Below, piece by piece: positions 1 through 64,000 of a stretch of 64,000 nt of DNA. Position 1 is the stretch's first letter, and each line of letters starts with the position of its first letter. Source of the stretch: Trissonchulus latispiculum (lineage: Eukaryota; Nematoda; Enoplea; Enoplida; Ironidae); assembly GCA_030248195.1 (NCBI GenBank), contig JASAND010020203.1, positions 34,977-98,976 on the forward strand, written 5' to 3'. The notes below the pieces were generated by a model. That model had not been told where the DNA came from and did no database searches. It saw nothing but the letters and a program-made list of their open reading frames with translations. Both the position numbers and the translations under genes were made by a program.

Positions 1-1004
1 TACTTCAGCAGAACTGGTAATTTAAAAGAGGGAAAAATAAAACTATTCACCTGGAGTTACATATGTTTAGCCACTGACCTCTGAAGAAGCCTTTGATACA
101 AACATAAACATAAATTTTGTTTTTGAAGATGTGTTATACGAAGGGTGACAATTACTTAAGGTGTATGTCTCGTTATATAATTTGTTTATGTGAACCAGAG
201 TTGCCAGATGAAAGAATTACTTCCATATGATGATTTAATGCAATTTTTACGTACGTACTGTATTTACTATGCGAATGACTAATATCTGTACTGTGTTCAT
301 GTTATATGTTATTAATTGCTATATGAGTCACTTCGTGACTTACATATTAACCAGTTATTTGGATTCCAGTTATTGTACCTGTGCTGTCACTGAATATCTT
401 TTACAAAATTTCTGCCAGAACCAGTGATCTATAGGACCTGGAATAATTTTTTGTGGACTTTAATTAGTCCAGTTTAGTATTTTGTCAAGGGTTACGTTTA
501 ATATGCACAACAGCAAAACTGGTTGAGTAAACGCAGCCATAGTAAAACAATTTACTGTTGGGTACTCCAAAAACCAATTTCGTATTACTGACATATTTTA
601 TTAGACACCTAATTCTCAGTGAGCATCCGATTGTTCTATACCTTGGCCAGATGTGAGCGCTGTTAACACCGTCCGCACACCTCTAAATTTTGAAAGATTG
701 TCTGCTATTGCAGTAATAGCAAGTAATTTTACGTTTTTGTTTTGCTTTGTGATCCATTGAGAGGAGTGCAGATAGAAAAATTAGTGGAATGTTCAAAATT
801 TTACCGGTATGGTGGTTTTAGCTCTCCGGTTTCTAATGAACAAACACAAAATATGCATCTATTTCGAAAAAAATCTATAACCTATTGAAATCAAGAACAC
901 GTTTGCCATTTCGTTTTCCTCCCCAGTTCTGAAGCCAAGAATTCTTTTGTCTTATTCACCCCTAAGTGGGAAACCTAGAACTTTTTTGTCCCTGAGGAAT
1001 GGAA

Positions 1005-1119
1005 GTTGGAAGTAAAGTAAAAAAACTAGCTTTGGAAGTATGTACTAGCTTTGGAAGTATGAGTTGGAAGTAAAGTAAAAAACTAGCTTTGGAAGTATGT
1101 ACTAGCTTTGGAAGTATGT
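1005..1119. repeat. Tandem duplication of a 58-bp unit
   Basis: Two nearly identical units (1005-1062 and 1063-1119). Each has an internal repeat of ACTAGCTTTGGAAGTATG, so the 18-mer occurs four times. Confidence 0.9.
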
Positions 1120-1421
1120 AAAAACAGAATATAATATGTAATGTGTATATACTGTAATTGATGCTATAATTTTATGATGTAACTTCTGATTGTCGGTGGC
1201 TGGATTGATGTATTGGCAACCTTAGCACTAAATCGCTTGAATAATATTGATTGCTTAACCTTATTACATATAAAACGAAAACAGAAATAACAAAAAAAGA
1301 GGTTTTGAGAATGTGCTATTTAATCCGTGTTTTATGTATTGCTGTTTTGTACATTGTATGTAAAGTAAAAAACAACTAAAAAAAGTTTTGAGAATCTACT
1401 AATGAGTCCGTATCTTGTGCA

Positions 1422-1459
1422 TGATTATTGTTCTGTACACTGATTATTGTTCTGTACAC
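1422..1459. repeat. 19-bp perfect tandem duplication
   Basis: TGATTATTGTTCTGTACAC occurs twice head to tail. Confidence 0.9.
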
Positions 1460-2107
1460 TAAGTGTTGAAAATGTACAAAGTATTGGGATAAAATAAAAA
1501 AAAAACAAAAAAATCCTTGTTAATCTTTAGTATCACGTCTTAATTATATAATACAATACTGTATGATTTGTTCGTTTTAAGAGGAAATAAGGCACATTTG
1601 GCAACTAGTATTTATGTATGGTCTATTTGTAAGATGTGTGTGAGTATACTTATATAATTGGTTCTTATATTGTGTGTGTCATTCATTTCATTTTATTATG
1701 TTTTGTATCACGTTGAGAATTATGACTAATGTATTTAACAAAAAAAGTTTCGAAGATAATGTTATAAAATCGAATTTAACGAAAAGGAGTCGTCGGTTGA
1801 GTAATTTTTTATCCTGTATGATGGTAATTGTTTGATTAGAGTGCTATACAATATGTGAAACGAATTAATTGAAGGGGTAATCGAATCGATATTTTCATAA
1901 TTTTGAGAAAAGGGACAAGAAATCGAGGAGAAGAAGAAGTGCTGATGCTCAAACCGAGATGGAGCTAAAAAAGAAATTGAGTTGATATAGGGTGATTGTG
2001 CATAATGGACTAACAATGTAATCTCATTAGTCAGTTTCGTAATTAGGACACAAGAAATGATTTGTAATTAAGGTGAGGAATCAGGCCCACAGAAGGCCGA
2101 CTCAGAG

Positions 2108-2115
2108 TATAAAAG
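2108..2115 (+). promoter_or_regulatory. TATA-box-like motif
   Basis: TATAAAAG in the context GAGTATAAAAGAGCC is a canonical metazoan or LTR-type TATA box. No gene or LTR boundary could be tied to it: downstream DNA to about 8.6 kb has no long frame. Confidence 0.3.
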
Positions 2116-4100
2116 AGCCAGAATTAGATATGGTTGCAGTTACTCAGAAGAGTTAGTTGTGTAGTATTTTATAGTTAGTTTTAAGGAAGTTAAGTACACA
2201 AGATATTATGCACTCAAAACTCGGAACGCTTTAACACAACCTTGATCCGCCCTTTTTGATGAAACGGCTTTGATAATTCGTATTGAACAGTATCCGTTTC
2301 GAAAACAATTGACTTTAACGAGATGGTATTATAGAAATTCTCAGGTTTTTTCGCTTTGGTCTTTCCCCCTAGTCAAAAACCTAACCCTTTTACTTGTGGA
2401 GGTTGTAATGAAATCGACTAGATATGAAATAAAAATTTCTAAAATTTAATTGAAAATGGAAATCATCCAAAGATGGGGTTTTCTTTATACAACTACGACG
2501 ATATTGATGGTTAATTACTGAAAATCATGTGCATTCTGATGTCCAAGCAGTCACTGTATACTGGAATTGTGCGTTGTCAAGCCAGAGTTGTCAAGTGCTC
2601 GAAATAATTTAAAACTCATAAATAGGGACCAAGATTTAGACTCAATTAAGAAGGAATTCTAGGTGAAACGATAACACGACTTTAGTTAATACAAGATTTA
2701 TTCGTAGAATTAGCTCCAGAAGCTAATAAACGGTCATTCGGTCACTAAATCCCCAACAATTGGAGTTGTCACTCCCAAGCAAACGAAAAGATAGCGATTT
2801 TGCGAATCCCAGGTTCGAGTAATGAGTTACTACTCAAGTTTAGTTGAAATATGGCCTATTAACACCGCTTTTACTGCCCGCCATTGATGAGTTAAGTACG
2901 ATAAAGAAATCGTCAAAGAGAAATCTGAAGTTTACAACGTTACGAAACAAAACAGCTCGAAATTCTTCTATAAAATGTCAATTTACGTCAAAAGTAGCAA
3001 TTATTGGAAGATGGTTTGATATTAAACAATAATTAGCTAAGTAGGTACTTATCTGACGTAATATGGCTTAATTAATGTTAGTTAGGTGATATTTAATTAA
3101 TTTTGATAATTTTGTGTGATGATACAACTTAGGCTCATCTGAAAGGCGAGTTTCTCCTGATTCCAAAACTCCAAACTTCACTGTCTAACTCCCAAAAACA
3201 AGCGAGTTATAAGAAAAATGTTTTAGTGAAATTACTACTTCTTTGGTAGTTTTATTATTTCAAAAGGAGTGCCTTAAAGTTGGCCTCTTTAGAACTTTTA
3301 TGTTAAGTGCTCAATTGGCTTCTAATTGGCCCCTAATTGCTACATAGGTGGCAGGTGCATTGTCACTTTCATTCATGTTTTGTACCTCCTGCTGTCCTCA
3401 AATGTCCTTTAGGCTGGCTGAAGGCCAGCCTAGAAACTCGCCTTTCCTCAAAGTTAGTACACACCTTTACTCATATGTATTAGTTCGGAGGGGGCTTACC
3501 TCCCTCCCAAATTGTTTGATCATTGTGAAATTAGCTAGGTATATTAAACATTATACGTAAATTAAGAAAATGTAACTTTCATTTTTACGGAAAATTACGT
3601 ATTATTTTTATGCATATTTCTTTTTACAATTGCTCCCCCAGCCTCAGTCGTGTGAGGACATAGAAAGTCCGGCAATGAGGAACAATTGTTGCTAAGGCCA
3701 GCAAACAGCGTCCCTTGTTTACTGGCAAATTTTGACTCCAAAACTCAGAGCAGGGGTCCAGTTTACGAGGACCTGTTAAAATAACGAAAATATGGAAGGA
3801 CATTCGATTTGGGTAAACAATCGCAACTTAATATTAATTTTCTCAAATGCAACATAAAATATGACGAATTTTAAGCCCAATCTTGAAAAAATTGGGAAAA
3901 GTTGAAAATTAAAGCTGGATCTGGCCCCTTTGGTTATGTTTACGTGTTAACCAAAATTTCGCAAAATTTGGCCAGATTTCAGCACCTATAATCCATCAAA
4001 AATGGGTCAGTTGGGGGGTAATATTTTCTAAATCTCATTAATTTCGACCTCTGATGGCCAGCTGGCTCAGTCCGCCGCTGCGCCCCACGTGCAAAGGGTG
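2116..4100. other. Intergenic DNA, no gene seen
   Basis: Only short unsupported frames. A 16-bp segment near 2243 (CTTGATCCGCCCTTT) recurs in inverted orientation near 7823-7838, which may mark the two sides of an old element, but no other terminal similarity was found. Confidence 0.5.
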
Positions 4101-4106
4101 GCAAGC

Positions 4107-4134
4107 TTCTAGAAGGTTCTAGAACTTTCTAGAA
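4107..4134. promoter_or_regulatory. Six-unit heat-shock-element-like array
   Basis: TTC and GAA triplets alternate with an exact 5-bp period: TTC 4107, GAA 4112, TTC 4117, GAA 4122, TTC 4127, GAA 4132. This is the consensus for trimeric HSF binding, doubled. The array is also part of a near-perfect palindrome running from AAGCTTCTAG to CTAGAAGCTT (4103-4138). A CACGTG E-box lies just upstream. No TATA box or gene start is evident downstream. Confidence 0.6.
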
Positions 4135-4138
4135 GCTT

Positions 4139-6887
4139 TGCCTTAAAAACAAAAGAAAAGTCCGCCACCACCCGATTTAATGACCTGTCACCGAGCTGTC
4201 AGAAAGCTGTCAGCTCGGTCCAAAAGTTTTCCTAAATTTCAGTGTTCGCTTGAGCAGCAACCTCAGGAGGTTGCTTTCCCCCCTCCCTCTGGTGTGTCTT
4301 CGCTGTGTGCCAGAGTTTTGGCACGAAGAACAAACACACCCTCCCAGGTTAGGATCAAAAAAATCTAGGGACTTCTTTAGCCTTCGGGCTAGAGAAGAAA
4401 ATTGAGAAAAAAATCACCGCGAACACACACAATTGAGGGCCAAATGGGCGTATTATGCCCGGCCATTTTCTGAAAAGAGGACAAAAATCTAGGATAAATT
4501 TTGGCCTTTGGGCCCATTTTTTATATTGTGTATTTTGGCCTTGGGACCGTTTTTATGCTTATACATTTCGATCTAGTAGGCCATTTTTTCCTTTTTTATC
4601 AGGCCCATTGGCCAAACCTTGTGCTTTAGGGGCGCCGGGTCCATTTTTGAGGTCTCTAGTTCGATTATTGGGATTTGAGTGGGGACCCCTCCCTGAGCTT
4701 AAGCTAGAGGGTCATTAAATACGACCCTAATTAATGACCGAGCTAATTACTAGGAATCATTTCCCCACAGCCGGCAACTCGGCATTGCCGGCCATTTTTG
4801 TTAAAAAAAGGCACTACAGACATAAAATCAACTTGTGTGGCAGTGTGTTAATTTTAGTCTTAGATCGGCTTTTCAAATTCTTAGGCTCAAAAAGTCTAAT
4901 GTATTTAAAACCAAATAATTAAGCTTTATGCATGGAACGGCCGACGTACCTACTGATTAACTTATTATTAATCTTTGTTCTTAGCTGTTTTTGTTAGTTT
5001 AGCATTGTCGTCTTCAGTAGTAATTGCCCTAGCAATTATTGCTCACCATGGCTTTCTAAAGTTATCCACAAAATTCTAAAATTCTATTCAAAACTAACCA
5101 AAATCCAAAGTTCGTGAACTGCAAAGTTGATTCAAAATTTGTAAACCTCGAACAACAGGTCTAGCAGTGCTCATGCATGATCCTAAAAGTAACTTAGTTT
5201 TAGTCTAGGTCATACTCTTTCTTACGTTAGTTAGAACTATCTTGGTATGCGTTAATTGCTTACTCCATAAATAGGCATTATTGTAACGCTTCTACCAGTT
5301 CCCATGCCTGCTTCCCTTACACTATTTCTGCAGAAAACTAAATTAGCTTTTCTTAAGTATTGCATTTGTAATCCATATTGGCCAACAGTCCAATGTTGTA
5401 TAGTTCGGGCTCTGTTCCATGTTCCACGCTTTCATGTCTAGCCAGAACATAGGTACAAAACTAGTATTAGTTTGTCTACTCAACCCCTTGCGGCGAACAG
5501 TTTAGGCACTCACGTAATTGTTAAGAAAGAATATTACAATTCAAATAGCGTTTTCCTGAGCAGATATACCTATGTAGGTTATGAACTAGAAGTATTCATC
5601 TATGCTGGTTGTAGCTAGCCTTACTGTTGTTTGCAATTGCTAATACTAAGCAAGTTCATAATTGCAGAAAATAAGCAACACTAATACATACAGAAATCTC
5701 GAAAAGTTGTATCTGCACAGTTATGTAAGTTGTAGTCTTGAGTGCAGACGTAGATGACAATCATCTAATCCTAGGATACAGACTACAGGCAGAAGTCCAT
5801 GATTTTCTTCTTAATAATAGTGAAATTATGCATTCTTACTACGGGCAATTAATGTTAAGCATGATGGCTAGACAGTATAGAAAAGTATCTAATACCGCAG
5901 GGTCTAGTCCACGCTTTCCCAGCATGTAATGCGAAGGTAACAAACGAAACACTAAAATTATTCGTTCTTAGTTTCGTACATATAGCAAGATTTGGAACAT
6001 AGCGCCAATTTTAGTAACCTACTGCACATTACCTTATTACATCCATAGTTCTTGGGGCGTACCGGGAAGACAAATTAATGTTCATAATATTCAAATACTT
6101 AAGCATTGTGTGATTGCTTGGGATTAATACACTAACATCTCTTTCAGAAGTTCAGAGCTAGTTAGGTCGCAGTTGAAGGTTATCATATAAGAAATATTTG
6201 CATAATCAGGGTAGTATGGCCGCTATTTTTAGGATCAGAATTGAGTAAAGGTCAGCAGGCGTAAAAGCATTCTTCATTGTTTAATTTAGCTAGTATTAAC
6301 ACAAACGATATATAAGTCGCAGGTTAATGACTTTGGAGTGCATAGTCACATAATAGTTGTAGCCGTAGGCTGTGTAGCAAGTTACGCACATACTGGCCTA
6401 ACCTGTCATAACAAAGTACATATGTGGCTCAATATTAAGACAATCTTCATTCTTGCCGCAGGTAGATGATTCCACACATAACTTGTTTCTGACATAAGTT
6501 GCAAGGACTAATTCAGCAGTCTACTGGCGCTCATAAACCGCTGAATTGTTAAACTAGATGTTACTTCGCCCAGTCAGCTATCTGCACAAACTCTTCTAAA
6601 GGTCACATTGAGCACAAAACATGCCAATTTGCACAAACTAGTACAGCACAATCGTATTAGACTCATGATGCAGATTTCTTAAGATTAGGTTAAACTGCAC
6701 CAACGAATTATGCATTAAGGCTCTGTCCGAGTCAATCAACAGTAGCGGATCCAGTCGCCATTAGAATAACGTTTTGCATAAAAGTGTAACTTGCAGCCTG
6801 GACGTTTCAATATATTGGCTCACTGTACAATACCGGTTTCAATCCGCTCAATAAGCAACAATCATTTTGATAATTTTGAATCAGCTA
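4139..6887. other. Intergenic DNA, no gene seen
   Basis: It contains small stem-loops (for example TTAGCC-TTCG-GGCTA near 4378-4391, and GGTCATTAA with TTAATGACC at about 4709-4738) but no supported coding region. Confidence 0.5.
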
Positions 6888-6911
6888 TTTCCTGCACGGT
6901 AGTGCAGGAAA
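6888..6911. repeat. Perfect 10-bp-arm hairpin
   Basis: TTTCCTGCAC (6888-6897), a 4-nt loop GGTA, and GTGCAGGAAA (6902-6911). Isolated, with no associated gene. Confidence 0.8.
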
Positions 6912-8640
6912 TTATGCTACACGTCAAAGATTTCTGAACACCATTTATTGTTTGTTATGCTCCAAGTTCAACTCAAAAGTAATTAGTCAGTCTCTCAAAA
7001 TGGTATCCAAATTTAAATAAAAATGAAAATTTACAGTCAAGAGAAGCCATAAAGAGTGAGTAATAGTTGCTGGGGTCGATTCCGCACCTTTATGATGTAC
7101 TAATGGTTTTAACCCATTTGATTCAGGTGCGGAAGGCCCTGTCCTGCCAAACCTGTACCTTGGATCTCAGCCAACTGAAGTTCAGATCTTCGATGTAACT
7201 AGCCGGATTATTAGTGGTGGCAAGATATTTCATTTCAATCAATTAGAATCGTTTGGGCGAAAAGTAGTGAACTGTATCGATCAGAACCGGTCTTGTCTAA
7301 GGTACATTGGAGGAAATTTGGCCTATATTAGTAATTTAAGGCAGAAGCTAATTCAGATTACACCCGGATCAATCTTGGGACGTAAAACCAAACGTGTACT
7401 CTTATTCTAAAACCTGGAATCAGGAATCTATTTGTGCTAAACCGAACTTTACCATTTCGATTCGAAAGCGGATACAAACATTCATTTCTCACCATCCACC
7501 CTGGAATTGTTACTCAGATGTCTCTGGTTTAAACTGCTAATCTGTTGAAAATCGCAAAGATCTAAAGAAGACTTATATAAAACTAATTACTAACCCCAGT
7601 TTATATAACCGTACCAGGAATCCCCCAATCAGACCGACCCCTGTGTTAGACCCCTTCAGGCTTTCCGAATAGCATCCGGGAACAGTGCGCTGTGTGCTCC
7701 GCTATAGGAGATTGGAACAGCATTCTTGGGCTCACCCATGGACCGGAATTTGTAATACTAACAACCTTGAATTTAGTATCTGTAATTAATTTATAATTTA
7801 ATTGGTGTAGTGTCCTTGTTGTAAAGGGCGGATCAAGAGATAAGCAACACAAACATAATCATATAGGGAATGCACAAAGTTTTAGTGATAGGGTGAGTTA
7901 GTCATAACAACAGAGGAGGAAGAAAGAAAGAATTAATTGAGGCAACCTAAATCTTGTCCCTTTAAGATAATAATCAATTAACGAAGCAAAATACTGGCAA
8001 CTCTGGCAAAATATATTCTGTTTGTCTGTATCATTGCTGTACACTTTGTTACTTCGTTATCCTAGAGTTTGTGAACCATATTATCGCATCTTATTATTAC
8101 TATTATTGTCCTAGTAACTGTTATTATCATCATTGTCGCGTAATCAGAACTATATTAATTCTTAATAAATTGGAGTGTGCCCTAACAAGTGTCAAAAGTT
8201 AGGTCATACACATTGGACAAAGCCATTGGAACAGGATCATCATCCCAACACAAGTAAGTGACACATCTCGAGCTAGAGATACCGACCCCTGACCCAGAAG
8301 CAAGAGAAGAACTAATCAGTAATTAATTATCTTGATTAGTTGATCGAGATAAATATCAGGACTCACTGTTGTGAACTGACACCCTTAAGTCCAATCCAGA
8401 AGAAAGACAGGCATCGACCCCGCTTGTCTCCGTTGATATCCAGTGAATCTTTTCCCCATCTCTAAACGAACTCACAACCAGGACCCCACCCGGGTTGGCT
8501 ACAAGGATACCCAATTTTGGACAAACCACCTTTTGGGCATCCTGTGTCTAAGTTTGCTAATCCTAGCAGACGCGCTGACCCTCCGTGTAAAAGATTAAGG
8601 TGCTACAGAGCCCTAACCAACTGGGCTGAACTAGGACGAA
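6912..8640. other. Intergenic DNA, no gene seen
   Basis: A second stem-loop pairs TTCCGCACCT (about 7081) with AGGTGCGGAA (about 7125-7134). No coding region is supported. Confidence 0.5.
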
Positions 8641-8649
8641 GGAGAAAGC

Positions 8650-9240
8650 AATTTTTAATTCAGATCAAAGCAACTTCATTACAAATCATTTGAAAGCTCT
8701 TGACGAGCTGAAAAACTTGGTTAATAGAACCAGTATCTGAATATGCACCAAACTTCCGGAAATGATGAAAACACGATTTATCTCTAGCTAAGGAGTGTTT
8801 CGTAAAATCCGCGAAGTGGACAAATTTCTGTGAGTTGGCCCTATTACAAAAGCTGTTCAACTCAACAAGAGCTTTCAAATATTGTGGGGGTAACAGGGAA
8901 TTTTAAATAACCGGAAAATCCAGTTTCTCGAATTCCGTGAATTGAGTCCATTTTCAGGAGGTTGCTCTATTACAAAAGTTGTTCAGTTCATCAACATCTT
9001 TCAAACTTTCAAATGATACACATCTTCTGGGCATTGGAGAAAACTGTTTAAAATCCGTTGATTTTCAAAGCCCGAAAATTGTCGTGAAAAGCTTGTAAGA
9101 AAGAAATTATGCAGCTGGACCAGCTCTATTCGAAGGTGGAAACAAAATTTTGATTGCGACAAAATTTGGCAAATTTCAGATTTTCCGTAAAATGACACCC
9201 GGAATTCCGAATTTTAGAAATGAGTTTTTGACGATTCTAA
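8650..9240. repeat. Diverged relatives of the nested-complex core repeat
   Basis: The stretches CCCTATTACAAAAGCTGTTC and AAGAGCTTTCAAAT, and near 9000 TTTCAAATGATAC, have the same order and spacing as the core of the A and B elements at 11.6-38.7 kb (CCCTATTACAACTTTTT, then CGAGAGCTTTCGAATGATACC). An inverted copy (CATTTGAAAGCTCTTGACGAG) is at 8688-8708. There is no recognisable terminal half-stem or end unit, so this is an old degraded copy. Confidence 0.55.
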
Positions 9241-9464
9241 ATGTACATACATTATTGAGGTTGACTCGAAAGGCTTATCTGCTATGCACGGTCAAGTTTG
9301 TACACACATTTTTTGGTCGTGTACTATAGATAAGTGAACATCTGTCCAACTAATTACAACCAGCAGTGATTTTAATAACAAACTATGAAAAGGACACGGC
9401 AAACTTGATAAAAACAACAGAGACATCCTAAATCGTTCTATCAGAAAATGGAAAGCTAAAGGGA

Positions 9465-9737
9465 CTAGTTCATGGCTTCTACTCGAAACACGTTAAGCAG
9501 TTTCACGCTGAAGGGACGTTCCAAGTATCGCTTGAAGGCGTAAGAGGGAAAGTGTCCTTCGATGTTCGTGACAAGACCTTTCTCTACAGTCATCCACCGA
9601 TTTCCATTGTCCAATTTCAATCTAAATTTGGGTGTCTGGCCGAAAATCCAATCCCAAGAGCGGAGTTCGTTCTCCAGGGACTCTAAGCCGACCCGGTCCC
9701 TTAAGTCTTTCTCCGTCAAGTGTTCAACGTCGGCTCT
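9465..9737 (-). CDS. LIPT1: LIPT1-like exon 5 with stop
   Basis: Ninety codons plus TAG after a tatttttag acceptor. It begins RADVEHLTEKDLRD and contains ELRSWDWIFGQTPKFRLKL, the C-terminal small-domain signature of lipoate ligases (an aromatic W-W-[FY]G-TP-F motif). It then has a V-NIEGHFPS-like strand and ends VFRVEAMN. No polyadenylation signal was fixed downstream. Confidence 0.86.
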   Translation of the reverse strand, partial: RADVEHLTEKDLRDRVGLESLENELRSWDWIFGQTPKFRLKLDNGNRWMTVEKGLVTNIEGHFPSYAFKRYLERPFSVKLLNVFRVEAMN

Positions 9738-11581
9738 CTAAAAATAAATTTATTGGTCACTGAAAAAAGGGCAAATTTAATTTTACCTGAAAATAAAGCA
9801 AATCGTTGGACAACTAGAAAAATTCAGAAGGTTTCTTAGTACTACAGTATAGCTCAAAACAAAGTAAATTTTTTGCAAAGATCGCAAACTCCGCTAACTT
9901 CGCGAAGCCAGAGACATTTCGCTAAATTGAGGGGTTTTCTCCATATCTACCAAAAATTGGTAGAAAAATTCTGCAAATTAATTTGGACTCTAGATTTGGT
10001 GCCTTCGCATAATCTCAAGAAATTCACCAAAATTTTACCAAATTTCGCGTAGATTTTAGCGAAGTTTAAAAGAATTTCGCTAAAATCTTCGCGATCTTCG
10101 CAAAAAGTTGGCGAACTTCACTAAAATCTATGCGAAATGCGCTAAAATTTTGGCGAATTTCTCGAAAATAGGCGAAGTTCGCTAACTTTTTCGCGAACTT
10201 CACTGAATTTAGCGAAATGTCTCTTGCTTCGCGAAGTTCGCCGAGTTAGCAAACTTTGCAAAAAAAATTAACTTTGTTTTTAACTATACTGTATAGCAAT
10301 CAAAATTATAAATGAAAGAGCAGATAGGCTTTCGAATTTCAAATACTCAAGTATACTTGTAGTATAGAACAATAAGGTAAAACAAACTCCACTGGAAGGT
10401 GGATCCACGAAGGATTCAACTGATACAAGGAAATTAGTCATAAAAAACACTGAAAGAAAACGCTTGTACTGCAATTATTAAGGCAAAGGAGTTAGTCCGA
10501 AAAAGGAGAGAGTAAATGGATGCTGTGAGTGCTCCTGTCCTTCTTGGACAAACCGGCAGGAGTTCCAGAGATCGCTAAGGGTAGGCAAGAGTGCTCAGAG
10601 ATCCATTGGCTCTCTCCTGTAAACCTGACCTTGGCAGGGGCAGAGAAGGCTCGCCACAACTCATGTACGACGTCGTCGTGTCGGAGGTAGGCGTTGACGT
10701 CGTGGAGAGAGCCGACCGGAGATCGATAGCTCAGAGTCGCATTCGTCACAACCCAATCCTAGCAATGAAAAACAACTTCCAATGATATGCCAATAAACTG
10801 CGAAAACAGCCTATTTTATAGTTCATGACTCCACCGAGTTTAATAGAAGGTCTCCCACCGTTCAAAAAGAACTTGCATTGTTGCTTTGAGCAAAACACTT
10901 AGGCCACTGCTTCGTCGGTCAGCTGAGGAGTTAAATTGGCGTGCCCGTGTACTGAATCATCTGGTTGGGAACTAATACGATGAGACTGATGGGGGAGAGA
11001 CAAAGGTTAGCGAACTCAGCTAGCCTCTTGGCTGAACAGCCCGGTGCCCCGGAAATGACAACAACGACTCGATGTATACCTTTGCTTGAAACAATGTACA
11101 TATACCTTTGCTCTAAATTGCCATTATATATATATATATTGCGTCTCGGGGCCGGGATAAGGAAACGCTTCTCATCACCTACAAAGCTATTGGAAGGTCA
11201 GTCATCAACTACGCGGTTCCTATCTGGTCTACTCAAGCCTCTCCGTCTAGTCTCAGCAGGATCCAGGTAGCCCAAAACGCAGCATTGCGTATTGTTACCA
11301 GATGCCACAGGATGTCTTCAGTTGAGCACCTCCACCAGGAATGCTGCATTCTCCCCGTTGAAGATCACAACCGCCTCCTATCCACCCAGTTTGCTGCGGC
11401 ATGCAGAGAACTGAGCCATCCCTGCCACGCTCTCGTCCTGGCACCACCCGCTTCTCGGAACATGAAGCGCCACCCATTCCACAGCCAGTCGCAGCAGCTC
11501 GCGGCTGCCGACGGTGTTCTTGGCCTGGGCTCTGACACCAAAGATGCAGCTATCGGAGAGAGAAACAACAGCAACACCACC

Positions 11582-11616
<35 letters not shown>

Positions 11617-14600
11617 GTCAAAAGGCATCAAGTGGTTCCCGCCCGTCATTTTTCCGTTTATAGAATGAGTTTATAATATTCGGGGCCCCAAAACTCATTT
11701 GTCTTATATTTTGACGCGTTAGCCCTATTACAACTTTTTATCTACGTAAAGAGAGCTTTCGAATCATACCCATTTTTAGGCAGTTTCCGTTACTTTCAGT
11801 TTTGACCCATTTTGACCGGATTTGGCCATTTTTGATCCCTTTCAGGCTCCGTAACTCATTTCTCCTACATTTTGGCGCTTTACCCCGATTACAACTTTTT
11901 ACCTACGCAACGAGAGCTTTCGAATGATACCCATATTGGGAAGTTTCCGACAACTTTTAATTTTGTCCCATTTTAACCGTTTTTGGCCATTTTTGACCTC
12001 TTTGAGGCCCCGTAGCTCATTTCTCCTACATTTTGGCGCTTTACCCCTATTATAACTTTTAACCTACGCAACGAGAGCTTTCGAATGATACCCATATTGG
12101 GAAGTTTCCGACAACTTTTAATTTTGACCCATTTTAACCGTTTTTGGCCATTTTTGACCCCTTTGAGGCCCCGTAACTCATTTTTCCTACATTTTGACGC
12201 CTTGGCCCTATTAAAACTTTTCATCCACGCAACGAGAGCTTTCGAATGATATCCATATTGGGAGGTTTCCGTCACTTTCAATTTTGACCATTTGCAGCAT
12301 CACCGTATCGAGTAATTACGAATTGTGTGACACTACGGTGCCGAGGTGCACGGAGGGTCTTCCCGCATCGGGTGCCACTCTACATGCAAAATTTCAGGCC
12401 AACTAGTTGACTCTAGCTCGAGGTAAAGGCGGAAAACCCCTTCAAACGGCCGTTTTGGCCGTTTTTGGCCATTTTTGACACTTTTTCGCCTCATAACTCA
12501 AAATAGGTACATTTTCAGGCCTTGACCCTATTACAACTTTTTCATGGCTCGACGAGAGCTTTCGAATGATACCAAAATTAGCTCATTTGGACAACTTTTT
12601 TATTTTACTCATTTTTACTCACGGGGGTGCTCCGGGAGCACCTCTGCTCCCCCGGGGCTCCCCGCGCTTCCGGGAGCAGTTCAAGTCAAGACCTTCAAAA
12701 TGAGGTATCAACCACCTCTCTACCCCTTCCCAATCTCGAGATAGACAGGGGGGACACGAAAATGTGAACAATAATAATAAGAACTAGCGCTACTGCAAGA
12801 ATGTGTTGCCCACAACAGGTTTTTCTGTTTATTTTTCTGCCATAACTTTCGATAGACGCATGTTCACAAAATGTCGCAAGAAGGAAACTTGCTCAGCTCG
12901 ACGAACTCTTTCGTTTGAGCACCATATCGACCACTTTCAGAGAAATTTTTCAAAATCCGGAATTTTCCGGAACGAATATCTCGAAATCCGTAAATTTTCG
13001 GGAAATTTCGGTTTTTGTTTCGAAATCAGCGTTGTCGAATTGCCCTATGACCAACTTTTGAGTGAAATCGGAGACAAAAAATTTGGACCCAAAATCCGGA
13101 TTTTCGTGAATTCCCGGATTTTCAGTTTTTCGGACATAACTTTCGCTAGACGCATTTTCGGAAAATGTCGCAAGAAGGAAAGTTGCTCAGCTCGACGAGA
13201 TCTTTAATTTGAGTACCATATCGACCACTTTTGGAGAAATTTTTCAAAATCGGGAATTTTCCGGGTGGAATATCTCGAAATCCGGAAATTTTCCGGAAAT
13301 TTCGATTTCAGTTTCGAAATCAGCGTGGTCGAGTTTCCCTATTACCAACTTTTGAGCGAAATCGGAGACAAAAAATTTTTGACCAAATTTAGGATTTTGA
13401 AATTTCGCCTTGGTCCCCCCTTACCAACCGAAAAATTCCGGGATTCGCCATTCCCGGAATCCGGAAGGTATCGGATCCATCTTGCTTCCCGGAGATGTCC
13501 TAGTCAAGGGCTTCAAAATAAGGTATCAACCACCCCTGTACCCCTTCCCAATCTCGAGATCTAGGGGGGGGACAGACGGATAATAATAATAATAATAATA
13601 AGTCAAAAGGCATCAAGTGGTTCCCGCCCGACATTTTTCCGTTTATATACAAAATGGTTTCATTTTTAGGAAAAGTATTGAGATTAGCACATTGCGTCTA
13701 TTACAACTTTTTATCTACTCAACGAGTGCTTTCGAATGACACCGGTATCAACCGGATCCGACAATTTTCAATTTTGACCCATTTTGACCGGTTTTGGCCA
13801 TTTTAGACCCCTTTGTGGCTCCGTAACTCATTTTTCCCACACTTTGGTGCGTTGGCCCTATTGCAACTTTTTATCCACGTAACGAGAGCTTTCGAGTGAT
13901 ACCCATATCAACCCAATTGAACAAATTTCAGTTTTGACCCATTTTGACCGTTTTGGCCATTTTGGGCCATTTTGCGGCCCCGTAACTCATTTCTCCTACA
14001 TTTTGACGCCTTGGCCCTATTACAACTTTTTATCCACGCAACGAGAGCTTTCGAATGATATCCACATTGTGGGGTTTCTGACGACTTTTATTTTTTGCCG
14101 ATTTTGACCGGTTTTGTCCATTTTTGACCCCTTTGAGGCTCCGTAACTCATTTTCCCTACATTTTGACGCCTTGGCCCTATTACAACTTTTTATCCACGC
14201 AACAAGAGCTTTCGAATGATACCCATATTGGGGGGGTTTCCGTCACTTTCAATTTTAACAATTTGCAGCATCACCGTATCGAGTACTTGCATATTGCGCA
14301 GCACTATTGAACGCAGGTGTCCCAAGGGTCTTCCCGCATCGGGTGTCACCCTACATGCAAAATTTCAGGCCAACTAGTTGACTCTAGCTCGAGATAAAGG
14401 CGGAAAACCCCTTCAAACGGCCGTTTTGGCCGTTTTTGGCCATTTTTGACCCTTTTTCGCCTCATAACTAAAAATGGGTGCATTTTCAGGCCTTTACCCA
14501 ATTACAACTTTTTCATTACTCGCCGAGAGCTTTCGAATGATACCAAAATTAGCTCATTTGGACAACTTTTTTATTTTACTCATTTTTACTCACGGGGGTG

Positions 14601-17600
14601 CTCCGGGAGCACCTCTGCTCCCCCGGGGCTCCCCGCGCTTCCGGGAGCAGTTCAAGTCAAGACCTTCAAAATGAGGTATCAACCACCTCTCTACCCCTTC
14701 CCAATCTCGAGATAGACAGGGGGGACACGAAAATGTGAACAATAATAATAAGAAGAAGAATAAGAAAAATAAACATGTCCAGAACATAGGGTTCCAAACC
14801 CTTTGGAAAAGGGCGGGAACCCAATAACTAGCGCTACTGCAAGAATGTGTTGCCCACAACTGGTTTTTCTGTTTATTTTTCTGCCATAACTTTCACCAGA
14901 AGCATTTCCGGAAAATACGGTAATGATGAAAATTACTCAGCACGACGAGCGCTTTCATTTGAGTACCATATCGACCACTTTCGGAAAAATTTTTCAAAAT
15001 CCGGAATTTTCCGGATCGAATATCTCGAAATCCGGAAATTTTCCGGAAATTTCGATTTCAGTTTCGAAATCAGCGCGGTCGAGTTACCCTATGACCAACT
15101 TTTGAGCGAAATCAGAGACAAAAAATTTTTTGGTCCAAAATCCGGGTTTCCGTGAATTCCCGGATTTTCAGTTTTTCGGCCATAACTTTCGCTACACGCA
15201 TTTCCGGAAAATGTCGCAAGAAGGAAAGTTGTTCAGCTCGACGAGCTCTTTCATTTGAGTACCATATCAACCACTTTTGAAGAAATGTTTCAAAATCCGA
15301 AATTTTCCGGGTCTAATATCTCGAAATCCGTAAAGTTTCCGGAAATTTCGATTTCAGTTTCGAAATCAGCGTGGTCGAGTTACCCTATGACCAACTTTTG
15401 AGCGAAATCGGAGACAAAAAATTTTTGACCAAATTTTGGATTTTGAAATTTCGCCTTGGTCCCCCCTTACCAACCGAAAAATTCCGGGATTCACCATTCC
15501 CGGAATCCGGAAGGTATCGGAGCCATCCTGCTTCTCGGAGATGTCCTAGTCAAGGGCTTCAAAATGAGGTATCAACCAAACCTGTACCCCTTCCCAATCT
15601 CGAGATCTAGGGGGGGGACAGACGGATAATAATAATAATAATAATCACTAGCGCTACTGCAAGAATGTGTTGCCCACAACACGTTCCTTTGTGGTATAGA
15701 TTTTGCTAGATACCTGTTAAGCTGTTTCTGTTCAGGAAATCTGTCCCAGGACTCAAAGAACTTTCAATTAAGCACCATATTGCCCATGTTTCAACGAGTT
15801 TTTGAAAATCCGGTTTTTCCGGAAATTCCGGATTTTCCAATCTGCGGCCATAACTTTCGCTAGAAGCATTTCCGGAAAATACGGCAATGATGAAAATTAC
15901 TCAGCTCGACGAGCTCTTTCATTTGAGTACCATATCGACCACTTTTGGAGAAATTTTTCAAAATCCGGAATTTTCCGGGTCGAATATCTCGAAATCCGGA
16001 AATTTTCCGGAAATTTCGATTTCAGTTTCGAAATCAGCGTGGTCGAGTTACCCTATGACCAACTTTTGAGCGAAATCGGAGACAAAAAATTTTTGACCAA
16101 ATTTTGGATTTTGAAATTTCGCCTTGGTCCCCCCTTACCAACCGAAAAATTCCGGGATTCGCCATTCCCGGAATCCGGAAGGTATCAGAGCCATCTTGCT
16201 TCCCGGAGATGTCCTAGTCAAGGGCTTCAAAATGAGGTATCAACCACCCCTGTACCCCTTCCCAATCTCGAGATCTAGGGGGGGGACAGACGGATAATAA
16301 TAATAACTAGCGAAGTAGCGAGAATGGGTTGCCGCGGCAGTTTCCCTTAGGTTCCGGGTTTTCTTCCAGAAGAATGCAACAGTTTTTTGGTCGTAACTTT
16401 CGTTAGACGCATTTCCGGAAAATGCCGCAAGCAGAAAAGTTGTTCAACTCGACGAGCTCTTTCATTTGAGTATCATATCGACCACTTTCGGAAAACCTTT
16501 TCAAAATCCGGGTTTTCCGGAATTCCCGGATTTTCAGTTTTTCGGCTGTAACTTTCGCTAGACGCATTTCCGGAAAATGCCGCAAGCAGAAAAGTTGTTC
16601 AGCTCGACGAGCTCTTTCATTTGAGTATCATATCGACCACTTTCGGGAAAAATTTTCAAAATCCGGGTTTTCGGGAATTCCCGGATTTTCAGTTTTTCGG
16701 CTGTAACTTTCGCTAGACGCATTTCCGGAAAATGCCGCAAGAAGGAAAGTTGTTCAGCTCGACGAGCTCTTTCATTTGAGCCCCATATCGACCACTTTCG
16801 GAAAAAATTTTCAAAATCCGGAATTTTCCGGGTCCAATATCTCGAAATCCGTAAATTTTCCGGAAATTTCGATTTCAGTTTCGAAATCAGCGTGGTCGAC
16901 TTACCCTATGACCAACTTTTAAGCAAAATCGGAGACAAAAAATTTTTACGTTTCCCTTGGTCCCCCCTTACCATTCTAAAAAATTCCGGGATTCGCCATT
17001 CCCGGAATCCGGGAAATATCGAACTGCCCGCGCTTCAGTCAACACTTCACCCCACCCCCTAACCCCCCTGAAAATTTCAGCCCAATCGGGCCACCCTAGC
17101 AAAAGTTAGAGGGGGGGGACAGGGGGTGGTAACGAGAATAAATAATAACTAGCGAAGTTGCGAGAATGGGTTGCCGCGGCATTTTCCCTTTGGGGGGACG
17201 GATTTTCAGAAGAATGCAACAGTATGTTGGTCGTATTTTTCGCTACACGCATTTCCCGAAAATGCCGCAAGCAGAAAAGTTGTTCAGCTCGACGAGCTCT
17301 TTCATTTGCGTACCATATTGACCACATTTGAAGAAATTTTTTAAAATCCGGGTTTTCGTGAATTCCCGGATTTTCAGTTTTTCGGCTGTAACTTTCGCTA
17401 GACGCATTTCCGGAAAATGCCGCAAGCAGAAATGTTGTTCAGCTCGACGAGCTCTTTCATTTGAGTACCATATTGACCACTTTTGAAGAACTTTTTTAAA
17501 ATCCGGGTTTTCGGGAATTCCCGGATTTTCAGTTTTTCGGCCATAACTTTCGCTAGGCGCATTTCCGGAAAATGTCGCAAGAAGGAAAGTTGTTCAGCTC

Positions 17601-20584
17601 GACGAGCTCTTTCATTTGAGTACCATATCGACCACTTTCGGAAAAATTTTTCAAAATCCGGAATTTTCCGGGTCCAATATCTCGAAATCCGTAAATTTTC
17701 CGGAAATTTCGATTTCAGTTTCGAAATCAGCGCTATCGAATTACCCTATGACCAACTTTTAAGCAAAATCGGAGACAAAAAATTTTTACGTTTCCCTTGG
17801 TCCCCCCTTACCATTCTAAGAAATTCCGGGATTCGCCATTCCCGGAATCCGGGAAATATCGGACTGCCCGCGCTTCAGTCAACACTTCACCCCACCCCAA
17901 ACCTCCACTGAAAATTTCAGCCCAATCGGGCCACCCTAGCAAAAGTTAGAGGGGGGGGACAGGGGGTGGTCACGAGAATAATAATAATAAAGGGACATAC
18001 CCAGATGAAAGGGTTGCCTTTTTTGTGGAAAAAGCGGCAACCCAATAATAATAAACGGACATACCCAGATGAAAGGGTTGCCTTTTTTGTGTAAAAAGCG
18101 GCAACCCAATAACTAGCGAAGTAGCGAGAATGGGTTGCCGCGGCATTTTCCGTTTATATATGGTTATATCTCCGAAAAGAGGCACCTTTGAGACCCAGTA
18201 TTGTCTGATTCGTGTAGCCCGTATCGAGAGCTCTCATTAGAGTACCATATTGACCATATTTAGAGTTGTTTCGATTTTTGGTCATTTCGGTCGATTTTGC
18301 CCATTTTTGACTACTTTGAAGCTCCGTAACTCATTTTTCCTATATTTTGGTGTGTTGGCACTATTACAACTTTTCATCTACTCAACGAGAGCTTTCGAAT
18401 GACACCGACATGAGCCCGATCCTAGAACTTTCAATTTTGAGCCATTTTGGCCGTTTTTGGCCATTTTTGATTATTTTTCGCCTCATAACTCAAAATGAGT
18501 GCATTTTCAGGCCTTGACCCAATTACAACTTTTTCATTACTCACCGAGAGCTTTCGAATGACACCGACATGAGCCCGATCCTAGAACTTTCAATTTTGAG
18601 CCATTTTGGCCGTTTTTGGCCATTTTTGACCATTTTCGGCCTCATAACTCAAAATGGGTGCATTTTCAGGCCTTGACCCTATTACAACTTTTTCATTACT
18701 CACCGAGAGCTTTCGAATGATACCAAAATTAGCTCATTTGGACAACTTTTTTATTTTACTCATTTTTACTCACGGGGGTGCTCCGGGAGCACCTCTGCTC
18801 CCCCGGGGCTCCCCGCGCTTCCGGGAGCAGTTCAAGTCAAGACCTTTAAAATGAGGTATCAACCACATCTCTACCCCTTTCCAATCTCGAGATAGAGGGG
18901 GGGGACAGGGTGTGGTAACGAGATGAATAATAAATAAACGGACATACCCAGATGAAAGGGTTGCCTTTTTGTGTAAAAAGCGGCAACCCAATAATAATAA
19001 TAATAAGCACAGACCAATAACAAAGTGTTGCCCATTCCTTTGGAAAAGTGGGCAACACAATAATAATAAGCACAGACCAATAACAAAGTGTTGCCCATCC
19101 CTTTGGAAAAGTGGGCAACACAACTAGCGCTACTGCAAGAATGTGTTGCCCACAAATGGTTTTTCTGTTTATTTTTCTGCCATAACTTTCACCAGAAGCA
19201 TTTCCGGAAAATACGGTAATGATGAAAATTACTCAGCACGACGAGCGCTTTCATTTGAGTACCATATCGACCACTTTCGGAAAAATTTTTCAAAATCCGG
19301 AATTTTCCGGATCGAATATCTCGAAATCCGGAAATTTTCCGGAAATTTCGATTTCAGTTTCGAAATCAGCGCGGTCGAGTTACCCTATGACCAACTTTTG
19401 AGCGAAATCGGAGACAAAAAATTTTTTGGTCCAAAATCCGGGTTTCCGTGAATTCCCGGATTTTCAGTTTTTCGGCCATAACTTTCGCTAGACGCATTTC
19501 CGGAAAATGTCGCAAGAAGGAAAGTTGTTCAGCTCGACGAGCTCTTTCATTTGAGTACCATATCAACCACTTTTGAAGAAATTTTTCAAAATCCGGAATT
19601 TTCCCGGTCTAATATCTCGAAATCCGTAAATTTTCCGGCAATTTCGATTTCAGTTTCGAAATCAGCGTGGTCGAGTTACCCTATGACCAACTTTTGAGCG
19701 AAATCGGAGACAAAAAATTTTTGACCAAATTTTGGATTTTGAAATTTCGCCTTGGTCCCCCCTTACCAACCGAAAAATTCCGGGATTCACCATTCCCGGA
19801 ATCCGGAAGATATCGGAGCCATCTTGCTTCCCGGAGATGTCCTAGTTAAGGGCTTCAAAATGAGGTATCAACCACCCCTGTACCCCTTCCCAATATCGAG
19901 ATCTAGGGGGGGGACAGACGGATAATAATAATAACTAGCGAAGTAGCGAGAATGGGTTGCCGCGGCATTTTCCGTTTATAGATGGCCATATCTCCCAAAA
20001 GAGGCACCGTTGTGACCCAGTATAGTCTGATTCGTATAGTCCGTATCGAGAGCTCTCAATAGAGTACCATATTGACCATATTTAGAGTTGTTTAAATTTT
20101 TGGTCATTTTGGTCGATTTTGACCATTTTTGACCCATTTGCGGCTCTGTAACTCAATTTTCGTACACTTTGGCGTTTTGGCCCTATTACAACTTTTTATA
20201 TACTCAATGAGAGCTTTCGAATGACACCGATATGAGCCCGATCCGAGAACTTTCAATTTTGAGCCATTTTGGCCGTTTTTGGGCATTTTTTGACCATTTT
20301 TCGCCTCATAACTCAAAATGAGTGCATTTTCAGGCCTTGACCCAATTACAACTTTTTCATTACTCGCCGAGAGCTTTCGAATGATACCAAAATTAGCTCA
20401 TTTGGACAACTTTTTTATTTTACTCATTTTTACTCACGGGGCTGCTCCGGGAGCAACCTTGCTCCCCCGGGGCTCCCCGCGCTTCAGTCAACACTTCAAG
20501 TCAAGACCTTCAAAATGAGGTATCAACCACCTCTCTACCCCTTCCCAAACTCAAGATAGAGGGGGGGACAGGGGTGGTCACGAG

Positions 20585-20616
<32 letters not shown>

Positions 20617-22505
20617 CGGACATACCCAGATGAAAGGGTTGCCTTTTTGTGTAAAAAGCGGCAACCCAATAATAATCATAATAATAATAAGCACAGACCA
20701 ATAACAAAGTGTTGCCCATTCCTTTAGGAAAAGTGGGCAACACAACTAGCGCTACTGCAAGAATGTGTTGCCCACAACAGGTTTTTCTGTTTATTTTTCT
20801 GCCATAACTTTCACTAGACGCATTTTCAGAAAATGTCGCAAAAAGGAAAGTTGCTCAGCTCGACGAACTCTTTCATTTGAGTACTATATCGACCACTTTT
20901 GGAGAAATTTTTCAAAATCCGTTATTTTCCGGGGCGAATATCTCGAAATCCGTAAATTTTCGGGAAATTTCGATTTCAGTTTCGAAATCAGCGTGGTCGA
21001 ATTACCCTAGGACCAACTTTTGAATGAAATCGGAGACAAAAAATTTTTTGGTCCAAAATCCGGATTTTCGTGAATTCCCGGATTTTCAGTTTTCCGACAT
21101 AACTTTCGCTAGACGCATTTTCGGAAAATGTAGCAAGAAGGAAAGTTGCTCAGCTCGACGAGATCTTTCATTTGAGTACCATATCGACCACTTTCGGAGA
21201 AATTTTTCAAAATCCGGAATTTTCCGGGTCCAATATCTCGAAATCCGGAAATTTTCCGGAAATTTCGATTTCAGTTTCGAAATCACCGTGGTCGAGTTAC
21301 CCTATGACCAACTTTTGAGCGAAATCGGAGACAAAAAATTTTTGACCAAATTTTGGATTTTGAAATTTCGCCTTGGTCCCCCCTTACCATCCGAAAAATT
21401 CCGGGATTCGCCATTCCCGGAATCCGGAAGGTATCGGAGCCATCTCGCTTCCGGGAGATGTCCTAGTCAAGGGCTTCAAAATAAGGTATCAACCAGCCCT
21501 GTACCCCTTCCCAATCTCGAGATCTAGGGGGGGGACAGACGGATAATAATAATAATAACTAGCGCTACTGCAAGAATGTGTTGCCCACAACACCTTCCTT
21601 TGGGGTATAGATGATTTTGCTAGATACTTTTTAAGTTATTTCTGTTCAGGAAATCTGTCCCAGGACTCAAAGAGCTTTCAATTAAGCACCATATTGCCCA
21701 TGTTTCAACGAATTATTGAAAATCCGGTTTTTTTCCGGAAATTCCGGATTTTCTAATCTGCGGCCATAACTTTCGCTAGAAACATTTCCGGAAAGTATGG
21801 TAATGATAAAAATTACTCAGCTCGACGAGCTCTTTCATTTGAGTACCATATCGACCACTTTTGGAGAAATTTTTCAAAATCCGGAATTTTCCGGGTCGAA
21901 TATCTCGAAATCCGGAAATTTTCCGGAAATTTCGGTTTCAGTTTCGAAATCAGCGTGGTCGAATTACCCTATGACCAACTTTTGAGTGAAATCGGAGACA
22001 AAAAATTTTTTGGTCCAAAATCCGGGTTTTCGTGAATTCCCGGATTTTCAGTTTTTCGGCCGTAACTTTCGCTACACGCATTTCCGGAAAATGTCGCAAG
22101 AAGGAAAGTTGCTCAGCTCGACGAGCTCTTTCATTTGAGTACCATATCGACCACTTTTGGAGAAATTTTTCAAAATCCGGAATTTTCCGGGTCGAATATC
22201 TCGAAATCCGTAAATTTTCCGGAAATTTCGATTTCAGTTTCGAAATCAGCGTGGTCGAGTTACCCTATGACCAACTTTTGAGCGAAATCGGACACAAAAA
22301 ATTTTTGACCAAATTTTGGATTTTGAAATTTCGCCTTGGTCCCCCCTTACCATTCGAAAAATTCCGGGATTCGCCATTCCCGGAATCCGGAAGGTATCGG
22401 ACTGCCCAACTGAGGATCCAACGTCCAAGTGAATATCTTCAAAATGAGGTATCAACCATCCCTGTACCCCTTCCCAATCTCGAGATCTAGGGGGGGGACA
22501 GACGG

Positions 22506-22537
<32 letters not shown>

Positions 22538-25500
22538 TAGCGATTGCAAGAGCGTGTTGCCCACCTGCACATTCCATTTAGGTCACAGCTTTATTTCCTA
22601 AGACTTTGATAGCCTCTCGCTCAAGAAGTGCGTTCTTCTGCAATATGTTTGGTTGTATTCGAATACAATAATGACGACACCTTCATCCTAACATGGTTGC
22701 CCTTGAAAAGGCAGTTGGGATAAGTGACTTTTCCATTACACTTTGTTTACACTACTTCATAAAAATGGTTGCCCTTAAAAAGGCAGTTGGGATAAGTGAC
22801 TTTCCAATTACACTTTGTTAACACTACTTCATACAAATGGTTGCCTTTAAGAAGAAAGTTGGGATAAGTGATTTTTCAAGTACACCTTGAATATATACGT
22901 TATACAAATGGTTGCCCTTAAGAAGGCAGTTGGGATAAGTGATATTTTGACTAAACTTCGATTGCAGATTTAGAATCTGCGTCCCCAAATTACCCTATGA
23001 CCGACTTTTCAACCAAATCGGAGACAGAAAGTTTTTGACCATTTCTGACACCTTCGCCTGAACATGGTTGCCCATAAAAGGCCAGTTGGGATAAGTAATT
23101 TTCAACTACATATTGCTAAAAGTTTCCTGATACATCCTTCTAAACCGTGTTCTAGCAAACCCACCGGCTAAACTTGACTAACGAGTTCAAAAAATACAGA
23201 TATTAGGTGTTTCTGGGCAGTTTGCTCACTTTTGCGGTCTCCAACAGTGTAGCTTTTGGCCATATCTCGAGATTCACAAAACCTAGAAAAATTTCGATTG
23301 CAGATTTGGAATCTGCGTCCCCGAATTACCCTATAACCGACTTTTCAACCAAATCGGAGACAAAAAGTTTTTGACCATTTTTGACACCTTCATCTGAAAA
23401 TGGTTGCCCATAAAAGGGCAGTTGGGATAAGGAATTTTCGAATAAATATCGCTAAAAGTTACTTGATATACCATTCTAAGCCGTGTCCTAGCAAATACAC
23501 CGGCTCATCTTGACTAACGAGTTCGAAAAACAACTGATAATAGGCGTTTCCAGAGAACCTGAACCGCCCCTTTCGATTTTTAAAAATTTAAATTTTATAT
23601 TCCCTGCCCTGGTCGACTGGGTGGCGATAGAGTGATGAAATTCACGGATGCACACCTTCTTTTCACGCTCTTCAAAATGAGGTATTAACCAACCCTGTAC
23701 CCCTTCCCAATCTCGAGATCTAGGGGGGGGACACCCACCTGCTAATAATAATAATAAGAATAACTAGCGCTACTGCAAGAATGTGTTGCCCACGATAGGT
23801 TTTTCTGTTTATTTTTCTGCCATCACTTTCGCTAGACGCATTTTCAGAAATTGTTGCAAGGAGTAAAGTTGCTCAGCTCGACGAACTCTTTCGTTTGAGC
23901 ACCATATCGACCACTTTCAAAGAAATTTTTCAAAATCCGGAATTTTCCTGAACGAATATCTCGAAATCCGGAAATTTTCGGGAAATTTCGATTTCAGTTT
24001 CGAAATCAGCGTGGTCGAGTTACCCTATGACCAACTTTTGAGCGAAATCGGAGACAAAAAATTTTTTGGTCCAAAATCCGGGGTTTCGTGAATTCCCGGA
24101 TTTTCAGTTTTTCGGCACTAACTTTCGCTAGACGCATTTCTGGAAAATGTCGCAAGAAGAAAAGTTGTTCAGCTCGACGAGCTCTTTCGTTTGAGTACCA
24201 TATCGACCACTTTTGGAGAAATTTTTCAAAATCCGGAATTTTCCGGGTCGAATATCTCGAAATCCGGAAAGTTTCCGGAAATTTCGATTTCAGTTTTGAA
24301 ATCAGCGTGGTCGCGTTACCCTATGACCAACTTTTGAGCGAAATCGGAGACAAAAAATTTTTGACCAAATTTTGGATTTTGAAATTTCGCCTTGGTCCCC
24401 CCTTACCAACCGAAAAATTCCGGGATTCACCATTCCCGGAATCCGGAAGGTATCGGAGCCATCTTGCTTCCCGGAGATGTCCTAGTCAAGGGCTTCAAAA
24501 TAAGGTATCAACCAGCCCTGTACCCCTTCCCAATCTCGAGATCTAGGGGGGGGACAGACGGATAATAATAATAATAATAAGCACAGACCAATAACAAAGT
24601 GTTGCCCATTCCTTTGGAAAAGTGGGCAACACAATAATAATAACTAGCGAAGTTGCGAGAATGGGTTGCCGCGGCATTTTCCCTTTGGGGGGACGGATTT
24701 TCAGAAGAATGCAACAGTATTTTGGTCGTAATTTTCGCTACACGCATTTCCCGAAAATGCCGCAAGCAGAAAAGTTGTTCAGCTCGACGAGCTCTTTCAT
24801 TTGAGTACCATATTGACCACATTTGAAGAAATTTTTTAAAATCCGGGTTTTCGTGAATTCCCGGATTTTCAGTTTTTCGGCTGTAACTTTCGCTAGACGC
24901 ATTTCCGGAAAATGCCGCAAGCAGAAAAGTTGTTCAGCTCGACGAGCTCTTTCATTTGAGTACCATATTGACCACTTTTGAAGAACTTTTTTAAAATCCG
25001 GGTTTTCGTGAATTCCAGGATTTTCAGTTTTTCGGCTGTAACTTTCGGTAGGCGCATTTCCGGAAAATTTCGCAAGAAGGAAAGTTGCTCAGCTCGACGA
25101 GCTCTTTCATTTAAGTGCCATATCGACCACTTTCGGAAAAATTTTTCAAAATCCGGAATTTTCCGGGTCCAATATCTCGAAATCCGTAAATTTTCCGGAA
25201 ATTTCGATTTCAGTTTCGAAATCAGCGCTATCGAATTACCCTATGCCCAACTTTTAAGCGAAATCGGGGACAAAAAATTTTTACGTTTCCCTTGGTCCCC
25301 CCTTACCATTTTAAAAAATTCCGGGAGCCGCCATTCCCGGAATCCGGGAAATACCGGACTGTCCGCGCTTCAGTCAACACTTCAGCCCACCCCAAACCTC
25401 CACTGAAAATTTCAGCCCAATCGGTCCACCCAATCAAAAGTTAGAGGGGGGGGACAGGGGGTGGTAACGAGATTAAATAATAACTAGCGACTGCGAGAGT

Positions 25501-28500
25501 GTGTTGCCCACCTGCATATTCCATTTGGGTCAGAGCTTTATTTCCTAAGACTTTGATAGCGTCTCGTTCAAGAAATGGGTTCTTCTGTTATACGATTGGT
25601 TTTATTCGATTACAATAATGACGACACCTTCATCCTAAATTGGTTGCCCTTAAAAGGGCAGTTGGGATAAGTGATTTTTCAAGTATACCCTGAATATATA
25701 CTACTTCATACAAATGGTTGCCCTTAAGAAGGCAGTTGGGATAAGTGATATTTCGACTAAATTTTGATTGTAGATTTATACTCTGCGTTCCCGGGTTATC
25801 CTAGAACCAACTTTTCAACCAAATCAGAGATAAAGCGTTTTTACCATTTTTGACACCTTTATCTTGACATGGTTGCCCATAAAAGGGCAGTTGGGATAAG
25901 GAATTTTCGACTGAATATGGCTAAAACTTACTTGATACACCCTTCTAAACCATGTTCTAGCAAATCCACCGGCTAAACTTGACTAACGAGTTCAAAAAAC
26001 ACAGATATTAGGTGTTTCTGAGTTGTTTGCTCACTTTTGCGGTCTCAAACAGTGTAACTTTTATCGATATCTCGTGATCCAAAAGGGTTAGAAAAATTTC
26101 GTTTGCAGATTTGGAATCTGCGTCCCCGAATTACCCTATAACCGACTTTTCAACCAAATCGGAGACAAAAAGTTTTTGACCATTTTTGACATCTTTGCCT
26201 GAACATGGTTGCCCATAAAAGGGCAGTTGGGTCTTGGGATAAGCAATTTTCAACTACATATCACTAAAAGTTACTTAATATACCATTCTAAGCGTGTCCT
26301 AGCAAATACACCGGCTCATCTTGACTAAGACAAAAAGGTTTAGACCGTCTGGCACTGTGACGACAGTCTGCTCACTTTCGCCTTCCCAGAGAACCAGAAC
26401 CACCACCTTCGATTTTTAAAAATTTAAATTTTAAATTCCCTGCCCTGGTCGACTGGGTGGAGATAGAGCGATGAAATTCACGGATGCACACCTTCTTTTC
26501 ACGCTCTTCAAAATGAGGTATTAACCAACCCGGTACCCCTTCCCAATCTCGAGTTCTAGGGGGGGGACACCCACCTGCTAATAATAATAATAATAAGAAC
26601 TAGCGACTGCGAGAGTGTGTTGCCCACCTGCATATTCCATTTGGGTCAGAGCTTTATTTCCTAAGACTTCGATAGCCTCTCGTTCAAGAAATGGGTTCTT
26701 CTGTTATACGATTGGTTTTATTCGATTACAATAATGACGACACCTTCATCCTAAAATGGTTGCCCTTTAAAGGGCAGTTGGGATAAGTGATTTTTATATT
26801 ACACTTTGTTAATACTGCTTCATACAAATGGTTGCCCTTAAAAAGGCAGTTGGGATAAGTGACTTTCCCATTACACTTTGTTAACACTACTTCATACAAA
26901 TGGTTGCCCTTAAAAAGGCAGTTGGGATAAGTGATTTTTCAAGTACGTATACCTTGTTACTATATACTGCTTCATACAAATGGTTGCCCTTAAAAAGGCA
27001 GTTGGGAGAAGCGATTTTCCCATTACACTTTGTTAACACTACTTCATACAAATGGTTGCCCTTAAGAAGGCAGTTGGGATAAGTGATATTTTGACTAAAT
27101 TTCGATTACAGATTTGGAATCAGCGTCTCCGAATTAGCCTATGACCGACTTTTCAACCAAATCGGAGACAAAAAGTTTTTGACCATTTTTGGCCCCTTTG
27201 CCTGAACATGGTTGCCCATAAAAGGGCAGTTGGGATAAGCAATTTTCAACTACATATCACTAAAAGTTACTTAATATACCATTCTAAGCGTGTCCTAGCA
27301 AATACACCAGCTCATCTTGACTAACGAGTTCAAAAAACACAGATATTAGGCGTTTCTGGGCAGTTTGCTCACTTTTGTGGACTCCAACAGTGTAACTTTT
27401 GGCCATATCTCGAGATTCCCAAAAGGTAGAAAAATTTCGATTGCAGATTTGGAATCTGCGTCCCCGAATTACCTAATAACCGACTTTTCAACCAAATCGG
27501 AGACAAAAAGTTTTTGACCATTTTTGACACCTTTATCTTAACATGGTTGCCCATAAAAGGGCAGTTGGGATAAGCAATTCTCAACTACATATCGCTAAAA
27601 GTTACTTGATATACCATTCTAAACGTGTCCTAGCAAATACACCGGCTCATCATGACTAACCAGTTCAAAAAACACGGATATTAGGTGTTTCTGGGCAGTT
27701 TGCTCACTTTTGCGGTCTCCAACAGTGTAACTTTTGGCCATATCTCGAGATTCTCAAAAGGTAGAAAAATTTCGATTGCAGATTTGGAATCTGCGTCCCC
27801 GAATTACCTTATAACCGCCTTTTCAAAGACAAAAAAGGTTTAGACCGTCTGGCACTGTGACGACAGTCTGCTCACTTTCGCCTTCTCAGAGAACCAGAAC
27901 CACCACCTTCGATTTTTAAAAATTTAAATTTTAAATTCCCTGCCCTGGTCGACTGGGTGGAGATAGAGTGATGAAATTCACGGATGCACACCTTCTTTTC
28001 ACGCTCTTCAAAATGAGGTATTAACCAACCCTGTACCCCTTCCCAATCTCGAGATCTAGGGGGGGGACACCCACCTGCTAATAAGAATAATAATAATAAT
28101 AATAATAATAACTAGCAACTGCGAGAGTGTGTTGCCCACCTGCATATTCCATTTAGGTCAGAGCTTTATTTCCTATGACTTTGATAGCCTCTCGTTCAAG
28201 AAATGGGTTCTTCTGCAATATGATTGGTTTTATTCAAATACAATAATGACGACACCTTCATCCTAAAATGGTTGCCCTTAAAAAGGCAGTTGGGATAAGC
28301 GATTTTCCCATTACACTTTGTTAACACTATTTCATACAAATGGTTGCCCATAAAAGGGCAGTTGGGATACGCAATTTTCAACTACATATTGCTAAAAATT
28401 TCCTGATACATCCTTCTAAACCGTGTTCTAGCAAACCCACCGGCTAAACTTGACTAACGAGTTCAAAAAATACAGATATTAGGCGTCTCTGGGCAATTTG

Positions 28501-31500
28501 CTCACTTTTGAGATCTCCAACAGTGTAACTTTTGGCCATATCTCGAGATTTTCAAAAGGTAGAAAAATTTCGATTTCAGATTTGGAATCTGCGTCCCCGA
28601 ATTACCCTATAACCGACTTTTCAACCAAATCAGAGCCAAAAAGTTTTTGATCATTTTTGACACCTTCGCCTGAACATGGTTGCCCATAAAAGGGCAGTTG
28701 GGATAAGCATTTTTCAACTACATATTGCTAAAAGTTTCCTGATACATCCTTCTAAACCGTGTTCTGGCAAACCCACCGGCTAAACTTGACTAACGAGTTC
28801 AAAAAAGCACAGATATTAGGTGTTTCTGGGCAGTTTGCTCACTTTTGCGGTCTCCAACAGTGTAACTTTTGGCCATATCTCGAGATTCACAAAAGGTAGA
28901 AAAATTTCAATTGCAGATTTGGAATCTGCGTCCCCGAATTACCCTATAACCGACTTTTCAACCAAATCGGAGGCAAAAAGTTTTTGACCATTTTTTACAC
29001 CTTTGCCTGAACATGGTTGCCCATAAAAGGGCAGTTGGGATAAGCAATTCTCAACTACATACTACAAGTTACTTGATATACCATTCTAAACGTGTCCTAG
29101 CAAATACACCGGCTCATCTTGACTAAGACAAAAAGGTTTAGACCGTCTGGCACTGTGACGACAGTCTGCTCACTTTTGCGGTCTCCAACAAAAATTTTTA
29201 AAAATTAAATTCCCTCCCCTGGTCGACTGGGTGGGAGTAGAACGATGAAATTCTAAGCGTGTCCTAGCAAATACACCGGCTCATCTTGATTAACGAGTTA
29301 AAAAAACACAGATGTTACGGGTTTCTGGGCAGTTTGCTCACTTTTGCGGTCTCCAACAGTGTAACGTTCGGCCATCCCCCCTCATGATTTTGAAAAATTA
29401 AATTCCCTGCCCTGGTCGACTGGGTGGGAGTAGAATAATGAAATTCACACATGCACACCTTCTTTTCATGCTCTTCAAAATGAGGTATGAACCAACCCTG
29501 TATCACTTCCCAATCTCGAGATCTAGGGGGGGGACACCCACCTGCTAATAATAATAATAATAATAAGAATAATAATAAACAGACAATAGTAATGGTTGCC
29601 CTTTTTCCTTTGGAAAGGTGGGCAACACAATAACTAGCGACTGCGAGAGTGTGTTGCCCACCTGCATATTCCATTTGGGTCAGAGCTTTATTTCCTAAGA
29701 CTTTGATAGCGTCTCGTTCAAGAAATGGGTTCTTCTGTTATACGATTGGTTTTATTCGATTACAATAATGACGACACCTTCATCCTAAATTGGTTGCCCT
29801 TAAAAGGGCAGTTGGGATAAGTGATTTTTCAAGTATACCCTGAATATATACTACTTCATACAAATGGTTGCCCTTAAGAAGGCAGTTGGGATAAGTGATA
29901 TTTCGACTAAATTTTGATTGTAGATTTATATTCTGCGTTCCCGGGTTATCCTAGAACCAACTTTTCAACCAAATCAGAGATAAAGCGTTTTTACCATTTT
30001 TGACACCTTTATCTTGACATGGTTGCCCATAAAAGGGCAGTTGGGATAAGGAATTTTCGACTGAATATGGCTAAAACTTACTTGATACACCCTTCTAAAC
30101 CATGTTCTAGCAAATCCACCGGCTAAACTTGACTAACGAGTTCAAAAAACACAGATATTAGGTGTTTCTGAGTTGTTTGCTCACTTTTGCGGTCTCAAAC
30201 AGTGTAACTTTTATCGATATCTCGTGATCCAAAAGGGTTAGAAAAATTTCGTTTGCAGATTTGGAATCTGCGTCCCCGAATTACCCTATAACCGACTTTT
30301 CAACCAAATCGGAGACAAAAAGTTTTTGACCATTTTTGACATCTTTGCCTGAACATGGTTGCCCATAAAAGGGCAGTTGGGTCTTGGGATAAGCAATTTT
30401 CAACTACATATCACTAAAAGTTACTTAATATACCATTCTAAGCGTGTCCTAGCAAATACACCGGCTCATCTTGACTAAGACAAAAAGGTTTAGACCGTCT
30501 GGCACTGTGACGACAGTCTGCTCACTTTCGCCTTCCCAGAGAACCAGAACCACCACCTTCGATTTTTAAAAATTTAAATTTTAAATTCCCTGCCCTGGTC
30601 GACTGGGTGGAGATAGAGCGATGAAATTCACGGATGCACACCTTCTTTTCACGCTCTTCAAAATGAGGTATTAACCAACCCGGTACCCCTTCCCAATCTC
30701 GAGTTCTAGGGGGGGGACACCCACCTGCTAATAATAATAATAAGAATAACTAGCGCTACTGCAAGAATGTGTTGCCCACGATAGGTTTTTCTGTTTATTT
30801 TTTCCTACTCGTTGAGGGCTTTCAGATGAGTACCATATCGACTACTTTTGAGACAATTTTTTTAAAATTCCGTTTTCCGGGATTTCCCGGATTTTCGGTT
30901 TTTCGGCTATAACTTTCGCTAGACGCATTTTGGGAAAATGCTGCAAGCAGGACAGTTGTTCAGCTCGACGAGCTCTTTCATTTGAGTACCCTATCGACCA
31001 CTTTCGGAAAATTTTTTCAAAATTCGGAAATTTCCGGATCGAATATCTCGAAATCCGTAAATTTTCCGGAAATTTCGATTTCAGTTTCGAAATCAGTGTG
31101 GTCGACTTACCCTATGACAACCTTTTAAGCAAAATCGGAGACAAAAAATTTTTTGGTCCAAAATCCGGGTTTTCGTGAATTCCCGGATTTTCAGTTTTTC
31201 GGCTATAACTTTCGCTAGACACATTTCCGGAAAATGTCGCAAGAAGGAAAGTTGTTCAGCTCGGCGAGCTCTTTCATTTGAGTACCATATCGACCACTTT
31301 TGGAGAAATTTTTCAAAATCCGGAATTTTCCGGGTCGAATATCTCGAAATCCGGAAATTTTCCGGAAATTTCGATTTCAGTTTCGAAATCAGCATGGTCG
31401 AATTACCCTATGACCAACTTTTAAGCAAAATCGGAGACAAAAAATTTTTACGTTTCCCTTGGTCCCCCCTTACGATTTTTAAAATTCCGGGATTCGCCAT

Positions 31501-32297
31501 TCCCGGAATCCGGGAGATATCGGGATGCCCTTACAAACGGGAGCACTTCAGGTCACCCTACACCTATGGTGAGAATTTCAGCCCGATCGGTCCAGCCAAT
31601 CTCGAGAAAAAGGGGGGGGACACAAATGTTGACCGGAATAATAAATAAACTAGCGCTACTGCAAGAATGTGTTGCCCACAACAGATTCCCTTGGGGTATA
31701 AATTTTGCTAGACACCTTTTAAGCTGCTTCTGTTCAGGAAATCTGTCCCAGGACTCAAAAAGCTTTCAATTAAGCACCATATTGCCCATGTATCAACGAA
31801 TGTTTGAAAATCCGGTTTTTTACGGAAATTCCGCATTTTCCAATCTGTGGCCATAACTTTCGCTAGAAACATTTCCGGAAAATATGGTAATTATAAAAAT
31901 TACTCAGCTCGCCGAGATCTTTCATTTGAGTACCATATCGACCACTTTTGGAGAAATTTTTCAAACTCCGGAATTTTCCGGGTCGAATATCTCGAAATCC
32001 GGAAATTTTCCGGAAATTTCGATTTCAGTTTCGAAATCAGCGTGGTCGAGTTACCCTATGACCAACTTTTGAGCGAAATCGGAGACAAAAAATTTTAGAC
32101 CAAATTTTGGATTTTGAAATTTCGCCTTGGTCCCCCCTTACCATTCGAAAAATTCCGGGATTCGCCATTCCCGGAATTCGGAAGGTATCGGACTGCCCAA
32201 CTGAGGATCCAATGTCCTAGTCAAGGGCTTCAAAATGAGGTATCAACCACCCCTGTACCCCTTCCCAATCTCGAGATCTAGGGGGGGGGACAGACGG

Positions 32298-32334
<37 letters not shown>

Positions 32335-35300
32335 GCACAGACCAATAACAAAGTGTTGCCCATTCCTTTGGAAAAGTGGGCAACACAATAAATAAATAAA
32401 TAAATAAATAAAGAAACTTAGCCATAACAAAGGGTTGTCTTTTTTTAAAAAAAATGCGACAACCCAATAATAAGAATAATAATAATAAACAGACAGTAGA
32501 AAGGGTTGCCCTCTTCCTTTGGAAAGGTGGGCAACACAATAATAAACAGACAATAGTAATGGTTGCCCTCTTCCTTTGGAAAGGTGGGCAACACAATAAT
32601 AATAATAAACAGACAGTAGAAAGGGTTGCCCTCTTCCTTTGGAAAGGTGGGCAACACAATAAGTCAAAAGGCATCAAGTGGTTCCCGCCCGACATTTTTC
32701 CGTTTATAGAATGAGTTTATGTATATACTTTCTGGAAAAATGCAGTTACTAGTTTTCGTCTATTATAACTGGTTCCCACTCCCAGCTCACCAAAAGCTTT
32801 CGATTTATACCACTATCAGACCAATCCGACAAAGTTCGATTTTGACCGTTTCTGGCCATTTTTGACCCCTTTGGAACCACGTAACTCATTTTTCCTACAT
32901 TTTGACGCTTTGGCCCTATTACAACTTTTTATCCACGCAACGAGAGCTTTCGAATGACACCGGTATCAGCCGTATCCGACAATTTTCAATTTAGGCCATT
33001 TTGACCGTTTCTGGCCATTTTTGACCCCTTTGGAGCCCCGTAACTCATTTTTCCTACATTTTGACGCTTTACCCCTATTACAACTTTTTACCTACGCAAC
33101 GAGAGCTTTCGAATGATACCCATATTGGGGGATTTCCGTCACTTTCAATTTTGACCATTTGCAGCATCACCGTATCGAGTAATTGCTAATTGCCTGACAC
33201 TATGGAACCCAGGTGCCCGGAGGGTCTTCCCCCATCGGGTGCCACCCTACATGCCAAATTTCAGGCCAACTAGTTGACTCTAGCTCGTGATAAAGGCGGA
33301 AAACCCCTTCAAACGGCCGTTTTGGCCGTTTTTGGCCATTTTTGACCCTTTTTCGCCTCATAACTCAAAATAGGTACATTTTCAGGCCTTGACCCTATTA
33401 CAACTTTTTCATGGCTCGACGAGAGCTTTCGAATGATGCCAAAATTAGCTCATTTGGACAACTTTTTTATTTTACTCATTTTTACTCACGGGGGTGCTCC
33501 GGGAGCACCTCTGCTCCCCCGGGGCTCCCCGCGCTTCCGGGAGCAGTTCAAGTCAAGACCTTCAAAATGAGGTATCAACCACCTCTCTACCCCTTCCCAA
33601 TCTCGAGATAGACAGGGGGGACACGAAAATGTGAACAATAAGAAGAAAAATAAACATGCCCAGAACATAGGGTTCCAAACCCTTTGGAAAAGGGCGGGAA
33701 CCCAATAAATCCTACCGGCATCAACGGGTTGTCGCAGCTATTTTCCTCTTATCTAAAGGGCCAAAACTCAGTTGTGGTACATTTTCAGAACTTGGTTCTA
33801 TTGCAACCTTCTTCCTACTCGTTGAGGGCTTTCAAATGAGTACCATATCGACTACTTTTGAGACAATTTTTAAAAATTCCGATTTTCCGGGAGTTCCCGG
33901 ATTTTCGGTTTTTCGGACGGAACTTTCGCTAGGCGTATTTTCTAAAAATGTCGCAAGAAGCAAAGTTGCTAAGCTCGACGAGCTCTTTCATTTGAGCCCC
34001 ATATTGACCACTTTTGGGGAAATTTTTCAAAATCCGGAATATTCCGGGCCGAATATCTCGAAATCCGTAAATTTTCCGGAAAATTAGATTACAGTTTTGA
34101 AATCAGCGTGGTCGAGTTACCCTATGACTAACTTTTAAGCAAAATCGGAGACAACAAATTTTTAGTCCAAAATCCGGGTTTTCGTGAATTCCCGGATTTT
34201 CAGTTTTTCGGCTATAACTTTCGCTAGACGCATTTCCGGAAAATGTCGCAAGAAGGAAAGGTGTTCAGCTCGACGCGCTCTTTCATTTGAGTACCATATC
34301 GACTACTTTTGAAGAAATTTTTCAAAATCCGAAATTTTCCGGGGCGTATATCTCAAAATCCGTAAATTTTCCGGAAATTTCGATTTCAGTTTCAAAATCA
34401 GCATGGTCGAATTACCCTATGACCAACTTTTGAGCGAAATCGGAGACAAAAAATTTTTACGTTTCCCTTGGTCCCCCCTTACCATTTTTAAAAATTCCGG
34501 GAGCCGCCATTCCCGGAATCCGGGAGGTATCGGGCTACCCGCACTTCCGGTACCACTTCACCCCACCCCCAACTGGTACTGATAATTTCAGCCCGATCGG
34601 TCCAGCCAATCTCGAGAAAAAGGGGGGGGACAAGATTGTTTACCGATATAATAAATAAATAAATAAATAAATAAATAAAGAAACTTTCCCATAACAAAGG
34701 GTTGTCTTTTTTTTTAAAAAAATGCGACAACCCAATAATAAACGGACATACCCAGATGAAAGGGTTGCCTTTTTTGTGTAAAAAGCAGCAACCCAACAAG
34801 CTAAACTGGCATGAATGGTTTGCCGCCGCTTCTTTCTTTAGGCAGCTAAGTTCGTAGCGTCGATTCTCGGGAAATGGTTGCCTCTGAAAAGGTAGTTGGG
34901 ATAAGGAACTTTTCTAGAAATGGTTGCCCTTGAAAGGGCAGTTGGGATAAGAGATTTTCACTAAATATTGCTAAAAGTTACTTGATACACCCTCTTAAAG
35001 GGAGTCCTAGCAAATCCACCAGCTCAGCTTGACTACCGGCTTCGAAAAAAGTACTGATATTAGGCTTTTCTAAACAATTTGCTCACTTTTGCGGACTCCA
35101 ACAGCGTAGCATTTGGCCATATCTCGAGATCCACGGGAGCTAGAAACATTTAGACTGCTGATTTGGAATCTGCGTCCCCGAATTACCCTATGACCGACTT
35201 TTCAACCAAATCGGACATTACACGTTTTTATCCATTTTTGACACCTTCACCTGAAAATGGTTGCCCATAAAAGGGCAGTTGGGATAAGAAATTTTCTACT

Positions 35301-38300
35301 AAATATCGCCACAAGTTACTTGACACTTCTTTTTAAAGGGTGTCCTAGCAAATCCACCGGCTAAACTTGACTAACGAGTTCAAAAAACACAGATATTAGG
35401 CGTTTCTGGGCAGTTTGCTCACTTTTGCGGTCTCCAACAGTGTAAGTTTTGGCCATATCTCGAGATTCACAAAAGCTAGAAAAATTTCGATTGCAGATTT
35501 GGAATCTGCGTCCCCGAATTACCCTAGGACTGACTTTTTAACCAAATCGGAGAGAAAAAGTTTTCGACCATTTTTGAGAATCGCCTTGCCAGAGAACCAG
35601 AACCCCCCTCTAAACCAGAACCATTTTAAAAAATTAAATTCCCTGCCCTGGTCGACTGGGTGGGTCTAGAGCGATGAAATTAAAATGGGCCAGGTTTGGG
35701 ACCAACCCCCACATACCCACCAAATTTCAGCTCCGGGCGTTGAGCCTAGCTTGAGTTAATAGGGGGGGACAAGAAGAATAATAATAATAATAATAAGTCA
35801 AAAGGCATCAAGTGGTTCCCGCCCGACATTTTTCTGCTTATAGACTGAGTTTATAATATTCGGGGCCCCATAACTCATTTGTCCTATATTTTGACGCGTT
35901 AGCCCTATTACAACTTTTTATCTACGCAACGAGAGCTTTCGAATGACACCCATATTGTTGGGTTTCGATTACTTTCAATTTTGACCCATTTTGACCGGTT
36001 TTGGCCTTTTTGACCCTTTTGAGGCCCCGTAACTCATTTTTCCGACATTCTGCTGCTTTGGCCCCATTACATCTTTTTATCTACGCAACGAGAGCTTTCG
36101 AATGACACCAGTATTAATCGGATCCGACAATTTTCAATTTTGACCCATTTTGACCGGTATTAACCATTTTTGACCCTTTTGGGGCCCCGTAACTCATTTG
36201 TCCTACATTTTGGAGCTTCGGTCCTATTACAACTTTTTATCTACTCAACGAGAGCTTTCGAATGACTTCGGTATCGATCGGATCCGACAATTTTCAATTT
36301 TGACCCATTTTGACCTATTTCTGGCCATTTTTGACCCCTTTGAGGCCCCGTAACTCATTTTTCCTACACTTTGACGCGTTGGCCCTATTACAACTTTTTA
36401 TCCACGCAACGAGAGCTTTCGAATGATATCCATATTGGGGGGTTTTCGTCACTTTCAATTTTGACCATTTGCAGCATCACCGTATCGAGTAATTGCGAAT
36501 TGTGTGACACTATGGTGCCCAGGTGCCCGGAGGGTCGTCCCGCATCGGGTGCCACCCTACATGCCAAATTTCAGGCCAACTAGTTGACTCTAGCTCGAGA
36601 TAAAGGCGGAAAACCCCTTCAAACGGCCGTTTTGGCCGTTTTTGGCCATTTTTGACCATTTTCGGCCTCATAACTCAAAATGGGTGCATTTTCAGGCCTT
36701 GACCCTATTACAACTTTTTTATTACTCGCCGAGAGCTTTCGAATGATACCAAAATTAGCTCATTTGGACAACTTTTTTATTTTACTCATTTTTACTCACG
36801 GGGGTGCTCCGGGAGCACCTCTGCTCCCCCGGGGCTCCCCGCGCTTCCGGGAGCAGTTCAAGTCAAGACCTTCAAAATGAGGTATCAACCACCTCTCTAC
36901 CCCTTCCCAATCTCGAGATAGACAGGGGGGACACGAAAATGTGAACAATAATAATAAGAAGAAGAAAAATAAACATGTCCAGAACATAGGGTTCCAAACC
37001 CTTTGGAAAAGGGCGGGAACCCAATAACTAGCGCTACTGCAAGAATGTGTTGCCCACAACACATTCCTTTGGGGTATAGATTTTGCTAGATACTTTTTAA
37101 GTTATTTCTGTTCAGGAAATCTGTCCCAGGACTCAAAGAGCTTTCAATTAAGTACCATATTGCCCATGTTTCAACGAATTTTTGAAAATCCGGTTTTTTC
37201 CGGAAATTCCGGATTTTCCAATCTGCGGCCATAACTTTCGCTAGAAACATATCGGGAAAATATGGTAATGATAAAAATTACCCAGCTCGCCGAGCTCTTT
37301 CATTTGAGTATCATATCGACCACTTTTGGAGAAATTTTTCAAAATCCGGAATTTTCCGGATCAAATATCTCGAAATCCGTAAATTTTCCGGGAATTTCGA
37401 TTTCAGTTTCGAAATCAGCATGGTCGAATTACCCTATGACCGACTTTTGAGCCAAATCGGAGACAAAAAATTTTTGACCAAATTTTGGATTTTTGAAATT
37501 TCGCCTTGGTCCCCCCTTACCATCCGAAAAAATCCGAATTTTCAAAACCCGGAATTTCGGAACCATCTTGCTTCCGGGAGATGTCCTAGTCAAGGGCTTC
37601 AAAATAAGGTATCAACCACTCCTGTACCCCTTTCCAATCTCGAGATCTAGGGGGGGGGACAGACGGATAATAATAAGCACAGAACGATAACAAAGTGTTG
37701 CCCATTCCTTTGGAAAAGTGGGCAACACAATAATAATAAACAGACAGTAGAAAGGGTTGCCCTTTTTTCCTTTGGAAAGGTGGGCAACACAATAATAAGC
37801 ACAGACCAATAACAAAGTGTTGCCCATTCCTTTGGAAAAGTGGGCAACACAATAAGCACAGACCAATAACAAGGTGTTGCCATTTCCTTTGGAAAAGTGG
37901 GCAACACAATAAATCCTACCGGCATCAACGGGTTGTCGCAGCCATTTTCCTCTTATCTAAAGGGTCAAAACTCAGTATTGGTACATTTTCAAAACTTGGA
38001 TCAATTACAAATTTTTTCCTACTCGTTGAGGGCTTTCAGATGAGTACCATATCGACTACTTTTGAGACAATTTTTTAAAATCCGGGTTTTCGTGAATTCC
38101 CGGATTTTCAGTTTTTCGGCTATAACTTTCGCTAGACGCATTTCCGGAAAATGTCACAAGAAGGAAAGTTGTTCAGCTCGACGAGCTCTTTCATTTGAGC
38201 CCCATATCGACCACTTTCGGAGAAATTTTTCAAAATCCGGAATTTTCCGGGTCGAATATCTCGAAATCCGGAAATTTTCCGGAAATTTCGATTTCAGTTT

Positions 38301-38557
38301 CGAAATCAGCGTGGTCGACTTACCCTATGACCAACTTTTAAGCAAAATCGGAGACAAAAAATTTTTACGTTTCCCTTGGTCCCCCCTTACGATTTTTAAA
38401 ATTCCGGGATTCGCCATTCCCGGAATCCGGGAGATATCGGGATGCCCTTACAAACGGGAGCACTTCAGGTCACCCTACAACTATGGTGAGAATTTCAGCC
38501 CGATCGGTCCAGCCAATCTCGAGAAAAAGGGGGGGACACAAATGTTGACCGGAATAA

Positions 38558-38588
<31 letters not shown>

Positions 38589-41500
38589 AGAAACTTAGCC
38601 ATAACAAAGGGTTGTCTTTTTTTTAAAAAAATGCGACAACCCAATAAGAATAAACATGTCCAGAACATAGGGTTCCAAACCCTTTGGAAAAGGGCGGGAA
38701 CCCAACAACAACAACAACGTCTCCGGGTTTGAATCTCGCCATGCAGTATGCACCCATTTGTGAGTGCAACCTTTTCATTCTTACATAGTTATATAAATAG
38801 ACAGAGTAATAATTACGTCAATGGATAATTGTGGTAAGCAGGGGAAACTGACCAAGTCCAGGGAAGGACTCAAGGCACTCATGAGACGACGTCGATTGCA
38901 GTTGAGAAGGAGAGTGGCGTGGTGGTAGCCCTGCCGCTGAGTGCGTCGCTCCGCGCTCCCGGAGATGTGGAGCCAGCAGGATCCCAGGCCACGGTTAAGG
39001 GAAATTGTAAATTGCCAGAACCTCGTTAAGGAATATAGAAATCAACCAAACCTTAAGTAATCATCAAAGGATAAAACTTCAAACCCGATCTCAGACGTGA
39101 AAGGGCGGCGGAGGGGAAAGGGTAGAAGTTAAGTCCTATTCTCATTCTGCGTCCTATACTTTAACTGTCTGTGATTTTACTTTGTTCCAGTGTGCTTTTT
39201 GCCATAAAACGTATATAATTATATAATTATGTTTAATGGAGGAGGACCTTGTTCGTAGCTCAGCTCAATCTAAACAACTTTGTCGTAGCATCGCAAAGCA
39301 CGGCACCTTGAATAAATTTGAATATCATGTGAAAAACCATCTGCCAGAGAAAATATAATAGCTGACAGGGCATTCTTTAGTGGGGGGGGGGGAGGGAGCG
39401 TGCACTAATGCCCACTAACTATAGGGTGCCCAAAAATGCCAAATTTTAAGAATTTTTGGTCAAAATCTTCAAAAATTGTCGCGCTCCGCCGGAATGTTTT
39501 TGGTCTGAAATCTGAAATTTTTGAGCAGTTTTAAGCATATTATAGCCAGGCGCGTAGCCGTGGGGGGAATTCCCCCTGAAATTGTGGACCCCCCAGGAAT
39601 TTTTCCCAGCCATGTGTAAAACACCCGTTTTTCAAAAAAATTTCCATCATAATACGTGTTTCTTAGCCCAAAATGAGTACCGAAACCGAACACCTTATCT
39701 GGTGTATATATATACTTTGACCAGCTTTACATCACTTGAGTGCATCAACACGTGCAAGGTACGTATACGTATATATTTATAATTTCAAAGAATGCTATGT
39801 TTTCAATTCCACAAAGGCTCACAAAATAGCAAAATTTCTCAGAATTTTTGCATTCCCCCAGAAAAACTTTTGCATCCCCCGAAGCGTTTTTGCATTCCAC
39901 CCGAAACGTTTTTCTGACTACACTAGTGGTTATAGCAGTATATATATACTATTTTGTATGTACAACACAGTAAATTTTTACAGCATTTTTGGCAATTTTA
40001 CACCACTTTGAATCCTACCGCTTTTGGACTTCTTCCCCCCTTTCGCTTAGCGAAAACCCAGGCTGAAAAAATGAATGCCTGTTCTATCCATGCAGACAGT
40101 CTGGGGTAGGGTAAACAATTAATGGTAAGTGAGTTATATAGCGCGGCGAGAAATAAAAACCCTAATTTTCGAATTTTGGCTGTAACTATTTTATTAAGTG
40201 GCAAATCGAAAATCTAAGGATAACTACCATGAGGCCTTGCGAAGAGCTTCAAAATGAGCCATAAAACATCTCTCTAGCACTTACGGTTGGTGCGGAAATT
40301 TTAGGCGAAACCGATGGGAAAAAAACCCAGCCGAAATTTTTGCTGGACGTAAGCCAGAACATTTTTGACTATACCATTCGAAAGAGCGGGCCATTTTTAG
40401 TATATTTGCATCAAAAAATATCAACATTTTTGCAAAAATTTATGTCAAATTGACTTTTGAAAATTTTGTATGTTTAACACGTAAAACATAGGCAAATTTT
40501 GGAAATTTTTGAATTTGCTTAATTTAATTCTACAGTTTTAACATCACGTAGAAAACGTGTTTTTATTGCATTTAAAGCCAAACCCAAACTATTTCAGTGA
40601 AAAATTGGCGATTTTTGACGAAATTGAAAATTTTGGATTGAAATGGCACCATGTCAGATTTTGGCCACCTGGACAACACATAGAGGGTTTCTATACCAAA
40701 TTAATCAGGAGCCCGAGCCTCTATTGAGCTAACAAATGCAAGAATTTTTCCTTTGCTGCTAATGGTTAGAAAAAATTTTCATTTTGAAATTTGGGTTTCT
40801 GCCCGCACATGGGTTTTTCCCGCGCATGGGTTTTTTCCCGCCCCAGTCTAGGTCACCCCCAGGTCGCACCACAGGCACTAGAGCCAAATTGCATAGTTCA
40901 GGGTGACCCCCCCCAAAGTTGACCCTGTCTGACCCCCAAGTTGGAACCAAAATTTCCAAAATTTTCAAAGTCCGAAAAAAGTTGCTGAGAGGCAGCGGGA
41001 GGTACAATAATACAGCCTCTAGGGTAGTTTTGGACGCTCTTTAAGAAATTAAATCCGATCTAGCTCATATGGATGACTCACACTGGCGTTGGGTTTTCCC
41101 CGCATCTGGGACTGGGTTTTTTCCCGCCGCGTTATACGTACGTATACAAGCAGAAAGAAAAAGGATATCTTCTTTGTGCCGAGAACAATATCTGACCGTT
41201 CCCCGACATGAGAAACAATGCCAAAGCGATCCCTGATCAGGTCAACCATCCAGTCCAGATTCTCCCGACGACTCAGTCGACTCGCGCTCCGAAAGAAGGT
41301 GACGTTGATGTTGTCCGAATCATGGTAGACTGCACCTCCGCCGCTCTTTCGACGAGCCTACGACACAAAACCATCGCTAATTCATAAATTTATTACATTA
41401 AATACATTCGTAAATATATACGTATATATACGTACATCTGAGTTACCTGCAACACCATTGCTTTTCTCTTAGCGTTTACGCAGTATATAACCTAATTAAT

Positions 41501-42312
41501 GTGCAAATAATTTAGTTGAACTGTCTTTCAATTTACATATTGTTTCAATATGCCGTCCCGCCACAACTCTTTTGTCAATAATTTGTGATTAAAGATTCAC
41601 ATTAGCATACGTGTGCTTGGGGGGGTTTGGGGGGGGGGGGGGGGGGTTCACCCCCCCCCCCAGACGGGAGCACCCCCCCCCCAGTGGGGCCCCCCACCCC
41701 CCCCAGAATCCGTTTTTTTCCGGTAAAAAACCGTAAAAATCCGGTTTTTCGGCGGCCTTCGGCCGCCCTTCACCCCCCCCCCCCCAGAACTTCCCCTCCT
41801 GCACATGTCTGCACATTAGACTGTTAAAAAGGAGTTCCCAAAGTGATATGATTATACCACGTACGTATGCTATACGTATATATTAATCCATTTGGGTAAG
41901 AGCGGAGCGGAACTTCATTCCATAGGTTACTCCACTCCCATCCCGCAGAGAAAGGAGCTCATCTCCTGCCGATTTATATAATCATATTTTGTGGGCATGG
42001 GCACCCTCCCAAATCAACTCTTAGCACACCACCCACACCAAATCTAGTGTTCATTGGTAAGTACAAACAGATAAATACACGGAATCAACATACAATTTCA
42101 ATGCCATGGCGAATCAGAAAAGGAATGTCAGCTTCGATCCAAGGATTCTGAAACCGACCGACCACAACAGACGGCAAATTTCGATAAATAAAAAGACCAT
42201 CATAATTTCGAAAGTCGTGATGAGCCAACAGCCACTCCTCGAATGCAAGATTAGAAAATATTGATGGGATTTGAGAAATCCATACACGGGCAGTGTTCAG
42301 CTTGCAGGACAT
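9465..42312 (-). CDS. LIPT1: Lipoyltransferase 1-like gene, five exons (complement join 9465-9737, 10630-10758, 38853-38966, 41169-41357, 42094-42312)
   Basis: The joined exons encode about 307 residues of the LplA/LIPT1 family, which transfers lipoyl groups to 2-oxoacid dehydrogenase and glycine-cleavage proteins in mitochondria. Seen in sequence, in order: an N-terminal NLAFEEW and SVVVGRFQNPW segment, the lipoate-binding loop RRKSGGGAVYHD, NINVTFF, the catalytic-lysine motif TKK/ISGSA split by an intron, GYHHATLLLN, TNATLSYRSPVGSL, and the C-terminal SWDWIFGQTPKF. All five exons are multiples of three and all junctions are phase 0. Introns 1, 3 and 4 are GT-AG; intron 2 looks AT-AC. The product is shorter than the roughly 370-residue vertebrate protein, mostly at the N terminus. 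Intron 3 is 28,094 bp of mobile DNA. Assignment rests on remembered family motifs, not on a search. Confidence 0.88.
9738..10629 (-). other. LIPT1-like intron 4
   Basis: An 892-bp GT-AG intron. About half of it is the Tc1/mariner-like MITE at 9845-10291. The rest includes the non-family tail of the exon 4 open frame (10492-10629). Confidence 0.7.
9845..10291. mobile_element. Tc1/mariner-like MITE with TA duplication
   Basis: Termini begin CAGTATAGCTCAAAACAAAG and are mirrored on the right by CTTTGTTTTTAACTATACTG. The TIRs extend about 85 bp with small differences. TA dinucleotides flank both ends (9843-9844, 10292-10293). The interior is built of TTCGC/GCGAA-rich inverted words. Non-autonomous: no transposase frame. 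Confidence 0.75.
10630..10758 (-). CDS. LIPT1: LIPT1-like exon 4
   Basis: Forty-three codons between a cattgctag acceptor and an AAG/GTCAGG donor, reading DWVVTNATLSYRSPVGSL and then an acidic-hydrophobic helix HDDVVHELWRAFSAPAK. The TNAT-S--SPV-SL pattern matches the segment after the catalytic centre in LIPT1. It sits about 28 kb from exon 3 but keeps phase 0. The open frame continues past the donor to 10492, and that continuation does not look like family sequence. Confidence 0.8.
10760..11140 (+). other. Unassigned GC-richer block, possible retrotransposon 3' remnant
   Basis: Between exon 4 and the Jockey fragment. It has stop codons in all frames but ends in a short ACAACAACGA tract (11058-11068) like a small (AAC)n tail, followed by a TATATA run. 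It could be a second truncated retrotransposon 3' end. The family was not established. Confidence 0.3.
11150..11611 (+). mobile_element. Jockey-type non-LTR retrotransposon 3' end with (ACC)n(AAC)n tail
   Basis: One open frame reads DKETLLITYKAIGRSVINYA, then PIWSTQ and QVAQNAALRIVTRCH, the conserved segment after the RT thumb in Jockey-clade elements, followed by HLHQE and a lower-similarity end. The copy is 5'-truncated next to a TATATA run at 11120-11140. Its 3' end runs into ACC and AAC triplets (11576-11611). This (AAC)n tract continues after the nested complex at 38704-38718, so the complex was inserted into the tail. No catalytic RT domain remains. Confidence 0.75.
12783..13598 (+). 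mobile_element. Element B1 start and body, end unit not found
   Basis: Half-stem GTGTTGCCCAC at 12803-12813; two B-type core repeats; the body ends GGGGGGGACAGACGG near 13579 followed by (AAT)n. Every B end unit to the right is used by a later B start, so B1 has lost its end or shares one. It lies in the microsatellite of A1. Confidence 0.75.
13597..14822 (+). mobile_element. Element A2
   Basis: Half-stem 13619-13629; end unit 14771-14822 with hairpin arms GGGTTCC 14789-14795 and GGAACCC 14816-14822. The core is about 170-bp units with CGAGAGCTTTCGAATGATACC, then a G+C-rich 3' block (14590-14660) and AGACAGGGGGGACACG. It sits in B1's (AAT)n and has no nested insertion. Confidence 0.85.
16306..18107 (+). 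mobile_element. Element C1
   Basis: Half-stem GGGTTGCCGC at 16326-16335; end unit 18054-18107 (arms 18075-18082 and 18100-18107). The core has 155-bp direct repeats starting at about 16389, 16542 and 16697. The body ends GGGGGGGGACAGGGGGTGGT near 17130 and then contains C2. Confidence 0.85.
17148..18043 (+). mobile_element. Element C2
   Basis: Half-stem 17168-17177; end unit 17991-18043 (arms 18011-18018 and 18036-18043). Nothing is nested inside. The core is similar to C1 and C5. Confidence 0.85.
18112..18989 (+). mobile_element. Element C3, C termini with A-type core
   Basis: Half-stem 18132-18141; end unit 18938-18989. Terminal sequences and the body end (GGACAGGGTGTGGTAACGAG) are C-type. 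The core, including the G+C-rich block 18770-18832, is nearly identical to that of the A elements. This shows exchange of core between terminal families. Confidence 0.85.
19123..20743 (+). mobile_element. Element B4
   Basis: Half-stem 19143-19153; end unit 20691-20743 (arms 20709-20718 and 20734-20743). It follows the B2 end with only AA between. It contains C4. Confidence 0.85.
19934..20667 (+). mobile_element. Element C4, C termini with A-type core
   Basis: Half-stem 19954-19963; end unit 20616-20667. The core again resembles A elements, and the G+C block is altered (GGGGCTGCTCCGGGAGCAAC). The start of the body resembles C3. Confidence 0.85.
23763..24632 (+). mobile_element. Element B7
   Basis: Half-stem 23783-23793; end unit 24581-24632 (arms 24599-24608 and 24623-24632). 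It is a complete 870-bp B element with no nested insertion, sitting in E1's microsatellite. Confidence 0.88.
28111..29628 (+). mobile_element. Element E4
   Basis: Half-stem 28129-28140; end unit 29579-29628 (outer arm GGTGGGCAACAC 29617-29628). It is a complete 1.5-kb E element without nested insertion. Confidence 0.85.
30749..32465 (+). mobile_element. Chimeric element: B start joined to D body and D end
   Basis: The first 50 bp (half-stem GTGTTGCCCAC 30769-30779) are the B start, matching B7. At about 30801 the sequence switches to the D body (CCTACTCGTTGAGGGCTTTCA as in D1 and D2). The body ends GGACACAAATGTTGACCGG (D-type), and the matching end unit is D (32412-32465, arms 32432-32439 and 32458-32465). 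Confidence 0.75.
31649..32386 (+). mobile_element. Element B9
   Basis: Half-stem 31669-31679; end unit 32335-32386 (arms 32353-32362 and 32377-32386). Complete, 738 bp, inside the microsatellite of the chimeric element. Confidence 0.87.
32658..33703 (+). mobile_element. Element A3
   Basis: Half-stem 32680-32690; end unit about 33650-33703 (arms GGGTTCC 33670-33676 and GGAACCC 33697-33703). Complete, about 1.05 kb. Confidence 0.87.
33708..34733 (+). mobile_element. Element D1
   Basis: Half-stem GGGTTGTCGCA at 33726-33736; the body ends GGGGGGGACAAGATTGTTTA; (AAAT)n in place of (AAT)n; end unit 34679-34733 with arms 34699-34706 and 34726-34733. Confidence 0.87.
34797..35791 (+). mobile_element. 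Element F1 start and body, end unit not found
   Basis: It starts AAGCTAAACTGGCATGAATG with candidate half-stem GGTTTGCCGCC at 34817-34827. The core is E-type (GGTTGCCC...GGGCAGTTGGGATAAG). The body ends AATAGGGGGGGACAAGAAGA near 35775, followed by (AAT)n. No end with GGCGGCAAACC is present. It is the only representative of its family. Confidence 0.6.
35792..37022 (+). mobile_element. Element A4
   Basis: Half-stem 35814-35824; end unit 36971-37022 (arms 36989-36995 and 37016-37022). Complete, 1.23 kb, with five roughly 170-bp core units. Confidence 0.87.
37027..37728 (+). mobile_element. Element B10, compact complete copy
   Basis: Half-stem 37047-37057; end unit 37677-37728 (arms 37695-37704 and 37719-37728). 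At 702 bp this is the shortest complete B copy and a good reference for the family. Confidence 0.88.
37912..38642 (+). mobile_element. Element D2
   Basis: Half-stem GGGTTGTCGCA 37930-37940; the body ends GGACACAAATGTTGACCGG near 38554; (AAAT)n; end unit 38589-38642 (arms 38609-38616 and 38635-38642). Complete, 731 bp. Confidence 0.88.
38704..38718 (+). repeat. (AAC)n tract, right half of the split retrotransposon tail
   Basis: AACAACAACAACAAC directly after the A1 end unit matches the (AAC)n on the left of A1 (11597-11611). Confidence 0.8.
38853..38966 (-). CDS. LIPT1: LIPT1-like exon 3
   Basis: Thirty-eight codons starting ISGSAERRTQRQGYHHATLL. The ISGSA plus HH-TLLLN pattern is the catalytic centre region of LplA/LIPT1; the lysine just before ISGSA comes from exon 2. 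It is preceded by ...CCAC, giving an AC 3' splice site, and a CCCTTAAC branch-like motif lies 28 nt further upstream. The exon ends at TTG/GTCAGT. The nested mobile complex ends only about 150 bp downstream of this donor. Confidence 0.9.
38967..41168 (-). other. LIPT1-like intron 2, candidate U12-type AT-AC intron
   Basis: Read on the minus strand, the 2,202-bp intron starts ATATCCTTT (41168-41160) and ends CCAC (38970-38967). TCCCTTAAC, close to the U12 branch consensus TCCTTAAC, lies about 28 nt before the end, which is longer than usual. The AT-AC boundaries restore a perfect KK/ISGSA junction. The intron itself holds AT-rich DNA and G-rich element fragments (39380-39600, 40800-40930), with no recognised gene. 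Confidence 0.75.
41169..41357 (-). CDS. LIPT1: LIPT1-like exon 2
   Basis: Sixty-three codons that begin after a tcgtag acceptor with ARRKSGGGAVYHD, the glycine-rich lipoate/lipoyl-AMP binding loop, continue through NINVTFF and end ...SDIVLGTKK. The reading stays family-like up to the second lysine. The DNA then reads ATATCCTTT, which is the U12-type AT-AC 5' splice-site consensus; no ordinary GT donor is placed correctly. Confidence 0.9.
41358..42093 (-). other. LIPT1-like intron 1
   Basis: A 736-bp GT-AG intron. It contains a G-run/C-run block at 41618-41800 (several homopolymers of 8 or more G or C, with GGCGGCCTTCGGCCGCC in the middle) typical of the G-rich short elements seen further right. 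No gene is seen in it. Confidence 0.7.
42094..42312 (-). CDS. LIPT1: LIPT1-like exon 1
   Basis: Seventy-three codons from ATG at 42312 to a GTATGT donor. The residues after about position 20 (SNLAFEEWLL, then LPSVVVGRFQNPW) match the N-terminal LplA fold. An in-frame TAG lies two codons upstream of the ATG, so either this ATG is the start, with a short leader MSCKLNTARVW, or the TAG is part of a splice acceptor (tacacgtag) for an unseen upstream exon. DNA beyond about 42337 is mobile-element sequence, so a longer mitochondrial presequence exon, if any, is not visible. Confidence 0.85.
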
Positions 42313-42455
42313 TTCCTACGTGTACATCGACGAATATATATATGTCGAGGTCTTTTTGCGAAATTGGTCGCGAAAAGACCAACAATTTCAGTCTTTTCAG
42401 ACAAAAGTGCCCGGTCACATTGAGAAATTTGTTTAAATTGTGGTCATTTCTGCTA

Positions 42456-42647
42456 CCAGCAGCCCGGTCTTTTCGCGAAAAGACCAAGCGTGTTGGATTT
42501 TTTACGAAGTAAGTCAAATCATAACATTATGAAAGCTGATTCATTTATGATGCAAAATTTATGGGGTCTGTTCTGTACTAGCAAACACTTAATTTTTAAT
42601 TTTCGTGATTTTAGTGACAGACAGTCTGTTATTCTTGACTGACATTC
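42456..42647 (+). mobile_element. Retrotransposon 3'-UTR copy, left part
   Basis: It matches, in the opposite orientation, the region 51120-51310 downstream of the APE+RT element (shared words TTATGGGGTCTGTTCTGTAC, GACAGACAGTCTGTTAT). It continues at 44113-44255 after an insertion, and lies head-to-head with LIPT1-like exon 1. Confidence 0.7.
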
Positions 42648-44112
42648 CTGGCATTTTTTTAGTGGGGGGGGGGGGGGGTTTGGGGACCCCCCTTTTTCGG
42701 TTCCCCCTTTTATCCCCCCACTTTTCGGCAAGCCCCCCCCACTTTTTTGGGGGTCGCCCAAAAGTATCGAAAAACTAAGTTCTTGAGGTCAAATTTGCAA
42801 AAATTTTCTGCATTTTTAGCTAATTTATGGACTTATAAGTTAATTTTAAGCTTAAAAACAGCGAGTTTTTTGTGTTTTTACCTAAAAAATGCTAGTTTTT
42901 CGCTAAAAATTTTGGTATTTTATACCTTGGACCTGTGTTTTTTTTTTCGTCCGGACTTTTTGCGGTCCGTGGCGCAGTGCCCCAAAATTTTTTGCGTAAT
43001 TTGGAAAAAAATTGCGCCACGCCTGTTTTCGCTCAAAAAACCGATTTTTGTGTTATTTTATACTTTATTTAACGTTTTAAAGCATTTTAAATGCCTAATT
43101 TATCGTTTCACCACGCCAGAGAGGAGCCTTCAAAAATTTAACGCAATTCTTAGCGCGAAAGTGGGTGAATAGAATATATATGAAACATTTATCAGCAGGA
43201 ATTGTTGAAAATTGGACTTCGGAACTGTTAGTGTGTTTTCGCAAGAAGTTTGTCTTCTGAAAAAGATTTTTCGCGATTTCACTATCTTGTTTTCAACATA
43301 TATAAATGAATGCTACGTATATAAATTATTATGATTATTTAACATTATGTCGTTTTCACGACATTAAAGAAAGATCAGAGACAAATACGCTAAAGAAAGA
43401 ACGCTAACGTTAAAGCTGGGAACGTAATAAGAACAATTATATATACGTAGATGCGCCGAACGCGCAAAAAATTTTCAAGAATGTCTTTTGTAGTTCAAAA
43501 CTTTTCAACAAATTAATAAATAGTTGATTCAGAAACCATCCATTTTCGTGTGTTCCAAGAAAATTGTGCGGCCACGTGCGAGGGGTACGTTTCGTAGAGC
43601 TGAACAGATTATATACATCTACAACTTTCATTTTTTAATTATATAACGTACGGTTCCTGCACTTGATGTGTTGTATAAGATACTTTGATGCCCCAAACCA
43701 TTTTGCAAAGGCACTTTTGAATTATATAGTGGAAAACAAAACATAGCTGATACAATACAACGCTTTAGCATCAACATCAATTAACAACAAACAACCATAA
43801 AGTTTTGGAGTAAACTCAAATAAGCAAATGTACACACAAGGCGGGGGTCTGGGGGCGGCAGCCCCCAGCAAAAATTAGGAGAATTTTAAAATTTTTGATT
43901 CCAAATCGCATTTTTTAAGCATATTTTGGCTCAAAAATTTTTGCGTACTGTGGCGCAACGGCCCAAAATTTTTTGCGTATTTCAGAAAAAAATTGCGTAA
44001 TTTCGCAGTTTGTGGCGCAAAAAAAAAACCCAGCCTTGGACTCGCCCCCCACTTCCCCCTCCCTGGGGGGGCCAAGCCCCCCCCCCCATTTCAAAACCCT
44101 AAAAAATGCCAG
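42648..44112. mobile_element. 1,465-bp TIR element inserted in a retrotransposon 3'-UTR copy
   Basis: Left end CTGGCATTTTTTTAG, right end CTAAAAAATGCCAG. The flanking 5-bp direct repeat CATTC is at 42643-42647 and 44113-44117. The uninterrupted paralogue near 51140 gives the empty site. The interior is AT-rich with G-runs near both ends and TATACGTA motifs. No transposase frame is recognised. Confidence 0.65.
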
Positions 44113-44255
44113 CATTCTGTTAATATATATTGTTGATTTATACTGACATAAACTGTAGGTCCCACAAATGGTCTAATAAGTACTGAATTATGGGTAATAT
44201 TTTGATGTATAAAGTTGTATAAAGTGGATCTAAAACAATCTGGCTTCTAATAGGA
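44113..44255 (+). mobile_element. Retrotransposon 3'-UTR copy, right part
   Basis: It resumes with CATTCTGTTAATATATATTG and TTGATTTATACTGACATAAA, colinear with the reverse complement of 51000-51140, and ends near ACAATCTGGCTTCTA. Confidence 0.65.
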
Positions 44256-44356
44256 GGTTACCATTTCGAAAATTTTTCTTATGGGGGAGGTAGAAATTTA
44301 TTAATTTATGGGATGCCTCCGAATGGGGGGGACTTTCCGAATGGGGGCGTTCCCAA

Positions 44357-44554
44357 CCTCATAGGTGTAATTGGGGGGGGGGTTGGGGGGTATATAACCC
44401 CCCAGCCATGTTTCCAAACCCCCGAAAAAAACCTGACTGGGGGGGGGGAATAGTCGCGCAGAAGGCCAAACATTAAGCATTTTTAGGCTAAATTTTGCAA
44501 AATTTTTCAAAAAAGTTCAAATTTTTGGCTTAACGTGTTTACTATCACGAGAAA
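44357..44554 (+). mobile_element. G-rich TIR element (CATAGGTGTAATTG family), left part
   Basis: It begins CATAGGTGTAATTGGGGG and contains the AACGTGTTTACTATCACGAG segment shared with 55720-55745 and 59735-59760. It is interrupted by a retrotransposon fragment and resumes at about 46013. Confidence 0.6.
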
Positions 44555-44930
44555 TAAACAAACAAACAAACAAACAAATGCTTTTACTTGACAAAAATGC
44601 AAGTTTATTAGCAAAAAGTTATACGAATAACAGCAAATGCAAAATACAGAAATTTCTAACTGCCTGTAAATTGGATCTAGTACGTGGCAATTTAAGTTTC
44701 AAAGGATGTCCTCTAAGACCGGCATCTCCAGCATATTCAAACATTTCAAATAGTTCGCAATCAACATTCTGATGAATGATTTTATACAGCAATATTAAAT
44801 CGGCAATAACTCTACGTTGTTCTACAGACTTCCACCCCAAGGTTGACAACCTTTCTGTGTAAGATTTGTTAGCTAAAGTCGGAATCCTTTGAGTATACGT
44901 TGGCAATACTTTACAATACAATACAATATA
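44555..44930 (-). mobile_element. CR1/Jockey-like RT C-terminus, truncated, (TTTG)n tail
   Basis: The minus-strand frame 44921-44619 reads RIPTLANKSYTERLSTLGW and RRVIADLILLYKIIH, then RGHPLKL, the post-thumb segment also found at 49040-49260. It ends in a (TTTG)n tail at 44577-44555. It is inserted in the G-rich element: AAATA is on both sides. Confidence 0.75.
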
Positions 44931-44935
44931 CTATA

Positions 44936-46010
44936 TAGTCAATCGGGTAAAAAACGCCATTTTTTTCAGACTTTTGGACGTGTAGAACTCATTTTTTGGA
45001 ATTATGGGAAAATTCTTGTAGTTTGAAGAATGGCAACCCCTACGGATTATTTTCATGTATTAATGACTTCTCTGGACCATCGCAATAGAGAGTACTTTGT
45101 GATTAATTTCCTGGGGAAAAAAGCCAAAATCGGGAAAAAGTCAGTCATCGGGAAAAAAAGCCACTTTGGTCGAAGCATATCCTGAAGGCGTAGACCAATT
45201 CTGAGTGATCCATCATGTTCAGCATCGCTTATTTACCCTAGGTTTGTTGTTTATATACCGACGCAAATTGCCGTCGCAAAGCACTAAAAACAACTTTTTA
45301 GTTTGCAGCATAAACTGGCTAGGTTTCATCAAATATAACGCAAACATACAAATTTTTTGAAAAACTTGCTATAACGAAGGCTAGCTACAAAATAGTGTTT
45401 TCCAATGTGCCAGTTTAAGGATGAAATGCGGCGTGTAGCGGTCAGAACGACTGGCGTGACATATTAGTCCAAAAGTTGCTCATTTCAGGGACTACCCACC
45501 TACAAACGGTATTGCTCTGTAAAACTTCAATTGCTGATTATTTTCAAAATAGTAATAATCCCAAAAATCCAAGAAAACTGCTCATTATAGGTCTAGAAAG
45601 TGACTGGCTTTTTTCCCGATGGGTCAAAATCATCGGGAATAAAAAGCCACACCTGCACAGAGACCACGTGACGTCCTGAATTGTTGACATTTGTGTGAGA
45701 ACAAAGCCAGACATGTTCCCACTTGATTGCAGTAGAAATTATTCAGATAGCTCTATTGACACTAAAGTTATAAATTTTTCAAAAATTACCGTTTTCCCGC
45801 CATTTCTTTCAGGAACAAAGTTTTCCAAAAAATGTCGACCCTGCTGTTGACTATAGAGTAGAGCCAGAAAGATAAAAATCGGCGTGTGGGCTTATATTGA
45901 CGTCGTCATTCTATACGCCAAATATTATTGCAATAGATTCACCCTTTAGGCCACGGCGGTCGTGGCTTTTTTCCCGAAATTTTGACGTGGCGTTTTTTCC
46001 CTATTGACTA
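44936..46010. mobile_element. TIR element with TA duplication, 1,075 bp
   Basis: Ends TAGTCAATCGGGTAAAAAAC and, on the right, GTTTTTTCCCTATTGACTA. TA is duplicated at 44934-44935 and 46011-46012. Internal GGCTTTTTTCCCGAT and inverted CGGGAAAAAAAGCCAC words repeat the terminal theme. No transposase was recognised. Possibly Tc1/mariner-related by its TA target. Confidence 0.6.
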
Positions 46011-46012
46011 TA

Positions 46013-46119
46013 CAATACAATACACGTCTATAACGGCTTTATGGACTTCTAGACTCAATATTGACCTTATTCTGGACTCAGAAACATGTTGGCCATCAAG
46101 TTTTCGAGTATAAAAACCA
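46013..46119 (+). mobile_element. G-rich TIR element, continuation
   Basis: ATTGACCTTATTCTGGACTC and AAACATGTTGGCCATCAAG continue the element begun at 44357, matching 55745-55850. It is cut at 46120 by a hAT-like terminus. Confidence 0.6.
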
Positions 46120-46160
46120 GTGGCGAATCCAGGGGGGGGGCGGGGGCCCGGGCCCCCCTT
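46120..46160. mobile_element. hAT-like left terminus
   Basis: CAGTGGCGAATCCAGGGGGG matches the CAGTGGCGGATCCAGG terminus seen at 50240, 50641 and 50768. Its right end was not found. Confidence 0.4.
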
Positions 46161-46812
46161 TGCGATTTCCCCTCCTTTGACATTCCGGGCCCCCCTAGAA
46201 AATTTTTTCAGCTGTTTATATGCATATTTTGAGTGAAAATTAAGCATAATTTTAATGAATTTCACAAATTTTTAAAAAAATTTCGTCTGCGGCGCACTTA
46301 TACTTCTGTGCTGCTTTATTACGTAAGTAGTTCTGTGACAGAACTTCTGTCTCTTAAAGTGTCTTCTATTTTGTTTCCTTTCCTGTTTTGTAAGTACAAT
46401 TGAATGTATAATTGTACTCAACGCCTTCAGTTTATTTTAGGACTATATATCGGCTTATATACGGGCATTTACAAATTTTATTTTGCTTTCATAACGAATA
46501 TATATATATATATATAAATGGGCAATGCAAGATTGATAATTGGCAGCTTCTGAAAGCGAAAGTGAATAAATCGTGGAAGTGAAAAATTCTGAAAAGCATC
46601 CAATTCCCGTTTTGGTTTTCCACTGATCGACTATACAACTAAATAACTCATCTCATCTTTTTAAACATTTGAATTCCTGAATTTCCAACGATTTCAAAAA
46701 ATTCTTCAACTTCTGGGGGGTGAGCCCCCCAGACCCCCCGTTTTGTTCATTATCTTTGCTGTCCTTGTAACTTGTCCTCTTTATTGCTACCATTCCTTGT
46801 ATATACAAACTT

Positions 46813-46938
46813 TCGCGATTGTCGCGGGTGGCTTTGCGACAATTTCAGTTCTAGTTTTGGCGATATTTCGCCAAATTTCTGCGATAATCGCCAAATTTTC
46901 GCGATTGTCGCCAGACGAATAATTGGCGACATGTCGCG
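46813..46938. repeat. GCGA/TCGC inverted-word cluster
   Basis: TTTCGCGATTGTCGC, TTGCGACAATTT, TTTGGCGATATTTCGCCAAA, GCGATAATCGCCAAATTTTC and GGCGACATGTCGCG alternate over 125 bp, so the region can fold into several stems. Confidence 0.6.
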
Positions 46939-47302
46939 AAAAGTTACTATTTTTTATGAATGTACTGTACTTATACTATTTTACTGCAAGTTTTTGACTT
47001 CGTATATAAGTTATATATATACTATTATATACATGTACGTACATCTCCATTTTATTTATTTAATCTTTTCAAAAGTTTGCATGACGGATTTTTTTCCAAT
47101 TTCAAAAATTCTTCAACTTCTGGGGGGTTCTGCCCCCCAGGCCCCCCGTGTGCTTGTTGTATAAGTTCTCCATGCTTTGCTTCACTCACGGGATATAGTT
47201 GTTTTCCAATTGGCAAGTGAACTAACCTTTCCATACACAATATGTTTGTAATATATATTAGTTTCTTGTAATATTTTGTTCCTGGAAAAAGCAAATTTTT
47301 AC

Positions 47303-47742
47303 CATAGATTCCTTTGGGGGGGGGGTTGGGGGGGTCCTGCCCCCCCAAAATTTTTGACCAATTTTCCCCCTCCCAGAATTTTTGAGATACCCTCCACCAA
47401 CTTTCGGCTACCCCCCTCCGAACCCCCCCCAGCGATTTTTTGACCCAAAAAGTTAGCTAAATTTGGCCAAAAATGGTCATTTTTTAAAAAAAATTTCTAA
47501 AATTTTGACTTAAAATTACTTTGAAACGGTGCAAAGACGCCTAAACCGTTGAAAACAGGCCTTATTTTGAAGAAAAAAGTGCTAAATTACAGGAAATTTT
47601 GCATTTTTGGCCATTTTTCGAAATTTCTGAGGGCCGAATTCTGGGGGGGGGGTTTGGGGGGGGTGCCCCCATCACATTTCTTGGGTCGACCACCAACCTT
47701 CCAAGATTCACCCCCCCCCAGACCCAAAGTTCCAGGGAAACT
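47303..47742. mobile_element. G-rich TIR element (CATAGTTTC family)
   Basis: Left CATAGATTCCTTTGGGG, right GTTCCAGGGAAACTATG. The interior segment (ACGCCTAAACCGTTGAAAAC...) recurs at 50125-50200, 58860-58920 and 59295-59350. No matching target duplication is visible. Confidence 0.5.
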
Positions 47743-47833
47743 ATGGGGTAGGTCCGGCCACCGACGCAGGCAACCCCCCCCCCCCCCACTTGCCAAAGAT
47801 CCGCCCACCCCGAAGAAAAGACCTATCTACGCC

Positions 47834-49897
47834 ACTGTATATACGTACATGCGTTAGTCAGTATTATTAGCTACTTTTGTTATTACGTACTCGTAGGCAT
47901 GTAGTCGATTCTATTGCTAAGCTAAAAATGGACTCAAGTGGTGGTCCTGATTGTTTACCGGCAATATTTTTTAAAAGCTTTAGTAACTTGTTGGCAGTGC
48001 CGTTACAGTTAATTTTTCAAAAATCGTTTCTGCCGGGTATAGTTCCTGAGGAGTGGAAAGAAGCTATTGTAGTTTCTATTTATAAAGGTAAAGGGAGCAA
48101 ATGTGAAGCTGTGAATTATAGACCGGTTAGTCTCACATGTATTTGTAGTAAACTTTTGGAGAGAATCTTGAAAAATGAGCTGTACAAATATTTTGAGGCT
48201 TCTGGAATTTTGACTAGTCACCAACACGGGTTCATGGCTGGAAAGTCAACACAAACACAGTTACTGGAATGTATGGTGAATTGGGTTTCATATTTGGATG
48301 TTGGCAAACCTGTGGATGCGGTTTATATTGACATTAGCAAAGCTTTTGATACTGTTAGTCATAAGAAATTATTGTATAAACTAAAGCATTATGAAGTACC
48401 TGAAAATTTTCTGAAGTGGATAAGTGCTTTTTTGAAGGGGCGCTCTCAAAAAATAAGGGTAAATGGCCTATGCTCGAACAGCTTTCAAGTTGGAAGTGGC
48501 GTACCTCAGGGAAGTGTTTTGGGGCCTTTTCTATTTCTTGTTTATGTAAATGATGTTGTAACACGTATTAATAATAGTCATGTAAAAATATACGCAGATG
48601 ACACAAAACTATATTTTTCTTGCAAAGATGAGGCTGATGTCAATGTTCTTTTAGACGATATAAGAAATGTTTTTAATTGGGCTAGTGAAAATCAACTTAA
48701 AATAGCACTGGAAAAGTGCGTTCTTCTTCACTTAGGAAACGGGAATCCTAAATATGATTATGAAGTTAATGGAGTCCATATTAACAGTGTATCGGGGGTT
48801 AGAGATCTTGGGGTGTATATGGATGAGAAGTTAAAATTCTCAGAGCATTGTACTAGAATTGTAAAGAAAGCAGCTCAAAGATCAAATGTCATCTTCAAAG
48901 CTTTTAGGTCGCGGGATAGAGATTTTTTGCGTGCAATGTTTACGACCTATGTCAGACCTATTGTAGAATATAATTCTGTAATTTGGAACCCTCGCTTTAA
49001 AAAAGATATTATTGCTGTTGAAAGTGTTCAAAAGCGTTTCACGAAGAGTTCCTGGGCTGGCGGGGAAATCATACAGTGAAAGACTTAAAATTCTCGGACT
49101 AGACAGTCTCGAGTTGAGAAGAATTAGAGCTGACCTTTTTCAATGTTTTCGGATTGTTAGAGGTCTAGATAATATCAACTTTTCGGACTATTTTACCTAC
49201 AGGCATAACAGAGGTTTAAGGGGTCATAACTTTATGTTGGGTGTTCCAAAGTTTCGCAAGGATGCAAAGAAATTTTTTTTCGGCAGTAGGGTTGTCAAAG
49301 TGTGGAATAGTTTGCCGTCTGAACTTGTGAATTTAACATCGTTACAAGCGTTCAAGACCAAGCTTAAAACTGTTGACCTTAAAGCATTTTGTAAAGTATA
49401 TTAGTGGTTTCTGCATGCATTTGTATATTGTGGATGGAATGAAATGAACAACCGCCCCACAGTACGCAAACATTTCTAACATATATACGTAGGTTGGTAC
49501 ACGTATATTATGTTTGCAATCTGCACTGTGGACCCACCACGTAGACTGCACCTGTCCGCCCCTAGTCCCTACTATTCACAGCAACAAGATATATCGAAAT
49601 CATTATCAAAATTCATTACTATATAATGCATACGTAAATACTGTTCACTCTTTCGTAAGACACATAGCTACTCAATGCCCCTCGGACAAGTGCAGTCTAC
49701 AACTTTTGATTAATTTCATAATTTATTCAGCAAGAGCATTTATATGTATTTGACAGTACAAATTTTACCTGACTGATTCCTTGGATACACGTTAGCAGTT
49801 GTTGTCAACTCTGTGTAATCCTGTTCAGTAATGTTTTATCACTAATTAGTGTTATTTTACTGAATAAACCTTTTTGTTTGTTTGTTTGTTTGTTTAT
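47834..49897 (+). mobile_element. CR1/Jockey-like non-LTR retrotransposon, 5'-truncated, one frameshift
   Basis: Frame 47877-49079 encodes about 400 residues of reverse transcriptase with NYRPVSLT near residue 80, catalytic IDISKAFD at 151-158, GVPQGS at 208-213 and YADD at 239-242. The thumb continues to VQKRFTK, where the frame shifts near 49043 into frame 49012-49404 (RVPGLAGKSYSERL, LELRRIRADL, WNSLPSEL). The stop at 49402 is followed by a UTR, AATAAA at 49863 and a (TTTG)n tail to 49897. The endonuclease is missing. The triad is intact, but the shift makes the copy dead. The same post-thumb segment occurs at 44619-44921. Confidence 0.85.
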
Positions 49898-49943
49898 ACA
49901 CGTACTCGCGGGACAATGTGAAATATGAGGCAACACACGCCAA

Positions 49944-50675
49944 CCATAGTTTCCTTTGAGGGCGGCGGGTTGGGGGGACTCCCCCCAAAATTTTCGACCA
50001 ACTTTACCCCCCCCCCCCAGATTTTGGCTAACCCCCCCGAACCCCCTCCCAACGATTTTTGGACCCAAAAAGTTAGCTAAATTTGGCCGAAAAATTTCTT
50101 AAGTTTTGACCTAAAATGGCTTTAAAACCGTGCAAAAACGCCTAAAACGTTAAAAACAAGCCTTATTTTGATGAAAAAAGGACTAAATTACGTACAGAAA
50201 ATTTTGCAAGGTCGGCCAAGAAAAGATTTACCCCCCCCCCAGGGGCGGATCCAGGGGGGGCGGCGGCCGCCCCCCCGTCGCGATTCGAAGGTAGGAAAAA
50301 TTAAGGAGAGAAAGAGGAAAAAGGGCAAAAAACCAAAAAATTTCGCGCCGTCGGCGCGAATTTTCCAGTTTTTAACGGCATATTTATTGCATTTATGAAG
50401 AAAAAGCTTGAAATGCATCCGACTTTTCGGAGAAAAGCACCATTTTTGCCTAAAAATGCCAAGAATTTTAAAAAATTTGTTCAGTTCTTCAGTATATATA
50501 AAGAGAATTAAAGATCCGAAGACCGATTTTATTGCAAAAACAAAAAATGTCTTCAACTTCTGGCGGGCTCCGCCCCCCAGACCCCCCGCTGGAGAAATGG
50601 TACCGCCCCCCCCCCGTCACGAAATCCTGGATCCGCCAGTGCCCCCCCCAGACCCAAAGTTCCAGGGAAACTATG
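49944..50675. mobile_element. CATAGTTTC-family TIR element carrying a nested hAT MITE
   Basis: Left CATAGTTTCCTTTGAGGG, right AAAGTTCCAGGGAAACTATG. It shares its interior with 47303-47742. The 50240-50641 element is inserted within it. Confidence 0.5.
50240..50641. mobile_element. hAT-type MITE with 8-bp duplication
   Basis: Termini CAGGGGCGGATCCAGG (left) and CCTGGATCCGCCAGTG (right), 402 bp, flanked by eight C residues (50232-50239 and 50642-50649). The paralogous site at 47709-47740 (ACCCCCCCCAGACCCAAAG) lacks the insertion. No transposase. Confidence 0.7.
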
Positions 50676-50999
50676 ATTTTTACCCCCCATCCCCGGAAAA
50701 ATTTGGTTACCCCCCCAGAAAAATTTTTCAGCGGGCCCCCCCTTTTCAAAATCCTGGATCCGCCACTGATAAAAACACTGTCTAATGTTAAAATTACTTA
50801 ATGATTTCATGCTTTTCGGAATTAGCAATGGCTGAAAATGCGATTTTTGGCATAAAAATTTAAAAAATTTTTGGGGAGGTTTGGGGGGGGGTCGTGGGGG
50901 GTTTGGGGGTGGGGGAGGTCTAAAAACGGGGTCCCCAAAATTACGGGGGAGTGCACCTCCACTCGAAATCCCTGCTACACCTATGCCCAACCTCCCTTC
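50676..50999. mobile_element. hAT-like right end plus G-rich element fragment
   Basis: CCTGGATCCGCCACTG at 50753-50768 is an unpaired right terminus. It is followed by ACACTGTCTAATGTTAAAATTACTTAATGATTTC-like sequence of the CATAGGTGTA family, ending TACACCTATG at 50976-50985. Confidence 0.5.
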
Positions 51000-53938
51000 C
51001 CCCCCCCCCAGTAGAAGTAAGCCAGATTGTTTTGGGTCCACTTTATCCATCAATATTTTACCCATAGTTCAGTATATATATACTTATTAGACATTGTCGG
51101 ACCTTCAGTTTATGTCAGAATATATAAATCAACAATATTAATAGAATGTCAGTCAGGGATAACAGACTGTCTGTCACTAAAATCACAACAATTAGAAATT
51201 TAAAAATTAAATGTTTGCTAGTACAGAACAGACCCCATAAATTTTGCATCATAAGTGAATCAGTATTCATAAATGTTATGATTTGACTTATATATTTCGC
51301 AAAAAGCCCAACAAGCTTGGTCTTTTCGCCTTCTCTTCTTTAGTCTTCTTTAGTCTAGGACCGGCATCCCGGTATCTCGGCATCCTTCCGCAACGTCGCA
51401 CCACAGCCTTCTTGAATTCAGAATTGTCTTCAACAAAAACAGTTTCATCAGCCAAGCGGTTCCATTTCCGAAGGAAACTGGGCAGGAACGACTTCTGATG
51501 AGCAGACGTTTTAGATTTGGGTACTTGCAGACTTCCCATTGATGATTCTGTCGCTCTTGTGGAGCGTCCACACCTGATCGGTTGGGGCTTTAGATGTTGT
51601 ATTAGCAGTTTTGGGGCTGTATTGTGCACAAGCCTATGTAGCTGGCATAAGCCTGAGACGTCGCGCCGGAGTGGTAAACTGTCTAGTTTGTGGGCAAAGC
51701 CAAGGAAAAGTCGAGCAGCTCGCAGCTGAATGCGATCCAGCAAGGCCAAATATGTAGTTGGCACATTAACAAAGACAGGACTGCAGTAGTCAAGAACGGG
51801 CCTTATCGTCGATACGTAGATCCTATAGCGGGCTTCCTCAGATAGAAAAGACGACTGACGCCGGAGCATCCCTACTAGCTTTCCTGCCGTTGTTGCTTTC
51901 TCCAGTACATGTCCCTTGACTGCCATCATCCCCGAAGGTAACTCCAAGCAGCTTTAGCGAGGTCACTTCATCCACTTCGACACCGCTCATGACTAAGGCG
52001 GGGGTATTTCCCTGTCCTCGATCGCGTCTTCTTGATAAAGTCAGCCTGGTTGGTTTCAGCCCAGGCTACAATCCTGTCAATGTCCTGCTGCAGAGATTCC
52101 CGACACCTAGCGCGATCAGAGCTCTTAGGCACTTTTTGCAGTATGGAACAATCATCTGCAAAAATAAGGCAGTGGTTCTCGATTTCATTTGGCAAGTCAT
52201 TGATGTAGATTAGGAATAAGATTGGTCCCAAAATTGAGCCCTGGGGGACTCCGGCAGTAACAGGAAGGATAGTAGAGTTGGCTCCGTCGACACATACCAG
52301 CTGATTCCGACCAGACAGATAGTGTTCTAGCCAACGGAGCAGTCTTCCTTTAATGCCACAGGACTCCAACTTCTGTAGTAGCCGCTTGTGCCAGACGGTG
52401 TCGAAGGCACCAGCTATGTCTAGGGCTGACACACACACCTCTTGGGTACAGTCCAGAGCGTCTGCCGCCAGCTGATGTAGAAGCAGCAATGGGTGCAGCG
52501 TACTATGACCGTGGCGAAATCCGAATTGCGACTCTGACAAAATGCCATTTGTTTCCAGATGATCGACAATCGCATGGCCGATGTATCGTTCCATGAGTTT
52601 GGAAATTAGAGAAAGCAATGCCACTGGCCTGTAGTTTCGAGGGCTGGTTTTGTGGCCTTTCTTAAACAACGGGACTATTTTTGCAGTCTTCCAGGCCGAT
52701 GGAAAGTAGCCAGAGTTGTAAGAGTATTGGGACAATCTCGCTAAGGGATATGCCAGTTCACAAGCGCATTCCTTTAACACAGTCCCACTTATGTCGTCAA
52801 TACCAGCTGCTTTGGTCGAGTCAATGGAGAGGAGGTGCCTCCTCACAATTCGGCTATGAAAGCGGATGTGCTTTAGCAGCACGTCACAGACCGGAGGTGG
52901 TGAGTGAGAAGCACAATCAGGCTCGGCCACTGAGGACTTAGCAGCAAAGAATTCGTTCAGCAAGCCAGCTTTGTCACTGGCATCTACAATGGTTGACCCG
53001 TTGTGAGACAGGGGAGGAATACCTCGTCGGACATTTCTTCCCAGAACCCTGTCAATCTCACGCCACCAAGGTCTTCCAGACTTTCCGTCGATACGTTCCG
53101 CTACCGCAGAGGCGTGAGCCCGTTTGGATCGTTCAATCGCTTTGTTGTAGGCTCTGCGAGCTTCCAAATATAATAGCCAATCTCTATTCAGTTGGCCGTT
53201 AGACTTCCATTTGCGATAGGAATCCTCCTTAGCGCGTCTTAGGGGGTTCAAATCTGAGGAGTACCAAGGCTTGTGGCGTCGGGGTCTGACCTTTTTTCTG
53301 GGAATGTAGCGTTGCATTCCCTCAGTGATGACCTCGCTCAAGTTAGATACGCTCAGGTCAATATTTCTGGTAATCAGTTGGCTCCAGTTAGCAGATTTTA
53401 AGTACTGCCTCAGTCCTGTCCAGTCAGCTCGGGAGTATTGCCAAATAAGCTGTTGCTTGCGTAATGGCATATTGACAGGAAATTGTCCACGCACAATGAC
53501 CAAGGAGTGGTCCGATGAGCCAATCGATGCTGATGTATCAACGAAAGAGAAGTCGTCCGGGCTGTCCGTGAAGAAAAGGTCGAGCACGGAGGTGCGATGA
53601 GAGCATTGATGGTTATAAACGCGTGTTGGCTGATCAACTAATTGAGTAAACCCATGCTCTACAGCAAACAGCTGGCACGCGAGACCAGCCGTATTATCCT
53701 CACATGTTCCTCCGAGCCAATTCCGGTTATGACAGTTGAAGTCCCCAAGCAGGACAAAGCGCGAGCCAGCAAAGGCTGTCCCAAGCTCAGTTATGTCGGA
53801 CGACAACCTGTCGAAAACTGAGTTGTCTGCGCTGGGAGGCCTGTAGCAGTGGCAAATCAAGTACGTAACTTCTCCAAGTCGCAAGCGGTACCATGAGTAT
53901 TCAAATTCACTATTGCTGCGGATAACAGATAGGCCAAG
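51000..53938 (-). mobile_element. APE+RT non-LTR retrotransposon, 5'-truncated, frameshifted
   Basis: The minus-strand frame opens by 53938 and runs to 51968. The main 638 residues hold the C-terminal half of an AP endonuclease (LLGDFN at 45-50, SSDH at 123-126) and a complete RT core (AKIVPLFKKG at 401, LDIAGAFD 488-495, GVPQGS 545-550, FADD 575-578). Frame breaks near 52000 and 51930 separate it from the thumb/C-terminal frame 51947-51288 (LRRDVSGLCQLHRL, SFLPSFLRKWNRL). The 3' UTR extends to about 51000 and is matched by the split copy at 42456-44255. The endonuclease N terminus and any ORF1 are missing. Confidence 0.85.
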
Positions 53939-53970
53939 CTGTGGTCAGTATTCATATTCAGTCCATATTC

Positions 53971-54447
53971 AGTACAAATTTGTCAATTTTCAAGCCCTAT
54001 TTTCGCATACGAAAACTATTGACAGAAGCTTTTGAGTACGTTTAATGTACTGTACATCGAAAAAGGAGCATTTTGAGCTAAAAAAACTTGGGTACAGTTT
54101 AGGGGATTCCCCCCCCCCCAATTTCGGATTTGGGTGGGGTGGGGTCCCCCGAGCCAGGACCTTCTACTCCCCCCCATAGGTGTAATTGGGTGGGGGGGGG
54201 GGGGGGGGGGGGTAACCCATAGGTGTACCACCTGTTTGGGTTGGGGGGAGTAGAAGGTCTCAACTTGGCTCGGGGGACCCCACCCAAATCCGGAATTTGG
54301 GGGGGAGGACCCCCCCTAAACTGTACCCAAGTTTTTTTAGCTAAAAATGCTCCTTTTTCGATGTACAGTACATTAAACGTACTCAAAAGCTTCTGCCAAT
54401 AGTTTTCGTATGCGAAAATAGGGCTTGAAATGTGACAAATTTGTACT
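53971..54447. repeat. Large imperfect palindrome, about 200-bp arms
   Basis: Left arm from AGTACAAATTTGTCA (53971) through CATACGAAAACTATTG, GTACGTTTAATGTACTGTAC and GAGCCAGGACCTTCTACTCC. The right arm returns the same words inverted to TGACAAATTTGTACT (54447). The centre (54174-54226) is a G-run flanked by two direct CATAGGTGTA termini. It abuts the truncated end of the 51-53.9 kb retrotransposon. Confidence 0.8.
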
Positions 54448-55380
54448 AAAATGTGCCTAAATTAGCCCAGATTGTGGTTTAATTGCGTATATTACCTTTT
54501 AATTGCTATAAATAACCATCTCTAGCTGTTTTTGGCGATTTATAGCCTATTTTTATTCCTGCTGGAGCAGGAATGTATAAAATGAAAACTTATGTTTTCT
54601 GTATTGTGAGTCATTTCTCTATTTAGACGCCCTATCTTCAACACAGGGCTAGCTTAGGGGATTTTTTTGCATTCAGATTATGCAAATTAGGTTTGGATCC
54701 TATTTAAGCAGCAAAATTGACAACTTTTGCGCAGTCTTTGACTGCCAGCAATCTACACGGTTGCAGATTTTTGAGCGCTAGTGCAGCTTCGGTGCTACAC
54801 ATAAGTGCAGTAGGTAAGAAGGTATCACAGGGGCTGGGCATCACAAGTCCAGTCCAGTCAAGGCATGGGCAAACATTGGCCTGCTCTTCCTTATCTTTAG
54901 TCAGATCAGCGAGAAAAAATTGAGCAGCGGAATGAAGTAATGAAATTTTAGCCTTAGAAATTAACGACTTTTACTAATTATTTGGGATGAAATATGTACT
55001 TTTATAAAGTTGTACTGCTGAATCCAATGCTGCTACATATTGCATTGTACTTGCTATGTTTTGTTTGCTGAAGGAAGTGAAGTGACATCTCGCCTCATAA
55101 AAAATAACAAAGATTTAGCAGAATATTTTAAAAGATAACAGTAGTTTGATATCAAAGGAAATAAAGATTGTCAAGTGAAATTGTAATGTAAACCTGAAGC
55201 TTCTAAACGCTTAACTAACAGTCTTTCTAACTAAAGACAATTTTCGTACTTGAATAATTAACAGGTCTAAACAGGAATGCTGCCCCTTTTGGGGCCAACT
55301 TGTTCTAATTTTTTTCAAAAATTTTCAGAAGTTGCAAAAAAATTTTCAAAAATTTTGCAATTTTTATTTGGTTTGGACCC
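54448..55380. other. AT-rich DNA, no gene seen
   Basis: It contains a perfect palindrome ATTCCTGCT-GG-AGCAGGAAT at 54555-54574. The short frame at 54717-54923 is not supported as coding. Confidence 0.5.
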
Positions 55381-55993
55381 AATTTTAGGGGGGGAGGGGG
55401 AGGGGGGTTTGAGCTAGGCTTGGGGGAGAGTAGTTGAGGTCGGGTAGGGGGGGAGGGGGGTCTGGTCTCTCCGTGGGGGGGAGTCTCACAGGGGGTAAAC
55501 TGTAGCCTGGTACACATATGGGGCAACCCCCCCAGCCAGTTTTCCAAACCCCCCCCCCAGCCATTTTTCCAACCCCCCCTCACAATTTTTTGGGGGCCCC
55601 CCCCCGGCCCCCCTCTAACTGGGGGGGGGGGGTAGTCGCGCCGAAGGCGCGAAAATTGGCCAAAATTTGGGCATTTTAGGGTAAATTTTGCAAAATTTTT
55701 CAAAAGTCCAAATTTGTCGCTTAACGTGTTTATTATCGCGAGAAATACACGTTTATAAGGGTTTTATGGACTTCTAAACTCAATATTGACCTTATTCTGG
55801 ACTCAGAAACATGTTGGCAATCAAGTTTTCGAGTTTAAAAACACTGTCTAATGTCAAAATTACTTAATGATTTCATGTTCTTCGGCATTATCAATGGCTG
55901 AAAATGCGATTTTTGGCATAAAAACTGAAAAAAATTTTTGGGGGAGGTTTGGGGGGTCTAAAAAGGTCCCCCGAAATCTCCGTTACACCTATG
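55381..55993 (+). mobile_element. G-rich TIR element copy (CATAGGTGTA family), left end unclear
   Basis: It contains TAGTCGCGCCGAAGGCGCGA, TTAACGTGTTTATTATCGCG and AACACTGTCTAATGTCAAAA in the order seen at 59494-59951. It ends TACACCTATG at 55984-55993. G and C runs fill 55385-55635. Confidence 0.55.
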
Positions 55994-56306
55994 CCCCACC
56001 CCCAACCCAAACAGGTGGTGGTACACGGTACACCTATGACCTCTGCTGGCTACGCGCCTGCGCAAGGGTCTGGGGGAGAAGTCCCCCAAAAACTGAAGAC
56101 AATTTTTAATTTTGGAGTAAGTTTGCTCTTAAAAATTTTGAATTCTTTTGCTTGAACAGTTAAGAAGATTTCGCATTTTAGTTTGCTATGTCAAGACTAA
56201 ATAAAAAACAAAATAACACATATACATAGTACATGTGCTTAGGCTGAAAATATATAAGCAACTACAGACAAAAGAATGAATGTAGAATCGAAGAAGTAAG
56301 CGGGGG

Positions 56307-57088
56307 CAGAGTTGGAAGTGGGTCGCAATTTCGTGACCCGCGGACCCCTGACCCGCGACCCGTTGAGATTTCGTCGACCCACTTGACCTACTTCTTAAAT
56401 TTGGACATTTTTGCATATTTAAGTACTCTATAGTGTGCATCGAGCAAAATTAAAGCTTTAAAATGTAAATGGTTTAGTATTAAAACTATATATCAAACAA
56501 AAATTTGGCGTTCACAGCTGATTTCATCTTCGTTTTCGTTAGTTCTGAGGATGGTATGCTATCGCAAAAGTGTTGGGACCTCGATCGGCCAGTATAATCA
56601 GCATTTAATTAATGAAATCAATGAAATTAGGAATGATTATCCAACTATATCGAAATTTCAAGCTTGGCATTATATATATAATTATTTATTGGAAGCAGCG
56701 CTGTCAACAACGTTTTCGGTTTGTCAATCAATGCAGAAGCATTAAAGGCATTGCGTGACAAAAAATATTTATGCCAATGACTATGTCCGGGAGATAGTAC
56801 TGAAATACTTTTGACTGAAGATTCTAGACAGAATAGAAATAAATAATTTTATCATAAAAACAATATTATAATGTATAAAGACATACAAAAGAGCCAAAAG
56901 TTAGAGACAATTTGAAAATTTAACATAAATTGTAAATTTTCTGGTAAAATTCGCTCAAAATTTAGAGTAAAGATTGTGTGAACAAAAATAACTCTTGACC
57001 TACTCTGACCCGCAGGTACCCACTGACCTGAAAGTCCAGCCGCGGGTACAAACGACCCGTGGGTACCCGCGACCCACTTCCAACTCTG
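56307..57088 (+). mobile_element. hAT element remnant with 8-bp duplication and decayed transposase C-terminus
   Basis: Left terminus CAGAGTTGGAAGTGGGTCGC, right terminus GCGACCCACTTCCAACTCTG, 782 bp. Flanks AGCGGGGG (56299-56306) and AGCAGGGG (57089-57096) match at 7 of 8. Inside, 56551-56800 reads DYPTISKF...ALSTTFSVCQS and, in another frame, NAEALKALRDKKYL, which resembles the C-terminal dimerisation region of hAT transposases with frameshifts and stops. The catalytic region is gone. Confidence 0.65.
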
Positions 57089-57096
57089 AGCAGGGG

Positions 57097-58125
57097 CCTA
57101 GTCTAGGGTAGGCAGCCTCACCCCCCCAAGAAGAAGCCAGCCCCCACAATGTTGCAGGCAAGCGCATTTGATGCAAAACATGATAAAGAACAAATATGCC
57201 AAATTTTAAGCCGATTAATTAAGTTTTTAGTTCACAGTATTTGTTCAAAGTCCATCCCGGTAGTGGCACTACCACCTTGAGGTTCATACACCAATACATC
57301 GGCAGGAGGGGGGCTCAGTGAAATATTTGTGGCCTAAACCGGATAAAGCATCTATCTACAGAACTCTTCAAGCTTTAAGGTGGTGGTATCCTTTTGTCCA
57401 GTGCTTTTGTGGTGGTTTTTTGAAACACTATAACTTTCGCAATTTTCGGAGTTGGAAAGAGCTTTATACATCGTTTTAAAGCTTATTATCTGAACATTCA
57501 CATGGGCATACGAAATTGGCAAAATTAGCAAAAAATAGCAGAAACTTTCTGATATGCTGACATCTTAACATAATGAATATAGACCAAACATTTTTGAACA
57601 TCGATTTCTCAAACCTGAAGAATCGGCCAAAAGTTCTTTTTGTGCCACAAGACATATGGGTCGAGGGACGTTTTGTTGGATTTGGCTCAGCAGGTCTTAA
57701 CTTTCGAGAAAATCGGCTAAATGCACGGTAACACGAAATTTCGCAACTTCGCATTGAGTTTTCTTACTACTCGAAACGTCTTAACTCAAACCAACAAAAA
57801 CGTCCCTCCGCAGAAGTACGAATTTCAATTCTGCCAAACATCTCCGGAATTCGTCGAGTAGTTTTTGAGAAATCGATGTTCGAAACAAAATAATCGAAGT
57901 TTTGCCAAAATGGTTTTTCGGCCAAATCTCTAGCTCAAAGCAATAAAGTCCGGCTAATATGCATTCATAAGATGCGCATTTGAACGCTTCATCGATTGAG
58001 TATGAATAAACCAACTTCGTCTTTAACATGTGGCAGTAATTTTGGAAAAACTGATTTCGTCAAAAATCGCCATTTTTTGACCCTAAAAACAGTTTTTTCT
58101 TATACTGACCTAACCACTGGAGGAG
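57097..58125. other. Noncoding DNA with an inverted repeat
   Basis: TTTGAACATCGATTTCTCAAA at about 57593-57613 is mirrored by TTTGAGAAATCGATGTTCG at 57864-57882. The short frames are not supported as genes. Confidence 0.5.
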
Positions 58126-58133
58126 CTCAAAGG

Positions 58134-58584
58134 CATAGGTGTACCTTGAGAAATCGTTGGGGGAAGGGGTAGCCGAAATTAGGGTGGGTGGGGTCAGCCG
58201 GTTTGAGGTGGGGTGGGGTCCTGAAAAATCGAATTTGGGGGGGGGGGTAAAAAAATTTTTCGGTCAAAAATTTAGAAAAATTTCGCGAATTCGCTGAAAA
58301 AACGTTATTTCCAACTAAAAATCAACAATATCAGTCTTCGTTTTAGCTCATTTAGTCGAAAAACTTGGATATTTTGGCAAAAAATTCGAATTGTTGCAAA
58401 AAATTTCGAATTTTTACTAATTTTGAGGCAAAATTTTCAAAATTTTGAGGGTGGGGTCTGGAAATTTGGGTGGGTGGGGTCTGGGATTTGGCCATTTGGG
58501 GGTGGGGTCTGCCTCCAAAATTTCGAGGGTGGGGTCGGCACTTTTCCATTTGGGGGGAGGGGTCCCCCCCCAGGTACACCTATG
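58134..58584. mobile_element. G-rich TIR element with perfect 8-bp duplication
   Basis: It starts CATAGGTGTACCTTGAG and ends CAGGTACACCTATG, 451 bp, flanked by CTCAAAGG (58126-58133 and 58585-58592). The interior has repeated GGGTGGGGTC words and differs from the 59494 element despite the shared terminus. No coding capacity. Confidence 0.75.
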
Positions 58585-58592
58585 CTCAAAGG

Positions 58593-59068
58593 TTGTAAAA
58601 GCAAAAATGTTCATTTTCGTGTCCTCTTTCCAGCCATAACAACCAATCCTGTATCTTGTCTATCTACTGGAAGGCTAAGGGCAAAAACCAAACTTTATCA
58701 TTTGGCCTAAAAATCCGGGACTGGTCCCAGTGTGTTAAAGAGTACGGAAATAGGTTATTTCCTAAGTTTTAGCCATTTACGTAAAGGATTAAAGCCGTAT
58801 GTGTCAAAAATACCGGAAAGGAAACCAGCACCTTAAAGTCGCTTTAAAACCATGTGTAAAATCGCCTAAAACGATAAAAACAAGTCTTAACGAGAAAAGC
58901 GTTAAAATACAGAGAACTGCGTTTTTAGGCCTTTTTGGATTTCCTGGAACCCGAATTTTGGGGGTATATACTCCCCATCACATTTCCGGAGTCGAAATTT
59001 CCAAATTAAAATCCTCCAACCAAAATTTCTGGTTAAATTATGACACCCTCTCCCCACTTCCCCCCCAG
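58593..59068. other. Noncoding DNA with a CATAGTTTC-family interior fragment
   Basis: 58840-58960 matches the ACGCCTAAA...AAAACAAG interior of the 47303 and 59069 elements. No termini or gene. Confidence 0.5.
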
Positions 59069-60010
59069 CATAGTTTCACCAGGGGTGGTTGAGGGGTATT
59101 CCCTCCTCCCACAATTTTTGACCAAGTTTAACCCCTGCCAGGTTTTTTGGCTTTCCCTCTCCCCACGTTTGGTTACCCCACGCGAACCCTCCCAGTACTT
59201 TTGGGGCCAACAAATATCTAAAATTTGCAAAAATGGTCTTTTTTGAAACATTTTTCGCAAATTTTGACTTGAAAACCCAATATAGCCCTGAAAAAACGCC
59301 TAAAAGGATAAAGCACGCCTTGTTTTGACGAAAAAAGCGCAAAAATATATACAGAAGATTTTGCATTTTTAGGATTTCCTGAGATCCGAATTTGGGGGGG
59401 TTCGAGGAGGGATACCCCCATCACATTTACCTACCTTCTTTGAACCTTTTATGTAGAGACATCATGTGACTGATGATTTTGGGGGTCGACCACCACAGGT
59501 GTACCTCCCCCGGAATTTGGGGGCCCCCCTTTTTAGACCCCCCAAAAAATTTTCATTTTTTATGCCAAACATTGCATTGTCGGCCATTGCTAATGCCGAA
59601 AAACATAAAATCATTAAGTAATTTTAACATTAGACAGTGTTTTTAAACTCGAAAACTTTATTGCCAACATGTTTCTGAGTCCAGAATAAGGTGAATATTG
59701 AGTCTAGAAGTCCATAAAACCGTTATAAACATGTATTTCTCGCGATAATAAACACGTTAAGCCAAATATTTGGACTTTTTTGAAAATTTTGCAAAATTTA
59801 CCCTAAAAATGCCCAATTTTTGGCCAATTTTCGCGCCTTCGGCGCTCCCCCCCCCCAGTTGGGGGGCTCCCAAAATTTTTGGGGGGATTTGGAAAAATGG
59901 CGGGGGGGGGTTGCCCCCCCAACCCCCCCCCCCCCCACAATTACACCTATGCCGACCACCACCAATTTTCCAAAGTTTGCCCCCCAACCGAAATTTCCGG
60001 TGAAACTATG
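59069..60010. mobile_element. CATAGTTTC-family TIR element with perfect 8-bp duplication
   Basis: Left CATAGTTTCACCAGGGG, right CCGGTGAAACTATG, 942 bp including a nested element. It is flanked by CCCCCCAG at 59061-59068 and 60011-60018. An 8-bp duplication suggests the hAT group. No transposase. Confidence 0.72.
59494..59951 (-). mobile_element. CATAGGTGTA-family TIR element nested in the 59069 element
   Basis: Left end CACAGGTGTACCTCC, right end ACAATTACACCTATG, 458 bp. Flanks TCGACCAC (59486-59493) and CCGACCAC (59952-59959) match at 7 of 8. The orientation is inverse to the copies at 44357 and 55381. Confidence 0.7.
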
Positions 60011-60242
60011 CCCCCCAGCACTTTTTGGAGCCAAACGGTTATATATAGCCAAATTTTTGCATTTTTTATTAGTATATTCCACCCGTCTTTAGGGGAGGAA
60101 GGGCGGAGAGGGGAAGAAGGTTGATCTTAGCCCGATTTAGAGGAGTAGGCGAGATTGCTGTAGGGGAGGGGGTTCTTGTCATAAGAGATAGGTGTCTTAG
60201 GGAACAATCTGGAGCAGTGCACCTGGAGAAGTGCAGAAACTT

Positions 60243-60520
60243 TCCATGCTACTGTCTGAATACCGGCATTTAATTGACCCAGCGGCCCACCCTTCCCCTG
60301 ACTGTACCTCATGCGGCGAGGAAGTAGGCACACTATCCCACCTACTTCTGGATTGCCCAGCCCTAGATACGCACCGTGTCAAGTTCCTCGGCCTGTCCCC
60401 CAACCTAACCTGCTTAGTATTGGATCCGGAGGCAGTTCTTGGCTTTCTCCGGGAGAGCGGCCTCATCTGATGGCCGCCGTGTATGGGAAACCGATGACGA
60501 CCACCCAACTCAACAACAAC
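60243..60520 (+). mobile_element. Non-LTR retrotransposon 3' end, 5'-truncated, 14-bp target duplication
   Basis: The frame gives CTSCGEEVGTLSHLLLDC (C-x2-C-x8-H-x4-C knuckle) then VLDPEAVLGFLRESGLI and a stop, the terminal motif of RNase H-bearing Jockey/I-group elements. It ends in CAACAACAAC. AAGTGCAGAAACTT flanks it at 60229-60242 and 60521-60534. Confidence 0.8.
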
Positions 60521-60534
60521 AAGTGCAGAAACTT

Positions 60535-61600
60535 CTCGGGTGGGGCAAACTGCTGATTGTTTTAGAGTTTGCTACTGTTATCGTTTGATGTCCAGTTAAG
60601 TTAGTTTATAATACATAGCTGCTGATTCATTCTACTTGAATATGAGGACTGGAGGCCAAAATGACAGGTATAGTTATATATTATGTATATACATGGCAAG
60701 GTTACGTATATAATAACAATAAAATACCCTAAAAATTACCCATCTGCAAGATTGAGCTGAGCTTGAGCTGCTAAACGTTTTTGCTTGGTAACTGTCGGTA
60801 GTCTTAACGACATTGTATGCGGGTCCGCCACTGTCGAGGTAAGGACCTGTGGTGGATCCAGTCAGCATTTTTTCAAACCAGATTTCATCAAATTTTCGTC
60901 ATTTTTATTTCGGAACTTCAGCTTTATTTGTTCACTGTCATAAATAATTTTTTCAAAAATGCTGTTTTGTTTTGGTTTTAGGCTATATGTATTTGTAATT
61001 TTGCTTGAAGTTTTACATTGTTGGCATGTGCTGCTCATACTTATTTCATATTGTCCTCGACCCGCGAGTATTTTAACTTACTTACAAATATCCAGGTGTC
61101 AATACGTATATATGTCATGAGTTTAAGCATTACCAGCGATGCGAAAACTCTAATACAATTGGGTGGTCTGGGCCCCCCCAGAAGTTGAAGAAACATTTTG
61201 CTTTTTAGATGAAATCGTTCTTAAAATTTTTATTTTGATCTTTAATTTTGAGGAAACAAGGAAATTTTTAAAAATTTTCTGCTAAATCGGACGACATTTT
61301 AAGCTTTTTCTCCTTACCATTATTACCCTCCTTCATGGATCCCTGTTGCTTGCCAAGTCCTGGATCACCTCTTTCCGGAGGCACCTAGCATGCCTGTAAG
61401 GGGTAAGGACACCAGCCACATCCTGTTCCACTACCTTTCGCCACAACAGTACCGGCCGGCCTTTTTCCAACACAATGGGACCGGGGAAAACAGGGTTTTC
61501 CGAGTCAGTCTAGATTGGGTCATTCTTGGGGCCACCGTAGTCGTGAGGATAGAATTCCGCAGTCGATTGGGATTCTATCTCTCTCTGTTCAGGAACCTTC
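60535..61600. other. Noncoding DNA, part retrotransposon 3' UTR
   Basis: 60535-61140 shows no gene. GGGTCCGCCACTG near 60820 resembles a hAT-like terminus. 61320-61600 is probably the 3' UTR of the minus-strand element that follows. Confidence 0.45.
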
Positions 61601-61601
61601 G

Positions 61602-63500
61602 CTAGGCATAGATTGGAGGGACCATCGGGATGATCCTTGCCTCCCGCAGGAAACAAATGACCAAATATGGGCTGCTGGATAGGCAGTCCAGGCTAGCCCC
61701 CACACCCAGGCAGAGTTGGCGATGGTGGGCTAGGGCCGGGCAGGTTAGGATTACGTGCGACATTTCATCCTCGGACTCCCCGCACCGGCTGCAGACCGGG
61801 CTTTCTGCAGCCCCAATTCTGAATAGATAGTGTTGTGTATGAAAATAGAAATTTAGTAGTTTTCTAGAGATTTGAAACGTTAAGGTTTTTTGAAGTAGTC
61901 AAGGAGTACTTCACATTGATATTACCATTATACTTTCTGTTGTGTTACTGGATATCCTTCAGATAGGACCTCAGCAAAGGGCAGTGGCCCCCCGCCCTAA
62001 GCTGAGCTAGAAGGACCCGTTCCCTCCTGGATAGTCTACGTTCCGATTATCTGGGGACTGACCGTGTTGCCGGGTTGGATAGGAGGACGTTGGGGTTGGC
62101 TATCCTCCCCCGCCAGACTTCCCTCGTTCTCCGTTGGATTGAACTGCGAATTGAAGATTGGTCGAGAGGTACTTGCGTTTGCGGTTGCAAACTTCCCTCC
62201 CGGACCAAAGAGTCAGCAGTTTCATTTCCGGGAATTCCTGAATGGCCAGGGACCCATCGGAAAGCAATAGGCTCACCCATCCTTTTTGTTAGGGTTATGA
62301 TTTCCATGGGCAGCGGTTCAGTGCACCTATTTAGGTTCTCTAGCTTACGGCAGGCGGACAGGCTATCGGTTTCGATGAGCAGGCGTGGTTCCGGCGGTAG
62401 TAGGTCTTTATTTTTTAAGCACCAGCGTAGTGCTTTTTTTCTGGAAAAAATTTTTTTTTTTTTTTTTCTGATGCTATTTTTCCAGCTCCGCTCGGAATAG
62501 CACCGCTGGAGCAAGTGGGATCCGTTTAGCTGGTATGTTGAGAGACAGACGGTCGGTCCGTAGTCTGCCTTGATAAAGACTCCGGCACCGCCATTTAATG
62601 TACCATCTTGGGCCGATCCGTCAGTCCAGATGCGTACATTTGGTTCCCACGGAAGGCTGTCCGGTAGTGTCTGGAAGTGCTCGATGGTTTCATCTCGATT
62701 CATCCGCTTTTTCAGTTCGGACTCGTCAAAGATGATGGGACGGATCAAATCCTGCCACGGTGGTGTTTTGGCCGCAGCAGTCCGGGGCTCCATTGGCAGA
62801 TTGCTGATTTCCTGAACAACTGGCATTTTGTCTGCAGCATCTCTCTCCGGAGTTTACCGATAAGAAACAAAAGTTGAAGTTTCAACTTTCTGCGCCATTG
62901 TTTCGGTCCGGCGGCTGCTCTTCTTGGAGGCAGTTTTCTAGAGCTTAAAATAGGATGTGGCCAGCTTCACAGTCTCTGACTAGGTCGATAGGGTTTTTAG
63001 CAAGATCCGCCTCCAGAAGGACTCATCTGCTTGGAGACCGGTTTTTTTCCTCCGGTTATGATTCTGGCAACCCTGCTGACCCAGCAGCTTCCAGGGGATG
63101 TAAGTGGGGGGCAGCAACAGAAGGGCCCCAGGCTCCCAGCCTATAGTCCAGGAGAGACCTGACATATGCCAGGTAGACAGTTCGTAGATTTTCTTTCTGC
63201 ATGCCCCAGGCCTTGGCTGACAGAGCGGCCACTGCTTGAGATCCTTTTTTTGAAGCTTGAATCTTGAGCCGGGAAATGTGTTCCATGAAGGATAGACGCC
63301 GATCAAAAGTGATCCTCGAAATTTAGGGTGGGTACTGAAAGGAATTTCTTGGTCTCCATATCTGATAGACACCGTCGATTTGGCTTGGTGAGGATCAGTG
63401 GTGAAGAGAGTGGATTCACACTTGGCAACATTGACCCTCATTTTCCAGTGTTCGGCCCAACTGCGTATTTCTTCTATTGCTGTGCCAATCAACCCAGAAA
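61602..63500 (-). mobile_element. RNase H-bearing non-LTR retrotransposon remnant
   Basis: Minus-strand order: end of RT (EEIRSWAEHWKMRVNVAKCE, then NLRTVYLAYVRSLLDYRLG in another frame), RNase H in frame 62826-62047 (RIWTDGSAQDG, LLIETDSLSACRKL, WVPGHSGIPGNETAD), then a +1 shift to LSRRERVLLAQLRAGGHCPL, and the C-terminal knuckle C-x2-C-x8-H-x4-C at 61793-61740 ending FLREARIIPMVPPIYA. A poly(A)/poly(T) block at 62446-62468 disrupts the region of the second RNase H acidic residue. A roughly 120-bp insert separates LRSYLKDI from RIGAAE. The element is dead. Confidence 0.82.
61827..61950. other. Short insertion inside the retrotransposon C-terminus
   Basis: AT-rich DNA between the two family motifs, with GATA at both junctions and GTTGTGT near both ends. 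It has no strong TIR. Could be a small MITE or an unrelated insertion. Confidence 0.45.
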
Positions 63501-63665
63501 AAGTGGCCCCACCGTCCTGTGGGTGGGGCCCCACCCCAGTGGAGGTCAAAAATGAAAGTCTTCAAAAGTGGTCAAGTTTGGTATCAAATGAAAGCACTTG
63601 GAGAGCCAAACAACTTTTGTCATTATACCACCCACAAAAAGTGGTCCCATCGCCATATGTAATTT
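63490..63665 (-). repeat. Solo relative of the nested-complex elements next to the RT fragment
   Basis: On the minus strand: GATGGGACCACTTTTTGTGG, then AGTTGTTTGGCTCTCC, GTGCTTTCATTTGATACC and GACCACTTTTGAAGA, then a GTGGGGCCCCACCCAC/GGTGGGGCCAC stem. The TTTCATTTGATACC word and the terminal stem recall the layout of the B elements, but no microsatellite is present. Confidence 0.4.
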
Positions 63666-63700
63666 ATGTATTCATGCGTATATATATACGTACGTATATA

Positions 63701-63728
63701 ATGTAGGGGCGCGATAGCGCCCCTACAT
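63701..63728. repeat. Perfect 12-bp-arm hairpin
   Basis: ATGTAGGGGCGC (63701-63712), loop GATA, GCGCCCCTACAT (63717-63728), immediately after a TATATACGTACGTATATA palindrome. It may be the terminus of an element. Confidence 0.75.
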
Positions 63729-64000
63729 AATATTGGTGTCTGGAGACCGTGTTGGCCTGGTGCCAGCTAATTAGAGGTGCGGAGGGATAAAAATGTTACC
63801 ATCGTAAAGTACTCGAGTAGTACTACAAGTACCACTATACTTTTGGTTAAAATTCGGAACTTCGAAATTTTGCACTAGGCGAGAGTTACCGTGCGTTTGT
63901 TTTTTCTCGGTTAATAACGCTTATTTTGAGTGCATTTTCTAGCGAAGTGTTAGAACGATGTGGGCATTTTGGTACAATGCTACTATAATATATTGGTTTA
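63729..64000. other. AT-rich window end, no gene seen
   Basis: No supported coding region or repeat up to the window edge. Confidence 0.5.

What the first reader, a model, noticed from the sequence alone, without database searches (positions are those of the whole stretch)
11612..38703. A 27 kb complex of 27 elements obeying strict bracket (last-in-first-out) nesting
Reading left to right, every hairpin end unit closes the most recent unclosed start of its own family. In order: A1 B1 A2[A] B2 B3 C1 C2[C][C] C3[C][B][B] B4 C4[C][B] B5 B6 E1 B7[B] C5 E2 E3 E4[E] E5 D* B9[B][D][E][E][E] A3[A] D1[D][C] F1 A4[A] B10[B][E][B][B] D2[D][A]. Counts match for A (4/4), C (5/5), E (5/5) and D (3/3 counting the chimera at 30749). 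Only B1 and F1 stay open. Five different labels nesting correctly over 27 kb is hard to explain other than by serial insertion of mobile units into one another. The order also gives a relative age for every insertion.
Basis: seen in the sequence. Interest (0 to 1): 0.96.

Follow-up and report, generated by a model that had tools for sequence, protein, structure and literature searches.

The report
Transposons nested inside each other's microsatellites

Summary
27 starts and 25 hairpin ends lie in 11615-38705, all on one strand. Counting the chimera as D, they parse with no crossing or unmatched end; only B1 and F1 stay open. Shuffled labels never do so (0 of 20,000 per mode; 0 of 200,000 without the 12 uninterrupted elements). 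Terminal complementarity alone agrees with 24 of 25 end labels, though B ends tie with E. Interruptions fall in the A-rich tract each element carries beside its hairpin end. In 11 other complexes nesting exceeds shuffles (60 of 106 ends against 41.8), 47 of 47 multi-hit contigs in capped listings are one-stranded, and 15 of 17 near-identical pairs have different flanks. The elements are likely non-autonomous Helitron-type transposons: at 19 of 36 places with the helper-type C terminus a Helitron gene lies 7.1-7.9 kb on, opposite strand. Deeper copies do not look younger genome-wide (49 against 47), and the HINE 3' palindrome was not found. Known element kind; strand-locked self-nesting at a self-carried target appears to be a new variant.

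The parts
11615..38703 (-).
   Evidence: flanked left by (AAC)nAAT and right by AACAACAACAACAACG
12782..13599 (-). B1, start and body; no end left to close it under LIFO
13600..14822 (-). A2, uninterrupted A element
14826..19121 (-). B2 with B3, C1, C2 and C3 inside
   Evidence: body 98.1% identical to B4
15647..19058 (-). B3 with C1, C2, C3 inside
16305..18107 (-). C1 with C2 inside
17147..18043 (-). C2, uninterrupted
   Evidence: 99.5% identical to a C body on contig C4468 in another flank
18111..18989 (-). C3, uninterrupted
   Evidence: 99.7% identical to a copy on C4468 in another flank
19122..20743 (-). B4 with C4 inside; starts directly on the AA of the previous end
   Evidence: 99.6% identical to a copy on C2419 in another flank
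19933..20667 (-). C4, uninterrupted
20744..37907 (-). B5, holds B6 and everything inside it
21557..37850 (-). B6, holds E1 and everything inside it
22535..37790 (-). E1, holds B7, C5, F1, A4, B10
23762..24632 (-). B7, uninterrupted
24642..34794 (-). C5, holds E2-E5, D*, B9, A3, D1; its terminal arm carries one mismatch
25482..32657 (-). E2, holds E3
   Evidence: 99.9% identical to E5
26598..32594 (-). E3, holds E4 and E5
28110..29628 (-). E4, uninterrupted
   Evidence: 99.9% identical to a copy on C1127 in another flank
29632..32537 (-). E5, holds D*
30748..32465 (-). D*, chimera: B-type terminus on a D body and D hairpin end; its AAAT tail is split by B9 and goes on beyond it
31648..32386 (-). 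B9, uninterrupted, deepest element (tenth level)
32661..33703 (-). A3, uninterrupted
33707..34733 (-). D1, uninterrupted
34798..35794 (-). F1, start and body; no F-type end found here, though such ends occur elsewhere in the genome
35795..37022 (-). A4, uninterrupted
37026..37728 (-). B10, uninterrupted
37911..38642 (-). D2, uninterrupted
11117..11614 (+). host site, left: open frame running into an (ACC)n(AAC)n tract; resembles a non-LTR retrotransposon C-terminus by eye only, no Pfam match
38704..38720 (+). host site, right: (AAC)n tract after the outermost end

Best explanation
The complex is a stack of 27 short element copies, most likely non-autonomous rolling-circle (Helitron/Helentron-type) transposons, that likely inserted one after another into the A-rich microsatellite each of them carries beside its hairpin end. 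Shown: every body in the window runs unbroken from its terminus to a G-run and is interrupted only in the AAT/AAAT tract that follows; terminal motifs are complementary between start and end of a family; all units in the window share one strand; single elements occur almost identically in different flanks; Helitron genes sit at a near-constant distance from a C-family terminus. LIFO order is then a necessary by-product.
For: LIFO without crossing; 0 of 20,000 shuffles perfect in each mode and 0 of 200,000 in each mode with the 12 uninterrupted elements removed. Complementarity alone agrees with 24 of 25 end labels, 8 of them B ends that tie with E. All 27 bodies end in a G-run plus A-rich tract. 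Of 185 starts in 12 complexes 181 abut or follow an end unit or lie in an element tail or a microsatellite, 4 are other; starts within 60 bases of a stretch edge were skipped. In 11 other complexes 134 of 180 ends match without crossing, shuffle mean 88.6; without uninterrupted pairs 60 of 106 against 41.8, sd 2.3, maximum 49 of 500 shuffles, crossings 3 against mean 30, minimum 15. D-family AAAT tails go on beyond the insert. 15 of 17 pairs at 99% identity or more have different left flanks. 47 of 47 multi-hit contigs in the first 100 places listed by each are one-stranded, 168 hits. Helitron_like_N (PF14214) has 147 matches here, 0 of 14 control genomes. The exact 42-nt C-type start read on C3676 has 36 places in the genome; at 19 of them a Helitron_like_N match lies 7,073-7,940 bases downstream (median 7,521) on the opposite strand, a twentieth contig has one 40 kb away. 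Hairpin units fold better than shuffles, 5 of 5, z -3.2 to -4.9.
Against: Nearest-relative identity does not follow depth: child nearer in 49, parent nearer in 47, one tie, of 97 nested pairs; correlation 0.04 over 149 elements (window alone 0.42, P 0.048, n 23). No hairpin above shuffles in the other terminal module, 0 of 6 families, although published HINEs have one. No helper was read end to end, and helper genes were linked to family C only; at 16 of 36 exact places no match was listed on the contig. In the 11 complexes 46 of 180 ends stayed unmatched; stretch edges, lost starts and unknown families may explain them but were not separated. Two of 17 near-identical pairs share flanks, and runs such as four f ends on C4468 may be tandem copies. 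Two of 341 units lie on the minority strand.
Confidence: 0.85

Rival explanations
1. The nest grew mainly by segmental or tandem duplication and unequal recombination of a repeat array, as satellite DNA does, and the bracket order is a by-product.
For: Two of 17 near-identical pairs share their left flank; C4468 holds repeated blocks and runs of f ends; B/D chimeras show recombination between families.
Against: 15 of 17 near-identical pairs sit in different flanks; crossings are 3 against a shuffle mean of 30; split AAAT tracts go on beyond the insert; start and end numbers of A, C, D, E agree in the window.
Confidence: 0.07
2. Runs of end units are tandem duplicates of a roughly 57-64-base hairpin unit (replication slippage at a hairpin), so only uninterrupted elements are real insertions and the deep brackets are an illusion.
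For: Tandem Repeats Finder reports end-unit arrays at 17980-18112, 18996-19123, 32475-32662 and 37672-37912; same-family neighbours cannot be assigned individually; in the 11 complexes ends (180) outnumber starts (159).
Against: With all 12 uninterrupted elements removed the remaining labels still nest perfectly, 0 of 200,000 shuffles; A, C, D and E start and end numbers are equal in the window; runs mix families in the order the open starts demand.
Confidence: 0.05
3. The elements are serially nested but most families belong to another class (for example MITE-like or a new microsatellite-homing type); only family C is tied to a Helitron gene.
For: No 3' palindrome, no TC...CTRR termini in most families, no helper read end to end, helper linked to C only.
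Against: Helitron gene at near-constant distance and on the opposite strand from the C terminus in 19 contigs; all families share module order and tail; the order subTIR, inverted repeat, microsatellite, central repeats, subTIR matches HINEs.
Confidence: 0.08
4. The order is an assembly artefact of a repeat-rich contig.
For: Long-read support could not be inspected.
Against: The same grammar appears in 11 other complexes; misjoins would not create bracket order or split tracts that continue.
Confidence: 0.03

Closest known systems
HINEs, non-autonomous Helentrons (Thomas et al. 2014, PMC4067079, passages and section 6; Cg_HINE in oyster, PMC7492417, passages)
   Same: Subterminal inverted repeats of about 11 nt, an inverted repeat beside one of them, short microsatellite in that module, central tandem repeats, T-rich insertion without visible duplication, Helitron genes in the genome.
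   Different: No 3' palindrome above chance; the microsatellite is AAT/AAAT and serves as the landing site of further copies; nests up to ten deep, strand-locked, six families in the window and seven in the genome sample.
DINE-1 of Drosophila (Yang and Barbash 2008, PMC2374699, passages)
   Same: Same module order; insertion between TT; GTCY-rich microsatellite near one end; species-specific central repeats.
   Different: The passages seen describe no insertion into the element's own microsatellite.
Helitron-like elements of Lepidoptera disrupting (GAAA)n microsatellites (Coates et al. 2010; only the reference title was seen)
   Same: Helitron-like elements landing in microsatellites.
   Different: Whether they nest in their own microsatellites could not be read.
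MuTAnT, TA-microsatellite-targeting Mutator-like elements (PMC4486113, search listing only)
   Same: A transposon family homing on microsatellites.
   Different: A Mutator-like DNA transposon family; no self-nesting seen in the listing.
Complex, shuffled Helitron loci in Crassostrea gigas (reviewed in PMC12628747, passages)
   Same: Helitron/Helentron pieces found inside other elements.
   Different: Described as truncated, tandemised and shuffled, not as a parseable one-strand stack.

Membership tests
HINE / Helentron | Subterminal inverted repeats, at least 11 identical nt within a family | tested here: met
   A, B, D 11 nt, E 13 nt; C only 10 nt; 24 of 25 ends agree with their family, B ends tying with E
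HINE / Helentron | Inverted repeat beside the 5' subTIR (hairpin) | tested here: met
   5 of 5 end units fold better than shuffles, z -3.2 to -4.9
HINE / Helentron | Microsatellite in that module and central tandem repeats | tested here: met
   27 of 27 tails A-rich; body repeats of about 155-161, 295 and 336 nt
HINE / Helentron | Palindrome (stem loop) near the 3' end | tested here: not met
   0 of 6 three-prime modules (31-35 nt) fold better than shuffles, z 0.1 to 0.9; by eye only B has an 8-nt palindrome. For this reason the elements are not filed as HINEs
HINE / Helentron | Insertion at TT or T-rich sites without target duplication | tested here: inconclusive
   AA on + (TT on -) at the window's junctions (junction list); repeats hide any duplication
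Helitron superfamily | Rep/helicase gene inside elements that share the 3' terminus | tested here: met
   family C only: Helitron_like_N 7.1-7.9 kb from the exact C-type start, opposite strand, at 19 of 36 places; the second terminus was not read in the same copy, though three c ends lie about 4.3 kb upstream of the gene on C2130
HINE / Helentron | Endonuclease domain fused to the Rep/helicase (Helentron) | not tested
   the middle and end of the Helitron frame on C3676 were not obtained; a UCH domain lies in a separate frame nearer the C terminus
canonical Helitron | 5' TC and 3' CTRR termini | tested here: not met
   on the minus strand B, C, E carry CTAG before the final TT but A, D, F do not, and none of the five hairpin units begins with TC (sequences); motif recalled, from no call
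non-LTR retrotransposon or SINE | Coding frame or 3' tail with target duplications | not tested
   one B-body frame found no homologous protein; duplications cannot be seen in microsatellites

The most novel reading that the evidence does not exclude
Seven element families in one genome share a self-renewing landing pad: each copy brings its own strand-specific A-rich tract, so insertion multiplies targets, confines new copies to earlier copies, fixes their orientation and leaves every body intact, and the genome carries many machine-readable, bracket-ordered insertion records.
Probability: 0.6. Interest if true: 0.8.

Novelty: new variant of a known kind. Interest (0 to 1): 0.72.

Why it matters
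Nested transposons are common, but a stack that parses as strict brackets, ten deep, in one orientation and always at the same internal site is unusual; in a Calliphora survey 11 of 322 repeats were nested (PMC3630058, passage), against 26 of 27 elements in this complex (a chosen locus, not a survey). It gives a relative insertion order readable from sequence alone and a testable idea: elements that carry their own target can grow without hitting genes or each other's working parts. It also offers a natural assay for the target and strand choice of rolling-circle integration. No report of such strand-locked self-nesting turned up in the listings, which cover open-licence papers only.

Tried and rejected
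Rfam: no match in the window at the gathering threshold. Pfam on 8 window frames: reverse transcriptase, endonuclease and RNase H families of retroelements, plus one Cytochrome-c551 match below its cut-off in a body frame. Protein search with a retroelement frame: nearest relatives (51% identity) are unnamed; with one B-body frame nothing scored. One exact pattern each in the viral and the prokaryote collection: none. A retrotransposon or SINE origin was thought unlikely because pairing is by terminal complementarity and hairpin; it was not tested further. The first regex scan timed out; one search was redone. Genome-wide counts of A and C ends were not obtained, nor a search with the UCH frame (not completed).

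The 1,780-aa open frame begins near base 158 of C3676 and cannot reach the UCH frame at 7403-8341, so they are separate frames or exons; bases 2201-7400 were not read. That weakened the link between C terminus and gene on this contig, so I searched the exact C-type start and compared places. On that result I moved the main confidence from 0.83 to 0.85 and the rival about another class from 0.12 to 0.08.

Literature searches. Seen in passages: PMC4067079 (also section 6), PMC7492417, PMC2374699, PMC3630058, PMC4344730, PMC12628747. All other papers were seen in search listings or as reference titles only.
Full report
OBSERVATION. An edit-distance scan of both strands of the 64 kb window finds 27 start motifs and 25 hairpin end units, all on the + strand between 11615 and 38705. 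A clustering fault in that call printed wrong families for four ends; the labels used were set by hand there, and the unattended scan gives the same 52 units in the same order, with none on the minus strand. Counting the chimera at 30748 as D by its body and tail, a last-in-first-out parse gives 0 crossings and 0 unmatched ends and leaves B1 and F1 open. Counted as B by its start motif, 24 of 25 ends still match without crossing against a maximum of 18 in 200 shuffles, but simple LIFO then shows 5 crossings and 1 unmatched end. Shuffling end labels, start labels or both gives 0 perfect parses of 20,000 each (mean crossings 32-34, minimum 6-9). After removing the 12 uninterrupted start-end pairs, which nest trivially, 0 of 200,000 shuffles in each mode are perfect; with B and E merged 22 of 200,000 are, for end labels and for both.

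LABELS ARE NOT CIRCULAR. Each start holds a 10-13 nt motif whose reverse complement is the last arm of the hairpin of the same family: A 11, B 11, C 10, D 11, E 13 nt. By complementarity alone 24 of 25 ends agree with their family; the exception, the C5 end, has one mismatch. The 8 B ends tie between B and E at 11 nt and were scored as B; the 5 E ends prefer E at 13 nt. F1 has no end here, but F-type ends with a matching arm occur in other complexes, as the motif predicts.

WHERE THE INSERTS LIE. All 27 bodies run unbroken to a G-run followed by an A-rich tract, and every interruption falls in that tract. The outermost element lies in an (AAC)n tract. Across the window and 11 other complexes, of 185 starts (those within 60 bases of a stretch edge skipped) 63 abut an end unit, 57 lie in an AAT-type tail after a G-run, 36 in another A-rich element tail, 18 follow an end unit, 7 lie in a microsatellite without a recognised tail and 4 are other.

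GENOME. The window lies in an unnamed 734 Mb assembly of 21,732 contigs. With up to 3 mismatches the b-end pattern occurs 1,183 times, the B start 1,358 times and the A start 710 times, controls 0; these are lower bounds. I fetched 20 stretches forming 11 complexes, chosen because several b ends were listed there. A seventh family, G, and F ends were added from them. On the main strand there are 339 units, 159 starts and 180 ends, with 2 units on the other strand; 134 of 180 ends match without crossing against a shuffle mean of 88.6. Without the 74 uninterrupted pairs, 60 of 106 match against 41.8 (sd 2.3, maximum 49 of 500); LIFO crossings are 3 against a mean of 30, minimum 15. 46 of 180 ends stay unmatched; starts beyond the stretch edges and unknown families may explain them. 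In the first 100 places listed by each, 47 of 47 contigs with more than one hit carry all hits on one strand, 168 hits.

SPLIT TAILS. D elements have an AAAT tail. In 22 uninterrupted D elements tail plus leader averages 44 nt. Of 19 interrupted ones, one (C2419:13486) is a parse artefact at a B/D hybrid and was dropped, and one slice was re-cut by eye; in the other 18 the AAAT tract stops at the insert and goes on beyond it, before the D end, the halves adding up to about 48 nt (this mean was worked out by hand). The window's D* split by B9 is one of them.

MOBILITY. Of 17 body pairs at 99% identity or more, 15 have different left flanks, among them window B1, B4, C2, C3, C5, E3 and E4 against copies on other contigs; E2 and E5 differ at one of 1,077 positions though E5 sits two levels inside E2. 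Two pairs share their flank and are likely block duplicates.

CLASS AND POLARITY. The genome holds 147 listed matches to Helitron_like_N (PF14214), 0 of 14 control genomes. On C3676 a b end abuts a C start two edits from the consensus. The exact 42-nt form of that start has 36 places in the genome; at 19 a Helitron_like_N match lies 7,073-7,940 bases downstream (median 7,521) on the opposite strand; one more contig has a match 40 kb away and the contigs of the other 16 places have none listed. On C3676 the gene's first 680 aa carry DUF6570, and a separate frame nearer the C terminus carries a UCH domain. On C2130 three C-type starts are listed left of the gene and three c ends lie right of it. 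So family C has a Helitron-coding helper; that it serves the other families is inferred. Read in the gene's direction the modules follow HINEs (subTIR, inverted repeat, microsatellite; central repeats; subTIR), but the 3' palindrome was tested and not found (0 of 6), so I do not file them as HINEs.

AGAINST. Nearest-relative identity did not follow depth: 49 against 47 of 97 pairs, one tie; correlation 0.04 over 149 elements; window only 0.42, P 0.048, n 23. The bracket order therefore stands on structure, not on divergence.

VERDICT. Observation confirmed; serial insertion well supported; mechanism most likely rolling-circle insertion into a self-carried, strand-specific A-rich tract. The element kind is known; the strand-locked self-nesting is a new variant as far as the listings show.

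Noticed in passing
47871-49079 (+), 51968-53944 (-), 62047-62853 (-): Frames with reverse transcriptase, endonuclease and RNase H domains: retroelements beside the complex.
   Followed up: partly
30748-31647; also contig C2419: B-type terminus joined to a D body with a D end; another B/D hybrid with a different breakpoint exists on C2419, so terminus swapping seems to recur.
   Followed up: partly
L009 (C108) position 707: A B start that departs from the consensus after about 17 nt and runs into an F-like tail, probably an internally deleted or recombined element abutting a b end.
   Followed up: no
L022-L024 (C4468): Repeated blocks and a run of four f ends, likely block or tandem duplication inside a nest.
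   Followed up: no
L059 (C3676) 3-938: A ubiquitin-hydrolase (UCH) frame between the Helitron gene and the C terminus; a passage of PMC4067079 mentions OTU-like proteases in related elements.
   Followed up: partly
right flanks of complexes: Of 7 right flanks with no further unit within 130 bases (window included, one inner case left out), 5 begin with AAAAA, which suggests founding insertions in A-runs rather than microsatellites.
   Followed up: no
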